DNA of 64,000 bases from Chloroflexota bacterium (lineage in GTDB: Bacteria; Chloroflexota; Dehalococcoidia; DSTF01; RBG-16-68-14): contig QIFC01000025.1 in NCBI GenBank assembly GCA_003228685.1, positions 23,186 through 87,185 of the forward strand. Direction: 5' to 3'. Of this stretch, positions 1 to 64,000 are shown piece after piece. Under the pieces are notes generated by a model. That model saw nothing but the letters and a program-made list of their open reading frames with translations, made no database searches and was not told the origin of the DNA. Both the position numbers and the translations under genes were made by a program. Each line of letters opens with the position of its first letter. Position 1 is the first letter of the stretch.

Positions 1-275
1 TCTTCCATCTCAACGAGAAGCACGGTGTAGGGCGGCACGAACGCCGGGTGCGTCTGGTGTCGGACCGTCGTGAAACTGTAGATCGTCCCGCGGCCACTCG
101 ACTCCGTCCACTCGTGCTCGAACGAGTGGCACTCGGGGCAGAGGGGCCCCACCACGTAGCGCACGTGGCCGCACCGCGAGCACTTCTGGAACACCAGCCG
201 GTGCTCGTTTTGCGCTTCCCAGAACGACGTTGTATCGCGGTCCGGCTGCGGGAACGGCCTGGGGAGGCTTGCCAT
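1..275 (-). CDS. DUF35/OB-fold zinc-ribbon protein (acyl-CoA-associated), C-terminus runs off the window
   Basis: Reverse-strand translation from ATG at 275: MASLPRPFPQPDRDTTSFWEAQNEHRLVFQKCSRCGHVRYVVGPLCPECHS... with CxxC...CxxC rubredoxin-like knuckle; start overlaps the stop of the downstream-numbered thiolase (TGATG). Not in the ORF track because it is open at the window edge. Confidence 0.85.
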   Translation of the reverse strand, partial: MASLPRPFPQPDRDTTSFWEAQNEHRLVFQKCSRCGHVRYVVGPLCPECHSFEHEWTESSGRGTIYSFTTVRHQTHPAFVPPYTVLLVEME

Positions 276-1438
276 CAGTACGGCTCCTTCGAGAGGATGA
301 TGGCGCTTGTTGGCACGCCGACGCCGCTCGTCACGAGGCAGGTCTTCGCGTTCGCGATCTGGTTCACGGCCGTCCCCCGGATCTGGCGCACGCCTTCCAC
401 GATGTGGCCGAAGCCGTGCAGGTAGCCTTCGCCCAGGTGGCCGCCGTGTGTGTTGAACGGCAACTCGCCGTCCAGTTCAAGCTTGCCGTTGTGGAACAGC
501 TCCGGCGACTTTCCGCGCTCGGCGAATCCATAAGCCTCCAACTGCATCAGCACCATGGGCGTGAACGGGTCGTAGATCTCCGCGACGTCGATGTCCTTCG
601 GCTCTAACTGAGCCAGCGGGTAGATCACGGCCGCCGTCGATTCCGATTCTTCCAGCCGAGCCAGGCTCTCTCGCTGGTAGCTTGTCATCATCTCGGCGCG
701 GCTGCCTGTGCCCTGAGCTGCCGCCGCGATGTAGGCAGGCGTCGCCTTGAGCTGCTTCGCCTTCTCCGCGGAGACGACGATCGCCGCGCAGGCGCCGTCC
801 GTATCGAGGCAGCAGTCCAGCAGTCGCAGCGGTTCCGCGATCCATCTGGAGTTCTGATGGTCCTTCAGTGTGATCGGCCGCTCGTACATCATCGCGTGCG
901 GATTCGTCGCGGCGTGCTTGCGTGTCAACACGGAGACGTGGCCCAGCTCCGTGGTGTCGTAGCCGTACTCGTACAGGTAGCGTTGCCCGTAGATCGCCAC
1001 CCACTGCGCCGGCGTCACGAGCCCGTGCGGCAGCGTGTACTGCCGCCAGTGCGTCATGCCACCACCGGCCGACGACTCGCCGAAGCGGCGCTCGCTCCGT
1101 TCGTTCAGCGATCGAAACGTAATCACGACGTCCGCCATGCCGGAGACGACAGCCGCGGTCGCTCCCGCGATCGTGCCGCAGGCCGCGCCGCCGCCATGCG
1201 GGACTTCGTTGAAGAAGCGCAGGTTGGGCAGGTTGAGCGACCGCAGCAGGTCGATCTCGAAGATGTCGTCGTTCGCGCCCATCTTCACCACGCCGTCGAC
1301 ATCCTTCGGCTCCAGACCCGCGTCGGCCAGCGCTTCGAGGATCGATTCCAGCGCCATGTGCAGCGTTGAGCGGCCTGAGTCTTTCGAGAACTCGGTCTGG
1401 CCGATGCCGACGATAGCTGCCTTGTTGCGGATCGTCAT
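275..1438 (-). CDS. Thiolase-like protein, SCP-x/lipid-transfer (Ltp2-like) family
   Basis: MTIRNKAAIVGIGQTEFSKDSGRSTLHMALESILEALADAGL..., C-terminal GGHLGEGYLHGFGHIVEGVRQIRGTAVNQI; adjacent to DUF35 gene. Confidence 0.85.
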   Translation of the reverse strand: MTIRNKAAIVGIGQTEFSKDSGRSTLHMALESILEALADAGLEPKDVDGVVKMGANDDIFEIDLLRSLNLPNLRFFNEVPHGGGAACGTIAGATAAVVSGMADVVITFRSLNERSERRFGESSAGGGMTHWRQYTLPHGLVTPAQWVAIYGQRYLYEYGYDTTELGHVSVLTRKHAATNPHAMMYERPITLKDHQNSRWIAEPLRLLDCCLDTDGACAAIVVSAEKAKQLKATPAYIAAAAQGTGSRAEMMTSYQRESLARLEESESTAAVIYPLAQLEPKDIDVAEIYDPFTPMVLMQLEAYGFAERGKSPELFHNGKLELDGELPFNTHGGHLGEGYLHGFGHIVEGVRQIRGTAVNQIANAKTCLVTSGVGVPTSAIILSKEPY

Positions 1439-2529
1439 GAAGCCTGCTCGGCCGGCGCTAGGCCTCGCGCTAAGATCGCGCGCTCCGTCAACTCGTTTAG
1501 CGACCCGCCGCGCACGGCCAACGCGATGATGCCCTGGGTGAGCAGGTGCAGCGGATACTCCGTTCCCACGCCGACGCCGCCGTGGAGCATGTGGCTGTGC
1601 TGGTAGACGGGGTCGGCCGCGCGCGCGGCGTAGTGCTTGGCGAGCCAGATCTCTTCTGTGTCCGCGGGGTCTTCCTGGAAGCGCCAGAGCGCATGGTAGC
1701 CCGCCCAGCGCGTCATCTCAGTCGACATGAGCAACTCGGCTGCGCGATGGCGAGCCGCTTGGAACTTGGCAATTGGCTGGCCGAACTGGATCCGGCCTGT
1801 GATGTACTCCGCCGTCAGCTCCAGCACTCTCCGCATCATCCCCGCTAGCTCGACCGTCGTGAGCGCCGTCGTCAGCGCGTCGCATTGCTCGTGCAAGGCC
1901 ACGGCGGCGGGCCCGGTCGCCAGCACGTTTACATTGTCCAGCGCTACACCGTCGAATCGAACATTCGCGTAGCTCGTGCGGTCCAGCAGTTTCACCGGTT
2001 CCTGTTCGCCATCACTCAGTGGCAGCGCGGCGAACGCGCGCTCGCCATCGATAGTCAGCGGCGTCAGGACGACATCGCTGATCGTGGCGAACGCGACCAA
2101 CGGTAGCGAGCCGGCTAGCTTGCCGCCGGACGCCGATAGTCCCTCGGAGACGGATCGCAGTCTGCGCACGCCGTCGCTCATCGTGTAGGTTTGCTTGCTG
2201 CTGACCAGTTCCGCTAGCTGGCTCGCGCCGGCTGTTTGTAGGGCAAATGCCGCGACGTTGCTGACTGTAACCGGCGCCGGCACGGCTGCATAGCCCAGCT
2301 CCTCGATGACGATCGCCGCTTCCAGGAGCGAGGCGCCGCCGCCGCCTGCTGCTTCGGGCGCGACCAGCCCCATCCAACCCAACTCCGCGAACTTTGCGAT
2401 GTCCTCCCGCGATATCTGTTCCTTGTCGTCTTCCAGCGCGTAGAGCCGCTCCCACGGGAACGCGTCTTGCAGATAGCTTCGGGCCGTCGTCTGGAGTAGC
2501 TGCTGCGTCTCGGAGTTGCTGAACTGCAT
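1435..2529 (-). CDS. Acyl-CoA dehydrogenase family protein
   Basis: Typical ACAD fold motifs (ELGWMGLVAPEAAGGGG, ...GRIQFGQPIAKFQAARHRAAELLM..., HGGVGVGTEYPLHLL); 4-nt overlap with thiolase. Confidence 0.88.
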   Translation of the reverse strand: MQFSNSETQQLLQTTARSYLQDAFPWERLYALEDDKEQISREDIAKFAELGWMGLVAPEAAGGGGASLLEAAIVIEELGYAAVPAPVTVSNVAAFALQTAGASQLAELVSSKQTYTMSDGVRRLRSVSEGLSASGGKLAGSLPLVAFATISDVVLTPLTIDGERAFAALPLSDGEQEPVKLLDRTSYANVRFDGVALDNVNVLATGPAAVALHEQCDALTTALTTVELAGMMRRVLELTAEYITGRIQFGQPIAKFQAARHRAAELLMSTEMTRWAGYHALWRFQEDPADTEEIWLAKHYAARAADPVYQHSHMLHGGVGVGTEYPLHLLTQGIIALAVRGGSLNELTERAILARGLAPAEQAS

Positions 2530-2531
2530 CG

Positions 2532-3681
2532 CTATCTCGGCAGGCCCAAGCCGTGCGTCGCGATGATGTCGCGTTGCACGTCGTTGCTGCCGCCGCCAAA
2601 CAGCAGGATCGTGGATTCTCGCAGCTGGCGCTCGATCGCGTCATCGGAGCTGTCGAGGTAGGCGCCCGGCGACTCGCGTCGTAGCAGGCCTACCTCGCCG
2701 AGCATCTGCAGGACTTCGCCCGAGAACGTCACGCGGAATTCGTTCGATAGCACCTTCAGCAGCGAGGCCTCGTGGACGGGTATCTCACCGTTCGCCACCA
2801 TGCTCGCGACCTTCATGTCCATTACCTTCAGCGCGTTCAGCTCGGAGTCCATGCGGGCCAGCGTCGCGCGTGTCCAGCTCTCCTTGATATTCAGTGTGCC
2901 GTCGCGCGCCTTGTCGCAGAGCCAGTCGAACACGCGCTCGAGCTGCGCGATCGGGCTGATCGCGATCCGCTCGAAGTCGAGCTGCGTCGTGATGTAGCGC
3001 CAGCCCATGTTCTCCGGATACGGGGACGCGCACGTCGCTGTAGTACGTAATGTTCGATCGGCTGCCGCCCATGATGTTCAGCGGCGCGATCTCAATCCCC
3101 TCCGAGTCGAGCGGCACGATCAGGATCGAGATGCCCTTGTGCTTCGGCGCGTCGGGGTCTGTGCGCACGGCCATCCAAACGTAGTCGGCGTGGTGGGCGC
3201 CGCTGGTGAAGACCTTCTGGCCGTTGATCACGTACTCATCGCCGTCGCGGACCGCACTCGCCTGCAGCGACGCCAGGTCCGTGCCTGCCTCCGGCTCCGT
3301 GTAGCCGATGGCGAACTCGATCTCGCCTTTCAGTATCTTAGGCAGGTACTCCTTCTTCTGCTCCTCACTGCCGATGTGCGTCAGTGTTGGGCCGACCGTA
3401 TTGAGCGTCACGACCGGCACAGGGAAGCGGCGGTAGGCCATCTCATAGTTGAACGCGTGCAGGTAGAGCAGCGACCTGCCGCCCCCGCCGTACTCCACAG
3501 GCCACCCCAGGCCGAAGTAGCCGTCGTTTCCCAGCTTTTGCCAGAGCCGCTTGGTGTGCTCGCCGCCCCACTGCCCGCCGACGCGCAATTCGTCCATCAG
3601 CTCAGACGTCGCGATCGAGTCGAGGTAACGCCTGAACTCTTCGCGGAACTCTTGGACGTCTGCCGGGTATTGGAAGTCCAT
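2532..3681 (-). pseudogene. Acyl-CoA dehydrogenase, interrupted by frameshift near 3005-3025
   Basis: N-terminal half (MDFQYPADVQEFREEFRRYLDS... YTEPEAGTDLASLQASAVRDGDEYVINGQKVFTSGAHHADYVWMAVRTD...DVRVP) is in one frame; C-terminal half (GWRYITTQLDFERIAISPIAQLERVFDWL... GGGSNDVQRDIIATHGLGLPR) in another. Confidence 0.8.
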
Positions 3682-3689
3682 GGTGTAGC

Positions 3690-6056
3690 CTAGGAAGCTG
3701 CCAGCCCCAATGGCTCCATGCCGATCACCTGGTCTGCTTCGAGCTGGGCGATCTCGTCCGCGGAGAGGTCCAGCACTCCGCTCAGGACCTCCGCGTTGTG
3801 CTCGCCGAGCAGGGGTGGTTCGCTCTTGTGGGTGGCGTCGATCGACGAGAAGCGGAAGGGCCATGTCTTGAACAATTGCGTGCCCGTAATCTGGCGCGTC
3901 AGCTTCTGAAAGAAGCCGATGTGGTTCAGGCCGGCGTCGTCCACCAGGTCAAAGGCCTTGATCATGCGGCAGGCCGCGACACCGGCCGCCTGCAAGGTCT
4001 GCTCCAGATCGACCCCGTCGCGGTCCTTGATTGCCTCAGCGATCGCCGCGTCCAGCGCTGCTTCGTTCTGCTTGCGCGCTGCGGCGGTCGCGAAGCGGTC
4101 GTCGCGGGCCAGATCCGCTTCGCCGATCGTGTCAGCCAGCGCTGTGAACTCCGCGTCGGTGCGCACGGCGATCGTGAGCCAGGCATCCTCGCCCGCGACG
4201 CGATACGCGTCGTGGGGCGCCATCCATTCATGCTTGTTGCCGCGACGTGTCGGCAGCGGCGCGCCGAGCTGCACGGCGATCTGCTCCGGCGCGAAGAGGC
4301 TGTCCAGCGTCTCGCATTGGGGTATCTCAATCTCCGTGCCCTTGCCGGTCTCCTCGCGCTGCTGCAGCGCCAAGATCAGTGCTGAGATCAGATGCAGCCC
4401 CACCATAGGGTCGCAGAATCCGCCTGCATACGAAGGCGTGCCGCCCGCGTAGCCCGTCATCGACCCATAGACGAGTTGCTCGAATGCCACCGCGTAGCCG
4501 ACGTATTCCTCCCAGGGGCCGCCCTGGCCGTAGCCGGGCATGGTGATCGCGACGACCTCCGGGTTGATCGCGAGCAGCTTGTCGTTGGTCAGCCCCAGAT
4601 TCGGCATCACGCGGTTGGAGAAGTTGCTGATCACAACATCGCACTTCGCGACGAGCTCCTCGACGAGCTGTTTGCCACGCTCGGATGTTAGGTCCAGCGT
4701 GATGTCGCGCTTGTTGCAGTTCGAGTCGTTCCAGAGAGGCGCCCACTCGTACCAGAAGTCTTTGCCTGGTGGCGCAAATGTGTAGCGGTAGGGGTCTGGA
4801 CGCTGGATCGATTCCACCTTGATGACGTCCGCGCCCATCGCGCCGAGCATCATCGTGGCGTACGGTCCCGACCAGAGCGATGTCAGGTCCAGGACTCGCA
4901 GGCCTGAGAACGGTTGCTCCTTCGCAGCAGCCTGGCCGTCATTGGCGTCTGAGGGAGATGCCTTAGTCTCGGCGGGCGGTCCTGCCAGCCGGTTCGCCGG
5001 CTCAAGGCCGGCGATCGAATACGCCGGGCGAGGCACCTTCACAGAGGCTTCGTCAATCTGTGCTACGTTCCAGAATTCACGGGCTTCCAACTGCGGGCAG
5101 GCCAGCCGGTCCTCTATTGTCTGCACAGGGGCGGCCGGCAGCCGAAACGCCTGCGCCTCCTGGAAGATCTGCTCGCGCGTGCGAGCGTTCAGCCATGGCT
5201 TCACGCGCTCGTAGAGTTCCGCCCCGTGCTGCATCCGATACATGATGTCGCGGCCTTCCGGGAGTTCGAGCACGTCCCCGATGCCCATGAGCTGACACAG
5301 GAGGTCCCAGTGGCCGGGCGTGAGCGGCGGGCAGCCGATGAAGCCGTCTTGGCATTCCATCACGCCCATGGGCCAAGTGTCGCCCCGCCTTCCGTGCTCG
5401 ATGCCGACCATCGACTTCACGAGCCAGGGTGCGACGACCATCGATGCAGCCACCGCCTGCGAAGACACGTCTATAAACTGTGGCTCGCCGCCTTGCCGCA
5501 CATGTCGCAGGCCGATCAGCGCGCTGACGACCGCGTAGAGTCCTGTAATTCGGGGGACGATCCCGCCGCCCGGCCGCAGCGGCTCTCGCGCTGGGTCACC
5601 GAGCAGGTGCATCCAGCCGCCCATCGCGTTCAAGCCGAGATCTGTCGCTTGATAGTGGGCGTATGGCCCGTCCGTCGCGAACGGCGAGATCAGCACGCAC
5701 GTTGTCTTGCCTGTGAACGCCGCTTCGACGTCCTTCGCATCGAGGCCGAGAACGGCCTGCGCTTGTTCGCTCTCCACGAGCACCACGTCTGCTTGTTCAC
5801 AGAGTGTTCGCGCTTCTTCGGCCGAGAGGTCGCTACCGACGCGTTTCGTGGCCTTGCCCAAGGAGAGCCAGGCCCACGTCGCGCTCCGGCGTTCGCCGTC
5901 CGTTTCGTAGTAGGGTGGTTCCTCGCGCAGCGGGCTGCCGGCCGGGGGCTCCAGCATGGTGACATGCGCGCCCCAATCGGCAAGGTGCTTGCCGCCCATG
6001 GCCGCCGCGCCGTTGCCGGAGATCTCGATCACCTTGAGGCCGCGTAAGATCGTCAT
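3690..6056 (-). CDS. Family III (CaiB/BaiF) CoA-transferase with two tandem CoA-transferase domains
   Basis: MTILRGLKVIEISGNGAAAMGGKHLADWGAHVTMLEPP... and second repeat LRVLDLTSLWSGPYATMMLGAMGADVIKVES...; start chosen at 6056 because upstream ORF extension overlaps the MaoC gene. Confidence 0.88.
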   Translation of the reverse strand: MTILRGLKVIEISGNGAAAMGGKHLADWGAHVTMLEPPAGSPLREEPPYYETDGERRSATWAWLSLGKATKRVGSDLSAEEARTLCEQADVVLVESEQAQAVLGLDAKDVEAAFTGKTTCVLISPFATDGPYAHYQATDLGLNAMGGWMHLLGDPAREPLRPGGGIVPRITGLYAVVSALIGLRHVRQGGEPQFIDVSSQAVAASMVVAPWLVKSMVGIEHGRRGDTWPMGVMECQDGFIGCPPLTPGHWDLLCQLMGIGDVLELPEGRDIMYRMQHGAELYERVKPWLNARTREQIFQEAQAFRLPAAPVQTIEDRLACPQLEAREFWNVAQIDEASVKVPRPAYSIAGLEPANRLAGPPAETKASPSDANDGQAAAKEQPFSGLRVLDLTSLWSGPYATMMLGAMGADVIKVESIQRPDPYRYTFAPPGKDFWYEWAPLWNDSNCNKRDITLDLTSERGKQLVEELVAKCDVVISNFSNRVMPNLGLTNDKLLAINPEVVAITMPGYGQGGPWEEYVGYAVAFEQLVYGSMTGYAGGTPSYAGGFCDPMVGLHLISALILALQQREETGKGTEIEIPQCETLDSLFAPEQIAVQLGAPLPTRRGNKHEWMAPHDAYRVAGEDAWLTIAVRTDAEFTALADTIGEADLARDDRFATAAARKQNEAALDAAIAEAIKDRDGVDLEQTLQAAGVAACRMIKAFDLVDDAGLNHIGFFQKLTRQITGTQLFKTWPFRFSSIDATHKSEPPLLGEHNAEVLSGVLDLSADEIAQLEADQVIGMEPLGLAAS

Positions 6057-6469
6057 GCTGCGGCCTCCGGTGGCAACTGAACCGATACGTTTACTTCGGT
6101 CGTGAGTCCATCCTCGGTTGCGAGCGTGACGTCCGCATCGACGAGGTGCCGGTCGTCTTGGTCGCGTATGCGCGAAACCACGCCGGTGGCCGTGAGCGTT
6201 TGTCCAACATAGTTCGAGCCGTACATGGCGAGGACGAGCCGGCGCGGGAACGCGTCGTTGCCGAACCATTCGCAGATGGCGCGCCCCACGAAGCCCTGGA
6301 GGAACATCGTGTTGAAGAACAGGCCTTTGGCCCCGCTCTCTTTCGCCGCCTGCTCATCGTGATGGACGGGATAGTAGTCCCGCGTGCCGGCGACTGCCTG
6401 GATCGCGCGGCGCAGCGTGAGGTCTAGCGAAATCGTAGGCAGTATGTCGCCTTCGCTCCAGCTACTCAT
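6053..6469 (-). CDS. MaoC-like hydratase/dehydratase (C-terminal-type subunit)
   Basis: 138 aa; TRDYYPVHHDEQAAKESGAKGLFFNTMFLQGFVGRAICEWFG hotdog hydratase motif. Confidence 0.75.
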   Translation of the reverse strand: MSSWSEGDILPTISLDLTLRRAIQAVAGTRDYYPVHHDEQAAKESGAKGLFFNTMFLQGFVGRAICEWFGNDAFPRRLVLAMYGSNYVGQTLTATGVVSRIRDQDDRHLVDADVTLATEDGLTTEVNVSVQLPPEAAA

Positions 6470-6969
6470 GCCTCGCCTCCGGCCGGTTTGTACCTGAACA
6501 GCGTGAAGCTGTGCGTGCCGACGACCTCGTCGCGTTGGTTGGAAAATGTGTCCGTCGTCGTGATGAAGTGGCCGGTGCCGAGCCGGGTCGTCTTCTCATC
6601 GCTGATGGCGCTGATTTTACTGGTAACGGTGAGTGTGTCGCCGTAGCGCAGCGGCTGCTCGTACTCCTGTGCGGCGTTCACCGCCAGCGTGAGCGTACAG
6701 CCCCCCAACTCAAGGCCGGACAGCGCGCTCACTACCTCGCGCTCCGGCCAGACGGGCGCCATCTTCCAAGTGAAGAGCATGGTGGGCGGCGCGAACGTTT
6801 CCTTTAGCCAGCTCTGGCGAGCAGTTTCGTCTTCGAAATAGATCGGGTTGGCGTCCTCGACCATCTCGCACCAATGTCGCGCCATGGCGATGTTGACCGC
6901 CTCCGGCAACGGCTGGGGCGCGGTCTCTTTGCCAATCAGGGCGCGATGAGTCTCTGTCAGGACAGGCAT
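6466..6969 (-). CDS. MaoC/FAS1-like dehydratase N-terminal-type subunit
   Basis: 167 aa; MARHWCEMVEDANPIYFEDETARQSWLKETFAPPTMLFTW...; overlaps preceding MaoC gene by 4 nt. Confidence 0.75.
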   Translation of the reverse strand: MPVLTETHRALIGKETAPQPLPEAVNIAMARHWCEMVEDANPIYFEDETARQSWLKETFAPPTMLFTWKMAPVWPEREVVSALSGLELGGCTLTLAVNAAQEYEQPLRYGDTLTVTSKISAISDEKTTRLGTGHFITTTDTFSNQRDEVVGTHSFTLFRYKPAGGEA

Positions 6970-7018
6970 GGTCTCCTCATCTTCGGGCGAATGCGTCTGA
7001 TTCTACAAGCCAGCAGGA

Positions 7019-7768
7019 CTACTGCACAGTCATGGCGCCATCGACTACCAGCATATGTCCGGTGACGTAGGAGGAGTCGTCTGAGCAGAGCCAGATGACC
7101 GCGTTCGCGATGTCCTCCGGCGTACCGAAGCGTGGCATGACCGGCAGCGCTTGAGGGGGGAAGGTTTCCGGCTCCTCGATGTTCTGCACCAGCGGTGTGT
7201 TGACGCCACCCGGGCAGACCGCGTTGACGCGGATACCGAGCTTCGCGTAGTCTAGCGCCGCCGATTTCGTGAGGCCGACGACGCCGTGCTTGCTGGCCGT
7301 GTACGCCCCCAGCGCCTGCATGCCGATGAGCCCTGCCGCGGACGAGGTGTTTACGATTGCGCCGCCGTCTTCCAGCATGTGCGGCACTTCGTACTTCATG
7401 CAGAGCCAGACGCCCTTCAGGTTGATCGCGATGAGGCGATCCCAGTCTGCCTCGGCGACTTCGTGAGCGGGCCTGGCGGTGCCGAGCACGCCGGCGTTGT
7501 TGTGCGCGTAGTCCAGCCGGCCGAACGTGGCGACCGCTTGTTTGACCAGCGCTTCCACGTCGGCCGCCTTCGATACGTCCGTTCTGACGAACGTCGCCTG
7601 ACCGCCAGCCTCCTCAATCATCTTTACCGTCTCGTGACCACCGTCCTCTGTGACATCGGCGACGACGACGCTTGCGCCCTCCTGGGCGAACGCCTGCGCC
7701 GACCCCCGTCCGATGCCGGAGGCGGCGCCGGTAACCAGTGCGACTTTGCCTTCGAAGCGCTTGGCCAT
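7019..7768 (-). CDS. Short-chain dehydrogenase/reductase (SDR)
   Basis: MAKRFEGKVALVTGAASGIGRGSAQ... NNAG, YTASKHG catalytic motif; start at 7768 adjacent to upstream thiolase stop. Confidence 0.93.
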   Translation of the reverse strand: MAKRFEGKVALVTGAASGIGRGSAQAFAQEGASVVVADVTEDGGHETVKMIEEAGGQATFVRTDVSKAADVEALVKQAVATFGRLDYAHNNAGVLGTARPAHEVAEADWDRLIAINLKGVWLCMKYEVPHMLEDGGAIVNTSSAAGLIGMQALGAYTASKHGVVGLTKSAALDYAKLGIRVNAVCPGGVNTPLVQNIEEPETFPPQALPVMPRFGTPEDIANAVIWLCSDDSSYVTGHMLVVDGAMTVQ

Positions 7769-7770
7769 GA

Positions 7771-8985
<1,215 letters not shown>

Positions 8986-9091
8986 CTAGGGTGAGCGTGG
9001 GGCAGGGTCAAGAGCAGGCCCGCGCGCCGCTCGATTGAAGGCCCCGAACCGTCGTGATAGACTGGCTCAAGACGCACGTGCGGTCCCGCCC

Positions 9092-9167
9092 GCGCTCGTA
9101 GCTCAGTGGATAGAGCATCGGTCTTCGGAACCGAGGGTCGGGGGTTCGAATCCCTCCGAGCGCGCCA
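9092..9167 (+). tRNA. tRNA-Arg (anticodon TCG), CCA encoded
   Basis: Acceptor GCGCTCG/CGAGCGC, D-arm GCTC..GAGC, anticodon stem-loop TCGGT-CTTCGGA-ACCGA, T-arm GGGGGTTCGAATCCCTC, 3' CCA. Confidence 0.96.
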
Positions 9168-9417
9168 GACTTTCAATCCACGGCGGAGCTATGACTTGGC
9201 TGCGAGCCATTGTGCTCGGCGTTCTAGCTGAGTCCGAACCTGTTCTTCTGCATCTTTTCGATTTCAACCTAGAACTGTACTCACAGGTCGAATTAGACAC
9301 GTTGGCGCGAATCAAGGGCTCAGAGAACGAAGCCCCGCAGGGATCGGCCAGGCTCTAGGAATTTGCGCCTGAATTCACATAACCTAGGGTTATTTCGGAC
9401 ATTCTCAGTCTAGTGTC

Positions 9418-9445
9418 TTGACAACCTCTGCCGCAGGAGTATACT
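9418..9445 (+). promoter_or_regulatory. Putative sigma70-type promoter for the 9595 gene
   Basis: TTGACA (9418-9423) - 16 nt - TATACT (9440-9445), about 150 nt upstream of ATG 9595. Confidence 0.55.
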
Positions 9446-9594
9446 AGCGGTGTCTGGTGGACTGAATGCGGTTCACTAACGGATCATTTCCCCGCCAGGG
9501 AGCGACGAGTCATGGGTGAAGGGAGGGGGCGTAGGCTGTAAGTAACGCATCCCCGCGTCACATACACATATTTGGACTCTTTGGGAGGTAGCAT

Positions 9595-11769
9595 ATGCTA
9601 ACCGTAAGATCTAAATGGCGCCTACTCGCGCTGATGCTGCCGGTGGCACTCGTCATCGCCGCCGTAGCAATCTTCATGGGTGGCTCTACGAACAACCAGG
9701 ACTCGGCGTTCGCCGGCCCGCCCGTTGATAACAGCGGCGTCACCTGCGCAGACGTCTGGCTGGCCGCGCTGGACGAAGCACCCACAGACGATTTGCCGAC
9801 AGCGATCGGCAACCCGCCGCCCCTTAGCTTTGCAAACTTCCTTGCGGCGACTTCCTTGACCACGACGTTCCACAACACGACCGAAAACCAATACTTCACG
9901 GGGCCTGTCAACGCAACGAACGGCGTGGGGGTGGTCGTCAGCACGGCCATTCCGGGCGTCATCGCTGGCCTTAGTGATGGTGTGGTTCCGCTCTGCGCCA
10001 GTATAGATAAAGTCGTGGCGACCGTTACGTCTGTGACCTCGGAGCCGAGCGGCGAAGGAGCCGATATTACGGCTACCGTTGTAGTCTCGGCCACAGAAAA
10101 TAACGGGCCGCTTCCCGGCATGGTCGTCTTCTGGGATTCCGACAACGACCCCGACCTCGACCGCAATGGCTATTACGTCGTGACCGAGGTCGACGAATTA
10201 ACGGTGGAACTGCGTGCAACACTCAACCTTTGCAACGGCACGCCGGTCGACGGCAGCACGCTTGGTTCGCTGCACGCATGTACGCCTGAGAACAAGGGCT
10301 TCGACCCTCCACCGTTCGCTCACAACAACACGAATACCGCGGTCGGCGGCATTCTGGACCCGACCACGCCTAACCGCACCGCCGGCGTCGTCGCATGTGC
10401 GGGAGGCGGTTCGCCTCCAGCGGAGGCCTGTGTGAGCGAATTCAGGCCCGCCGATGACTGCACAGGCACTGCTGGCGAGGGTTGCACAGTCAGCATCACT
10501 TGCGCTCCGGCCACAGGCCAGCCGGCCAATCCGCTTGACCCGCTAGCCCAGTGGACACGAACAGAGATCCGCACCACCTCCTACGGCGGTGACGAATCGG
10601 ACAAGACTCCCAGCTATGGCGTCACGGTGTTCTACGGCCCTGTCGACCCGAATACGTGCGCGAACAACGAAAACACGCAGCGGTCCATCACGTACAACGT
10701 TGTGTGGCCGCTGGATGGCGTGTCGCTGAATCCCCCGGTAGGAGCGAACGCGGACCCGGTTGCCGACGGTTGGGACTCTGACTGGGACAAGGATGGCTGC
10801 TTGGACTGGGAAGAGCTGGCGCAGCCGCAGCCTGTGTCGGTCGACGCCGATGGCGGTGGCCGTGACGCCTATAACCCGTACGACTGTGCTCGCACCATCG
10901 ACGGTGTCTGGAGCATTACCGCCAGGGCCAGAGCGATCGAGTTGGACGGGGGGAAGGACCTCATTCCTGGCTCGTGGTTCAGGTGCCGCGCATCGATCGA
11001 ACTGCCTGACGTGCGCATCTATTGCTACCGCGACGACGAGGGCGTGGAAATCAATATTGAGGTCGACGCTGCCGAATTTGGTGATGGCATCGACGGTAGC
11101 ATCTGGCCTACCGGTTCAGGTGGCTTGCCGCCCGCCGCGGACGGGCCATATGGCGACGTCAACGAGGCGCACGATGTACTGACCGCTGCGTACAATTCCG
11201 GCACGGACACGCTCTCACTGAGCGGCTGTCTGGAAGATAAGGACGGAGCGAACCCTGAAGGTAACGTCTACTGGAGTACGGAGTCAGGGACGGGAATCAG
11301 CGTCCTCCAGGGGTACGGCGAGGTCGATATCTGGCTGGACCAGACGTTGTCCGACTGCACTGGCGACAACCCGCAAGGTGCTCCTGACTACGCCGATGCC
11401 GGTCTTTTCGTCGGCATCCAGGGCGATTTCTCGGTCGGGTACGATCAGGACCTTGACGGTAACCCGAATAGCCGCGAGCTGCAGGACGATCCTGGCTGTG
11501 GCCTTCGCGACCCGTTCAACCGGTACGACTACTACGACGTGTCGGTACCGAAGGATGGCGTGATCGACTTGGCGAACGACATCCTCGGTGTGATCACCCA
11601 CTTCTCGCCCGGCGGCTACGTGGGCTTCGTGAATTGGGACCGCCCGCCGGCCATGCTCGGTTCCGACAATAGCCACAACCGTGGAGCGCCGGACGGCGTG
11701 ATCGACCTGGCGAACGATATTCTCGGTGTGATTTTGCAGTTCAACCCAGGTGGCTGCGGATTAGGCTAG
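9595..11769 (+). CDS. Large secreted protein with Asp-rich Ca-binding loops and two C-terminal dockerin-like repeats
   Basis: N-terminal signal/TM (LLALMLPVALVIAAVAIFM), Asp-rich loops (DSDWDKDGCLDWEEL, DQDLDGNPNSREL), C-terminal DGVIDLANDILGVITHFSPGG ... DGVIDLANDILGVILQFNPGG. Confidence 0.75.
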   Translation: MLTVRSKWRLLALMLPVALVIAAVAIFMGGSTNNQDSAFAGPPVDNSGVTCADVWLAALDEAPTDDLPTAIGNPPPLSFANFLAATSLTTTFHNTTENQYFTGPVNATNGVGVVVSTAIPGVIAGLSDGVVPLCASIDKVVATVTSVTSEPSGEGADITATVVVSATENNGPLPGMVVFWDSDNDPDLDRNGYYVVTEVDELTVELRATLNLCNGTPVDGSTLGSLHACTPENKGFDPPPFAHNNTNTAVGGILDPTTPNRTAGVVACAGGGSPPAEACVSEFRPADDCTGTAGEGCTVSITCAPATGQPANPLDPLAQWTRTEIRTTSYGGDESDKTPSYGVTVFYGPVDPNTCANNENTQRSITYNVVWPLDGVSLNPPVGANADPVADGWDSDWDKDGCLDWEELAQPQPVSVDADGGGRDAYNPYDCARTIDGVWSITARARAIELDGGKDLIPGSWFRCRASIELPDVRIYCYRDDEGVEINIEVDAAEFGDGIDGSIWPTGSGGLPPAADGPYGDVNEAHDVLTAAYNSGTDTLSLSGCLEDKDGANPEGNVYWSTESGTGISVLQGYGEVDIWLDQTLSDCTGDNPQGAPDYADAGLFVGIQGDFSVGYDQDLDGNPNSRELQDDPGCGLRDPFNRYDYYDVSVPKDGVIDLANDILGVITHFSPGGYVGFVNWDRPPAMLGSDNSHNRGAPDGVIDLANDILGVILQFNPGGCGLG

Positions 11770-11785
11770 AACCAGGGAACGATGC

Positions 11786-11817
11786 GAAGGAGCGCCCCCT
11801 GTTGGGGGCGCTCCTTC
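11786..11817 (+). terminator. Rho-independent-like terminator hairpin
   Basis: GAAGGAGCGCCCCC-TGTT-GGGGGCGCTCCTTC, perfect 14-bp stem 17 nt after the stop of the 9595 gene. Confidence 0.75.
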
Positions 11818-11939
11818 TCTATTGGCCGCTCGCTACCTGCTGATTCGCTCCCCCCACCATAGTTCTCGAAGCCGCTGACGGCCCGGTGGATGCTCCGATT
11901 CATATCTGGCGAGACTGCGCCAATTAGCCTCCTGCGTCG

Positions 11940-11967
11940 TTGATCTATTACATAACACGTGTATAAT
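11940..11967 (+). promoter_or_regulatory. Putative promoter with embedded ACACGTGT palindrome
   Basis: TTGATC - 16 nt - TATAAT; ACACGTGT palindrome (11955-11962) abuts the -10. Confidence 0.5.
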
Positions 11968-12108
11968 AAGCGCACGCTGGTTGCGGGCCTAGATCGCACA
12001 CAGATAGGCCTGTCTACTTTGGTTACTCCGTCGTGGTGCTCCTGTAATGGGTGCTGGGCGGATGGTGTTGGATGTGGTGAGGGGACCAAGAACATGGAGG
12101 GGAAGATC

Positions 12109-13245
12109 ATGACAGGACTAGCAAGACTTGGAATGGCCGCGCTTGGCGCTGTTCTGGCCATTGCGATCGCGTTCGGCATAGCGACCACCCAGACATCGGC
12201 CGCCGACGCGGGCATAGGCATCGACTCTGCCTCAATGGCCGTAGGCGGCCAGGCCGACCTTGATGTCAGCGCGCTGAGCGTTGGCGCCCCCGGCCTCGGC
12301 GCATGGTCGGTCGACATTTCCTATGACGCGGCGATCGTCTCAGCGGTCGATTGCGCGGCCGAGCAGGGCGGCGTCTGCAACCCGGCATTCGCATCGAACA
12401 CGGTGCGGTTTACCGGAGCGAGCGCCGGCGGCCTTGAGGGCACGACCAAGCTCGCCGAGATCACCTTCTCGTGCGACGCTGAAGGCGTCAGCGCGCTCAC
12501 GCTCACTATCCAAGTGTTCGCGGATGCCACGATCGGCGCCCCGCAGCCACTGGACCTCACGATTCAGGACGGTCAGATCGCCTGTGGAGTGCAGGCGCCA
12601 ACAGCGACACCAGGCAGCCCAGGCGATGGCAGCGGCTGCGACCTGTTCGACTTCCAGGAAGACGCGCAGCAGGCCCTGATCTCCGACCCGAGCGACCCTC
12701 TGGGCCTCGACCCGGACAACGATGGTGTCGCCTGCGAGAACCTTCCGAGCTTGAACCCGGCGCTGAACTGCGACGATTTCGCGACTCAGGAAGAGGCGCA
12801 GGCTGTGTACGACGCGGACCCGTCCGATCCCTTCGACCTGGACGGTGACGGCGATGGCACCGCTTGTGAAAACCTCCCGAACCAGTCGGACGTGCTCGGC
12901 ACATCGCTGCCGCCTGCTGGTACCGGACCATTCGACGTGAACGGCGCGGGCCCCCAGGTCTGGCTGATCGCCGGCCTGATTGGCGCCGGCATTGCTTGGC
13001 TCAGCACCGGCGCGGCCGGCGCGGGCCTGGTCTTCATCGGCGGAGGCTCGTCCAGGGCGGCGAAACCAACGCGCGATGAGTCCGCCGCGGGCCCCTTCGA
13101 GTCGCGGAGCGAGGTCGTAACGCCAAGTGAAACGGACTATCAGCCCCAGATGCGCCCGACCGGTAGTAGCTGGTTGAGCAATGCTCGCGAGCAGATCTCC
13201 GGCGCTACGGTCGACGTGCCGGGCTTCCGCTCCCGCCGCGACTAA
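12109..13245 (+). CDS. Cohesin-like domain + two Excalibur domains, membrane-anchored with long C-terminal tail
   Basis: Signal/TM, SASMAVGGQADLDVSALSVGAPGLGAWSVDISYDAAIVSAVDC..., CDLFDFQEDAQQALISDPSDPLGLDPDNDGVACENLP and CDDFATQEEAQAVYDADPSDPFDLDGDGDGTACENLP, SLPPAGTG, TM. Start could also be 12094. Confidence 0.8.
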   Translation: MTGLARLGMAALGAVLAIAIAFGIATTQTSAADAGIGIDSASMAVGGQADLDVSALSVGAPGLGAWSVDISYDAAIVSAVDCAAEQGGVCNPAFASNTVRFTGASAGGLEGTTKLAEITFSCDAEGVSALTLTIQVFADATIGAPQPLDLTIQDGQIACGVQAPTATPGSPGDGSGCDLFDFQEDAQQALISDPSDPLGLDPDNDGVACENLPSLNPALNCDDFATQEEAQAVYDADPSDPFDLDGDGDGTACENLPNQSDVLGTSLPPAGTGPFDVNGAGPQVWLIAGLIGAGIAWLSTGAAGAGLVFIGGGSSRAAKPTRDESAAGPFESRSEVVTPSETDYQPQMRPTGSSWLSNAREQISGATVDVPGFRSRRD

Positions 13246-13270
13246 GCCGTCACGATAGGAACATTCGCGG

Positions 13271-13308
13271 GGAGGCCCCTACTGACCGGATGGTCAGTAG
13301 GGGCCTCC
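13271..13308 (+). terminator. Terminator hairpin
   Basis: GGAGGCCCCTACTGACC-GGAT-GGTCAGTAGGGGCCTCC, perfect 17-bp stem. Confidence 0.75.
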
Positions 13309-13382
13309 CTCGTTCTGTGGCGCGTCAGGTGGCAGGACAGGCCCAGGCGGGCTAGACTAGGCTCGATCCAGGAGGTGAGCAC

Positions 13383-14141
13383 ATGACCTACGAGACGCTA
13401 TCCATCCAGCAGGACGGCCCCGTCATGACGGTGCGCATGAACCGTCCCGAAAAGCGCAACGCTATCAACAACCAGATGCACCTAGACGTTCAAGAGGTCT
13501 GTCACAGGCTGGCCGACGATTTTGAGACGCGTGCCGTCATCCTGACAGGCGAGGGCGCCACGTTTTCGGCGGGCGCGGACACCAGCGAGTGGGGCAAGCC
13601 GGGTCCCGATAACGAGCTGGAACTGCGCCATCAGTCCGGCATCGGCAGCCGAACCTCGGCGGCGATCGAGAACCTCGACCAGATCACGATTGCCGCCGTT
13701 CACGGCTACGCCATCGGCGGCGGCGCTGTGCTCGCCTCTTGCTGCGATTTCCGCGTTGCCGGACCAAGCGCCTGGTTCTCCATCCCGGAGGTGGAGTTGG
13801 GCATTCCGCTGAGCTGGAATGCCCTCCCGCGGCTTGCCCGCGCTGTCGGCCACCAACGGGCGTTGGAGCTAACCGTCCTCTGCGAGCGCATCACCGGGCA
13901 ACAGGCGTTCGAGTACGGCCTGGTTAGCCATCTGTCGGAGGACGGGGGAGAGCTGGAGTTGGCCAAAGAGCTGGCGCAGAAGGTGGTCTCTAAACCGGCC
14001 CTGCCGGTCGCGCTCACGAAGGCCTCAATGAAGGCGCTACGCCGCCAGACGGAGTCTGGCGAGGCATCTTACAGCGACCAGGATCTGCTGCTCTACAGCA
14101 GACTCATGCAGCAGCGTCGCAGAAGGCGGGAGGGAGAGTAG
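13383..14141 (+). CDS. Enoyl-CoA hydratase/isomerase
   Basis: MTYETLSIQQDGPVMTVRMNRPEKRNAINNQM..., GEGATFSAGADTSEW, AAVHGYAIGGGAVLASCCDFRVA crotonase motifs. Confidence 0.93.
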   Translation: MTYETLSIQQDGPVMTVRMNRPEKRNAINNQMHLDVQEVCHRLADDFETRAVILTGEGATFSAGADTSEWGKPGPDNELELRHQSGIGSRTSAAIENLDQITIAAVHGYAIGGGAVLASCCDFRVAGPSAWFSIPEVELGIPLSWNALPRLARAVGHQRALELTVLCERITGQQAFEYGLVSHLSEDGGELELAKELAQKVVSKPALPVALTKASMKALRRQTESGEASYSDQDLLLYSRLMQQRRRRREGE

Positions 14142-14203
14142 CGCTAGCCGACGCGGTTTGCACGTGTTCTGTGGTAGTTAATAGCTGACCTGTCCGGCTT
14201 CAG

Positions 14204-14494
14204 TTAGCCCTGGCCGTGATCGACCGTGTCGGGGCTCAGGTAGTGCTTCTCCGTGATGCCCATCTTGCGCATCGCCACCCCGGTGAGCATCTCTCGCGCG
14301 CAGCGGTTGGCGACGAGCAGCGTCACGTAGGTCGGGTCAACGAGCGGGTTAAGCTTGAGGAGTTCCATGCCGACGACGTTAGTTTCGGCGCAAAGGCGGC
14401 GCACCAGCGGGAACAGTTCGCGTGCGTAAGGCCGGAAGTTCGCCGACTTCGTCGTCTTGGATCGCAACCTCTTCCATATTCCGCCTGAAAGCAT
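14204..14494 (-). pseudogene. C-terminal remnant of a ureohydrolase (arginase/agmatinase family)
   Basis: NVVGMELLKLNPLVDPTYVTLLVANRCAREMLTGVAMRK resembles the ureohydrolase C-terminal region only; the rest of the enzyme is absent upstream. Confidence 0.55.
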
Positions 14495-14582
14495 CGGTGA
14501 AACGCAGGAGATGACAGTACTTGAAGGCGGCGGGTCTAGAGGCCTTGGCTCGCAGCGCGCAGTGAGGCTGCAAGAAGGTATG

Positions 14583-14658
14583 TGGTGGCCCCAACGGGGT
14601 ACGATCCCGTGTTTCCGGCTTGAAAGGCCAGCGTCCTAGTCCACTAGACGATGGGGCC
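14583..14658 (-). tRNA. tRNA-Glu (anticodon TTC), CCA encoded
   Basis: Reverse strand GGCCCCATCGTCTAGTGGACTAGGACGCTGGCCTTTCAAGCCGGAAACACGGGATCGTACCCCGTTGGGGCCACCA; anticodon loop CTTTCAA. Confidence 0.95.
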
Positions 14659-14705
14659 GCGAACGGACGGCAGTATACCACGCTGCCTTTGTAGGAACTC
14701 GGCGG

Positions 14706-16061
14706 CTACGCGGCTGCCTCGCGTCGACGATCGAGCGTTGCGCGCACGCGGTCGATGCAGGTCCAGATGCCGCCGGCCGCCGCAATGAAGAACAGCGGAT
14801 ACAGCGGTACGTGATACCGAGGCTCGCCTAAGAACAACACGTGAAACAGCGTCCAGATCACGAGGACGTTCACGAGCAGCCAGCGATTCGCGTCGCGTCG
14901 GAACCAGAAGATGGCGGACCCAATCGCGACAACGATCAGGGCGTAATAGGAGATATCCAGCGTGTAGCGCAGGGCCGCCTGTATCCACTCCGGCTCGAGA
15001 GGCGTTGCGCCCAGTGTGTTCAGCCAGGGGATCACTGTGGAATCAGAGCGATAGAGGTGGTAGATCTTGCGGCCTGCCAACTCGACTTCATGGACGGGAT
15101 GCGTCAGCGCGTATCCGATCGCGAGCTTGGTGTACTCGCGATAGCCCAACACTTCCCAATCAGGCCGGTAGGGCGACTCCCACATGCGAAAGCCGCCCAC
15201 GTCGTCGTCGGTCCACTTTGTCGTGCCGATCGAGTCTTCGTTGTGGCCGACGCGCAGCGCTGCGCCTGAGTTCGTCGAGATCGGGACGAAGGCGTGCAGC
15301 TCCACGGCGTTGCGGATCGTCCACGGCGAAATGATCGCGACCGCCGCGATGGCGGCGATCGCGGTCGACAGCGCCGCCTGCCTCCAGCCCACGATCGCTA
15401 TCCAGTAGAGCGCGGCTATCGGCAGCAGCAGCGCGCCCTGCCCGCGCGTGAGGGCCGCCATGCCCGTCAGCAGTCCGAAGACGGCCACGGCGCGCCAGCC
15501 ATTGGACGCTGAGGGCGAGTAGGTGACCAGCAGCCAGAGCGCGGCGACGAACATCAGCCCGAACAGCGGCTCGGGAAACAGCAGTGGAGTGCCGGCGATC
15601 ACGTTTGGGAAGATCGCGAACAGTCCTGCCGCTACAATCCCGGCCCTGACATCGAAGATCCGCCGGCCCAGCGCGAACACGAACGGAATGGTCAGCGCTC
15701 CCAGCACGGCGTTGAGCACCTGTGCCGTCGAGATCCCCACGCCGAACACCTTGAACAGCGCGCCCAGGGCGAACGGATATCCGGGAGGCCAGAACGCCGT
15801 AGGCGCGCCCGGCCCCGGGATCTCCCAGAGTTCGTTTCGCGATGCCACGAAGCCTGCGCCCTGCGCGATGTTGATCCCCACCACGTAGTACCAGTGCGGG
15901 TCTCCTCCCAATGGGATGGTGTCCGTGTAGAACACCCAGGCGAGGCGCAGTGCAAAGCCTAGTAGCGTAAGCCCGCCGACCCCCAACGCCAGCGAAGACA
16001 CGCGAAATTCGGCGACCCGCCATTGAGGCCTGCTAATCGCTGGGATCGAGAGCGCTCGCAC
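14706..16061 (-). CDS. Glycosyltransferase family 39/ArnT-like integral membrane protein
   Basis: Multiple TM segments, GGDPHWYYVVGINIAQGAGF, FWPPGYPFALGALFKVFG; start set at GTG 16061 to avoid the overlap with the neighbouring methyltransferase. Confidence 0.75.
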   Translation of the reverse strand: MRALSIPAISRPQWRVAEFRVSSLALGVGGLTLLGFALRLAWVFYTDTIPLGGDPHWYYVVGINIAQGAGFVASRNELWEIPGPGAPTAFWPPGYPFALGALFKVFGVGISTAQVLNAVLGALTIPFVFALGRRIFDVRAGIVAAGLFAIFPNVIAGTPLLFPEPLFGLMFVAALWLLVTYSPSASNGWRAVAVFGLLTGMAALTRGQGALLLPIAALYWIAIVGWRQAALSTAIAAIAAVAIISPWTIRNAVELHAFVPISTNSGAALRVGHNEDSIGTTKWTDDDVGGFRMWESPYRPDWEVLGYREYTKLAIGYALTHPVHEVELAGRKIYHLYRSDSTVIPWLNTLGATPLEPEWIQAALRYTLDISYYALIVVAIGSAIFWFRRDANRWLLVNVLVIWTLFHVLFLGEPRYHVPLYPLFFIAAAGGIWTCIDRVRATLDRRREAAA

Positions 16062-16075
16062 TGCCCGTCTGTGTG

Positions 16076-17041
16076 CTAGGCCCGGAGCGCTTCCGGGATG
16101 ACGCTCTCTGGCGAGCCGGGCTTGCGGGCCACGGTTGGCCTGCGGGCCACGGCGTAGAGATGAGCCCACGGCTCGAACAGGGGCACCTTGCCCAACACGA
16201 TCATGGCTGGGTGCAGCGCCCGCAGGCCGTTGCGCAGGAACGTCCGGTGGTCGTAGTAGTAGTTGATCAGCCTATTGAGCACGTACTTCATCGAAAGCTT
16301 CTTGCCGTGCTCGACCTCCAAGAGTTCGATCTCGAAGCCCGCACTCTCCAGCGCGTGCCGCAAGCTGTCCTGACTGAAGAACGAGACATGCTCCACGTTG
16401 CGATAGCCGAACCAGCGCCGCCCCATTACTCGCGCGACGAAGCCATCTGCCGCCGGTGTCGTTACCATCAGGACGCCGCCCGGCCTGACGATGCGGAACA
16501 GCTCTGCGCAGAGCGCGTCCGGGTTGGGGTCGTGTTCGATCGTTTGGAAGATTGTGACGGCGTCGAACGCGGCCGCGGGCGCCTCCAGTCCGTACAGGCT
16601 GCCGACAGTCACGTCGAGTCCGAGGTTGCCGCGGGCGTGTGCCGCGGGTACGGGCGACAGGTCCACGCCCGAAACGTCGTAGCCACGCGTGCGTGCGGCG
16701 TCCAAGAAGAACCCGGCGCCGCAGCCAACGTCCAGCAGCCGGCCTTCCGGCTGGATCCGCTGCAGTTCATCGAGCTTCGGCTCGAAGTACGCCCGATAGG
16801 ACTCCTCATCCTCCAGGCAGGCGCTGAAGAACGGGTGGACGGTCTCCTCGTTGATCTCGATCATCGTGTCCAAGGTAGGCATGGGGCTGAGGGCTCGCAG
16901 ACCGCAATCCTCGCATTCGACGACGGTCCGTTGCTTGGCATCGAGGAAGAGCTGCTGCCGCCTGCTCTGGCAGAGGCAGCAGCCTTCGGTGGCTGTGGTT
17001 GCCTGGGCGGCTTGCTCCGCCGGCCGAACGATCGTTGTCAA
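16076..17041 (-). CDS. SAM-dependent methyltransferase with N-terminal zinc-ribbon
   Basis: CCLCQSRRQQLFLDAKQRTVVECEDCGL; GRLLDVGCGAGFFLDAARTRGYDVSGVDLSP; FQTIEHDPNP. Confidence 0.88.
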   Translation of the reverse strand: MTTIVRPAEQAAQATTATEGCCLCQSRRQQLFLDAKQRTVVECEDCGLRALSPMPTLDTMIEINEETVHPFFSACLEDEESYRAYFEPKLDELQRIQPEGRLLDVGCGAGFFLDAARTRGYDVSGVDLSPVPAAHARGNLGLDVTVGSLYGLEAPAAAFDAVTIFQTIEHDPNPDALCAELFRIVRPGGVLMVTTPAADGFVARVMGRRWFGYRNVEHVSFFSQDSLRHALESAGFEIELLEVEHGKKLSMKYVLNRLINYYYDHRTFLRNGLRALHPAMIVLGKVPLFEPWAHLYAVARRPTVARKPGSPESVIPEALRA

Positions 17042-17086
17042 CTCAGCTACCTCCTTGCAGGCTGGCCATGCTCAGTTGCCCCGTTG

Positions 17087-17551
17087 CTATTCCGCACGTG
17101 GCACGATCTCGTAACGGACCTCGAAGTCGGGGTTGAGGTTGATCATTTCGAGGATACGTTCCAATTCGTCGCGCTCCCAGTTCACGTCCTCGAACGTAGC
17201 GGGAGAGATGCACATCCGCTGGTGGCCGATGCCAAGCCTGCCGAGGCGCGCGCCTCGCAGGTCGGAGCCGGTGAGGACGGCGCGGTGCATGCTGGTGTTG
17301 CGCAGATCCGCGCCGCGCAGGTCGCATCCGCGCATGTCGGACGAGTTGAGCCGCGCATCGCGGAAGTCGCACTCTCGCAGGTTGGCGCCCGCCAGCCGCG
17401 CACCCTGAAGCCGGGCGCCGCGCAGGTCGAGGCCCTGGAGGTCGGCTTCTCTCAGGTCGAGCGAGATATCCTCGTGCTCTTTGGTGAACGCGTTGAGCGT
17501 TTCCACCCCGCTGCGCACCAACTCCATGTGCTTGGCGTCTGCCATAAGCAC
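17087..17551 (-). CDS. Pentapeptide-repeat protein
   Basis: DLREADLQGLDLRGARLQGARLAGANLRECDFRDARLNSSDMRGCDLRGADLRNTSM A(D/N)LxX repeats. Confidence 0.85.
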   Translation of the reverse strand: MLMADAKHMELVRSGVETLNAFTKEHEDISLDLREADLQGLDLRGARLQGARLAGANLRECDFRDARLNSSDMRGCDLRGADLRNTSMHRAVLTGSDLRGARLGRLGIGHQRMCISPATFEDVNWERDELERILEMINLNPDFEVRYEIVPRAE

Positions 17552-17605
17552 TGATTATGGCAGACGCCAGCGCTCAAAGGAAAGGGCGTGCCGTTGGAGG
17601 TGGCC

Positions 17606-17950
17606 TTACTCGTGCTCGCCGGAGCTTCGTAGCCGCTGCATGATCGAGACCGCCCAGACGGCGACCGCGGCGATCAGCGCAACCTGCAGCCCTCTGCGGA
17701 AACGCGAGCGCTTCCGTGGCGTGGCCGGCTCATCCTCGTCGCCCGGGAGGTCCTTCCAAGCCTTCAGCATGATCTCGGCCACGTCCGCGGCCTCGCTCTC
17801 GCCCTGGACGACGTCCTGGACATTCGTGGGGTCCTGCCAGATTGCGTCCGTCTTCTCTTGGCCCAGCCTGTCCTCCAAGCGCCCGCGTAGCTCCGTTGCT
17901 ACCTGATCGGGCGTCTTCGCCGGCGTCTTGCCATTACCAGATGACATCAC
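17606..17950 (-). CDS. Hypothetical membrane-anchored protein
   Basis: 114 aa ORF with C-terminal TM (GLQVALIAAVAVWAVSIMQ). Confidence 0.5.
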   Translation of the reverse strand: MMSSGNGKTPAKTPDQVATELRGRLEDRLGQEKTDAIWQDPTNVQDVVQGESEAADVAEIMLKAWKDLPGDEDEPATPRKRSRFRRGLQVALIAAVAVWAVSIMQRLRSSGEHE

Positions 17951-18316
17951 AGAGTCCTTTCCGCATAGAGTCCTCTCCTGGGGACGGATGGGTGGAGCAC
18001 CAGTGTAGCAGAAGATGCTACCGCCGCGGTGTAGGGGTCTGGGGCCTGAGAGAGGCTAGCCCTCCGCGACGAGCAACACTGGGAGACGAGAGCGCCAGAC
18101 CACTTCCTCAGCCACCTTTCCCGAAGCATCAACGTCAGGGTTTACCCCTACCCCCAATCTGGAGGGCCCTTACAAGCTGGATTGGTGCAATTCATTTCGG
18201 GTATCCAGAGTATAGTTACATAACGTTCTGGGGCATCTGGCAAGATTCAAAACCACCTACGCGCGCCGAATTTCGGCGCGTTTGAGGCCTCAGGCGCAGT
18301 TGCAAGGAGGCAAGAG

Positions 18317-19093
18317 ATGCAGGAAGTGCTGGGGGAAGGTCGTGAGCAGGCGGTTCAGGAATCGCCCGCTCGCGTACTGCTACTGTACGCTCAGGCGCGC
18401 CAGGTACCGGACCTGATGGAGTGTCTCTCGGCGGAGGGATACGAAGTGATCGCCTGTCCCACGTCCACACCGCAGGAACGCTGGATGGCCGACCTCCAGC
18501 CCGACCTGGTCCTGCTGCTGCCGCCCGCCGACGAGGTGGAGTTGGTGCACGCCTGCGAGATCGTTCGCGACGGCACCGACAAACCCTTGCTCGTCCTTTC
18601 CGAGCAGAGGGAGGAGCTGCTCATCGCGCGGGCGCTCGCGTCGGGCGTCGATGAGTACCTCGTCACGCCGATGGGCAACCGCGAGCTGGCGGCCCGCATC
18701 GATGCGATGCTGCGCCGCATTCGCCGGACGGCGGGCGCCGGCAGTGGCCGCGACCTGGGAGTCCTGCGCCTCGCTCCGGAGGACAACACCGTTGTGCTGA
18801 ACGGGCGCCGGGTCTCGCTCTCACCGATCGAGTTCCGATTGCTGGCGTGCCTGGCGTCGACGCCCGGCGAGGTCGTCACGCATCAGACGCTGATGTCGCG
18901 CGTCTGGGGCGACGAGTACGTCGACTCGCGGAACTATCTCCGGCTCTACATTCGTTACTTGCGGGAGAAGCTGGAAGAAGACCCCACGGTCCCGCAGCTC
19001 ATCGTCAGCGAGTGGGGTATCGGCTATCGGCTGCAACTGCCGGACGCGTGCGACCTCTCGCGGGCGCCCGGCTTCGTGCCGGTTCACGTTTAA
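18317..19093 (+). CDS. OmpR-type winged-helix regulator with pseudo-receiver domain
   Basis: C-terminal trans_reg_C (LSPIEFRLLACLASTPGEVVTHQTLMSRVWGDEYVDSRNYLRLYIRYLREKLEED..GIGYRL); N-terminal receiver-like but PDLVLLLPP lacks the phospho-Asp. Confidence 0.85.
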   Translation: MQEVLGEGREQAVQESPARVLLLYAQARQVPDLMECLSAEGYEVIACPTSTPQERWMADLQPDLVLLLPPADEVELVHACEIVRDGTDKPLLVLSEQREELLIARALASGVDEYLVTPMGNRELAARIDAMLRRIRRTAGAGSGRDLGVLRLAPEDNTVVLNGRRVSLSPIEFRLLACLASTPGEVVTHQTLMSRVWGDEYVDSRNYLRLYIRYLREKLEEDPTVPQLIVSEWGIGYRLQLPDACDLSRAPGFVPVHV

Positions 19094-19157
19094 GCGATCG
19101 GCTCGCTGTACCTACAGGACTGTTCCTTCGTGGCGGCTGCGACGTTCCGGCCCGGAC

Positions 19158-19253
19158 GTAGAGCGAAGCTCTACAAGTGAGCCGAGGGCTCACACGTAGG
19201 CCCGGAACTCGCACCCGCCCACCAGGGCGGGCATTGTTAGAGCCCTCTAACAA
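19158..19253. repeat. Array of four compact hairpins
   Basis: GTAGAGC-GAA-GCTCTAC (19158-19174), GTGAGCC-GAG-GGCTCAC (19177-19193), CCCGCCC-ACCA-GGGCGGG (19214-19231), TTGTTAGAG-CC-CTCTAACAA (19234-19253). Confidence 0.8.
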
Positions 19254-19350
19254 CTTCCTCAGAACATTCTAATACCTTTAATTCCGGATTCTCATTTCTT
19301 TAATCAACATTCCTGTTTACCATGGTCATGATGATGCTGGGAGGTGCGGA

Positions 19351-19764
19351 GTGACCGTTCGCGTACTACTGCTCGAAATCGCCGGCTCGACCGAACCGGA
19401 GTTGGGCGCGCTGCTCGTGCGCTGCGGCTTCTCGGTCAGGGGCGCGAGCGAGTTTGAGAACGTGACGGCTCTCCTGGGAGAGTACGCTCCGGCCCTCGTG
19501 GTCATCAACGTCGGGAGCGCCAGGCCGGTTGAAGCGGACCAAGCGCTCCATGCGATTGCGGGCGTCCCAGTCGTGGTTGTGTGCGCTGGACATGACGCCA
19601 ATCTCATCGTCCAGTGGCTGGAGGCGGGAGCGGACACCGTCCTGGTGAGTCCGCTCTCAAGGAGGGAACTGGGCGCCCGCATCAAGGCTGTGCTGGGGTG
19701 GCGCAGCGGTTCGGCTCGTGGAGCTGCCGGCCAGTCCCCGCTACCGGCAGCTCCGCGCCAATGA
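19351..19764 (+). CDS. Stand-alone receiver-like protein (phospho-Asp replaced by Asn)
   Basis: VRVLLLEIAGSTEPELGALLVRCGFSV... PALVVINVGSA...GADTVLVSPLSRRELGARIKAVL. Confidence 0.7.
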   Translation: MTVRVLLLEIAGSTEPELGALLVRCGFSVRGASEFENVTALLGEYAPALVVINVGSARPVEADQALHAIAGVPVVVVCAGHDANLIVQWLEAGADTVLVSPLSRRELGARIKAVLGWRSGSARGAAGQSPLPAAPRQ

Positions 19765-19872
19765 AAGGAGGCCAAGGACGAAGCATTGCATGAACAAACG
19801 CGAAACCGAACTAAGGCCTGCTGCGGCCACGAGGCTGTGCAGGGCAAAGAGGACGAATCAAGGAGGAAACGA

Positions 19873-20109
19873 ATGGTTGCACTGATTAATACGGCACTCA
19901 TGCGGACCATCATGGCCGCGGGAAGGCTGCGCTACCGGCTCACCGAGGAGCGTGGTCAGGACCTGCTGGAGTACGCGCTCTTAGGCGGCTTGATAGCTGG
20001 CGCACTGACGGGTCTCGCTGTCGTTGGGATCATGAGTGGTGCCATCGAGAGCATGGCCTGTGGAATTGGCGATCAGATCAACTTTAGTGATTCGCCGGCC
20101 TGTCCGTAG
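19873..20109 (+). CDS. Flp/Fap-type pilin
   Basis: MVALINTALMRTIMAAGRLRYRLTEERGQDLLEYALLGGLIAGALTGLAVVGIM; GQDLLEYAL Flp motif; AGGAGG RBS at 19861. Confidence 0.88.
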   Translation: MVALINTALMRTIMAAGRLRYRLTEERGQDLLEYALLGGLIAGALTGLAVVGIMSGAIESMACGIGDQINFSDSPACP

Positions 20110-20128
20110 CTCAGTGAAACAGATAGCC

Positions 20129-20173
20129 GCGCAGCGGCAGGGAAGCAACCTGCCAGCCGCCCTGCCGCTGTGC
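20129..20173. repeat. Imperfect inverted repeat between flp and tadE-like genes
   Basis: GCGCAGCGGCAGGG (20129-20142) / CCCTGCCGCTGTGC (20160-20173), 1 mismatch in 14. Confidence 0.65.
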
Positions 20174-20201
20174 CCGGCATACGAGAAATGTAGCTAAAGG
20201 A

Positions 20202-20768
20202 GTGCGAGGAACAGACGTGAAGAACAGCCGTAGTAGCCGTAGGGGCGGGTCTTCAGACCCGCCCGCCGCCCGCCGGGGCGGTTGGTCAGCAGTTGCGAAG
20301 CAACTGCAAGGCTGCCCGTTAGGGCAGGCCCGGGGCCAGACGCTACTAGAGTTCGCTCTGGTAGCGCCGCTGCTGCTCTTCTTCGTGCTCGCCCTGGTCG
20401 ACTTCGGCATCGCGGTCGACCGGCGGCTTGTGCTCGACCACGCGGTTCGTGAGGGCGCCCGGTACGCCAGCGTGGGAAGCAACTCGATCACGGGAGACCG
20501 CTACGAATTGGATGTTCAGGAATATGCTTTTGACCAGGCTCAAGGAGTGCCGGATGTGCCCGAAGATTTCCTCGTCTGTTACCGCCCGATAGATCCGGCG
20601 AATCCGCTCAGCGAGCAGGCGGTAGACGTGAGCATCGATTACGATTACCAATTCGTGACGCCGATTGGCGCCCTGGCGAGCCTCGGGCCGTCAATCAACC
20701 TGTTTGCCAAAGCCTCAGCAAGAGTGGAACAGCCGCTTTCAGATGTCGAGGACTGTCTTGATGGGTAG
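20202..20768 (+). CDS. TadE-like pseudopilin with palindromic insert in its N-terminal coding region
   Basis: RGQTLLEFALVAPLLLFFVLALVDFGIAVDRRLVLDHAVREGARYAS; GTG starts at 20202/20217 preceded by AAAGGAG. Confidence 0.8.
   Translation: MRGTDVKNSRSSRRGGSSDPPAARRGGWSAVAKQLQGCPLGQARGQTLLEFALVAPLLLFFVLALVDFGIAVDRRLVLDHAVREGARYASVGSNSITGDRYELDVQEYAFDQAQGVPDVPEDFLVCYRPIDPANPLSEQAVDVSIDYDYQFVTPIGALASLGPSINLFAKASARVEQPLSDVEDCLDG
20243..20327. repeat. Three consecutive hairpins inside the tadE-like 5' coding region
   Basis: GGGCGGGTCT-TC-AGACCCGCCC (20243-20264), GCAGTTGC-GAA-GCAACTGC (20289-20307), CTGCCC-GTTA-GGGCAG (20312-20327). Confidence 0.8.
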
Positions 20769-22107
20769 TTCCAGCCTCAGCGAACGCGGCCAGGCGATCA
20801 TCCTGTTCGTCGGAGTGTTCACCGTGATCCTCGTGATGGCGGCTATCGTCGTCGACTTCGGCCTGTGGTTCGCCGAGCGCCGCTCCGCGCAGCGGGGCGC
20901 GGACCTCGCCGCCGCCGCTGGCGCGCTAGACCTGCCGTTGTCGCCCGGCCTGGCGTTCACGAACGCCTGCGCCTGGGCTGAGGACAACGGGTTCGATTAC
21001 ACCGATGACGACGACGTTGAGGTCTTCGTTAGCGTCTTTGAACGAGATGGCTTTGGCTCAGATGAAGACTGCGAGTTGGTAGGGGAGACTCCACCTGCTC
21101 CTCCATGCGGCTCACAGTGCGACACAGTGCGCGTGAGGGTCACCAAGGGCGCACCGCGGCTGTTCACGGCGTTGCCGTTCGGCATCGATGACTTCGAGAT
21201 AGGAGCGGTCGCTGCGGCTGGCATCACGTATGGAGGTAGCGGCGGCATTGGAGGGACCGGCCCTGACCAAACGGTTCTCTTGGTAGACGCCCAAGGTCGC
21301 ATGGGCAAGGGATTCGGTGGTGAGAACTGTTCGAGCGTTCCCCAATCATGCCCGATAGTTAACGAGCGGTCTGCCGCCAGGGCCTTTGTAGACACATTGC
21401 TAGGTTTGGCTGGCAATGGTGAAGTCGGATACGCCGCTTACAACAACTGTTACGGACCGACGGTAGGCCCCCAAGCTACCTGTATCCACGACAACGCCCC
21501 GAACGATGCTGTGATAGAGCCGACCAGGGACAGCGCAGCCCTCCATGTGGCTATCGATAACACCGTCGCATATCAGCGACAGGCAGCAAACATCTGCACA
21601 GGGCTCTGGCAGGCATCGGAACTCTTCCGGAATCCGGCCGTATCTCGCCAGGTTCTAGTGCTCATGTCCGGCGGGGACAATCTAGACTATCCGACCTTCA
21701 ACGAGTCGCGTCCTCCGCCCGCCGGATGCTTTCCTTCATACCCAATTGCTCTCGGATCTGCCCCCTTGCCATGCAGCGCTTCGAGACCGGCCGAGAGCGA
21801 GTTGGATTACCTGACGCTAGAGATGGCCAGGTATCTCAAGGACGACCTGGGCGTCGAGATATACGTTATCGCTCTCAACCCCTGCCGATGGGCAGCAGAT
21901 CGCACCTTGCCTCCCGTTGACAATCCCTGGCCAGCGGACTGCGGCCAGGTGGGCAACGCCCAACACGACAACATCGCAGACCAGCGGCTGCTCATGTGCA
22001 TCGCGACTTCGCCGGAACACTACCAGCGCGTCAACAACGTCGCGGAACTGCCCAACGTAATTGAAGAAATCGCGTCCGAGATCGTCAGCCGAAGTCTGCT
22101 GCAGTAG
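20761..22107 (+). CDS. TadG-like protein with von Willebrand A-like region
   Basis: SERGQAIILFVGVFTVILVMAAIVVDFGLWFAERRSAQRGADLAAAAGAL; later vWA-like QVLVLMSGGDNLDYP; start overlaps the tadE-like stop. Confidence 0.8.
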   Translation: MGSSSLSERGQAIILFVGVFTVILVMAAIVVDFGLWFAERRSAQRGADLAAAAGALDLPLSPGLAFTNACAWAEDNGFDYTDDDDVEVFVSVFERDGFGSDEDCELVGETPPAPPCGSQCDTVRVRVTKGAPRLFTALPFGIDDFEIGAVAAAGITYGGSGGIGGTGPDQTVLLVDAQGRMGKGFGGENCSSVPQSCPIVNERSAARAFVDTLLGLAGNGEVGYAAYNNCYGPTVGPQATCIHDNAPNDAVIEPTRDSAALHVAIDNTVAYQRQAANICTGLWQASELFRNPAVSRQVLVLMSGGDNLDYPTFNESRPPPAGCFPSYPIALGSAPLPCSASRPAESELDYLTLEMARYLKDDLGVEIYVIALNPCRWAADRTLPPVDNPWPADCGQVGNAQHDNIADQRLLMCIATSPEHYQRVNNVAELPNVIEEIASEIVSRSLLQ

Positions 22108-22143
22108 CGGCGCGTCACAGAGAAGGAACAAGAGGAGGAAGAC

Positions 22144-22956
22144 ATGGCACAAGCGATAGCGGCAGCGCCCCAGGGACGAAACAGGACGATGGTCCTCGCG
22201 GCCCTCCTGTTCGCGGCGATCGCGGCCGTGTTGGTCTACGCCGCGCTCCAAAGCCAGGGCGGTGGAGGCACTAGCGACCCTGTGATGTCGGCGGAGACGA
22301 CGGCCGCCGTCGTCGCCGCGCGGAGCGTGCCCGCGAATACGATCCTCACCGCCGGCATGCTGGAGGTGCGCCAGGTGCCGCCAAGCTCGCAGCTCGACGG
22401 CGTCTTCGCCAGCACGGCCGGCGTTGTCGGACTGCCGACGCGCTATCCCCTAGAGGCGGGCGAGCAGGTTACGCCGCGGAAGGTCGGCCTGAATCGCATC
22501 GATGACGAGAACGACGTGGCGCTCGTGCTCCCGGCGGGCATGCGCGGCTTCGGCGTGGAGGTCCGCGAAGTGACCGGCGTTGGCGGCCTGTTGCTGCCCG
22601 GCCACTTCGTCGACGTGATCGCCGTGTTTGCCGAACGGAATGATGAGTCCAGCCGCTCCATCATGCTCTTGCAGGACGTCGAGATACTGGCCGTCGGCCA
22701 GGAAGCGCAGTTGCCGGTCCCGGCCTCCGGTGACGGCGAAGCCGGCCTGACGGGCCGCCGCGCTGATGACGCCGAGCGCCAGCCAGATGCGTCCAGCGCC
22801 ACGCTCGCAGTGACGCCGCAGGACGCGCAACTGCTGGCGCTCGTCCAGCAGTCCGGCGCGGCGCTCTGGTTCTCGCTGCGGCCGGTCGGCGATCACGAGA
22901 TCGTGCCGGCGGAGGAAGCAAGCCTGGAGCCGCTGCTCGCGCAGCCGCTGCCGTAA
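22144..22956 (+). CDS. cpaB: CpaB/RcpC-type Flp pilus assembly protein (SAF domain)
   Basis: ARSVPANTILTAGMLEVRQVPPSS...GLPTRYPLEAGEQVTPRKV; GMRGFGVEVREVTGVGGLLLPGHFVDVIAVF. Confidence 0.88.
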   Translation: MAQAIAAAPQGRNRTMVLAALLFAAIAAVLVYAALQSQGGGGTSDPVMSAETTAAVVAARSVPANTILTAGMLEVRQVPPSSQLDGVFASTAGVVGLPTRYPLEAGEQVTPRKVGLNRIDDENDVALVLPAGMRGFGVEVREVTGVGGLLLPGHFVDVIAVFAERNDESSRSIMLLQDVEILAVGQEAQLPVPASGDGEAGLTGRRADDAERQPDASSATLAVTPQDAQLLALVQQSGAALWFSLRPVGDHEIVPAEEASLEPLLAQPLP

Positions 22957-22968
22957 GAGGAGGAAGAC

Positions 22969-24201
22969 ATGGCCAGCGTTCCACGCGTACTAATCGTCGA
23001 CCAAGACCCGGAAGCCCGCTACGGCGCGCGCCAGCTCGTCGAGCAGGCGGGGTTCCAGGCAGGCGGCGAGGCCGGGCTCGGCACGGAAGCCGTCGCTCAA
23101 GCCTCGGAGCTGAAGCCGGACGTGATCCTCTTCGGCCTCAAGGAGCCGATGGCGCGCGCGATCCAGACGGTCGAGGCGATCGTCCACGACCTGCCGGGGA
23201 CGCCGATCATTACGTACGCCGAATCGAGCGATCTCCAGACGGTGCGCCAGGCCATGCTCGCCGGGGCGCGAGACTTTCTGCAGGCGCCGCTCAAGCCTGA
23301 AGAGCTGCGCCGCTCGTTTTCAGCAGCGCTTGAGTCTGAAGAACGGCGCAAGCTACGGAGCGATGACGCCGCGGTGTTGGGCCCTCGCGGGTCCATTATC
23401 ACCGTGTTCGGCGCCAAAGGCGGCGCCGGCAAGACGACCATCGCGACGAACCTCGCAGTCGCCTTGGCAATACGGGGCGACCAGTCCGTCGTCCTGGTAG
23501 ACGCGGACGACAGCTTCGGCGACGCGGCTTCGAGCCTGGGCCTTGGACCCGGCCCCAGCGTGACGGAAGCTCTGCGAGAGCCTGGGCCGATAGACAGCGT
23601 GACGTCACAGCGCTTTCTCACCCACCACGAGAGCGGCGTTGCCGTTATGCAGGGTCCAGCCAGCCCTTTCGAATGGCGCGACGTCTCTGGAGAGCGCCTG
23701 AAGGCCGCGCTCGCGGAACTGTCCAGACAGTTCGACGTTGTGCTGGTCGATACAGGCAGCACGCTCAGTGAGGTCTCGCTGGCCGCGCTGCAGGCCGCTT
23801 CGCTCGTGCTCTGGGTGACCACGCCCGACTATGCCAGCGCGCACGACTCCGTCCGCGCGCTTCAGGTCCTCTCGACGGTACCGATCGATGACGACCGCGT
23901 CCGGCTCGTCCTAAATGTCAACACGCCGGAGCTGGACGTCAGCCCAGCCAGCGTCGAGACGGCCCTCGGCCGTCAGATCTTTTGGACGGTCCCCTACGAC
24001 CGCCAGGTGCGAAAGAGCGCACAGATCGGCCGCACTGTCGTCGAGGCCGATCCCGGCGGCGTTGCGGCGACAGGCTTCTGGGACCTAGCAACGGTCTTGA
24101 GCGGGGGGTCGCCCGCGCCCCGTAAGAGCAGCATGCTTGGCAGGCTTTTGAACGGCCGCAAGCGAGCCGCCGGCGCCAACCGCCAGGAGGTCCGCGCGTG
24201 A
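22969..24201 (+). CDS. cpaE: CpaE/TadZ-type ATPase with N-terminal pseudo-receiver
   Basis: VFGAKGGAGKTTIATNLAVALA deviant Walker A (MinD/ParA-like); N-term PRVLIVDQDPEAR... PDVILFGLKEP. Confidence 0.9.
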   Translation: MASVPRVLIVDQDPEARYGARQLVEQAGFQAGGEAGLGTEAVAQASELKPDVILFGLKEPMARAIQTVEAIVHDLPGTPIITYAESSDLQTVRQAMLAGARDFLQAPLKPEELRRSFSAALESEERRKLRSDDAAVLGPRGSIITVFGAKGGAGKTTIATNLAVALAIRGDQSVVLVDADDSFGDAASSLGLGPGPSVTEALREPGPIDSVTSQRFLTHHESGVAVMQGPASPFEWRDVSGERLKAALAELSRQFDVVLVDTGSTLSEVSLAALQAASLVLWVTTPDYASAHDSVRALQVLSTVPIDDDRVRLVLNVNTPELDVSPASVETALGRQIFWTVPYDRQVRKSAQIGRTVVEADPGGVAATGFWDLATVLSGGSPAPRKSSMLGRLLNGRKRAAGANRQEVRA

Positions 24202-25430
24202 TCAGACCGCCTATGAAGTTCGAGCCCCTGACGGACGGCGAGGATCGCGCCGGCATCGTCTATCGCGTACACCAGCGCCTGTTGCAGGACGTCGACGTCT
24301 CCAGCTTGGATCAGCGCTCGCCCGAGGAGGCGCGCGCCGCGATAGAGGCTTCAGTGCGCTCTATTGTTGCCGACGTGGCTGGGGTCGCGGGCATGGCGGG
24401 ACTCTATGGCGACGCGAAGGAGGCTGTGGTCAAGGCCGTCGTCGATGAAGCTGTTGGCTTCGGGCCGATTCAGCCGCTCGTAGATGACCCTGACATCTCC
24501 GAAGTGATGGTCAACGCCCCCGACGAGGTGTACTACGAGCGCGACGGTGTGATCCACGCCGCGGAGACGCGCTTCAACGATGAAGCGCACATCCTCCGTA
24601 TCATCGATCGCATCATCGCGCCGCTTGGCCGGCGCGTCGACGAGTCTTCACCGTTCGTCGATGCGCGGCTGCCGGATGGGTCTCGCGTGAACGTCATGAT
24701 CCCGCCACTGATCCCACGGAGCCCGACGGTCACGATCCGCAAGTTCCGCCCGGAGCGGCACACAGTCGAGGATCTGGTGCGGAATGAGACCATCTCGCAG
24801 GAGGCGGTCGAGTTCATCGGCGGCAGCATCGAGCAGCGCAAGAACATCGTCATCTCCGGTGGGACCGGCACGGGCAAGACGACCGTGCTCAACGCGCTCT
24901 CCGCGTTCATCCCTGAGGCCGAACGCATCATCACCATCGAAGACCCAATCGAGCTGAAGCTTCAGCAGCGGCACGTCGTCGCCATGGAAGCGAGGCCCGC
25001 CAACATCGAGGGACGGAACGCCGTCAGCCAGCGCGAACTCGTGCGGAACGCGCTTCGCATGCGGCCGGACCGCATCATCGTCGGCGAGGTGCGCGGCGAG
25101 GAGGCGTTCGACATGATGCAGGCGATGAACACGGGCCACGAGGGGTCGATGACGACGGTGCACGCCAACTCCGCGCGAGACGCCCTCTCCCGCATCGAAA
25201 ACATGATCCTGATGGCGGGGCTGGACCTGCCGATCCGCGCCATCCGAGAACAGATGGCCTCCGCACTGCACCTGCTCGTCCATCTAAGCCGCGCCAGCGA
25301 CGGTCGACGAACGGTCATCTCGATCTCCGAGACGGCTGGCCTAGATGGTGAGACGGTCGTTCTGCGAGAGCTGTTCAGACTCGACGCGGCAGGACGGCTA
25401 GCGCCGGTCGTGGATGGTACGCCGCGATGA
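24198..25430 (+). CDS. cpaF: CpaF/TadA-type secretion ATPase
   Basis: NIVISGGTGTGKTTVLNALSAFIPEAERIITIEDPIEL..., RMRPDRIIVGEVRGEEAFDMMQAMNTGHEGSMTTVHANS. Confidence 0.96.
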   Translation: MIRPPMKFEPLTDGEDRAGIVYRVHQRLLQDVDVSSLDQRSPEEARAAIEASVRSIVADVAGVAGMAGLYGDAKEAVVKAVVDEAVGFGPIQPLVDDPDISEVMVNAPDEVYYERDGVIHAAETRFNDEAHILRIIDRIIAPLGRRVDESSPFVDARLPDGSRVNVMIPPLIPRSPTVTIRKFRPERHTVEDLVRNETISQEAVEFIGGSIEQRKNIVISGGTGTGKTTVLNALSAFIPEAERIITIEDPIELKLQQRHVVAMEARPANIEGRNAVSQRELVRNALRMRPDRIIVGEVRGEEAFDMMQAMNTGHEGSMTTVHANSARDALSRIENMILMAGLDLPIRAIREQMASALHLLVHLSRASDGRRTVISISETAGLDGETVVLRELFRLDAAGRLAPVVDGTPR

Positions 25431-26401
25431 TCGAGCTAGCGGCAGCACTGTTCGTGTTCCTCGCGATCGGGACGGGCGCGCTGCTGTTGCTCGCGCCGTT
25501 TCGCTCATCCGGTGAGTCGTCCGACGACCGGCTGCGCTCGCTGAACGCCACGCAGCACGAACCGGAGCCGGCGCCACTCTCGTTGGAGCGCCGGGCCCTG
25601 CGATCGTCGATGCCCGCACTCCGAAATCTGCTTGGCAACACTGCCTGGGCTGAGAAGACCGCGGCGGACCTCCTTCGCGCCAACATCAAGCTGCGCGTCG
25701 GTGAATACCTTCTTGTGCGAGTGCTGGCCGGCGTCACGATGGCTGTGGTTCCGTTCGTGCTGTTCCAGTCGCACGTGGCGGGCTTGATCGTGGCGGGCGC
25801 CGGCGGCCTGGTCGGGTTGATGGCGCCGGCTTACTACGTGCGATTCGTGCGCGATCGACGCCTCGCCCGGATAGAGACGCAGCTCATCGAGTTCCTGCCG
25901 GCCCTGGGCTCGTCGCTTCGTTCGGGGTTCGCGTTCAAGCCTGCCGTGGAGGCGGCCACGCTTCAGGTGAGCGCGCCGCTGGGCGATGAGCTGGCCACGC
26001 TCCTTAACGACCTCAACCTGGGCGCCGACTCCGCGACCGCGCTGGAGGACATGGGGGACCGAGTCGGCAGCCGCGACCTGGACGTGGTGATCACGGCCAT
26101 TCAGGTGCAGCGCACGACGGGCGGCAACCTCCCTGAGATCTTGGATGCGGCCGCTGCCGCCCTTCGCGACCGCGAACGCATCCGCGGCGAAGTGAAGACG
26201 TTCACGGCTCAGCAGCGCCTGACGGGCCTTGTGCTGTCCGTGTATCCGGTGTTGGTGGGGCTGTTGCTGCTGGCGATCATGCCCTCCGTTTGGTCGAAGC
26301 TGTTCACCGAGCCGGCGGGTCAGATGATGCTCGCGATCGCGGTCGTGTTGCAGGTCGTCGGCTTCCTTGCGATCCAGCGCGCGTTGAAGATCGAGGTTTA
26401 G
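25427..26401 (+). CDS. tadB: TadB-type inner membrane protein (type II secretion F domain)
   Basis: ALGSSLRSGFAFKPAVEAAT...DLDVVITAIQVQRTTGGNLPEILDAAAAALRDRERIRGEVKTFTAQQRLTG. Confidence 0.92.
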   Translation: MIELAAALFVFLAIGTGALLLLAPFRSSGESSDDRLRSLNATQHEPEPAPLSLERRALRSSMPALRNLLGNTAWAEKTAADLLRANIKLRVGEYLLVRVLAGVTMAVVPFVLFQSHVAGLIVAGAGGLVGLMAPAYYVRFVRDRRLARIETQLIEFLPALGSSLRSGFAFKPAVEAATLQVSAPLGDELATLLNDLNLGADSATALEDMGDRVGSRDLDVVITAIQVQRTTGGNLPEILDAAAAALRDRERIRGEVKTFTAQQRLTGLVLSVYPVLVGLLLLAIMPSVWSKLFTEPAGQMMLAIAVVLQVVGFLAIQRALKIEV

Positions 26402-26403
26402 CG

Positions 26404-27312
26404 ATGATTGCGATACTCGCCGCGACGTTCACATTCCTCGCTGTGCTACCCGCCGCGATCTGGGCCTTGGCGGTGGTATCGCGCCCTGCCGACGCGAGGT
26501 TGCGATCACTCGGCGCCGGGCGGCAGGATGGCCGAGACCTGGAAGCGATCCCCTTCGACGAGCGCGTGATCGCGCCGGCGATCGACGGCCTGGGCCGTCG
26601 ACTGGCAGCGATGCTGCCAGGGGCGCTCGTTCGCCGCACGGAGAAGCGCCTCGTGCTCTCCGGCCGGCCGATGGCAGTCGCGCCGTTCTTTACTGTGGTG
26701 GGGGGAATGGCGATCGCGTTTGCGGCCGTGTACCTGCTGGCCGTGTTTGCGTTGGCCGGCAGCTCGCCCGCGCCGGTGGCCGTCATGGCGTTCGTACTGT
26801 TCGCGCTGCTGGGCGCCATGCTACCGATGTTCTGGCTCTCGAAGCAGGCGCGGGCGCGGCAGCGCGTGATCTTGCGCAGCCTGCCCGACTCGCTCGACTT
26901 GCTGACGATCACGGTGGAGGCCGGTCTTGGCCTCGAGGGGGCGTTCAAGCAGCTCGTCGACAAGCAGGACGGCCCGCTTGCGGACGAGTTTCGTCAGATG
27001 CTGCGCGAAGTTGGCGTTGGCAAGACGCGGCGACAGGCGCTGCTCGACCTTGCGGACCGCATCGACCTTGATGATGCTCGCAGCTTCATGAACGCCATCA
27101 TCCAGTCCGACGAGTTGGGCACGAGCTTGGCCAACGTCCTGCGCGTCCAGTCTGAGACGTTGCGCACTCGACAGCGGCAGCGCGTTGAGCAAGAGGCGCG
27201 ACGTGCGCCCGTGAAGATGGTCTTCCCGCTCGTGTTCTGCCTGATGCCTTCGCTCTTCATCTTCATCCTGGGCCCGATTATCGTGTCGGTCATGGAGTTC
27301 CTGTCAGGCTGA
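26404..27312 (+). CDS. tadC: TadC-type inner membrane protein (type II secretion F domain)
   Basis: SLPDSLDLLTITVEAGLGLEGAFKQLVDKQDGPLADEFRQMLREVGVGKTRRQALLDLADR; FPLVFCLMPSLFIFILGPII. Confidence 0.92.
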   Translation: MIAILAATFTFLAVLPAAIWALAVVSRPADARLRSLGAGRQDGRDLEAIPFDERVIAPAIDGLGRRLAAMLPGALVRRTEKRLVLSGRPMAVAPFFTVVGGMAIAFAAVYLLAVFALAGSSPAPVAVMAFVLFALLGAMLPMFWLSKQARARQRVILRSLPDSLDLLTITVEAGLGLEGAFKQLVDKQDGPLADEFRQMLREVGVGKTRRQALLDLADRIDLDDARSFMNAIIQSDELGTSLANVLRVQSETLRTRQRQRVEQEARRAPVKMVFPLVFCLMPSLFIFILGPIIVSVMEFLSG

Positions 27313-28052
27313 TGGTCACGATCGATCCAGTCAACCTAGACGCGCTCGTCGGCCGCTATCTGCTCCCGTCCGCACCGGACGTTCTGGTTGGTGAGGTGCG
27401 TGCGTACCTTGGGAACAACGATCTTGACGAGATGCCTAGGGGTTCGCCTCACACGGAGCGCGCGGGAAACGGCCATGACGGCGGCCCGCTGCCGGAGTTC
27501 AGCCCCTGGCAGTTGCTCCACGTGACGAAATTGGCCCCGGCAGGCGTGGTCGAAGTCGCGTACCGATACTGGCGACGGAGCCACGCACCCGCGCTTGGTG
27601 CGGCTCCAGAAGCGCCAGCGCCCGATGTGGCGCTGGAACCGCCCACGCCGGAACCGCCGACGGACGATCAGGCACCCGCTCACGAGCCACGCGTGGACGC
27701 CGACCATCGCATGAGCGCGCTTGGCTCCGGCGGGAGCGCAGCTCCGCTTGAGGAGCGTCCGTGCGCGAGCGATGCTGTCGCCTTTATCGAGAGCGTCTCC
27801 GGCGAGCATCGCTTCGGCGTCGGCAGCGAACCGCTCAGGATCGGCGTCGATCCTGGCTGCGACGTACGGGTTCCGGGCGGCGACGCGAACGTCGATGTAC
27901 GCATCTGGCCTCATGGCGATCGCTATCTGCTTCACGTCGCCGCCGGCGGTGTGCTCGTGAACGGCGCGTCCGCAAGCTGGGCTGTTCTCGACGACGGCGA
28001 TATCCTGGAGATCGGCAATGCGACGTTCAGGTTTCGCCGCGAAGACACGTAA
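27312..28052 (+). CDS. FHA-domain-like protein
   Basis: C-terminal LRIGVDPGCDVRVPGGDANVDVRIWPHGDRYLLHVAAGGVLVNGASASWAVLDDGDILEIGNATFRFRRED. Confidence 0.65.
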   Translation: MVTIDPVNLDALVGRYLLPSAPDVLVGEVRAYLGNNDLDEMPRGSPHTERAGNGHDGGPLPEFSPWQLLHVTKLAPAGVVEVAYRYWRRSHAPALGAAPEAPAPDVALEPPTPEPPTDDQAPAHEPRVDADHRMSALGSGGSAAPLEERPCASDAVAFIESVSGEHRFGVGSEPLRIGVDPGCDVRVPGGDANVDVRIWPHGDRYLLHVAAGGVLVNGASASWAVLDDGDILEIGNATFRFRREDT

Positions 28053-28067
28053 CGGGCTAGTCAAGCC

Positions 28068-28775
28068 TTGCTGATCGGCCTCTTTGCCATCATCGGCCTC
28101 GTCGCCGGCGTTGCGCTCGAAGCTCTGATGGGGCGTCTTGCGTGGCCGGCCGACCACGCCGGACAGGCGGAAGACGCTGACGTACAGGGCGCAACGGTGC
28201 TCGCCGCCGAGGCTGGCGCGCTCGTCGTCGCGGCGGAGGCTTCGCACTGGCGGCGAAGGGTGCTCGTCATGGGCGTGGCCGCCGGCCTGTTCGCGGTAAT
28301 TCCCGTTCGCTATGACGGTGTCGCTGAGCTGGCCATCATCGCGGCCTACGTCTGCGTGCTGCTGCTGTGCGCGGGCACCGACTTGATCTCATATCGCGTT
28401 CCCAACGTCGTAACCTATCCGGCGATCGTTGGCGCGATCGTCGTGGGCGCCCTCATGCCCGACGCCGACATTCTCGAAGTGCTCGCGGGAGGCGCGCTGA
28501 CCGGCGGCGTGCTGCTCGTGCCGTCGCTGATCACGGGCGGCATCGGCATGGGCATGGGCGACGTGAAGCTCGCGGCATTCGTCGGCCTTGCGGTCGGCTT
28601 CACGCACGCCGCGCCCGCGATGCTGATCATGGCGATCGGCGGCGGCGCGGTGGCCGTGTTCCTGCTCGTGACCGGCCTGCGCAAGAAGGGCGAGCCGATC
28701 CCGTACGCGCCGTTTATCTCGGCGGGTGGCCTCGCCGTGCTCTTCTGGCAGGGCGCCGCGTTCGCTAGTCTCTGA
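28068..28775 (+). CDS. Type A24 prepilin peptidase (CpaA/TadV-like)
   Basis: AGTDLISYRVPNVVTYPAI and GGIGMGMGDVKLAAFVGLAVG (catalytic D and GMGD). Confidence 0.88.
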   Translation: MLIGLFAIIGLVAGVALEALMGRLAWPADHAGQAEDADVQGATVLAAEAGALVVAAEASHWRRRVLVMGVAAGLFAVIPVRYDGVAELAIIAAYVCVLLLCAGTDLISYRVPNVVTYPAIVGAIVVGALMPDADILEVLAGGALTGGVLLVPSLITGGIGMGMGDVKLAAFVGLAVGFTHAAPAMLIMAIGGGAVAVFLLVTGLRKKGEPIPYAPFISAGGLAVLFWQGAAFASL

Positions 28776-28778
28776 TCC

Positions 28779-29576
28779 ATGACCAACGAAGAGAATCAGG
28801 CGTGGCGAACCGCGATGTGGGACGCTATTTCAGAGCGTTACGATCGTGAACTCGACCTGCGCTTCCGGCCAGCCCAGGAAGCACTCCTCGACCGCTCCGG
28901 CCTGGGCGCAAACCAGAGCGTGCTCGACATCGGCACAGGGACCGGCTCCGTGGCAATCGCGGCGTCGCACGCTGTGGGTGACGGAGGCGACGTGACCGGC
29001 ATCGACGTCAGCGATGGGATGCTCCGCATCGCTGATCGCCGGCTGATCGAAGAGACGAACATCATGTTCCGCAAGGGCTCGGTCGAAGAGATCCCAGCCG
29101 TCGACAACGCGTTCGACGTCGTGCTCGCATCGCTCGTCATGATGTTCGTGCCGGACCGCGAGGCGGCCGCTCGTGAGATCGCGCGAGTGCTGAAGCCGGG
29201 AGGCCGGTTCGTGGCCTCCGTGTGGGGCAGCCCTGAGGAATGTGGTCTGGTGAAGTTCCAGGCGCTCGCCGGGTCGTTCGCGCCGGAGCAGCCAACACCC
29301 GGGATCGGCCCGTCCGCCCTGGCCGACCCGCTGCCGTTCCAGGCGCAGCTCCTGGACGCCGGCGTCGACACTGATGTCGAGACCGAGGAGTTCGACATCG
29401 AGTTCGAGACGTTCGACCTCGCCTGGGACACCATCGCCACGGTCACCATCGGGGACCTGGAGCCGAGCGGTGTCGCCGAGGCCAAGCGCGCGGTCCAGGA
29501 TGCTCTGTGGCCCAACGGCGAGGGCCCCCAGACGTTCCGCAACGTTGTGCGCTTCATCGTCGAGAACAAGGGCTAG
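28779..29576 (+). CDS. Class I SAM-dependent methyltransferase
   Basis: VLDIGTGTGSVAIAASHAVGDGGDVTGIDVSDGMLRIA. Confidence 0.9.
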   Translation: MTNEENQAWRTAMWDAISERYDRELDLRFRPAQEALLDRSGLGANQSVLDIGTGTGSVAIAASHAVGDGGDVTGIDVSDGMLRIADRRLIEETNIMFRKGSVEEIPAVDNAFDVVLASLVMMFVPDREAAAREIARVLKPGGRFVASVWGSPEECGLVKFQALAGSFAPEQPTPGIGPSALADPLPFQAQLLDAGVDTDVETEEFDIEFETFDLAWDTIATVTIGDLEPSGVAEAKRAVQDALWPNGEGPQTFRNVVRFIVENKG

Positions 29577-29669
29577 GCAATTCTCGCTTGCCACCCTGGT
29601 TAGCTCTGTAGTATCACGGTGTAGCTGCGCGACGCTGACCAGGCGTCGGCGCTGGGACAGGGGTGGTTC

Positions 29670-30899
29670 ATGTCTGAGACGTTAGCCGTAGACGGTGGCG
29701 CACCCTTCCGGCGCAAGAAGTGGCCGCAGTGGCCCGTCCACGACGAGCGTGAGGTCGAGGGCCTGCGCGCGGTCGTCAAGACCGGCAACTGGGGCGGCTT
29801 CCCTTCGCCGAACGTCGAGGCGGCCAAGTTCGCCGAGGCCTTCGCTAGCTACCACGGCGCCAAGTACGGCAACTGCACCGCCAGCGGCACGACCGCGCTC
29901 GAAGTCGCGCTGAAGGCCGCCGGCGTCGAGGCGGGCGACGAGGTGATTATGCCCGCGCTGACCTTCGTCGCGACCGCGGCCGCCGCGCTCTACATGGGCG
30001 CCGTGCCCGTCTTCGTCGACATCGACCCCGAGACCTGGTGCATCGACCCCGGCGAAGCCGAGCGCGCGATCACGGAACGAACCAAGGCGATCCTGCCGGT
30101 GCACCTCGGGTCGCGCATTGCCGACATGGACAGCATCATGGAGGTCGCTCGGGCGCGCGGCCTGCGCGTCGTCGAGGACTGCGCTCACATGCACGGCGGC
30201 TTCTGGGACGGGCAGGGCGTCGGTAGCATTGGGGACCTCGGCGCGTTCAGCTTCCAGAACACGAAGCTGATGACGGCGGGGGAGGGCGGCATCGTCCTCA
30301 CCAACGACGACGACCTGGACGCGCGCTGCCACGCCTACGTCGACTGCGGCCGTCTGCGGCCCGAGGACAAGCCCGCCGAGGCCCAGGGCGTCTTCGGCTG
30401 GAACTATCGCATCACGGAGTTCCAGGCCGCCATCCTCCGCGTCCAGCTCGAACGCCTGCCGGAGCAGGTCGAGCACCGCGAGGCAAACAAGGTCCGCCTT
30501 ACGAACGCGCTCGATGGTATCGACGGCCTCTCGATGCTCAAGCTCGACGAGCGCATCACGCAGCCGTCAGGCTACGGGTACTATTTTCGCTATCACGCCG
30601 ACCACTTCGGCGGCGTCTCCCGCGACAAGTTCATGGTCGCGCTTCGTCACGAGGGGCTGCTCTGCTACGGCGCCTTCTACGAGCCGGTCTACAAGGACAA
30701 GCTCTTCGCCTGGCAGGACACCGGCGTCGATTACGACTACTCGCGCGTCTCCTGCCCGAACGCCTCCTGCCCGAACGCCGAGCGCGCCGCTTACGAGCAG
30801 AGCATCTGGATCCCCCACGAGCTGTTTCTCGGCGACGACGCCGATCTGGACGACATCATCACGATCATTGAGAAAGTGACGACCGCCTGGGCGCCCTGA
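29670..30899 (+). CDS. DegT/DnrJ/EryC1/StrS family PLP aminotransferase
   Basis: GNCTASGTTALEVALKAAGVEAGDEVIMPALTFVATAAAALYMGAVPVFVDIDPETWCIDP; VEDCAHMHGG; SFQNTKLMTAGEGGIV. Confidence 0.93.
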   Translation: MSETLAVDGGAPFRRKKWPQWPVHDEREVEGLRAVVKTGNWGGFPSPNVEAAKFAEAFASYHGAKYGNCTASGTTALEVALKAAGVEAGDEVIMPALTFVATAAAALYMGAVPVFVDIDPETWCIDPGEAERAITERTKAILPVHLGSRIADMDSIMEVARARGLRVVEDCAHMHGGFWDGQGVGSIGDLGAFSFQNTKLMTAGEGGIVLTNDDDLDARCHAYVDCGRLRPEDKPAEAQGVFGWNYRITEFQAAILRVQLERLPEQVEHREANKVRLTNALDGIDGLSMLKLDERITQPSGYGYYFRYHADHFGGVSRDKFMVALRHEGLLCYGAFYEPVYKDKLFAWQDTGVDYDYSRVSCPNASCPNAERAAYEQSIWIPHELFLGDDADLDDIITIIEKVTTAWAP

Positions 30900-30933
30900 C
30901 TGAGTGCGATCAGCTGGAGCAGTTGGAGCTACG

Positions 30934-31677
30934 ATGACCACGGCGCAAGACCTTTTCGAACTTGTAGATGACCTGCGCTCGCACGTAGAAGAGGCTGCAG
31001 CAAGTCCGAAGTGGATCAATGATGAGCAGTTCGCCAAGTCGTACAAGCAATTAGCACTAGAGGCGGGCGCGGCTTTTGGCAGTGATCCTGTGATTGGGGA
31101 ACTCCAAGTTAGCATCCCTCCGGAGATAGACGCATTGATCCACAGGGATCCTTCCTGCCTAACCACGTGGCTTCGGATGCAATTGGGCCGTCTGGCAATT
31201 AGGCTGGCTCAGCATGCGAGACGAACTCAGGCAACTGAGACGGAAATCGCTGATCTCGACTTGAGCTTCATGGAGGATGGCGAATTGCGAAACGTCGTTT
31301 CTCATGACTTCGCCGAGGCTCAACAATCGTACTATTCTGACAGTCCTAAGGCGGCTGCCATCCTCTGTGGCTCTGTCATCGAAGGAATGCTGTTGGATGT
31401 TCTGCGACGGTCTGAAGTAGAAGAAGATGAACGCTTCGCTGCCTTTCTGAACAAGAAGAACCTGAGCAAAATGAACTGGGATTACACATCCCTCAGTACG
31501 CCATTGCAACTTGCCGCCTCGTTGGATCGCATTCGCCCTACGACGGCCAAGTTGGCCGATGGTGTTCGGGACTTCAGAAACACCGTTCATCCTGCTGTGG
31601 AGGTGCGCTCCGAGTCCCGAGCTGGAGAGCAGGATGAACGGTGTCTTGATAGCGATTGTTCGGCTCCTCGCCCATGA
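30934..31677 (+). CDS. Hypothetical protein with HEPN-like C-terminal region
   Basis: MTTAQDLFELVDDLRSHVEEAAASPKW...; YYSDSPKAAAILCGSVIEGMLLDVLRR and RDFRNTVHP (Rx6H) typical of HEPN-type helical domains. Confidence 0.5.
   Translation: MTTAQDLFELVDDLRSHVEEAAASPKWINDEQFAKSYKQLALEAGAAFGSDPVIGELQVSIPPEIDALIHRDPSCLTTWLRMQLGRLAIRLAQHARRTQATETEIADLDLSFMEDGELRNVVSHDFAEAQQSYYSDSPKAAAILCGSVIEGMLLDVLRRSEVEEDERFAAFLNKKNLSKMNWDYTSLSTPLQLAASLDRIRPTTAKLADGVRDFRNTVHPAVEVRSESRAGEQDERCLDSDCSAPRP
31580..31644. repeat. 17-bp perfect inverted repeat at 3' end of HEPN-like gene
   Basis: ACACCGTTCATCCTGCT (31580-31596) / AGCAGGATGAACGGTGT (31628-31644). Confidence 0.8.
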
Positions 31678-31707
31678 TCTTGCTGACGCATAGAATTGCA
31701 TACGCAT

Positions 31708-31719
31708 GCATAGCTATGC
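31708..31719. promoter_or_regulatory. Candidate operator palindrome of the TA module
   Basis: GCATAGCTATGC perfect 12-bp palindrome 15 nt upstream of ATG 31735. Confidence 0.5.
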
Positions 31720-31734
31720 TATCATAGGCATACT

Positions 31735-32244
31735 ATGGCAACCGAACCTAACGCAGAGCGCCTCCTGACTGTCAACGACGTGGCGGAGCGGCTGCAGGTG
31801 CACCCCATCACCGTGCGCCGCCATATTAAGGCGGGGGCGTTGCGAAGTGTCCGCGTCGGCCGGAGCGTCCGCGTCCGCGAGGCCGATCTGGAGGAGTACC
31901 TGGGAGCAGAGGACAACGAGCAGGCCGAGTATCCCACGCCTACGCCGGAGTCCATCGCGGAGGTCCGGCGGATATTGGACAGCGTTCCTCGGCAAAAGCC
32001 GCCGCACCAATGGCCGCCCACGCAAGAGGAGATGGACCGCCGGAAGAAACTCACGGAGGAGACGTTCCGGCGCAGAGACGAGCGCGGCCCCATAGGTATC
32101 ACGACTCAGGAACTAGTCCGGCAGGCGCGCCGGGATCTAGAGGAGAAATATGACCGTACCTCCTGGGCTAGTAGTCGACGCGTCCGTCGCGGCAAAGTGG
32201 CATCTGACCGACGAGAGCCTTATCGAGAGAGCGAACGTCCTTAG
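31735..32244 (+). CDS. Excisionase/MerR-fold HTH protein, putative antitoxin
   Basis: RLLTVNDVAERLQVHPITVRRHIKAGALRSVRVGRSVRVREADLEEYL (HTH_17); directly overlaps a PIN-domain gene. Confidence 0.82.
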   Translation: MATEPNAERLLTVNDVAERLQVHPITVRRHIKAGALRSVRVGRSVRVREADLEEYLGAEDNEQAEYPTPTPESIAEVRRILDSVPRQKPPHQWPPTQEEMDRRKKLTEETFRRRDERGPIGITTQELVRQARRDLEEKYDRTSWASSRRVRRGKVASDRREPYRESERP

Positions 32245-32599
32245 AGCACGTTTCGATGCCGGCCGGACCGACCTCGCGGCTCCCTCGTTCATCCGTTACG
32301 AAGTCGCGCAGACGCTGGAGCGCGCTGAACGCGATGGCCGCATCGGCCCCGGCATGGCCGCGTCCGAACTCGCGACATTCTTGAGCTATGGTGTCCACGA
32401 GCAGGTCGATTCCGACGCGATCGTATCGTCAGCTCAGCGCCTAGCAGGGGAAACCGGCGCCAGCGTGTATGATGCCCTGTACGTCGTGCATGCCGAGGCC
32501 ATCCAATTTGAGGTCGTCACGGCCGACGAGCAACTCGCCCGCCAGATGTCCGGCCACGGCGTGCCCGTTCATCTGCTCTCAGAGCTAGATCTCTTCTGA
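32150..32599 (+). CDS. PIN-domain ribonuclease, VapC-like toxin
   Basis: PPGLVVDASVAAKWHLTDE, APSFIRYEVAQTL, GASVYDALYVVHAEAI, VVTADEQLAR: acidic PIN residues retained. Confidence 0.85.
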   Translation: MTVPPGLVVDASVAAKWHLTDESLIERANVLRARFDAGRTDLAAPSFIRYEVAQTLERAERDGRIGPGMAASELATFLSYGVHEQVDSDAIVSSAQRLAGETGASVYDALYVVHAEAIQFEVVTADEQLARQMSGHGVPVHLLSELDLF

Positions 32600-32807
32600 C
32601 GCGCGCGGCGCTTCCTCGGCGATCGTTACGTCGCCTGGGCGCGTGGCGCCAGAGACGTAGAGCGGCATTCACGCCGACCGTCGCCTACTTGACGTTATTG
32701 AGACGTTATGTTCGATGATGCCTGTCGTTCAGCTTCCTACGTCCCTCGGAGACTGCCTAATCCTTCGCATTGCAAAGATTACCTATATCGACTATCATAG
32801 GCGCACT

Positions 32808-33255
32808 GTGGTCGCAGAGCCCGGCAACGAACGTCTCCTAACCGTCACCGACGTGGCGGAACACCTCCAGGTGCACCCCAACACGGTGCGCCGCCACATC
32901 AAGGTGGGCAAGCTGCGCGGTGCGCGTTGGGCGCAACGTGCGCATCCTCAGAGACGATCTGGAGGCGTACCTGCGGCCCGAGGGCGAGGAGCATGCGCGG
33001 CTTGACTGTGAGGAGTCGCAACGACTGCTCAATGAGGCCAGACGCCTGCTACAGCGGTTGCGGACGGAGCTTCCGCAGCATTATCCTCCCTCACGGCGAG
33101 AGATCGAACCCCAGCAGGATCTCGCGAATGGCCGCCTTCGGCAGACCAACGGTCAGGGCCACGTTGACGCTGGCACGAGGGAGGCCGCGGGCCAGGGCCG
33201 CCGCGTTCTTGAGGAGTACAAACGCGCCTCCGGAGGCAACGGTCGAAAGTTCTGA
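32808..33255 (+). pseudogene. Frameshifted second copy of the excisionase-fold antitoxin
   Basis: VVAEPGNERLLTVTDVAEHLQVHPNTVRRHIKVGKLRG in one frame, VRVGRNVRILRDDLEAYLRPEGEE... GRRVLEEYKRASGG in another; parallels the 31735 gene. Confidence 0.8.
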
Positions 33256-33342
33256 CCCGGCCTGTATCTGCCCGGTGAGCACCACTGCACCAATCTAGCC
33301 CGCCTCGTGGGCCGAAATCTCCCGGCTTTTCGTTCGACGCTC

Positions 33343-33426
33343 GCCAGCGTGTATGATGCCGAGTGCTACGCGTATGCAGAAGTGGACTACGAACTTATGG
33401 CTGCCGCTGAGCTAGACCTCTCATGA
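33343..33426 (+). pseudogene. C-terminal remnant of a second VapC-like PIN gene
   Basis: ASVYDAECYAYAEVDYELMAAAELDLS* vs intact ASVYDALYVVHAEA...LSELDLF*; GCCAGCGTGTATGATGCC is identical in both copies. Confidence 0.7.
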
Positions 33427-34763
33427 CTCTCACAGCCGGCACCGCCACCTCCGTCATCACGCCGCCCGTTGGCACTTGGCTTGAGGGTTACGGCGGTAAG
33501 GACCACGGGTCGATTGGCGTGCACGACGACCTCTTCGCCCATGCGCTTGTCATCGACGACGGCGACACCACGATCGGCCTCGTCTCCTGCGACCTGCTCG
33601 GTGTCGACCGGCGGCTCGTGATGGAGGCCCGCCGCATCGCCGCCGATGCCACAGGCATGAGGCCGGAACACATCATGGTCGCCGCGACGCACACGCACCA
33701 GGGTCCAGCCGGCCTGCGCTTCGACGCCGACGACGAGCTGATGGACGTTACGGCGCGTGCTATCGCGGGGGCAATAACGCAGGCGCACGCCGCGAAACGG
33801 CCGGCCGTTCTCAAGTTCGGCAGCACGTCGGTCGATTCCATCATGCAAAACCGCCGCCACCCTGACTGGCCGGTCGACGCGGACCTCCACGTGCTCCTCT
33901 TCGACGATGTCGACCCGCTCCAGCCGCCTATCGCCGCGCTGGTGAACGGCGCCTGCCACCCGACCGTCCTCTACAGCGACAACTACTTTATCTCGGCTGA
34001 CTATCCCGGCCACGCCGTTCGTGTCGTGGAGCAGACCTTCCCCGGCATCGGCATGCAGTTCTTCAACGGCGCCTGCGGCAACGTTAATCCGAACTGGATC
34101 AAGCAGACGCATGAGGAGGCGGAGCGCGTCGGCGTTGTTGTTGGCGCTGCTGCGGCGCGCTTGATCGCCGAACTGCGGCCCCTCGGCCACGTCCATCACG
34201 CCGACAACATCCGCTGGAGCGAACATCTCGAGAAGCCCGTCACCGCGGGCGAGCTGGTGGGGGACGTGCGATTGCGCGTCGCCAGCCGCAACGTCGACCT
34301 GCCGATCAAGACCTACCTTCCCGACGAGGAGTACGCTGCAAAGCTGACCGAGTACAAGAGCCAGCTCGACGCTCTCGGCGACGCGCCCGACCCTGAGCAG
34401 CGACGTCCGATCATGGCGCAGCTCAATCGCTATCGGACGGAGCGCACGGCCGCGGCGGCGATGCGCTCGCGAGAGGGACGTTCGCTACACCCGGAGCTGA
34501 TGGCCATCTCGTTCACGCCCGGCCTCGGGCTCCTTGGCCTGCCTGGCGAGTGGTTCGTTGAGACCGCCGCTGGCATTCGCGAAGCCGCCGGCATCGAGCG
34601 CTTGCTGGTGGCCTGCTACGCCAACCACTACATGGGCTACGTTGTGCCAGAGGCCGCTTACGAAGAGGGCGGCTATGAGCCCGGCGTCTCGTTCCTTGCG
34701 CCTGAAGCCGAAGCGATCGCCAAGAACGCCGCGATCGATCTCATGAAGGAGGTCCTGCAATGA
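33423..34763 (+). CDS. Neutral/alkaline ceramidase-like protein
   Basis: TATSVITPPVGTWLEGYGG..., IGLVSCDLLGVDRRLV, HIMVAATHTHQGPAGL, FFNGACGNVNPN. Confidence 0.8.
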   Translation: MTLTAGTATSVITPPVGTWLEGYGGKDHGSIGVHDDLFAHALVIDDGDTTIGLVSCDLLGVDRRLVMEARRIAADATGMRPEHIMVAATHTHQGPAGLRFDADDELMDVTARAIAGAITQAHAAKRPAVLKFGSTSVDSIMQNRRHPDWPVDADLHVLLFDDVDPLQPPIAALVNGACHPTVLYSDNYFISADYPGHAVRVVEQTFPGIGMQFFNGACGNVNPNWIKQTHEEAERVGVVVGAAAARLIAELRPLGHVHHADNIRWSEHLEKPVTAGELVGDVRLRVASRNVDLPIKTYLPDEEYAAKLTEYKSQLDALGDAPDPEQRRPIMAQLNRYRTERTAAAAMRSREGRSLHPELMAISFTPGLGLLGLPGEWFVETAAGIREAAGIERLLVACYANHYMGYVVPEAAYEEGGYEPGVSFLAPEAEAIAKNAAIDLMKEVLQ

Positions 34764-35572
34764 GCAAGCGAGTGCTCGTCTTCGCTGCCCACGGCGACGA
34801 TATGGAGTTCACCGCCGGAGGCACGATCGCGAAGTTCACCGATCGCGGCCACAGGGTTGCCCTGGTCGTCGCGACCGACAATGACAAGGGCTCGTTCGAG
34901 CTGTCCGCCGACGAGCTGCGCGCCGCTCGCGACAAGGAGATCCACGCCGCCGCCGAGCTGTTGGGCGTCGACAAGGTGGTCTGCCTCGGCTACTCCGACG
35001 GCGAGCTGCGCGAGCAGTGCCCCGTGCCCGAGCTGCGCGGCAAGTTCATGCGCATCATCCGCGAACTCAAGCCGGACATCACGATGACCTGGGACCCGTT
35101 CTCGCCTTACGAGGGGCACCCCGATCATCGGACGGTTGCCGCGGCGGCCAATGAGGCCGCCTCCTTCAGCCACTTTCCCCTCTATCACCCTGACCAGATC
35201 GAGGAGGGGCTGGAGCCGCACTTCGTCGGCGAGCAGTGGTACTTCGCCAAGTCGCCCCGCGACCAGAACAAGTTCGTCGACATCACGGACTACGTCGACA
35301 GGAAGATCGAGGCGCTCTACCTGCACGAGAGCCAGATGGTGCTCACGGTGCAGGACCTGCTCTATGCGCTAGAGGCCTCCGGTCTCAGCGTCCCGGCCCT
35401 GGACGGCCTCGATCCCCACGACTACAAGGCGGTGATCAACGCGCAGATCCGCGCCGTAACGGGCGCTGTCGGCCGCGCAAACGGGTTCGAGTACGCGGAG
35501 GGCTTCCGACGCGAGCGCTTCGGCCCCATCCCGCGCCTCGCCAAGGACCAAGAGCTGGAGGAGGACGTGTAA
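34760..35572 (+). CDS. PIG-L/LmbE-family deacetylase
   Basis: RVLVFAAHGDDMEFTAGGTIAKFTDRGHRVALVVATDNDKGS; YEGHPDHRTVAAAANEA. Confidence 0.9.
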   Translation: MSKRVLVFAAHGDDMEFTAGGTIAKFTDRGHRVALVVATDNDKGSFELSADELRAARDKEIHAAAELLGVDKVVCLGYSDGELREQCPVPELRGKFMRIIRELKPDITMTWDPFSPYEGHPDHRTVAAAANEAASFSHFPLYHPDQIEEGLEPHFVGEQWYFAKSPRDQNKFVDITDYVDRKIEALYLHESQMVLTVQDLLYALEASGLSVPALDGLDPHDYKAVINAQIRAVTGAVGRANGFEYAEGFRRERFGPIPRLAKDQELEEDV

Positions 35573-36723
35573 TGCCAGCCAACGACAACAGTGGCCAGAT
35601 TGGCGTCGCCGTGCTGGGCGCGGCCGGGTTCGCGGAGGAGCACCACATCCCCGATACGAACTCGCACCCGCGGGCCAAGGTGCTAGCGCTGTACAGCCGA
35701 GGCCTTGAGCGCGCGAAGGAGATGGCCGATCGCACCGGCGTGCCGGAGGCGAGCGACGACCTGGATGCGCTCCTCGAGCGCAACGACATCGACGCCGTCA
35801 CGATCGTCTCGTCGAACGACCAGCACCACCCCTACGCGATGGCCGCGCTCGCAGCAGGAAAGCACGTCCTCTGCGACAAGCCGATGGCGCTCACCGCCGA
35901 ACAGGCGAGTGAGATGACGCAAGCGGCCAACAACGCAGGCGTCGTCAACCAGATCGCGTTCACGTTCCGCTACACCTACTGCATCGAAGAGATGCGTAGG
36001 CGCGTTACCGCGGGCGACATCGGCAAGCCGCACTTCATCGAGATCCACAACGAAGTGTTCTCCAAGCAGGTCGTCGAGCCGCAGCGCGCCTCCTGGCGAG
36101 ATGACGCTTCGCTGCATGGCGCGGGCCACCTCGGCGAAATGGGCGCCCACTTCATCGATACCGTGAACTACGTTTGTGGCCCCGAGTCCGGCTTCATTGC
36201 CGAAGTGGCCGCCGTCACACACACGATCCCGCACAGCGCTCAGACCGCCGACGGCGAGTTGAAGCCTGTCGACACGCTCGACCTCGCTTCGTTCTTCATG
36301 CGCACCTCCAGCGGACTACAGGGACAGGTCCTCGCCAGCCGCGCCACGCCGCCTCCGATCTCCTACGGCATCGTCCACGCGGGCGAACGCGAGCGCGGCC
36401 ACATGGGCTACGTGACCGTCTCCGGCGACAAGGGGTCGCTGATGGCCACGTTCACGCGTGGCGAGGTCGAGTACCTGCACGAGCTGCGCCCCGGCGAACC
36501 GTGGCAGCGCGTCGACCTGCCTGCCGAGGCCGCGGATGGCAAGCCTCACGGCGTCACGCGCATGATCCATGGCTTCGTGGACAACGTCCTCGCCGGCAAG
36601 GTCGATCCGAACATCGACGCGACGTTCGAGGACGGCTACCGTTCGCAGTTCGCTATCGATGCCATCATGAAGGCCGGCAAGTCCCGCCGCTGGGAGCCCG
36701 TCGCCACGTCGCTCGAGGGCTAG
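35572..36723 (+). CDS. Gfo/Idh/MocA family oxidoreductase
   Basis: IGVAVLGAAGFAEEHHIPDTNSHPRAKVLALYSR; AALAAGKHVLCDKPMALTAEQASEM; start at ATG 35572. Confidence 0.92.
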   Translation: MPANDNSGQIGVAVLGAAGFAEEHHIPDTNSHPRAKVLALYSRGLERAKEMADRTGVPEASDDLDALLERNDIDAVTIVSSNDQHHPYAMAALAAGKHVLCDKPMALTAEQASEMTQAANNAGVVNQIAFTFRYTYCIEEMRRRVTAGDIGKPHFIEIHNEVFSKQVVEPQRASWRDDASLHGAGHLGEMGAHFIDTVNYVCGPESGFIAEVAAVTHTIPHSAQTADGELKPVDTLDLASFFMRTSSGLQGQVLASRATPPPISYGIVHAGERERGHMGYVTVSGDKGSLMATFTRGEVEYLHELRPGEPWQRVDLPAEAADGKPHGVTRMIHGFVDNVLAGKVDPNIDATFEDGYRSQFAIDAIMKAGKSRRWEPVATSLEG

Positions 36724-36725
36724 TC

Positions 36726-37841
36726 ATGTCCGATTTCGTTCGCATGGGTGTCGTCGGCGCGGGCAGCATCTCGATTCGCGGCATCATGCCGCATCTCAGC
36801 CAGGAAGATGTGCGCGACCGCGTCCGCATGGCCGCCGTCTGCGACCCGGCGCCCGGACGCGCCGAAGCCGCCGGTGAGCGCTTCTCGGTTCCCAAGCACT
36901 TCACCACGTTCGAGGAGTTGCTGGAGCGGGGCGATGTCGACGCCGTTACCATCGCATCGCCCATCAGCCTCCACTACGAGCAGGGCAAGCAGGCGCTCTT
37001 GGCCGGCAAGCACGTCCACTTCAACAAGACGATGACGACGACTGTGGAGGAGGCGAACGAGCTACTGGCGCTCGCCACCGAGCGCGACCTGCGCATCGTC
37101 GCCTCCCCGGGCGAGATGATCCGGCCGCATAATGCGCACATCAAGGAACTGATCGCGTCCGGTGCGCTCGGAACGCTGGTCTGGGCGACGTGCGGCGCGG
37201 CCTTTGGTACCTACCACGAGCGCGAGTCTGTCCGCCACGGTGACGACGTTCTCCAGAACGCCGATCCCTCCTGGTACTTTCGCAAGCCCGGCGGTGGCCC
37301 GCTTTACGACATGACCGTCTACGCGCTCCACGCTCTCACCGGCATCCTGGGCCCCGCTCGCCGCGTCTCGGCGATGTCCGGCGTGCGCATCGCCGAGCGG
37401 GAGTTTCGTGGCGAAATGCTCGCCTGCGACGCCGACGACAACTCGCTCATCACGCTCGACTTCGGCGACGCACTCTTCGCCTTCGTGTACGGCACGGCTG
37501 CCGGCGCCATCACGCGGGGCTTCGCGCCCAGCTTCTTCGGCACAGATGGAGCCATCGTCGGCATGCGGCTCAACGCCGAGCCGTTCGACTACCCAGGCCG
37601 CGGGATTGCGGACGGAGAGGGGGCCAGCGTCCAGTGGCTGCTGCCGCACGTCACAGGCCCGCATCGTGAGATCGAAGAGCAGCACGTCTACGAGGACGTC
37701 ATGCAGCTCGTCGACTGGGTGCGCGACGGCGCGCCCAGCATCGCCACGGCCGAGCACGCGCGCCACGTCATCGAAATCATCGAGTGCGCCTACCGCGCCG
37801 CCGAGACCGGTCAGACGCAGGAACTACAGACGGAGTTCTGA
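36726..37841 (+). CDS. Gfo/Idh/MocA family oxidoreductase
   Basis: VRMGVVGAGSISIRGIMPHLS; QALLAGKHVHFNKTMTTTVEEANELLAL. Confidence 0.9.
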   Translation: MSDFVRMGVVGAGSISIRGIMPHLSQEDVRDRVRMAAVCDPAPGRAEAAGERFSVPKHFTTFEELLERGDVDAVTIASPISLHYEQGKQALLAGKHVHFNKTMTTTVEEANELLALATERDLRIVASPGEMIRPHNAHIKELIASGALGTLVWATCGAAFGTYHERESVRHGDDVLQNADPSWYFRKPGGGPLYDMTVYALHALTGILGPARRVSAMSGVRIAEREFRGEMLACDADDNSLITLDFGDALFAFVYGTAAGAITRGFAPSFFGTDGAIVGMRLNAEPFDYPGRGIADGEGASVQWLLPHVTGPHREIEEQHVYEDVMQLVDWVRDGAPSIATAEHARHVIEIIECAYRAAETGQTQELQTEF

Positions 37842-37870
37842 AGGATGGCGAAGCGAGGACACATCGCGAA

Positions 37871-38707
37871 GTGGAACCGCTCACCAAGAGACTGAAGCGC
37901 TCATGGGAGCGGCTGCGCCCGCTCCCCAAGCCCCGCTACGTCGAGCGGACACCGAGGGTGAGCGATGCGTTTCAAGACGGCGTCTATCAGAATCCCAACG
38001 CGATGACGCTCGCCGCCGCCGCCTTGTCGCAAGAGGCCATCTGCTTCGTCGAGGACCTCATCGACCGCATGACGCCCAGCGGGGAGCTGGCCGGCCAGCA
38101 GGCCTGGTACAGGCTCGCTCGCGCACAGTTCGGCAAGCACCTCCGCTTCGCGGACCTGACGACGACGCTTTGGGCGGCCTCGACGCTCATCCGGCCCAGC
38201 GCCTACCTGGAGATCGGCGTGCGCCGTGGCCGCAGTGCCTGCGTCGTCGGCGCGACCAGTCCCGAGTGTGCGATCGCCGGCTTCGATCTCTGGCTGGAGG
38301 ACTACGCGGGCGTGCCCAACCCTGGGCCCGAGTTCGTGCGGAGCGAGCTGGAGGCCATCGGCTATCTGGGGAGCGTGGAGTTGACGTCTGGAGACAGTCG
38401 CGAGACCGTGCCGACCTACCTTGCCGCTCACGCCGACGCGTTCTTCGATATCATCACGGTCGATGGCGACCACAGGGCGTTCGGCGCCGCGGCCGATCTC
38501 GCGAACGTGCTCCCCAGGCTGAAGGTGGGGGGCATCCTCCTCTTCGATGACATCGTGCAGACGCCCGCATTGCGTGATGTCTGGGAGCGCCTCGTCAAGC
38601 ACGACAGCCGCTACGTGACCTGGGAGTACACGGACGCCGGCGATGGCGTCGCCGCCGCCATCCGCATCGGCGACGGGCCCATGCTAGACTGGCGCGCTGA
38701 GAACTGA
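37871..38707 (+). CDS. Class I SAM-dependent methyltransferase (Methyltransf_24-like)
   Basis: AYLEIGVRRGRSACVVGATSPECAIAGFDLW; FFDIITVDGDHRAFGAAADLANVLPRLKVGGILLFDDI; GTG start assumed. Confidence 0.8.
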   Translation: MEPLTKRLKRSWERLRPLPKPRYVERTPRVSDAFQDGVYQNPNAMTLAAAALSQEAICFVEDLIDRMTPSGELAGQQAWYRLARAQFGKHLRFADLTTTLWAASTLIRPSAYLEIGVRRGRSACVVGATSPECAIAGFDLWLEDYAGVPNPGPEFVRSELEAIGYLGSVELTSGDSRETVPTYLAAHADAFFDIITVDGDHRAFGAAADLANVLPRLKVGGILLFDDIVQTPALRDVWERLVKHDSRYVTWEYTDAGDGVAAAIRIGDGPMLDWRAEN

Positions 38708-40066
38708 ATGATTGAAGCCAACCTCGTCCCCAGCGAGCAGCAGATTTTCGAGTGGATCGAGCGGGTGTACGCACAAGGCGTGCGCCGCCCGGGCTATCCC
38801 GCTGACCGCTGGGCCGAACAGCATTGCCTGGAAGCGTTCAAGTCCTTCGGGCTGGACAACGTACGTCATGAGCCCGTCGAGCTGCCCTACTGGGAGCCGA
38901 AAGCGTCCTCGCTTCGCATCGAGACCGGTGGCGAGTCGCTGGAGATCGCGGGCTTCCCGCTGCCGCACTGCACGCCGTCGGACGGCCTGGACGCGCCGCT
39001 TGTGGCCTTCGATGAAGAGAACCCGGGCGCGGTCAAGGACGCCATCGCCCTCGTCGACCTACCGCTCAACCGGCCGCCACATGCTGTCCTTGCCCGTTTG
39101 GCGACGTCGATCTACGACCCCAAGGACACGTTCGCCGAATCACTGCACATCTTGCCGTTCAGCCGCCTCATGCAGGCCGTCATGGAGCCCGCGATGGAGG
39201 CCGGCGCTCTTGGCTTCGTAGGGATGCTGTCCGCGTACCCCGGCGACTCCTGCGACTACTACGTTCCGTACGATGCAGTCGAACGCCCTATCCCCGGCCT
39301 CTGGGTCAGCGGCAGCGACGGCGCGCGCCTCACGAGCCTGCTGGAGCAGGGCGCCGTCCGCGCCCGGCTCGCGATCGACGCCGAACGCGAGTCGATCACC
39401 ACCTACAACGTTGTCGGCGAGCTGCCCGGCGCTGACGAAGAGCTCGTCATCATCGGTTCCCACCACGACGGCCCCTGGTCGTCTGCCGTCGAAGACGGCT
39501 CCGGCATCTCGCTCGTCTTTGCCCAGGCAGCTTATTGGACGCAGGTCCCCGCGATGTATCGCCCACACCGCCTCATGTTCCTCTTGAACTCGGGCCACAT
39601 GGCCGGAGGCGCGGGACTGCACGCATTCGTGAAGGACCACGCCGGCGACCTGGAGCGCACCGTTCTCGAACTCCACCTCGAGCATGCAGCTAGCGAATTC
39701 TCCGACGAGTCCGGCACGCCGGCCCCAACGGGCCATCCCGAGGCGCGCTGGTGGTTCACCAGCCGCGCGCCTCGGCTTGAGGCCGCCGTCCAGCAGGCAA
39801 TCGAGAGTGAGAAGCTGGACCGTTCGCTGATCCTTCCGCCGACCGCATTCGGCCCCGCGCCAACCACGGACGGCGCCGCCTTTCACTTGGCGGGCGTACC
39901 GCTCGTCAACTTCCTCACCGCGCCCTACTACCTCTTCGACTCGCAGGACACGCTCGACAAGGTCCATAGGCCCAGTCTTGTGCCTGTCACCCGCGCCGCA
40001 ATCCGCATCATCGATTCGACGGCGGGCACGTCCGCGCAGGCCATGCGGGCCGCCGTGCAGGCCTGA
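38708..40066 (+). CDS. M28-like peptidase family protein
   Basis: YNVVGELPGADEELVIIGSHHDGPWSSAVEDGSGISLVFAQAAYW; C-terminal GVPLVNFLTAPYYLFDSQDTLDKV. Confidence 0.75.
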   Translation: MIEANLVPSEQQIFEWIERVYAQGVRRPGYPADRWAEQHCLEAFKSFGLDNVRHEPVELPYWEPKASSLRIETGGESLEIAGFPLPHCTPSDGLDAPLVAFDEENPGAVKDAIALVDLPLNRPPHAVLARLATSIYDPKDTFAESLHILPFSRLMQAVMEPAMEAGALGFVGMLSAYPGDSCDYYVPYDAVERPIPGLWVSGSDGARLTSLLEQGAVRARLAIDAERESITTYNVVGELPGADEELVIIGSHHDGPWSSAVEDGSGISLVFAQAAYWTQVPAMYRPHRLMFLLNSGHMAGGAGLHAFVKDHAGDLERTVLELHLEHAASEFSDESGTPAPTGHPEARWWFTSRAPRLEAAVQQAIESEKLDRSLILPPTAFGPAPTTDGAAFHLAGVPLVNFLTAPYYLFDSQDTLDKVHRPSLVPVTRAAIRIIDSTAGTSAQAMRAAVQA

Positions 40067-40238
40067 CCGCTTGCCGGAAGAATCTTCGCCCACGATCTGC
40101 GATTTCGCGCTGGCGACGGCGTCGCTGATCCAGCGCACGTGCTCTGCTCTACATGGCATCGTGCAGACGCCCGGCCTGCGTGGCGCGGCCAGTGACCGCC
40201 TAGCCGAGGCCTCTTTTCAAGTTGCTAGGCGCCCAGGA

Positions 40239-41423
40239 TCAGGGCTGGGGCATCAGCTCCGGCGGCAACCGGTAAATCTTGTCCTTGGACGAGTAGTAGA
40301 TGATACCTTCGCTGTCGACGCCGACATTGAAACGACAGTCGTCTACTAGGACGAGATCTCGCACGATCTCATCGTTGTCGGGGCCGCCAAACTCGAGATA
40401 GCGCATATTGCCGGTGATGAACTCGCAAATGAGTAGCGCATTCCCCAGACCTTCGTACGTTCCCCTCGGCAAGAACGCCATACCGGCCGGAGCAACGTTT
40501 GATTGGAATTCTTCCGGCTCGGTGTCGGGCAGAGAAAACAGGTAGATCGGGTCAGTTCCGCCTAAGCCCAAGCAAGTCTCGGTCTCCGCCCGCGGCAGAG
40601 AACCCGGCACGCCGTAGTCCTGGCCGGATTCGATCACGTTCAGTTCGTCGCAATTGCCCGGTCCATTGTCGGGCGAATACAGCTTGCCCGTCTCCTGGTG
40701 AAACGCGAAGTCGAAGGTGTTCCTGATCCCATGAGCAAAGATGCGCGGGTCTGCTCCAGGTTCATCGATGAACGGGTTGTCAGGCGCCGGGGACCCATCC
40801 CGCTTGTCGAATCGAAGGAACTTCCCTAGCGGATTGTCCAGGCCAGCAGCCCGGTCCTTCTGCTCATTGTTGCCTACGCTTAGATACAGGTAGCCATCTG
40901 GCCCGAAGTGAAGTCCTCCCCCAACGTGGACACAGACTCCGGAAACCGTGTCCAGTAGCTCGACCAAGACCGTGCGATCCGTTCCCTGACCATCAACATC
41001 CGTGTAGCGCACGACGCGCAGGGTGGCCACTTCTGCGTCAGACGTGGACTGCGTTAGGTAGACATAGACGTAGCGGTTCGTCGAGAAATCAGGGTCAAGG
41101 GCGATGCCCAGCAGCCCGCACTCGTTGCGGCTTCGGACCTCTTCGGATGCAAACAACTCCCCTTCACTGGGATCACTTGTGCTCACAGCCTGATCTGGAT
41201 CCCACTGATCCAGGTCGAACCAGCGAATCTCTCCACGTTGACGGAGGTTGAAAAAGAGGCGTCCGTCCGGCGCGAACTCAAAGGCTACTGGTTCGGAGCC
41301 AAACACCACAGGCTGACCGGCCGGCCCCCCATCTTCTTGCTGGCTCTCGCCGCTCTCGCTGCTCCCGCACGCCATGAGCAGTAGGGCCGCACCGCAAAGT
41401 AGCGCAATCCGAACAGTCCGCAT
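40239..41423 (-). CDS. PQQ-dependent sugar (sorbosone/glucose) dehydrogenase-like lipoprotein
   Basis: Lipobox LLLMACGSSESG; ECGLLGIALDPDFSTNRYVYVYLTQS; GGLHFGPDGYLYLSVGNNEQKD. Confidence 0.85.
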   Translation of the reverse strand: MRTVRIALLCGAALLLMACGSSESGESQQEDGGPAGQPVVFGSEPVAFEFAPDGRLFFNLRQRGEIRWFDLDQWDPDQAVSTSDPSEGELFASEEVRSRNECGLLGIALDPDFSTNRYVYVYLTQSTSDAEVATLRVVRYTDVDGQGTDRTVLVELLDTVSGVCVHVGGGLHFGPDGYLYLSVGNNEQKDRAAGLDNPLGKFLRFDKRDGSPAPDNPFIDEPGADPRIFAHGIRNTFDFAFHQETGKLYSPDNGPGNCDELNVIESGQDYGVPGSLPRAETETCLGLGGTDPIYLFSLPDTEPEEFQSNVAPAGMAFLPRGTYEGLGNALLICEFITGNMRYLEFGGPDNDEIVRDLVLVDDCRFNVGVDSEGIIYYSSKDKIYRLPPELMPQP

Positions 41424-41515
41424 GGCACGATAGTACATCATCCCGCGGGCCATTCGCGCTTCTCAGGTGAGCGCGAAGCTGCTCGCGGGAACCGGCGCCA
41501 CTGCCGAGCGCTGTC

Positions 41516-44134
41516 TTACCCCGTGCTGGAAGGTTCTGGCGCGCGTCTCCACCAAGCGTGCAACGCTTGCTGCCAGAGCGTCCAGCGCTCTCGGCCCAGC
41601 AGGATCGCCACGCCCGCCGTCATGACGAACGTCCCTGCCAAGGCCAGGATCGCCCAACTTGGCAGCAGCTGTGCAGCATTGAACAGGTAGCGCAACGCGT
41701 CCAGGACGATGAAGGCCGTGGCCGTCGACAGCAACCAGACCCAACGCTGTACCAGCGCGACCCCCAGGACGAAGAGCCCTTCACCAAGCAGCAGCAGCGC
41801 GTACGGCCAACCGCCTTCATTCCATGACTGCGCCAGGCTCGGCCCCATTAACACGGCAGCGCCCAGTGCTTGCGCTGGCTGGAGAAACGCTTCGACGCCA
41901 TCCGGCAGGTTTCGGAGTCGGAACGCCAGTGACGCGCCTGCCAGCAAGTAGACGCCCAGCGGCGCTGTGTAGGCTTGCACGTTCTCCGGCCGGAAGTGAC
42001 CGATATAAAGCAGGAGCGCGATTATCAGAAGCGCTGAAGCTCCCGCCACGAACTCCATGCGCTGCTCGAGCCACGCTGCGACGGCCATCAGCACTCCCAG
42101 CAGCAGTACAGCGGCCGCCGATGTTTGGTAGAGTGCCGTTTCCTCGAAGGAGTGTGCGCCGATGAAGCCTTCGCTATCTGCGAGGATCGCGAGCCGCACC
42201 CAACCCGTGATGGGCGCTGCCACCAGATAGGCGAACGCGAGCGCGAGCAACACCGGCGACCACGTCTCTTCGCGTTGTCGCAGTACTGCGTAGGCTGCGA
42301 AGAGCACCGCTCCGATGCCCGCGACCGCGAGCGGAAGGTAGAAATCGGCCGGCTCATAATACCGCCACGCGGCCAGAAGGCAGACGTAGCCGTACGCAGC
42401 CGGGACCGCCAGCGCGAACGGCTCCCGTTCCCATAGCGCGAGAGCAAGCGAGACCGCCGCGTACACGGCGAGCAGCACCGTCACCTGCCCTTCTCCTTCC
42501 ACGGCGGACAGGAGCACGAAGAGGCTCATGCCGGCGGCGATGGCGTAGACGTGGACTCGGTAGTCCGGCCACCACCAGCGCATGGTTACCGCTACTGCGG
42601 CAATGCCTAGCGACAGTCCGAAGAACGGGAGCGCCAAGTCTGAGGCGCCCGCTCCTTCTGCGGCGGGTAGGCTCGACAGGAGGTAGAAGTATCCGATGCC
42701 TAACACGAGGCCGGCCGCATAGATGAACGCGGCGGCTATTGTTCCGCGCAGATCATCTCGATCCTCCTCGAACGCGGCTGGGACATTGAGTTGCTTTGCG
42801 AAGGAGAGGCGCGCCGCAATCAGGTAGAACGCAGCGGCGCTGAAGTAAACGCCCGCGCCGATGCGCGGGGCGTCACCGTATAGTGCTGTAAACAGCAGCC
42901 AGGACGCCGTAACCGCTCCCACTGCCATCCAGTCTGCGTATACCTGGCCGAACCAGCGAAGCCTCGAACGCCAACCGGCCGCCGCGTAGAGCCATCCGAC
43001 GATCGCCACGGCCACGCCGTACCATTCTTCGCCAACGTCCAGCGCGAAGACTATCGTGACGGCTGCACCAGCGGTCACCGCCAGTGCCGAGATTGTCAAG
43101 ATCGGAGCGGCTTGTGGAAGAGAGCGCCGGGCCCAGAGAACCTGCGTCCAGTAGAACAGAGCGGCCAGCGCTGCCGTGGTTGGCAGGAACCATCGCGTTC
43201 TCAGTTCGAAGCCGTCACCGGCTTCGACTGCTTGCGTCATCGCCAGAGCGATGAGCGCTGCGGGCGCCACGACGAGGTGCGCCGATGCCAAGCAGATCGG
43301 TCCGAATACGTCGCGGACACGCCGCGATGGCGCCAGCGACGGAGTCGTTTGCAGGAGTCCCGCAGCGATGTAACTCCCCGGATAGGCCTCCGGCGCCGCA
43401 TCGGCCAGCATCATCGCGGCGCCAAGGCCGCTCAACGCCGCGATGACCATCGCCGCCGGATACCAGCGGCCCACGCCTAAGAAGGACACCGCTCCGTAGA
43501 AGATCGCGCTCGTGAGGGACCCCGCGAGCCAGAGGCCCGTCGGGTCGATTTCGTCCTCCGACAGATAGAGGCCGTAGGCGCCGGCAAACGTGATCGGCAC
43601 CATCAGCGAGCCTACCGCGAAGAACACGACGCCTGCCTGCTGGACGCGCGGGATGCGCAGGCAGAGCAGCCCCGCCGCGACGAAGAGGAGCGGGGCCAGT
43701 GCCAACAGGGCCATTCTCACGTTCTCGCCAACAGATTCGCCCGAAGCGCTCACGAACACGAGCGAAGCGATTACGATCAGGAACGCGCCTAGGTACAGGA
43801 GGAAGTTCGCTTGCTGTTCCGCCAACCAGCCCGGACCTTCGCGTTCAGCGGGCGCGGCTCGCTCTCTGGCTGGAGCCGCCTTGGCTGGGGCCGCTGTGCG
43901 CGTGTCGCTGAGAGCTTCCCTGTAGCGCCGGCTTAGGCGGAGGTAGAGTTCGTCATCAATCTCGCCCGTCTGGTGGAGGCGCAGCAGTTCGTTGAGAAGG
44001 AAGGCTAATCCCTGGCGCTCTTGCAGGCGGCTGCCGGCGAGGCCCACACCGCACCTGCTGCAGTACCGATTTGCGACCGGACTGCTTTCCCCACAGGTCA
44101 GGCAGTACCAGAGTGGCTCTGGCGTCTCCACCAT
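41516..44134 (-). CDS. Large polytopic membrane protein with N-terminal zinc-ribbon (DUF2157-like)
   Basis: YCLTCGESSPVANRYCSRCGVGL, followed by many hydrophobic segments; start uncertain (44134 or 44152). Confidence 0.65.
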   Translation of the reverse strand: MVETPEPLWYCLTCGESSPVANRYCSRCGVGLAGSRLQERQGLAFLLNELLRLHQTGEIDDELYLRLSRRYREALSDTRTAAPAKAAPARERAAPAEREGPGWLAEQQANFLLYLGAFLIVIASLVFVSASGESVGENVRMALLALAPLLFVAAGLLCLRIPRVQQAGVVFFAVGSLMVPITFAGAYGLYLSEDEIDPTGLWLAGSLTSAIFYGAVSFLGVGRWYPAAMVIAALSGLGAAMMLADAAPEAYPGSYIAAGLLQTTPSLAPSRRVRDVFGPICLASAHLVVAPAALIALAMTQAVEAGDGFELRTRWFLPTTAALAALFYWTQVLWARRSLPQAAPILTISALAVTAGAAVTIVFALDVGEEWYGVAVAIVGWLYAAAGWRSRLRWFGQVYADWMAVGAVTASWLLFTALYGDAPRIGAGVYFSAAAFYLIAARLSFAKQLNVPAAFEEDRDDLRGTIAAAFIYAAGLVLGIGYFYLLSSLPAAEGAGASDLALPFFGLSLGIAAVAVTMRWWWPDYRVHVYAIAAGMSLFVLLSAVEGEGQVTVLLAVYAAVSLALALWEREPFALAVPAAYGYVCLLAAWRYYEPADFYLPLAVAGIGAVLFAAYAVLRQREETWSPVLLALAFAYLVAAPITGWVRLAILADSEGFIGAHSFEETALYQTSAAAVLLLGVLMAVAAWLEQRMEFVAGASALLIIALLLYIGHFRPENVQAYTAPLGVYLLAGASLAFRLRNLPDGVEAFLQPAQALGAAVLMGPSLAQSWNEGGWPYALLLLGEGLFVLGVALVQRWVWLLSTATAFIVLDALRYLFNAAQLLPSWAILALAGTFVMTAGVAILLGRERWTLWQQALHAWWRRAPEPSSTG

Positions 44135-44255
44135 CGCTACCTCCCGACCCACAGTATCACAGTGTGGAGCAAGCGCCCATCAGGCATTCATTCGTCTGTC
44201 GCGGAGGCGGAACTGGCTGCCCCCTACCGTTACGTCTGTGCCATAATGCTTCGCG

Positions 44256-46079
44256 ATGCCCATCGAGATCGATACGTCTGAGAGCGCTCCCTGGAAGCTG
44301 CGCTACCGTGCCTGGACGGTCGCATCTGCGGCTGTCGCGTCGAACGAGCCGTCGCGCGGCATTGCCGTCACGAACAGCTCGGGCGTGCATCAGGTGTACG
44401 CCTGGGACGTCAAATCCGGCGTTCTCAGCCAGCTCACGTTCGTCCCCTCGGGCAAGATAGCCGCCTCGCTAAACCCGGACGGTACATACGTTTACTATTT
44501 GGACGACCAGCAGGGCAACGAAATAGGCCACCTCGTTCGCATTCCCTACGGCGGCGGCGAAAGCGAGGACGTCACGCCGGACATGGACCCATACGCCCTG
44601 GCGGCGGTCGCGTTCAGCCGTGACGGTACGCATCTCGCGTTCACCGCGGCTAGCCGCAAAGGGCACCAGACCTACCTGATGGAGCTGGGCCCGGACGGCG
44701 CGCTCAGCGAAGCTCGCCCCCTCTTTCACACTGGCCGCCTCATGCGCGGCCTCTATCTCTCCAACGACGGCTCGGTTGCCGTGTTCGGGCTGACCGAGCG
44801 GAGCAAGTCGACCGACATCAATCTCGCTGCCGTCGATACCGCGACCGGCGCTCGCATCAACGAGCTGTACGACGCAGACGCGAGCGTCACCGCCGCTCGC
44901 TTCAGTCGCATCGCCGGCGACGTCCGCATTCTCGGCGCGACGACGGCGAGCGGCGTTCGCAGGCCAGTTATCTGGGACACGCGCTCGGGCGAACGGACCG
45001 ATCTTGCGTTCGACGACGTCGAAGGCGAGATGATCCCCGTCGACTGGTCCGATGACGGCGAGCGGCTGCTGCTGATGCAAGTCAACAACGCCGTTCAGCG
45101 GCTCGCTACCTACGACCTCGCGAGCGAATATCTCGTATGGCTCGATCACCCGTCCGGCATGATCTCCAGCGCGCACTTCGCCGAAGCTGCCGAAATCTAC
45201 GCGCACATGAACGACTCCACAACGCCAAGCCGCGTCATCGCGCTTGATGACGCCAGCGGAGCGGAGCGTCGCATGCTACTCAAGGGCGGCGAATCGCCGG
45301 GAGGAACACAGTGCCGCTCGATCACGTATCCGTCCACCGAAGGCGCTGAGATCCAGGCCTGGCTCGCCACGCCACTGGGCGATGGACCGTTTCCCACCAT
45401 TGTTAACATCCACGGCGGCCCCACTGCGGCCACGTTCGACATGTTCTCTCCCGTCGTCGAGGCATGGCTCGATCATGGCTTCGCCTGCCTCTCGATCAAC
45501 TACCGTGGCTCAACCACGTTCGGCCACGAATTCGAGACGTGTATTCGCGGCCGGCTCGGCCAGTGGGAGGTCGATGACCTGGCGGGCGCTTATGACTGGC
45601 TGATCCAGAACGAGATCGCCATTCCTGACCAGGTCTTCCTGCTGGGCGGGTCCTACGGCGGCTATCTAACGCTCCTCGGGCTGGGCATGCGCCCGGAACT
45701 GTGGGCCGGCGGCATGGCGATGGTCGCGATCGCGGACTGGAAGCTCATGTACGAGGACCAGGCGGAGCCGCTTCGCCAGTACCAGGTTGCCCTGTTCGGC
45801 GGCACGCCCGAAGAACTGCCGGAACAGCACGAGCGTAGTTCGCCCATCACCTACGTGGAGCAGGTGCGCGCACCGCTCCAGGTCATCCAGGGCGCCAACG
45901 ATACCCGCTGCCCTGCTCGCCAGCTGGAGGCCTACGAAGAGCGCATGCGGGAACTCGGCAAGGAACTGGAGCTGCACTGGTTCGATGCCGGCCACGGCTC
46001 CCATGCGATCGAACAGGCAATCGAACATCAGCAGTGGCGGCTGGAGTTCGCCAGCCGCGTCCTAGCTTCCCGCGACTGA
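44256..46079 (+). CDS. S9 family (prolyl oligopeptidase/acylaminoacyl-peptidase-like) peptidase
   Basis: beta-propeller N-term; VNIHGGPTAATFDMF, FLLGGSYGGYLTLLGLGM, HWFDAGHGSHAIEQ. Confidence 0.92.
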   Translation: MPIEIDTSESAPWKLRYRAWTVASAAVASNEPSRGIAVTNSSGVHQVYAWDVKSGVLSQLTFVPSGKIAASLNPDGTYVYYLDDQQGNEIGHLVRIPYGGGESEDVTPDMDPYALAAVAFSRDGTHLAFTAASRKGHQTYLMELGPDGALSEARPLFHTGRLMRGLYLSNDGSVAVFGLTERSKSTDINLAAVDTATGARINELYDADASVTAARFSRIAGDVRILGATTASGVRRPVIWDTRSGERTDLAFDDVEGEMIPVDWSDDGERLLLMQVNNAVQRLATYDLASEYLVWLDHPSGMISSAHFAEAAEIYAHMNDSTTPSRVIALDDASGAERRMLLKGGESPGGTQCRSITYPSTEGAEIQAWLATPLGDGPFPTIVNIHGGPTAATFDMFSPVVEAWLDHGFACLSINYRGSTTFGHEFETCIRGRLGQWEVDDLAGAYDWLIQNEIAIPDQVFLLGGSYGGYLTLLGLGMRPELWAGGMAMVAIADWKLMYEDQAEPLRQYQVALFGGTPEELPEQHERSSPITYVEQVRAPLQVIQGANDTRCPARQLEAYEERMRELGKELELHWFDAGHGSHAIEQAIEHQQWRLEFASRVLASRD

Positions 46080-46226
46080 TCCTGTTTGCGTTGTTACCCC
46101 CTGCGTCGACAGCGTGCCGTGCGGTCGTTTCGAGAAGTGTGGCGATGCCGCAGTGAGACCAGTTTTCAGCGCAAGTTTGACCCAAGCAGGCCAGTCTGTT
46201 CAAATGTGATCAGATGCCTATCGAGT

Positions 46227-46322
46227 GGAGACGTCGACAGCGACTTTGCGCTCACGAGTGTGGACGCGGCGCTGATTCTACAGATCACGGCGGGCCTCAT
46301 TGGCGAGGGCGCCCTGAGTTGA
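46227..46322 (+). pseudogene. Orphan single dockerin repeat (remnant)
   Basis: GDVDSDFALTSVDAALILQITAGLIGEGALS* parallels ADVNLDGEVNSVDALLIQQFVAGLIP of the 47444 protein; no credible upstream coding frame. Confidence 0.6.
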
Positions 46323-46386
46323 TGAGCGTAAGGCCGCGCAGGAGCGCATAGAAGACGTAGAGCGCATAGGAGAAAGGTTGGCACGG

Positions 46387-47022
46387 ATGAAGGGAATCAA
46401 AGGACTAAGGATGGGGCTGGTAGGGATAGCGGCCATTGCGGCGCTGCTGATCGGAGGAGCAATGCTGGGCGGCACCGTATTCGCGCAGGGTGGTGACACC
46501 GTGGGCATCTCGGATGGCGCCGCCGAAACCGGCGAGGTTGACGTCGTGACGGTTCAGGCGACCGACATCAGCGCCCCCGGCCTCGGCGCGTGGACGATGG
46601 ACATCCACTACGACAACAGCGTGATCAGCGCGACGGGCTGCACGCCGGAGCAGGGTGGCGTTTGCAACCCGAACTTCGAGGATGGCGTTGTCCGGCTCAC
46701 CGGCGCGACTGCCGGGGGCCTAGAGGGTGACTCCACGCTGGGTACGATTGAGTTCGAGTGTGGCGACGACGCCGGCACGAGCGAACTAGACATCCAGATA
46801 CAGGTCTTCGCGGACGCGACGCTCGGCGACCCGACGGACATCAATCCGACGGTCGTTGACGGCACGTTCACGTGCTCGGAAGAAGTGGTGGTGACCCAGC
46901 CTCCGGCTGCAGGTACTGGATTCGATTCGAACGGCACCAGCTACGGTTGGCTGATCGCCGTGCTAGCAGTGCTGGGCGCCAGCACGCTGGCAGTTGCCGC
47001 GATTCGAAGGCGCGCACTATAA
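46387..47022 (+). CDS. Small cohesin-like, membrane-anchored protein
   Basis: Signal peptide; DISAPGLGAWTMDIHYDNSVISATGCTPEQGGVCNPNFEDGVVRLTGATAGGLEGDSTLGTIEFEC...; C-term TGFDSNGTSYGWLIAVLAVLGASTLAVAAIRRRAL. Confidence 0.8.
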   Translation: MKGIKGLRMGLVGIAAIAALLIGGAMLGGTVFAQGGDTVGISDGAAETGEVDVVTVQATDISAPGLGAWTMDIHYDNSVISATGCTPEQGGVCNPNFEDGVVRLTGATAGGLEGDSTLGTIEFECGDDAGTSELDIQIQVFADATLGDPTDINPTVVDGTFTCSEEVVVTQPPAAGTGFDSNGTSYGWLIAVLAVLGASTLAVAAIRRRAL

Positions 47023-47054
47023 GAAGCGCCGTTCGTAAAGAAGCGCCGTTCGTA
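47021..47054 (+). repeat. 17-bp perfect tandem duplication
   Basis: AAGAAGCGCCGTTCGTA x2 (47021-47037, 47038-47054), spanning the stop codon region of the cohesin gene. Confidence 0.85.
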
Positions 47055-47070
47055 GCTAACGGAACGATAT

Positions 47071-47100
47071 GGAGTCCCGCGGCAATCGCCGCGGGACTCC
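47071..47100 (+). terminator. Terminator hairpin
   Basis: GGAGTCCCGCGGC-AATC-GCCGCGGGACTCC, perfect 13-bp stem downstream of cohesin gene. Confidence 0.75.
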
Positions 47101-47280
47101 TGCTATCTCTGCTCACTTGCGCACGCGAAATAGCGCCAGACTGCGGCTCTGAAAGGTGCCGGCGGCCATTCAGCGGCCACTGGCAATCGCGCACTGCTAG
47201 CGCGGCTTCAGAGGCGCCGTGAACCGCGTGGAATGGCGCCAAACTAAGGATAATTAGCTTGACTCTAAGCATCTTGCCCC

Positions 47281-47310
47281 CCAAACTGTGAAGGCGATGC
47301 TACAGTTTGG
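47281..47310. promoter_or_regulatory. Inverted repeat upstream of the giant dockerin protein
   Basis: CCAAACTGT - 12 nt - ACAGTTTGG, perfect 9-bp arms; TTGACA follows ~10 nt later. Confidence 0.4.
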
Positions 47311-47443
47311 CCTTAAAAAGGTTGACACTAAGCTGCACCTATGGTCAGAATGTCGCAATACGCTGCGCACCTGAGCGAGAATTGAGTCTTGGCGTGGCTC
47401 AGAAATCTCGCCATAACGGGACTCACGGAGGAGGGAGACTAAG

Positions 47444-50400
47444 ATGACAGGAAGTCTAACGTGGGGTGCGCTGCGCCCTATCGCAATTCGGTTTGCATTC
47501 TTGGCAATTGTCGCGATCGCCCTGGTGGGCGTTCTGGTCGCGATACCGAACAGCGCCTCGGCCGCGACGACGGTCACCGTCAACAGCACGGGAGACCTTT
47601 CCGATGCGGACCTTGGTATAAACGCTACGTGCGAGACGGTCCTCGGCAACGGCGTCTGCACGCTGCGGGCCGCGATCGAGACCGCTAACGGCGGCTTCGC
47701 GGACACGATTTTGTTCGCTCTGCCCGGCGGCAGCGGCACCATCAACTTGGGCGCCGCGGCCCTCCCCTTCATCAAGGTAGACCTCGCGATCGACGCGAGT
47801 GGAAACACGGTCATCATTGATGGAACAGGAGTAGTTGGTGGGGCCAGTGGGTTCGAAGTCCTTGCCAGCCTTCCCGGCCAGAACTTCAGCCTCGTGAGCG
47901 GCACGGGCGACCTGACGATCCGCGACATCACCGGCACGAGCACGGACAAGATCTTCGGCCATGCCGCTGTGAAGGTCTGCGGCCGGACGGCCTGCGCCGG
48001 CGGCGCGGCAGACATCAACCTCGGTACCATCCTTGTCGATGACATTACGATTACCGGCGTTACGGGCGCGCGCGGCGTCCACATCGTCGCCAACAACCTA
48101 TCTGACGCGACCGTCTCTAACAGCTTCATCAGGTCCTCTGCGGATGGAGTGATGCTGAAGGCCACCGGAACCAGTCCAGCGGTACCTCCGCTGGCAACCG
48201 ACAACGCGATGGCCGTGACCGGCAGCGACATTGAGTCGACCGGCGACGACGCGGTCGACATGGAGGTCTGCACGATTGGTGACGTCGCCTGTGACCTGGC
48301 CAGCAAGATATCGATTACCATCGATGGAAACACCAACTTGGAGGGTGACACGGTTGGCAATGGCGTGGAAGTGGACGTGGATATTGACGAAGCCACGGCG
48401 GGCAGCTCGATCAACGTCACCGTCGACGACAACACCGGCGGGATCAGGGGCTACCACGGCGTCAAAATCGACCTCGACTTCGACGACCCTGACACCGGCG
48501 ACCTGAGCGCCAGCGTCTCTGTCAGCAGGACCCAGGGCGCGATCGTCGGCGCGGGCGACGAAGGCATCGAACTGGAAGTTGACATTGCTGGCGCCGACCT
48601 GTCACCAGCTCCCACGCACAACCACAGCACAATACTGATTGACGATAACGTCGGTGGCATCACTGGCGAGCATGAAGCCGTTGAAGTGGACTCCAACGTC
48701 AGTGCCGGCGACCACAATAGCAACACGGTGAGCGCCTCTCGAAACGGTAATATCTCCAGCGTTCAAGATGAGGCCGTTGACTTCGATCTCGACGCCAAGG
48801 ATGGCAACAATAACACGAACACGGCAAATATAGATGACAACGGCATGCTTACCAATGCCACCGCCGGCGACCAGGGCGTGGTGGTGCGCAGCTTCGCCGG
48901 CGGCGCCAGTAACAACAACGTGAGTATCGTCAAGATCAACGGAAATGATGGAATTGTCGCTACGGGCGATGCAGTAGACGTCGGCAACTTCGCCGGCTCC
49001 GACGCCATCGGGGCCAGCGCGGCGGACGGCAACACGGCCGATACAGAGGTCAACAACAACGGCGACATTAAGGGCGACAGGGACGGTAGCGGTGCCGGGA
49101 ACGGCATCGCTATCTTGAACCAGGCGGGTTCCCTTGGCACGGCCTGCGCATGCGGTGGCGACAACAACAAGAGCCTGGTTGACGCCAGCAACAACGGCGA
49201 CGTTGAGGGCGGCGACGACGCGATCGACATCGAAAGTGAGGCCGGCGCGCGGGAAGACGGCGCACTGAACAACAGCAGTGACGTCTCGCTCAATCTGAAC
49301 GGCCACATCAAAGGTGACACGAATGGCGACGGCACCGGTAACGGCGTGCATGTGGAAAGCCGGGCCGGCACCGAGGACGCTGACGGCTCCGCCGGTAACG
49401 GCAACAGCAGTACCGTCACACTCACGGGAACCGGTGCGCATGATATCAGCGGTGGCAACAAGGCGGTCGATATCACGAGCGAGGCCGGCGCGGAAATGGG
49501 TGGAGACGGGAACAACAACTCGAGCGACGTCTCCGTCACCGGCATGCAGGACATCTTTACGTTCGCCACGGCGAGCGACGACGACGCCGTCCGCATTCTG
49601 AGCCAGGCCGGCGCGTTCGGCGGCGTTGGCGACAACAACCACGCCACCTCGGACGTGAGCGCCAACCGCAAGATCACGTCGCTGGCTGGGGATGCCATCG
49701 AGATGGACGTCCTCGCCGGTGGCAGCGCCGCGGCGAGCGGCGCGACCACCAACAGCACGGACGCCAGCGTGACGAGCAACACTGGTGACATCACGGCCGG
49801 CGGCGGAGAAGCTGTGGACATCGGGCTGTTGGTCTGCTGCGTCAGCTCCAACACGAACAGCGTAGATATCTCTCAGAACCAGGACCTCATAGGCTCGCTG
49901 AACGGGATCTTCATCACCGGCGAAGACACACCATCGGCAGGGTTCTTCCCAGCCGGTGTGTGCTGCAGCACGAATACGTTCAACATCACGGATAACGCCG
50001 GCGTCATCACCGGAACCGCCGGTGACGGCCTTCATGTGAACGTCTTCGGCGTCGGCCAGTTGGGTCCGAATAGCCCGAGCCTGACGAACCTCACGGTCAG
50101 TGGCAACACGATCGCCAACAGCGGCACCCGCGGCATCGAGGTTGAGAACATGGTTGGGGTTCCGAGCGACCTCGGCGCGGACTTCAGCGGCAGCGTGATC
50201 AGCGGCAACACGGTCCGCGATAACACCGGCGCAGGCATCTTCCTAGACAGCGTGAGCGGCGCCACGATCGGGCCGGACAATATTATCGACGACAATGCCG
50301 GCGCGACCGGCCTTCACATTGAGGAGAGTACCGGCGAAGCAGACAGAAACACGATCACGCAGAACAGCATGTTCGAAAACGGTCTCCTCGGTATCGACCT

Positions 50401-51871
50401 TGACGATGACAACCCCCCGACCCTCGATAGCCCCGATGGCGTGGGCTGCAAGAACGCGCAGGCGCCCAGCGCGAGCGTGAGCGTCACGGCAGACGATGAC
50501 CCGAACACGTGCATCCAGCCCCCGAACGGCGTGAGTTCGATCGACAAGCTCCTCACGGGCGCGGCCTGCGCGGACTGCCGCGTGGAGATCTTCGTCGCGA
50601 ACGCCGTCCTGGACGACCAGACGGGCCCGGGCGACATTCAGTACGGTGAGGGCGAGACTTACTTGGGCTTCGTGACGGCGAGCGGCGCAGGCGCCTGGAC
50701 GTACACCATCCCGTGCGGGCTGGGAGGCGAGTCCCTCACGATGACGGCCACCGGCAAATTCGGCAACACATCCGAGTTCGGTCCGAACTTCGGACCGCTA
50801 CCGGCCAACTCGTGTGACACGCCGACGCCGACGGACACAGATACGCCGACACCGACGAACACGCCAGGCGGTCCGACGAACACGCCGACGAACACGCCGA
50901 CGCCTGTGGACACGGCAGAGTTCACCCTTTGCAAGGACACGAACCCGGAGAGCTCCGGCAAGAGCTTCGACTTCGACACGGACATCCGTGGATTCAGTGA
51001 CCCGGACCTGGAAGACGATGAGTGCGCCACACGGAGGGGCGTGGACCCGGACGACTACGAGATTACTGAGAACCCGCCGGCAGGCTGGGAACTGGACGAC
51101 GTCGACTGTGACGGAATCCCCGGGAGCCGCTGGGACGTAGACCTGGACGCCCGGCTGTTGGAGATCGAGCTGAGGGCTGGCGACGACGTGGAGTGTACGT
51201 TCACGAACGTTGACGTAGACCCAATGACCTCATCGATCAGCATCACGAAGGAAACGGACCCCTCCGGGAGCACGCAGGAGTTTGACTTTGAGAGCGACGT
51301 AACTGGGCTCGACGACTTCGACGTGGCCGATGGCGAGACCGAAGAGGCGACCGACCTGGCCGCAGGCACGTACGAGATAATCGAGCTGGACGTGGACGGC
51401 TGGAACCTGATCGAAATCGACTGCACGGGCACGGACGATGCGAATATCGACGTGGACCTGAATGACAATACTGTGACGGTGGAGCTGGAAGAGGGCGAGG
51501 ACGTGGAGTGCTCGTTCACGAACGAACAGAAGCCGACGCCGACCGCGACGCCGATGTCCCCGACGGACACGCCGACGCCGACGGATACGCCGGTACCACC
51601 GACATCGACGAACACGCCGGTGCCACCGACGAGCACGGCGACGAACACGCCTGTCATACCGGCGACGCCGGGGAACACGATCGGCGACGTGAACAAGAAC
51701 GGCGTGGTGAACGCGATTGACGCCCAGTTGATCAAGCAGGCAGAAGCTGGGTTCATTACGCTCGCCAACCCGAAGAATGCGGATGTGAATCTGGATGGCG
51801 AGGTGAACAGCGTAGACGCCCTCCTGATTCAGCAATTTGTGGCGGGGTTAATCCCGAGTCTGCCCGTCTAG
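47444..51871 (+). CDS. Giant secreted beta-helix surface protein with CSLREA-like N-terminus, two prealbumin-like repeats, Thr/Pro-rich linkers and C-terminal dockerin
   Basis: CTLRAAIETANGG; repeated NNNxSxVxxxxxGDxxGGDDAxDIxSEAGA units; ISITKETDPSGSTQEFDFESDVTG...; TPTPTDTDTPTPTNTP; GDVNKNGVVNAIDAQLIKQAEAGFITLANPKNADVNLDGEVNSVDALLIQQFVAGLI. Confidence 0.85.
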   Translation: MTGSLTWGALRPIAIRFAFLAIVAIALVGVLVAIPNSASAATTVTVNSTGDLSDADLGINATCETVLGNGVCTLRAAIETANGGFADTILFALPGGSGTINLGAAALPFIKVDLAIDASGNTVIIDGTGVVGGASGFEVLASLPGQNFSLVSGTGDLTIRDITGTSTDKIFGHAAVKVCGRTACAGGAADINLGTILVDDITITGVTGARGVHIVANNLSDATVSNSFIRSSADGVMLKATGTSPAVPPLATDNAMAVTGSDIESTGDDAVDMEVCTIGDVACDLASKISITIDGNTNLEGDTVGNGVEVDVDIDEATAGSSINVTVDDNTGGIRGYHGVKIDLDFDDPDTGDLSASVSVSRTQGAIVGAGDEGIELEVDIAGADLSPAPTHNHSTILIDDNVGGITGEHEAVEVDSNVSAGDHNSNTVSASRNGNISSVQDEAVDFDLDAKDGNNNTNTANIDDNGMLTNATAGDQGVVVRSFAGGASNNNVSIVKINGNDGIVATGDAVDVGNFAGSDAIGASAADGNTADTEVNNNGDIKGDRDGSGAGNGIAILNQAGSLGTACACGGDNNKSLVDASNNGDVEGGDDAIDIESEAGAREDGALNNSSDVSLNLNGHIKGDTNGDGTGNGVHVESRAGTEDADGSAGNGNSSTVTLTGTGAHDISGGNKAVDITSEAGAEMGGDGNNNSSDVSVTGMQDIFTFATASDDDAVRILSQAGAFGGVGDNNHATSDVSANRKITSLAGDAIEMDVLAGGSAAASGATTNSTDASVTSNTGDITAGGGEAVDIGLLVCCVSSNTNSVDISQNQDLIGSLNGIFITGEDTPSAGFFPAGVCCSTNTFNITDNAGVITGTAGDGLHVNVFGVGQLGPNSPSLTNLTVSGNTIANSGTRGIEVENMVGVPSDLGADFSGSVISGNTVRDNTGAGIFLDSVSGATIGPDNIIDDNAGATGLHIEESTGEADRNTITQNSMFENGLLGIDLDDDNPPTLDSPDGVGCKNAQAPSASVSVTADDDPNTCIQPPNGVSSIDKLLTGAACADCRVEIFVANAVLDDQTGPGDIQYGEGETYLGFVTASGAGAWTYTIPCGLGGESLTMTATGKFGNTSEFGPNFGPLPANSCDTPTPTDTDTPTPTNTPGGPTNTPTNTPTPVDTAEFTLCKDTNPESSGKSFDFDTDIRGFSDPDLEDDECATRRGVDPDDYEITENPPAGWELDDVDCDGIPGSRWDVDLDARLLEIELRAGDDVECTFTNVDVDPMTSSISITKETDPSGSTQEFDFESDVTGLDDFDVADGETEEATDLAAGTYEIIELDVDGWNLIEIDCTGTDDANIDVDLNDNTVTVELEEGEDVECSFTNEQKPTPTATPMSPTDTPTPTDTPVPPTSTNTPVPPTSTATNTPVIPATPGNTIGDVNKNGVVNAIDAQLIKQAEAGFITLANPKNADVNLDGEVNSVDALLIQQFVAGLIPSLPV

Positions 51872-51913
51872 AGAAGCGGGTAGAGGTAGCGAGCGAACGG
51901 AGGATCGCAAAGC

Positions 51914-52540
51914 ATGGTAAAGAAGATTGGAATACTGGCAGGAATAGGCGCAGCGCTGGTCGCAGTGCTGGTGCTGGCAGGATCAGCGTTTGCGCAGGAC
52001 GGCGGCGTGAGCGTATCGGATGGGTCGGGCGACGGCGATACCGTCACGGTGGACGTGACGGACGTCGGCGGCGAGGGCCTGGGTGCATGGACGATCGACG
52101 TCAGCTACGATAGCGACGTGATCTCGGCGTCGGGCTGCACTGCGGAGCAGGGTGGAGTTTGCAACGAGAACTTCACGGACAACTCCGTGCGGATCACAGG
52201 AGCAAGCGCGGGCGGCCTGTCTGGTGACACCACTCTGGGCAGCATCACGTTCGACTGCGCCGACGACGAAGGCTCGAGCGATCTGACGATCGCGCTGTCG
52301 GTGTTCGCAGATGCGACGATTGGTGACCCGCAGGACTTGAGCCCGTCGATCTCCAACGGCACGTTCGACTGTGCTGAGGCGGAAGAGCCGGACCCGACAT
52401 CCACGGTGGTGCTTCCGCCCACGGGTACTGGCGTAGCAGGCAGCGGCAGCAGCAGCGTTAGCTGGCTGGTAGCGCTGTTCGCGGTCATCGGCCTTGGCGT
52501 TCTGGCAACCGGCTACGGCGTCGCGCGATCGCGCGCATAA
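51914..52540 (+). CDS. Small cohesin-like protein with LPPTG-like C-terminal anchor
   Basis: DVGGEGLGAWTIDVSYDSDVISASGCTAEQGGVCNENFTDNSVRITGASAGGLSGDTTLGSITFDC...; VVLPPTGTGVAGSGSSSVSWLVALFAVIGLGVLATGYGVARSRA. Confidence 0.82.
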   Translation: MVKKIGILAGIGAALVAVLVLAGSAFAQDGGVSVSDGSGDGDTVTVDVTDVGGEGLGAWTIDVSYDSDVISASGCTAEQGGVCNENFTDNSVRITGASAGGLSGDTTLGSITFDCADDEGSSDLTIALSVFADATIGDPQDLSPSISNGTFDCAEAEEPDPTSTVVLPPTGTGVAGSGSSSVSWLVALFAVIGLGVLATGYGVARSRA

Positions 52541-52583
52541 GCGCAGCCGAGTGCCCTAGGGCACGAGCCTAGTACGGAAACTC

Positions 52584-52611
52584 GAAGGAGCCCCCATTAG
52601 GGGGCTCCTTC
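52584..52611 (+). terminator. Terminator hairpin
   Basis: GAAGGAGCCCCC-ATTA-GGGGGCTCCTTC, perfect 12-bp stem. Confidence 0.75.
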
Positions 52612-52764
52612 CTTCTGCTTAGGAGAACTGGCGAAAGATAAGGGTTTTCCCCGCCTTGTTGTAAGGGTGTTCCCTAATGGAGACGCCCACCCGTTCACCG
52701 TACGATCCGTGTATCGCAAGCAACAGCGCGTTCCTGAAGGATCGCGGGAAAGGTTTGGTTGCAG

Positions 52765-53604
52765 ATGAACGGACAGAAGGGACTCGCACTTCGCGCTCTC
52801 GCCGGCGTCGTGGCGGTGATGGTGATCGTGATCGGCCTTGCCGGCACCGCGTCCGCGCAGGAGGAGTTAATCACGATCGATTCGGCCTCTGCCGCGGTAG
52901 GTGAGCTGGCTGCCGTGAACGTCGACTCGCTCAATATTCCCGAGCCCGGCTTGGGTGCGTGGACTGTGGACGTCACCTACGATCCGACGGTGGTTTCCGC
53001 CATCGCCTGCATCCCGGAGAACGGGAGCGTCTGCAACCCGGCCTTCGATAGCCAGACCGTGCGCATCACGGGTGCCAGCGCCGGCGGCGTCGTCGGCGAC
53101 GCGACGCTCGGGGCGCTCTCGTTCGGCTGCGACGTCGAAGGCACCAGCCCGCTCACGCTCAACGTTGCGCTGCTGGTCGATGCGACGATCGGCGACCCGC
53201 AGGAGATCACTGCTGACACGCAGAACGGCAGCATCACGTGCACGGCGGGAGGCACCACGGACCCCACGCCGACACCGAGCGGCAGCGATGACGTGTTCGA
53301 TTGCTCAGACTTCCTGTTCCAAGACGTGGCGCAGGCGGTCTTGGACGCCGACCCGAGCGATCCGCACAATCTGGACCCGGAGAACAACGGTATCGCCTGT
53401 GAAGATCTTCCGGACCGCGACGGAGACACCGATCCTGTCATCCTGCCGCCGACCGGCGTGGGTGTCGGTGGCGGCGGAGCGACCCCGGGCGCCATCGCTC
53501 GCTGGCTGATGGCCGCCTTCGCGGGGCTTGGCCTGGCGACCGCTGGAGGCATCGGACTGCTGCGCTGGCGAGCCGAGCAGCTGCGCCCGGTCCGTCGACG
53601 ATAG
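52765..53604 (+). CDS. Cohesin-like + Excalibur domain protein with LPPTG-like C-terminal anchor
   Basis: GLGAWTVDVTYDPTVVSAIACIPENGSVCNPAFDSQTVRITGASAGGVVGDATLGALSFGC...; CSDFLFQDVAQAVLDADPSDPHNLDPENNGIACEDLP; VILPPTGVG + TM + basic tail. Confidence 0.82.
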   Translation: MNGQKGLALRALAGVVAVMVIVIGLAGTASAQEELITIDSASAAVGELAAVNVDSLNIPEPGLGAWTVDVTYDPTVVSAIACIPENGSVCNPAFDSQTVRITGASAGGVVGDATLGALSFGCDVEGTSPLTLNVALLVDATIGDPQEITADTQNGSITCTAGGTTDPTPTPSGSDDVFDCSDFLFQDVAQAVLDADPSDPHNLDPENNGIACEDLPDRDGDTDPVILPPTGVGVGGGGATPGAIARWLMAAFAGLGLATAGGIGLLRWRAEQLRPVRRR

Positions 53605-53628
53605 CACGCTCCGCTCTGCTTGAGGGGA

Positions 53629-53656
53629 AGGCCCCCCGGTGGACACCGGGGGGCCT
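53629..53656. terminator. Bidirectional terminator hairpin between convergent genes
   Basis: AGGCCCCCCGGTG-GA-CACCGGGGGGCCT followed by CTTTTT. Confidence 0.75.
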
Positions 53657-53660
53657 CTTT

Positions 53661-54524
53661 TTAGGCTTGGGTCGGCTCTGCGAGGCGTTCGATGAACTCG
53701 CGGATGGCGGGAGTCATGATGTCCAGCGGGAGGTCTTGATGCTGGGCGTCCGGTAACGTGACGAAGGTTTTAGGCTCAGGGCCTTCCTCGTACAGTCGCT
53801 GTCCCATCCAGTAGGGAACTGTCTCATCGGCGTCGCCGTGCATCACCAAGAGGGGTCCAGGCACGTGCGCGATCTTGCGCAGAGAGTCGAAGCGCGTGAG
53901 CGGTAGCCAGGGCATGACGGCGAGCAGCGGACGGAGCCGCGGGACCCGTTCGATGATGAGGTCCTTCACGGATGTAAACGGCGCTCGTAAGATGAGGCCG
54001 GCAGACGGTTCGCGCAGCGCTAGCTCAACGGCCACGCCAGTACCCATGGAGAAGCCGTAAAACACGATGTTCAGGGGGTCGATCTCCGGGCGGTTGTGCA
54101 GGTAGCCCAGCGCGCTACTTGCGTCCAGGTAGGTGCCTTGCTCGGTCGCCTCGCCGGCGTTTCGCCCGTAGCCGCGGTAATCGAACACGAAGAAGCGGCA
54201 GCCCAATCCCCTGAGGAAGCCACCGAAGAGATCCGCGCGCTCCTCTGTTCCCCACATATCGCTGCTGTTGTAGTTGGTGCCGTGCATGAAGAGGATCGTA
54301 TGGGGGAGGTCTCCAGCTTCGAAGAGCCAGCCGTCCAACTCGTGGCCATCGGCTGTCCAAAACGCGACCTGCTCGAACGGAACGCCGACTTTGTCGGGCA
54401 CGCCCGGCGTGTACGGGCCCGTGCGAAAGAGGTTCCGCCGGATCAGCGTCTCGAAGGCGAAACTGATGCCGATTGGTGGCAGCGTGACGCAGCTGAGCGT
54501 CGATACCAGCCTGCGAACGGACAT
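53661..54524 (-). CDS. Alpha/beta hydrolase
   Basis: TILFMHGTNYNSSDMWGTEERADLFGGFL..., FYGFSMGTGVAVELAL (GxSxG). Confidence 0.9.
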   Translation of the reverse strand: MSVRRLVSTLSCVTLPPIGISFAFETLIRRNLFRTGPYTPGVPDKVGVPFEQVAFWTADGHELDGWLFEAGDLPHTILFMHGTNYNSSDMWGTEERADLFGGFLRGLGCRFFVFDYRGYGRNAGEATEQGTYLDASSALGYLHNRPEIDPLNIVFYGFSMGTGVAVELALREPSAGLILRAPFTSVKDLIIERVPRLRPLLAVMPWLPLTRFDSLRKIAHVPGPLLVMHGDADETVPYWMGQRLYEEGPEPKTFVTLPDAQHQDLPLDIMTPAIREFIERLAEPTQA

Positions 54525-54603
54525 AGCGGCTGCATGCTAGCAGACAAGCTCTCGATAGCAGAATTCATTCGCTATAGTGGGTTTGTTCAGGAGACATATC
54601 GTG

Positions 54604-55446
54604 ATGAATGATCTGGAGACGAGTTGGAGGCACGAAGAGGCGATCGTCAATGGCATTCGCCTCCATTGGGTAGAGGCGGGCGAGGGCCCGCTTGTGGTGC
54701 TGTTGCACGGGTTTCCTGAGTTCTGGTACTCGTGGCGACATCAGATCCCGTTGCTGGCTGAGCGATTTCACGTCGTCGCGCCGGACCTGCGTGGCTACAA
54801 CCTCTCCGAGAAGCCGCAGGCGGGCTACGACATTGAGACGCTGACCGACGACGTGATACGGTCGCTGGGAGCAGAACGGGCCGTCATCGTAGGACATGAC
54901 TGGGGTGGCGTAATCGCCTGGGCGTTCGCCGCACGTTTTCCGGACGCCACAGAGAAGCTCGTTATCATGAACGCGCCGCATCCTCGTCGGTTCCAGCAGG
55001 CGCTGTCGTCCGGCATCCGGCAGATGCTGCGTAGTTCGTATGTGCTGTTCTTTCAGATTCCGCGCCTGCCCGAACTGCTGCTGGGAGCCAACCGCTGCTG
55101 GCTGCTGGCCCGCGGAATGCAGAGGAGCGCGGCCTCCGCAGATACGTTCACGGATGATGATCTTGCTCGCTATCGAGAGGCGATGTCGCGCCCGGGCGCC
55201 CTTACTGCCGCGCTGGGATACTATCGGGCCGTCTTTAGGACGCGTCGCCAGACGCAGCAACTCGGCGATACGCGTGCGCCCACACTGGTCCTCTGGGGAA
55301 CACAAGACTCAGCGCTGGGAAGCGAGCTTGCCGAGGGGCTTGAACAATGGGTGCCTGACATCATTGTGCACTACCTGGACTGCGGACACTGGACGCAGCA
55401 GGAGCGGCCGGCAGAAGTGAACCGTCACCTAATGGAATTCCTTTAG
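54604..55446 (+). CDS. Alpha/beta hydrolase (epoxide hydrolase/haloalkane dehalogenase-like)
   Basis: LVVLLHGFPEFWYSWRHQIPLLAERFHVVAPDLRGYNLSEKP; VIVGHDWGGVIAWAFA; DCGHWTQQERPAEVN. Confidence 0.93.
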   Translation: MNDLETSWRHEEAIVNGIRLHWVEAGEGPLVVLLHGFPEFWYSWRHQIPLLAERFHVVAPDLRGYNLSEKPQAGYDIETLTDDVIRSLGAERAVIVGHDWGGVIAWAFAARFPDATEKLVIMNAPHPRRFQQALSSGIRQMLRSSYVLFFQIPRLPELLLGANRCWLLARGMQRSAASADTFTDDDLARYREAMSRPGALTAALGYYRAVFRTRRQTQQLGDTRAPTLVLWGTQDSALGSELAEGLEQWVPDIIVHYLDCGHWTQQERPAEVNRHLMEFL

Positions 55447-55562
55447 GGGGTTATATCTGCCTTCTCACGTCCGATCATAAGGATGAGGGGACTGATACAT
55501 CCAGGGAATGGGCCTACCCCAGGGGAAGGAGCCTGGCATATATCGCGGAGGAACGCTAACGC

Positions 55563-56009
55563 GTGACTGGTGAAGAGACGTTCGAATTCGCTGCGGCCGT
55601 CGCCGGAGTGTCGATAGGGCTGGCCGCGGTTCTGATGCTGGCCGTACTGGCGATCATCGGTAGCTGGCGGCTGTTCCGCCACGCCTCCGAGGCGCAGCAG
55701 GCAGCGACGAAGGCTTCCATCACGGTGGCCGAGATGGCTCGCAGAATCGAATCGCCGATCGCGCTTGCCGCGGATGCGGGGGCAGCGGAGCTGAGGCGCG
55801 AGATTGAGACGCTCATCCTGCAACAGCGCCAGCTACAGGACTCTGCGCGAGGCATGCTGGACGCTGCCGTCGTAGCAGGCGGCCCCGCGCCGCGCGAACT
55901 GGAAGAGCTGGGGGCGACGGTGAACCGGCTCGACACGACGGTCGGCCAGATGGCTACTTCGCTCGCCAATCTGATTCGCCTGCTGGAGCAGCAGCAAGGA
56001 CAGCGATAA
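55563..56009 (+). CDS. Hypothetical membrane-anchored coiled-coil protein
   Basis: N-terminal TM (GVSIGLAAVLMLAVLAIIGSW) followed by helical region. Confidence 0.5.
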   Translation: MTGEETFEFAAAVAGVSIGLAAVLMLAVLAIIGSWRLFRHASEAQQAATKASITVAEMARRIESPIALAADAGAAELRREIETLILQQRQLQDSARGMLDAAVVAGGPAPRELEELGATVNRLDTTVGQMATSLANLIRLLEQQQGQR

Positions 56010-56027
56010 CCACCCAGGGAGAGCAAT

Positions 56028-57092
56028 ATGGAAGAGCCGATACAGATCACGTCAGACTCGCAGCCGTCGCCACTGCTGGAGCCGCTGTTGGGCATTCACA
56101 GCGCGCCGAGTTTGAGTTGGCTCGCCGACTCAACTGCGACCGCCGCAGAACGCGGCCTGGGCGCTCTTTATAGTGTGTTCTACCTTACGGACGCATCCGG
56201 CCGGCTTTCGGCGGTGACACCCGCCTCGGGGCCGCAGAAGGGCGCTCTTGCGCGTCTCAGCCAGGCGCTGGACTTCGAAATTGGGGCGGTCAAAATAGAT
56301 CCGGATGAGCGGCCCCTACTGACTGCTGCGCTCACTGATGGCCGTACGCTCAACATCGATAGTCTGAGTGATGCGCTGCCGCAGCCGCTGGATGACGACC
56401 GGGTCCGGTCCCTTGGGCGTGAATTAGGCGTAGCCTCCGCTATCGTGGCGCCGTTCCATCGGAACGGCGAAAGCTCAGGCCTGCTGCTGTTGCTGGTTGG
56501 CGATGGGCAGACCGGCTCCTTGGGGTACGCGGAAGCACTTGCTCGCCATGTCGCAGTAGCGCTAACGAACCTGCGCGAGAGGGAGGCCGGTCGCAAGCGC
56601 GGCGAGGTGGACGCGGTGCGCTGGGTTTACGACGAGCGTCGTTTTTCGGAGGAGTTGGGCCAAGAGTCTCGCCGCGCGAAACGTCACGAACGGCCGCTCT
56701 CGGTTCTCTTCGTGCGGATCCTGAACCTGGAGGAATTGCAGGCGCGCTACGGGAGGTTCTTGGCCGAGCGAGTGCTCCGCCAAGTGGCCGGACGCCTGGA
56801 CGATGCGATGAGGGATACAGACTTCTTAGGAGCCTCCGCGAGCGATGGGTTCGGCGCGATCCTCGTCGAAGCAGATCAGGACGGCGCCGACATGGCCCAA
56901 GAACGGCTCCTGGCCGGCCTGCACGAAATGAAGCTGCCGCACACTGACTTGCCGAACCTGGAGATCCAGCTTGGCTGCGCAACCGCGACCCTGCCGCAGG
57001 ATGGCGAGACCGCCGACGAACTGATCGTTGCCGCGGAATCCCGGCTGCAGCAGCGGACGATTATACAGCAAGACGCAGCGTCAGCCGTCTAG
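56028..57092 (+). CDS. GAF + degenerate GGDEF-domain protein
   Basis: GAF-like N-terminal half; DERRFSEELGQESRRAKRHERPLSVLFVRILNLEELQARYG...; GASASDGFGAILVEA in place of GGDEF motif. Confidence 0.7.
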   Translation: MEEPIQITSDSQPSPLLEPLLGIHSAPSLSWLADSTATAAERGLGALYSVFYLTDASGRLSAVTPASGPQKGALARLSQALDFEIGAVKIDPDERPLLTAALTDGRTLNIDSLSDALPQPLDDDRVRSLGRELGVASAIVAPFHRNGESSGLLLLLVGDGQTGSLGYAEALARHVAVALTNLREREAGRKRGEVDAVRWVYDERRFSEELGQESRRAKRHERPLSVLFVRILNLEELQARYGRFLAERVLRQVAGRLDDAMRDTDFLGASASDGFGAILVEADQDGADMAQERLLAGLHEMKLPHTDLPNLEIQLGCATATLPQDGETADELIVAAESRLQQRTIIQQDAASAV

Positions 57093-57123
57093 CTGAGCGC
57101 CGCGTCGGTTGTGATGGGTTTGG

Positions 57124-57789
57124 CTACGCCGACGAATCTTCTTCCAATTCGATGCTCAGCTTTGTGTCCCCCTTGCCCAGGTGGTTTCGGAGACTGGTCA
57201 GCAGCGCATCGCTGACGCCGTCTGGGTCGGCGGCGTCGTTGATCCACAGCTTGAGTGTTGCCTGGCGTCCGTCGTAGTCGAGTAGAGCGACGTCAATCAC
57301 CGAGGGATTCTCGTTTACGGAGCTGTCGACTTCCTTGAGATCCAGGTTGCCGGACTTGCTGCCTACAGCCAGCCGCAGGCAGCGCGACATCTTCGCGCTG
57401 GGGCTGGGAGCCGGCATGGGAGCCGTCTCTTTTGGCTCGGGCGTTCCGACTGCACCCGTGTCTATCTTGTCGGAATCCAGGTCGACCTGAGCCTCCGGCT
57501 CCAATACTGGTGCTTCGATCTCCTCGATAGGTCCTAGCGAGGGAACCGCTCGCAGCGGTGGAGCGGCGCCACCGTTTTCAAACGATACTGAGAGCTGCTC
57601 GCGCGCGCGCGACATGGCTGCTTCCAGCTCGCGCGAGCGTTCGGCCAACTCAACGACCTGCGCCACCTGTTCTCGCACGGTCGCGACAGAGCGGCCGGCT
57701 TCCAACAGCGCAATATCCAACGTCGAGAGGGCTTGGTCCAGCTCGGTTCTAATACTGGACACGTCGGCGGTGTGTACCTTCTCCACCAT
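57124..57789 (-). CDS. Hypothetical coiled-coil protein
   Basis: 221 aa ORF, good GC-frame consistency; VVELAERSRELEAAMSRAREQL. Confidence 0.55.
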   Translation of the reverse strand: MVEKVHTADVSSIRTELDQALSTLDIALLEAGRSVATVREQVAQVVELAERSRELEAAMSRAREQLSVSFENGGAAPPLRAVPSLGPIEEIEAPVLEPEAQVDLDSDKIDTGAVGTPEPKETAPMPAPSPSAKMSRCLRLAVGSKSGNLDLKEVDSSVNENPSVIDVALLDYDGRQATLKLWINDAADPDGVSDALLTSLRNHLGKGDTKLSIELEEDSSA

Positions 57790-57859
57790 GCGGTGCCTCC
57801 TTGCCTGAGCGTTTTCGTCCGTACATGGGCCGGTATTCTCGTATCTCGATTATCGAGTA

Positions 57860-58192
57860 ATGGTAGAGGTCTCGACCATAGGGGAACTCCTACTTTTGAG
57901 GAAGAGCGCCCTTATGGCTCGACGGTCCGTCGGGCGCTTGTTACTATTCGGTGCGGCCGAACAAGAAAGGAGCTGGCTGGTGGACGTTGAACTGTACTCC
58001 TCAGACGCCTTTACGGCGAAGAAGGAAGAGTTGTTGTCGCGCTTCGAGAGCGAGTATCGGTTTGAGAAGGGGGACGAACTATACGTGGAACGGGGAGGAG
58101 AGCGGCCTCTCAAGGTTCGCGTGATCGATGTCCGGCTCTTTGTTGGCGAAGGTGGTTCGCTAACGAGCGAATTGCTCGCCATGAAGCTGTAG
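57860..58192 (+). CDS. Hypothetical protein
   Basis: 110 aa ORF ending just before the PPOX gene. Confidence 0.5.
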   Translation: MVEVSTIGELLLLRKSALMARRSVGRLLLFGAAEQERSWLVDVELYSSDAFTAKKEELLSRFESEYRFEKGDELYVERGGERPLKVRVIDVRLFVGEGGSLTSELLAMKL

Positions 58193-58202
58193 GAGGCAGA
58201 TC

Positions 58203-58592
58203 ATGACACCAACACCGGAACAGGAAGCGCTGGTCAAGGAACAGAAGCTGGGGGTCCTTGCCACCCAGAAAAAAGATGGCAGTTCGCAGCTGTCGCCCAT
58301 CTTCTATGCGTATCAAGAGGGGCGCATTGTCATCTCCATCACAAAGACACGCGCCAAATACCATAACATCAAGCGCAACCCCCAAGTCTCGATCTGCATC
58401 ATGAATCCGGAAGGGCGGCCCTATGTGACCGTCTACGGCCGAGCTGAGATTGAGGAGGAGGACATCGTCGATGGCACGGCGGCGGTCTTCAAGCGCTTCA
58501 ACGACCGAGGGCTTCCTGACAACTTTGAGGCGCTGCTTCGCGAGCAGCAGCGCGTACTCGTGTTCCTTACTCCTGAGAAGTTCGTACCCTAG
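58203..58592 (+). CDS. Pyridoxamine 5'-phosphate oxidase-like (PPOX, possibly F420-dependent) protein
   Basis: LGVLATQKKDGSSQLSPIFYAYQEGRIVISITKTRAKYHNIKRNPQVSICI. Confidence 0.88.
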   Translation: MTPTPEQEALVKEQKLGVLATQKKDGSSQLSPIFYAYQEGRIVISITKTRAKYHNIKRNPQVSICIMNPEGRPYVTVYGRAEIEEEDIVDGTAAVFKRFNDRGLPDNFEALLREQQRVLVFLTPEKFVP

Positions 58593-58865
58593 CGGAGCAT
58601 GCTGAGAAGAGACGACGCCGGGCCACATTGCCTGTCCGAAGCGATCTACACGTAGCGGGCGATCCATGGGCTGAAGCCCCGGCCGGTGTCTGGTGAATTG
58701 GCCGACAATCTCATCGAGTCCGCCGCGAAGGCGCCCAGGGGTGGCAGTGCCCAGGCGTAGGCCTCTGTCGCAATATCCATCGGGGTTCGATAGGGACGTA
58801 CAGTCCGGCGACGAGGCGGTCCGTCGAATAGTGGCGCACCAGGGGCGCTGGGACAGCGTTAATAA

Positions 58866-59261
58866 CTAGCGCCGTAACCAGAGCTTCCTGCGCTTGTTGC
58901 AGTGCGCGCAGACGGAGCCGCGAATTGTGGTCCCGTCCCGCAGTTCAACCTCACGCTCCTGGAGGTGGCCTGTGCAAAAGAGGCCACGGCATTTGGAACA
59001 CTCGCCTTGCGGTTGCACGTCGCAGCGCTCTTGGCCGCAGTGCATAGCTGCGTTGCGCTCGCCGACGGCCGCTTGGTAGGCGAAGTGCTGAATCAGGTCC
59101 TCCTTCTTTCGACCGCAATCCTTCGTGTAACAAATCTCCTGTCCATCAGCCAGGCGGTCGCCGTGCTCGCTACAGAAGCTACGCCCGCAATATTGGCAGA
59201 CAGCAACGCCCGGCCTGCCACAGGCCCTGAGCCGGCGCGATACCTCACACTTCGTAATCAT
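58866..59261 (-). CDS. Cys/His-rich B-box-like zinc protein
   Basis: Two knuckles CQYCGRSFCSEHGDRL and CSKCRGLFCTGHLQER plus terminal CAHCNKRRK. Confidence 0.6.
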   Translation of the reverse strand: MITKCEVSRRLRACGRPGVAVCQYCGRSFCSEHGDRLADGQEICYTKDCGRKKEDLIQHFAYQAAVGERNAAMHCGQERCDVQPQGECSKCRGLFCTGHLQEREVELRDGTTIRGSVCAHCNKRRKLWLRR

Positions 59262-59515
59262 CAGATGTCTCGGGACACATTCTGCTAGATGGCTTCAGAC
59301 CTAGCAACTTGCTGTATTCCCGTAGATGTACTCCGTGTGGCTGATGCTCCAGATACCGTAGGCAAACTTAGGGAGAGTCTAGGGTTCAATCGCGTCCCTA
59401 CCGTGGGGAATCTCGGATAGGACGGCGAGCCGACAGTCGCGATACTAGCCTCGTCAGGAAGAAACCAGAGCGCCTGCGGCTTCTGCCGTAGGCGATTGTC
59501 GCGACGAGGTGACGC

Positions 59516-60343
59516 TTGCCCCGAGTCAACGCGAAGAGGGTACCACGTGCAGTAGGAACGGCTGCGCGATCAGCCAAGAATGAGAAAGCGGCGGCGCCGA
59601 ACAACAAACGAAACGACATCAGCGACGACCTGTCAGAAATCGTTCAGGATTACATGCCGCTTGTCCGGCACGCGGTCAATCGGATCACCGTAGGCTCATC
59701 GGGCGCAGGCATCCTCCAGTACGAGGATATGCTCAGCTACGGAATGCAAGGGCTGATTGAGGCCTTCAACGCGTTCGATCCGACACGTGGGGCGAAGTTC
59801 TCAACATACGCGTTGCCGCGCATTCGCGGTGCGATCCTAGACGCTCTGCGGGCGGCGCATCCACTGCCACGCTCGTTGCAGAAGTTCTCGAGCGATGTCG
59901 AACAGGCAAGCGCGACGCTTCACGTGAAGCTGGGCCGCACGCCTACGAAGGCCGAGCTGGCGGATCAGATGGGCATCCCTGAGAAGGACTTTCTCTCCAC
60001 GCTACGTACCAGCAGCATCCGCGTTGTTTCTCTGGACGGGCTTGCGGATACTGCGGTGAGCGGTAACACAGAGAAGCTCTGGGAGATGGCGGACGGGGAT
60101 CCCGGTGTTGACCCGGACGCGATGGCACAGGACACCATGGTCCGTCGCCTGCTTCATGAAGCCGTCGATACGCTTCCAGATCGCGAGAAAACGATCGTCC
60201 AACTGTACTACATGCGTTCCCACTCGCTGAAAAGCATCGGCAAAGCGCTCGGCATCTCGGAATCACGAGCGTCACAACTCCGGCATCGCGCGATTCGCCG
60301 GCTACGGACCACGCTGAACGAAGAGTTGCAGGACGCTGCGTAA
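59516..60343 (+). CDS. FliA/WhiG-type RNA polymerase sigma factor
   Basis: YEDMLSYGMQGLIEAFNAFDPTRGAKFSTYALPRIRGAILDALRAAHPLPRSLQKFS; DTLPDREKTIVQLYYMRSHSLKSIGKALGISESRASQLRHRAIRRLR. Confidence 0.92.
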   Translation: MPRVNAKRVPRAVGTAARSAKNEKAAAPNNKRNDISDDLSEIVQDYMPLVRHAVNRITVGSSGAGILQYEDMLSYGMQGLIEAFNAFDPTRGAKFSTYALPRIRGAILDALRAAHPLPRSLQKFSSDVEQASATLHVKLGRTPTKAELADQMGIPEKDFLSTLRTSSIRVVSLDGLADTAVSGNTEKLWEMADGDPGVDPDAMAQDTMVRRLLHEAVDTLPDREKTIVQLYYMRSHSLKSIGKALGISESRASQLRHRAIRRLRTTLNEELQDAA

Positions 60344-60443
60344 GAGAACTCCACCTTCCCACGCAGAGATATCGGGGACTTTGCCTGCCCGCATCGGGCA
60401 TTCCCCAAAGGGCAACGCGCCGTCGCCGCGATAAGCTGATCGC

Positions 60444-61442
60444 ATGGTTGAACAGAGTCACCTGCCGGTCGTGTTACTTGGCGGTGGAACGTGCGCGGCT
60501 TCCTATGTGCAGACGCTCTCGTGTCGCGCCGAACTGCGCTTCAGTCTGGATGACCCGGGTGTCGCCGCCGCAGTCGTCGTTCCTAGCGCCCATGACCCGT
60601 TCAGCCACGCCCGAGAGGCGCTGCTGGCCGGCATTCCCGTACTCTACGCTGCTCCCTTCTACCTGAGTCCGTGGCAGGCGAGCGTTCTGGACGAACTGAG
60701 CAGGAACAAGGGCCTCATTCTGCGCTTTGTTGAGCCTTTCCGGTACCATCGGGGCTATTCGTTCCTACAGAGGCTCCTAGAGGGACGAGAGCCGTTCTGG
60801 CGGCCTCTCTACGTGCGGTCTCTCTACTCGACGCCCGCTGAGGCGCAAGCACGTATTGATGACCTCGCTACTGAGGAGATGGCGCTCTACGACAGCTTGC
60901 TCGATGCGCAACCCTTACGCGTGTCCGCAGTGGCGGTTCACCGTGATGAGACAGCCCAGGTCTGCGCCGCATCTATCACCGTGGAATACGACGAAGGACC
61001 ACCGTTGCATAGCATGGTGAGCTTGGCTGAGGCGTCCGAAGAGCATCAACTGGTCGCGGTTGCGTCTGAGCGTACGGTCGTGCTCAATCAGGTGGATGAC
61101 CAGGTACCGCTCAGGATCATTGGGGCCGACTCTGCGGGCCACGACGTTACGTTTGGCGGCGAGCGCAGCGGCTCTGAGCGGGGCGACCCCTTCGCACAAG
61201 AATTCGATCTTTTCCTGGCTGCCATTGATGCGCATGACATCTCGTTTGGGAACGGCGCTCGCTGGTCGCGCGTCGCCGCGATCTGGTGGGCGGCGCGGCA
61301 ATCGATGAGCTTTGGTGGCTCCGTTGACGTACCGCAGTTGCAACGTACAACAAATCCGCCGCCCCTCACCGTGATAGAGGGCGGCGGTCACGTTTCCCGA
61401 CTGGCTGGTCGCCGGCCTGTACTGACTGTAGTTGCTGGTTAA
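60444..61442 (+). CDS. Divergent Gfo/Idh/MocA-like protein
   Basis: HAREALLAGIPVLYAAPFYLSPWQASVLDELSRNKGLILRFVEPFRYHRGYSFLQRLL echoes the Gfo/Idh N-terminal domain, but the (E/D)KP motif is absent. Confidence 0.5.
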   Translation: MVEQSHLPVVLLGGGTCAASYVQTLSCRAELRFSLDDPGVAAAVVVPSAHDPFSHAREALLAGIPVLYAAPFYLSPWQASVLDELSRNKGLILRFVEPFRYHRGYSFLQRLLEGREPFWRPLYVRSLYSTPAEAQARIDDLATEEMALYDSLLDAQPLRVSAVAVHRDETAQVCAASITVEYDEGPPLHSMVSLAEASEEHQLVAVASERTVVLNQVDDQVPLRIIGADSAGHDVTFGGERSGSERGDPFAQEFDLFLAAIDAHDISFGNGARWSRVAAIWWAARQSMSFGGSVDVPQLQRTTNPPPLTVIEGGGHVSRLAGRRPVLTVVAG

Positions 61443-61690
61443 CTTTCGCTCGGGGCGCCGTCAAGAGCGGTGGCGGCGGAAGGCACTTCGCTGTTCTCGC
61501 TGCCGGTGCGGTTCTTGCGTATGCCGGGTTCAGCGTTCTCTCGATCGAGCAACTCCTGGCGGAGCACGGGGATCTCCTTCGGCGCGGCGATGCCGATCTT
61601 GACCCGGTCGCGTTCGACTCCGAGCACACGGATGTAGATGTTCCCCGCGATTACTATCCCTTGATCGACTTTCCGCGTAAGCACAAGCAT
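61439..61690 (-). CDS. csrA: Carbon storage regulator CsrA
   Basis: MLVLTRKVDQGIVIAGNIYIRVLGVERDRVKIGIAAPKEIPVLRQELLDRE. Confidence 0.96.
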   Translation of the reverse strand: MLVLTRKVDQGIVIAGNIYIRVLGVERDRVKIGIAAPKEIPVLRQELLDRENAEPGIRKNRTGSENSEVPSAATALDGAPSES

Positions 61691-61857
61691 GCTGCTTCTC
61701 CTTGCGCCCGGTGCGAGGGAGTTCGTTCAACTCCGCGCGTCCGCGCCGGAAATCGCCAGCGCGACAGTGCAAATTACGCCTGTCGCCGCGCTGTTGTATC
61801 TCTTATCGGCAAACTGCTGATGGTTGGCCAGGGCTTGGATACGCCGCTGGGCAGGAG

Positions 61858-62226
61858 TTAGGTCAGCGCAGGCTGCTTGGGAAGCGTGGATTCGATGCGT
61901 TCAATGAGAGAGCGCGGGCTGAATGGCTTGGCGATGTAGCCCTGAAGGTTGGCGCCGCGGGATGCTTCCGGCACCAGGCCGGTGAGGTAGAGGACGGGAA
62001 TGCTGGATGTGGTCGCATCGGATTGCAGACGGCGGTTGACTTCTAGGCCGCTCATCTGGGGCAACGCAATGTCTAGCAGAATCAGGTCCGGCTGCTCCAG
62101 CTTGGCGAGCTTGAGACCAAGGATGCCATCTCCTGCTTCGAGGACGCGGAAGCCGGCGTCCTCAAGTGCCCTTCGAACGAGTCTGCAGATGGTTGGTTCG
62201 TCGTCGACTATGAGGACCGTTGGCAT
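61858..62226 (-). CDS. Response regulator (receiver domain only)
   Basis: MPTVLIVDDEPTICRLVRRALEDAGFRVLEAGDGILGLKLAKLEQPDLILLDIALPQMSGLEV...GYIAKPFSPRSL; all catalytic residues present. Confidence 0.93.
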   Translation of the reverse strand: MPTVLIVDDEPTICRLVRRALEDAGFRVLEAGDGILGLKLAKLEQPDLILLDIALPQMSGLEVNRRLQSDATTSSIPVLYLTGLVPEASRGANLQGYIAKPFSPRSLIERIESTLPKQPALT

Positions 62227-62227
62227 A

Positions 62228-62767
62228 CTAGGCCGCCTGTTCTGAGTTGAGGCAGAATCCGAGCGTTCTGCCGTGCTTGTGTCTGGTCGTGACCCAGAGC
62301 CTGCCTTTGTGGAGTCGTACGATGTTCTGCGCGTCCATGAGGGCCGTCTCGAAGTCTGCTCCGGCCTTGCGATTGGGTGTCGACGTTCGCGCCGGTTGTT
62401 CAAGGTCCACACCGTGGTCGCGGATGGCCACGGAGACGAGCGCCTTACACGCCTGGGGTTCGCCGTCGCTTGCCGCCGTCTCGTGAGACTGAGCGAGGCA
62501 CCTGGACGCGACCTCTACCTCGATTGGCCCGCCGGCCGGGGCTGATTCTAACGCGCTTCGTAAGAGGCTCGTCGCCACCTCAGCCAGCTTCGCGGAGTCG
62601 GCGATGACGGTTGGTGCCCGCTCCATCACGATGTGGACGCGCTGGCCCAAGTTGTCGAGTTCATGGACGACGCCTGAGACGACGTCGACGATCTGGACGG
62701 CACCCAGGTTGAGCGACTCTTCAACTGGAGCTACCTGGCGTTCGGGACGCAACTTATCAGCCGTCAT
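62228..62767 (-). CDS. Degenerate histidine-kinase-like HATPase protein
   Basis: LAEVATSLLRSALESAPAGGPIEVEVAS...VSVAIRDHGVDLEQPAR...LHKGRLWVTTRHKHGRTLGFCL; abuts response regulator gene. Confidence 0.6.
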   Translation of the reverse strand: MTADKLRPERQVAPVEESLNLGAVQIVDVVSGVVHELDNLGQRVHIVMERAPTVIADSAKLAEVATSLLRSALESAPAGGPIEVEVASRCLAQSHETAASDGEPQACKALVSVAIRDHGVDLEQPARTSTPNRKAGADFETALMDAQNIVRLHKGRLWVTTRHKHGRTLGFCLNSEQAA

Positions 62768-62798
62768 AGCTCGGTGTGATGGAACTGCGTGATAGCCG

Positions 62799-63107
62799 CT
62801 AGCCGTCTGTCCCGGTCCTGGGCAGGCTCTCGGTGTGGGGCAGCTCAAGCTGGCCAACAGGTTCCTGAAGCGTCACGTTCGCCTCGCGCAGGATGATGCG
62901 GGCTCGGTCTTCGGCGCCGCCCTCCCGGCAGGCGCAGTAGGCCGCGAAGATGGCGCGGTCCAGCAGGCGAAGTCCCTGTCCGTTCAACTCCTCCGCGTGC
63001 TCGCTGCGGAGGCGCAGGAGGCGCACCATGCGGCCGACGTAGACGTTCCTGAGTTGTTCCGGTTCTGTTTCCAGTATCTGTATCTCGCTAGGGCGTTTCG
63101 TTTCCAT
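62799..63107 (-). CDS. Hypothetical protein
   Basis: 102 aa ORF between two regulator genes, same strand. Confidence 0.45.
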   Translation of the reverse strand: METKRPSEIQILETEPEQLRNVYVGRMVRLLRLRSEHAEELNGQGLRLLDRAIFAAYCACREGGAEDRARIILREANVTLQEPVGQLELPHTESLPRTGTDG

Positions 63108-63149
63108 GGGGTACCATCTCTTATTCTTCTGCGCTTATGTGGATGGAGC

Positions 63150-63926
63150 CTAGCCGGCTTGCTGCTGCTCTAGCGGTACGTCCGGCGGGGCGTCCAGGCC
63201 GACCAAGCCCTTGCGCAGGGCGTAGCGGATGAGGTCGGTTCTGTTGCGGGCGCGAAGCTTGCTCATGATGTGGGCCTTGTGGGCCTCTACTGTCTTTACG
63301 CTGATGAACAGCTCTTCCGCGATCTTCTGATTCGAGTAGCCTTCGGCGATGAGTTGCAGGACCTCACGCTCTCTGCTCGTGAGCAGGTCGTAACCCACCT
63401 TGCCGTCCTCCTGCTTGGCCTGCCAGAGGTACTGGTTGACGGCGTCGCCCTCGGAGATGGCGGAGCTGAAGTAGGTGTTGCCGCGATGTACCGCCTGGAT
63501 GCCGAGGAGCAATTCCTCAACGTCGGAACGCTTGACGACGTAGCCTGAGGCGCCTGCGCGGAGGGCGGAGATGATCTGCTCGTCTTCCATGTAGCCGGTG
63601 AGGATGAGTACGCGGCTCTTGGGCGCCCGCTTGCGAATCTGACGTGTCGCCTCCAAGCCGTTGAGGCCTGGCATGATCATGTCCATCAGGACCACGTCCG
63701 GCATGAGCTGCTCGGTAGCGGTGACGGCCTCACGGCCGCTTGAGGCGTCGCCAACGACCTCAACTTCATTTCGGGCCTCCAGCAGCTGGCGAAGCGCCTG
63801 TCTGAGGATGGCGTGGTCGTCCACAATGAGAACGCGAACACGCTGGCCGGCGGCGCGCGTCCAGCCTGGGCGGGCGGCGGCGTCCTTTGCGCGCCTAGAG
63901 GTGGGCTTTGCGTTGCTTGCCTGCAT
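63150..63926 (-). CDS. NarL/FixJ-type (LuxR HTH) response regulator
   Basis: RVLIVDDHAILRQALRQLLEARNEVEVVGDASSGREAV...DVVLMDMIMPGLNG; LTSREREVLQLIAEGYSNQKIAEELFISVKTVEAHKAHIMSKL. Confidence 0.95.
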   Translation of the reverse strand: MQASNAKPTSRRAKDAAARPGWTRAAGQRVRVLIVDDHAILRQALRQLLEARNEVEVVGDASSGREAVTATEQLMPDVVLMDMIMPGLNGLEATRQIRKRAPKSRVLILTGYMEDEQIISALRAGASGYVVKRSDVEELLLGIQAVHRGNTYFSSAISEGDAVNQYLWQAKQEDGKVGYDLLTSREREVLQLIAEGYSNQKIAEELFISVKTVEAHKAHIMSKLRARNRTDLIRYALRKGLVGLDAPPDVPLEQQQAG

Positions 63927-64000
63927 GCTTTGCGCTCCTTCGCTAGCGGACTGGGGTCTCGGCGTACTCTTTGGCGAAGCTACCATAACAACTTCTTTCT

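Follow-up and report, generated by a model that had tools for sequence, protein, structure and literature searches.

Four genes for small cohesin-like proteins, together with a gene for a very large secreted protein that ends in a dockerin, are found in a 64,000-nucleotide stretch of a Chloroflexota genome (the window). The question raised by this locus is whether small anchored cohesins serve as docking sites for large exoproteins on the surface of a monoderm cell, as was proposed in a first-pass annotation. The source genome comprises 3.53 Mb in 128 contigs and is 87% complete, the window representing 64 kb of it; genome-wide counts given here are based on profile searches of this genome and of retrieved stretches. 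Its closest named relatives are the uncultured Chloroflexi MAGs B76T1B5, B85T3L11, B45T1L10 and RBG_16_68_14.

The four cohesin genes and the 47444 reading frame lie on the forward strand, with starts and ends as originally annotated. Each of the four proteins carries a signal segment at its N-terminus and a hydrophobic transmembrane (TM) stretch at its C-terminal end, with a cohesin of a class designated A between them. In P0001 (12109..13245) the signal peptide and cohesin are followed by Excalibur domains (33.6 bits in Pfam), an LPPAG motif, the TM segment and a long C-terminal tail. P0002 (46387..47022, with an ATG at 46387) has a PPAAGTG motif, TM segment and basic tail. P0003 (51914..52540) carries an LPPTG motif (about 52412-52426) before its TM segment and basic tail, as does P0004 (52765..53604; LPPTG at about 53443-53457), which also has one weak Excalibur match, below the Pfam cut-off.

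The domain common to these proteins is about 130 residues long and contains a GLGAW motif and four invariant cysteines. It is a cohesin (PF00963), with a predicted nine-strand jelly-roll fold. P0002 matches the Pfam Cohesin family above the cut-off of 24.1 bits (33.6 bits, E 5.4e-08), while P0003 (E 6.2e-05), P0004 (E 2.1e-04) and P0001 (E 1.3e-03, 19.3 bits) fall below it; a single-sequence phmmer search with P0003 returned nothing but a chance flagellin match. When the class-A profile was compared with the PDB, 12 sequences matched at E<=1, all of them cohesins or scaffoldins (best E 3.7e-4). P0001 is the best class-A match in the genome, at 188 bits. The AF2 model of the class-A domain has a pLDDT of about 95 within the domain, and cohesins make up the top 40 Foldseek matches to this model (for 6kgc_A, E is 5e-11 and TM, normalised by target, is 0.75), bearing out the cohesin-like fold suspected at first pass. 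Cohesins from outside cellulosomes are among these matches, namely those of Archaeoglobus fulgidus (2xdh) and of Clostridium perfringens (2jh2, 2vo8, 2w1n).

The description of all four as secreted, membrane-anchored proteins thus gains a cohesin profile and fold and stands as regards the signal segment and TM stretch; a membrane anchor is, however, an incomplete account of P0003 and P0004, which bear a sortase sorting signal besides the TM segment. In both, LPPTG, TM segment and basic tail form the canonical signal. P0001 (LPPAG, TM, then a long tail) and P0002 (a degenerate PPAAGTG before the TM) are off-canonical, and the tails of related proteins carry LPDTG, LPSTG, LPDAG, LPSSG and similar motifs. 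The source genome has six matches to sortase (PF04203), three of them full-length and strong, and every one of the order's 18 genomes has sortases. A search for an Omp85 homologue found none, which is consistent with a monoderm envelope.

P0005 (47444..51871) is a secreted protein of 1475 residues with a beta-helix, prealbumin-like domains and a C-terminal dockerin, and is the proposed docked cargo. Its canonical double-repeat dockerin, already recognised at first pass, is of type I (51680..51838, forward strand; residues 1413-1465) and contains two Ca-loop repeats, with a score of 58.7 bits and an AF2 pLDDT of 95-98. In Pfam it matches Dockerin_1 (PF00404) at 51.6 bits over residues 1414-1465, with two complete EF-hand-type loop-helix repeats; it is the best Dockerin_1 match in the genome. 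Other Pfam and NCBIfam matches in P0005 are SpaA_4 and weak Beta_helix and CSLREA.

P0003 starts 42 nt 3' of P0005. Because P0003 shares its reading frame with the P0005 dockerin, the DNA read through gives a dockerin-linker-cohesin chain, and this allowed one pair to be modelled by AF2 as a single chain; the read-through of three TAG codons is a modelling device only and is not proposed to occur. In the resulting model (52 sequences) pLDDT exceeds 90 across nearly all of both domains, with a disordered linker. The pTM was 0.79 for this single pair, judged from the confidence scores of an AF2 whose training includes known cohesin-dockerin complexes. A pTM of about 0.53-0.57 is estimated for a floating dockerin, and about 0.78 for one placed within about 2 A. 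The model confidently predicts docking of the P0005 dockerin onto the P0003 cohesin.

The window is a small part of a far larger system. At E<=5e-4 there are 62 Dockerin_1 matches in the source genome, and a lineage dockerin profile detects 71 full dockerins, 63 of them at a C-terminus; a hydrophobic segment is present at the start of 62 of 64 dockerin reading frames. The dockerins are highly uniform: the first and last Ca-ligand Asp are near-invariant in both repeats, and about 60 of 63 have L17-Q18 in both repeats. The genome encodes 15 class-A (GLGAW) cohesins. These and a second class, B, with about 18 members, are homologous (hhalign 97%). Class-A cohesins are mostly single-domain and are joined either to an anchor or, in the adaptors, to a dockerin, while class-B cohesins are mostly found within scaffoldins having T/P-rich linkers. 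Scaffoldins with at least two cohesins are encoded at C7:49886-55405—with eight cohesin matches and an LPDTG motif—and on C18 and C51.

Cohesin and dockerin families occur together in 16 of the 18 genomes of the order, the other two having neither; across a phylum sample of 251 genomes, dockerins at E<=1e-6 were found in nine, including the source genome, mostly with one to three each. Within the order, class A is confined to this one family (six genomes). This distribution bears on a first alternative, in which class-A proteins are stand-alone jelly-roll domains for adhesion or ligand binding and dockerins bind class-B scaffoldins only. Class B and dockerins do occur in genomes without class A, class A has an invariant motif and cysteines of its own, and class-B scaffoldins rather than class A may be the partners of the 62 dockerins. 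Several observations nevertheless make this alternative unlikely. The six family genomes contain 15, 14, 11, 9, 5 and 3 class-A cohesins against 62, 43, 40, 39, 28 and 4 dockerins, the two ranks agreeing exactly, although both also track assembly size (rho 0.88). A dockerin gene lies directly 5' of a class-A gene in 9 of 40 cases against about 0.65 expected, a count that includes orthologues and covers the retrieved stretches only. Besides the window and C44 of the source genome (G000), such pairs are present in four of the five relatives sampled: on two G015 contigs, G014 C99, G012 C14 and G013 C50. In G015 the order of the window cluster—cohesin, dockerin exoprotein, LPPTG cohesin, Excalibur cohesin—is kept. 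The adaptors join class A and dockerin in one protein, and the predicted docking of P0005 on P0003 also argues for class A as a receptor.

The proteins that carry dockerins indicate what such receptors may hold. Their Pfam families include beta-propellers (RCC1, FG-GAP, PD40), ASST-like (sulfotransferase-like) proteins, subtilases and M23 peptidase, and also solute-binding proteins, phosphoesterase, CAP and SpaA/SdrD domains. Among the Pfam families listed for 66 dockerin proteins of this 87% complete genome there is no glycoside hydrolase; the listing leaves out nine weak, single-member families. The first-pass impression that nothing in the window is cellulolytic therefore extends to dockerin cargo genome-wide, as far as these lists show. 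Of the marks of a cellulosome, scaffoldins with at least two cohesins are present, but a dockerin-bearing glycoside hydrolase is absent from the families listed. A disguised cellulosome or CAZyme degradosome, its cohesins gathering polysaccharide-degrading enzymes, is for this reason very improbable and already largely refuted; what does resemble a cellulosome (PMC11557425) is the presence of adaptors, of scaffoldins with several cohesins and of C-terminal dockerins by the dozen, and one dockerin protein has a weak match to an oligogalacturonate-lyase propeller.

Two features had wrongly been counted among the parts of the system, from which sortase signals, adaptors and multi-cohesin scaffoldins had in turn been missing. 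The first, annotated as an orphan dockerin at 46227 (P0007; 46220..46322, forward strand), is the second half of a dockerin. With its one repeat it was rejected as a type I dockerin, and is a non-functional remnant of a lost dockerin gene: about 98 bp are 77.6% identical, at the DNA level, to the 3' end of a 1032-residue dockerin reading frame in a relative (L128). The relic is absent from the same spot in G014 (L066), where the flanks can be aligned.

The second, P0006 (9595..11769, forward strand), is secreted and lies outside the cohesin-dockerin system. Its C-terminal domain, first taken for a degenerate dockerin, is without a Pfam match, matches the NCBIfam flexitail family at 112 bits and has an hhalign profile-profile probability of 2.8% against dockerins. 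About 43 flexitail matches are found in the source genome. That the flexitail is a second, diverged docking module partnering the P0001 cohesin is likewise very improbable: it is nearly limited to the same family as class A, with a similar distribution, its first repeat is EF-hand-like in some relatives (DTNGDGVIDLANDI), and P0006 lies directly upstream of P0001 in a pair kept in G014, but besides its dissimilarity to dockerins its AF2 model has a pLDDT of 48 (from an alignment of nine sequences only), G011 has 16 flexitails against 3 class-A cohesins and 4 dockerins, and P0006 is absent beside the P0001 orthologue in G015.

It is likely, in our judgement, that the window is part of a genome-wide cohesin-dockerin surface display in a monoderm Chloroflexota bacterium, with cargo other than plant-fibre enzymes. 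The proposal that small anchored cohesins may dock exoproteins draws support from the predicted fold, the modelled pair, the genome-wide counts, the gene pairs, the sortases and the absence of a detected Omp85. In this surface display, single-domain GLGAW cohesins would be secreted and held at the surface via an LPxTG-like sorting signal or a C-terminal TM helix. The anchored class-A cohesins would then catch secreted exoproteins with two-repeat dockerins, such as the beta-helix protein P0005. Elsewhere in the genome, adaptors and multi-cohesin LPxTG scaffoldins may add positions and permit branching. The cargo, rather than enzymes acting on plant fibre, would be surface proteins such as beta-propellers, sulfotransferase-like proteins, subtilases and solute-binding proteins. 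For the binding itself, its calcium dependence, covalent attachment to the wall, and the specificity of cohesin-dockerin pairing and of the classes, we infer the behaviour that these sequences and models suggest.

Some elements of this arrangement are already known, namely cohesins and dockerins outside cellulosomes (2xdh, 2jh2) and single sortase-anchored cohesins. The non-cellulosomal cohesins of A. fulgidus and C. perfringens amount to few modules per genome. Those of C. perfringens are joined to glycoside hydrolases, and in neither organism is a large anchored array known. In Ruminococcus flavefaciens, ScaE is a single cohesin which is covalently anchored by sortase via LPXTG and catches dockerin proteins, including a peptidase (PMC5301203). 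The proteins described here are similar in combining a single cohesin with a sortase signal and in their predicted surface capture of dockerin proteins. ScaE, however, is a type III cohesin that binds the X-dockerin modules of a cellulosome, whereas here the cohesins are of the cysteine-bearing GLGAW class, the dockerins are type-I-like, there are about 15 paralogues and no glycoside-hydrolase cargo was found. cSca5 of the Limousia mucinolysome, also a single cohesin with a sortase motif, is a proposed anchor for multi-cohesin scaffoldins and dockerin proteins (PMC12997984). It too is supported mostly by predicted structures; its hosts are Firmicute gut bacteria and its cargo is mucin-degrading CAZymes.

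A survey of 305,693 genomes for cellulosomes required a dockerin-bearing glycohydrolase and excluded metagenome assemblies (PMC11557425), and was thus blind to such systems; as no dockerin-glycohydrolase was found here, the present system would have been undetectable by it. Within an incomplete search of the cohesin and dockerin literature, no such system was found described for Chloroflexota or Dehalococcoidia. What appears to be new here is a cellulosome-sized system in the Chloroflexota, with its own class of cohesin and no glycoside-hydrolase cargo found.

The role of cohesins and dockerins outside cellulosomes is a standing question in the field. The adjacent cargo and anchor genes, the clear anchoring signals and the size of the system make this question testable with one small recombinant domain pair, and a new cohesin-dockerin class that is seemingly uniform would serve as an orthogonal building block. 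For the organism itself, we give an even chance to the fullest form of the proposal: that 60-70 secreted proteins, a large part of the secreted proteome with solute-binding proteins, proteases and beta-propellers among them, would be docked in a Ca-dependent manner on sortase-anchored cohesins, adaptors and scaffoldins, in a display that is general-purpose and exchangeable rather than specialised for polymer degradation.

The flexitail (NF041520) is a C-terminal domain with EF-hand-like repeats and no assigned function. It has about 43 matches genome-wide in the Chloroflexota genome that holds the window, among them one outside the window on contig C38 (G000:C38:14591-14929) and the secreted protein P0006 (window 9595-11769), and its distribution is almost limited to the family that holds the class-A ('GLGAW') cohesins. 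It also forms the end of some multi-cohesin proteins, encoded on contigs C45 and C51. In the flexitail genes of L069, a DNA stretch from the relative B76T1B5, the first repeat, with the sequence DTNGDGVIDLANDI, matches an EF-hand-type loop perfectly; other copies have GPGAALPTDG inserted into this loop. A distant link between flexitail and dockerins is possible; profile comparison of the two gave no support for a relationship.

The P0006 gene adjoins a tRNA-Arg gene (window 9092-9167). It is absent from the corresponding site in a relative of the same family (genome G015, stretch L077), where the flanking sequence aligns on both sides. Elsewhere in the window, a TadE/G-like (Flp pilus) protein at 20665-22107 suggests that a Tad-type pilus locus may lie there. 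Two ORFs, of 878 residues (41516-44152, minus strand) and 493 residues (16073-17554, plus strand), have no Pfam matches at E<=1e-5.

In an alignment of 63 dockerins from the genome, 50 carry a cysteine in loop 1 and 50 carry one between the two repeats, an arrangement which suggests a disulfide. The dockerin of the beta-helix exoprotein P0005 has neither cysteine, and the missing pair may mark a sub-specificity. Among the dockerin proteins in stretches L001-L058, two are solute-binding-like (SBP_bac_5 and Peripla_BP_6) and one is M23-peptidase-like; for these transport receptors and this wall enzyme, docking may take the place of lipid anchoring.
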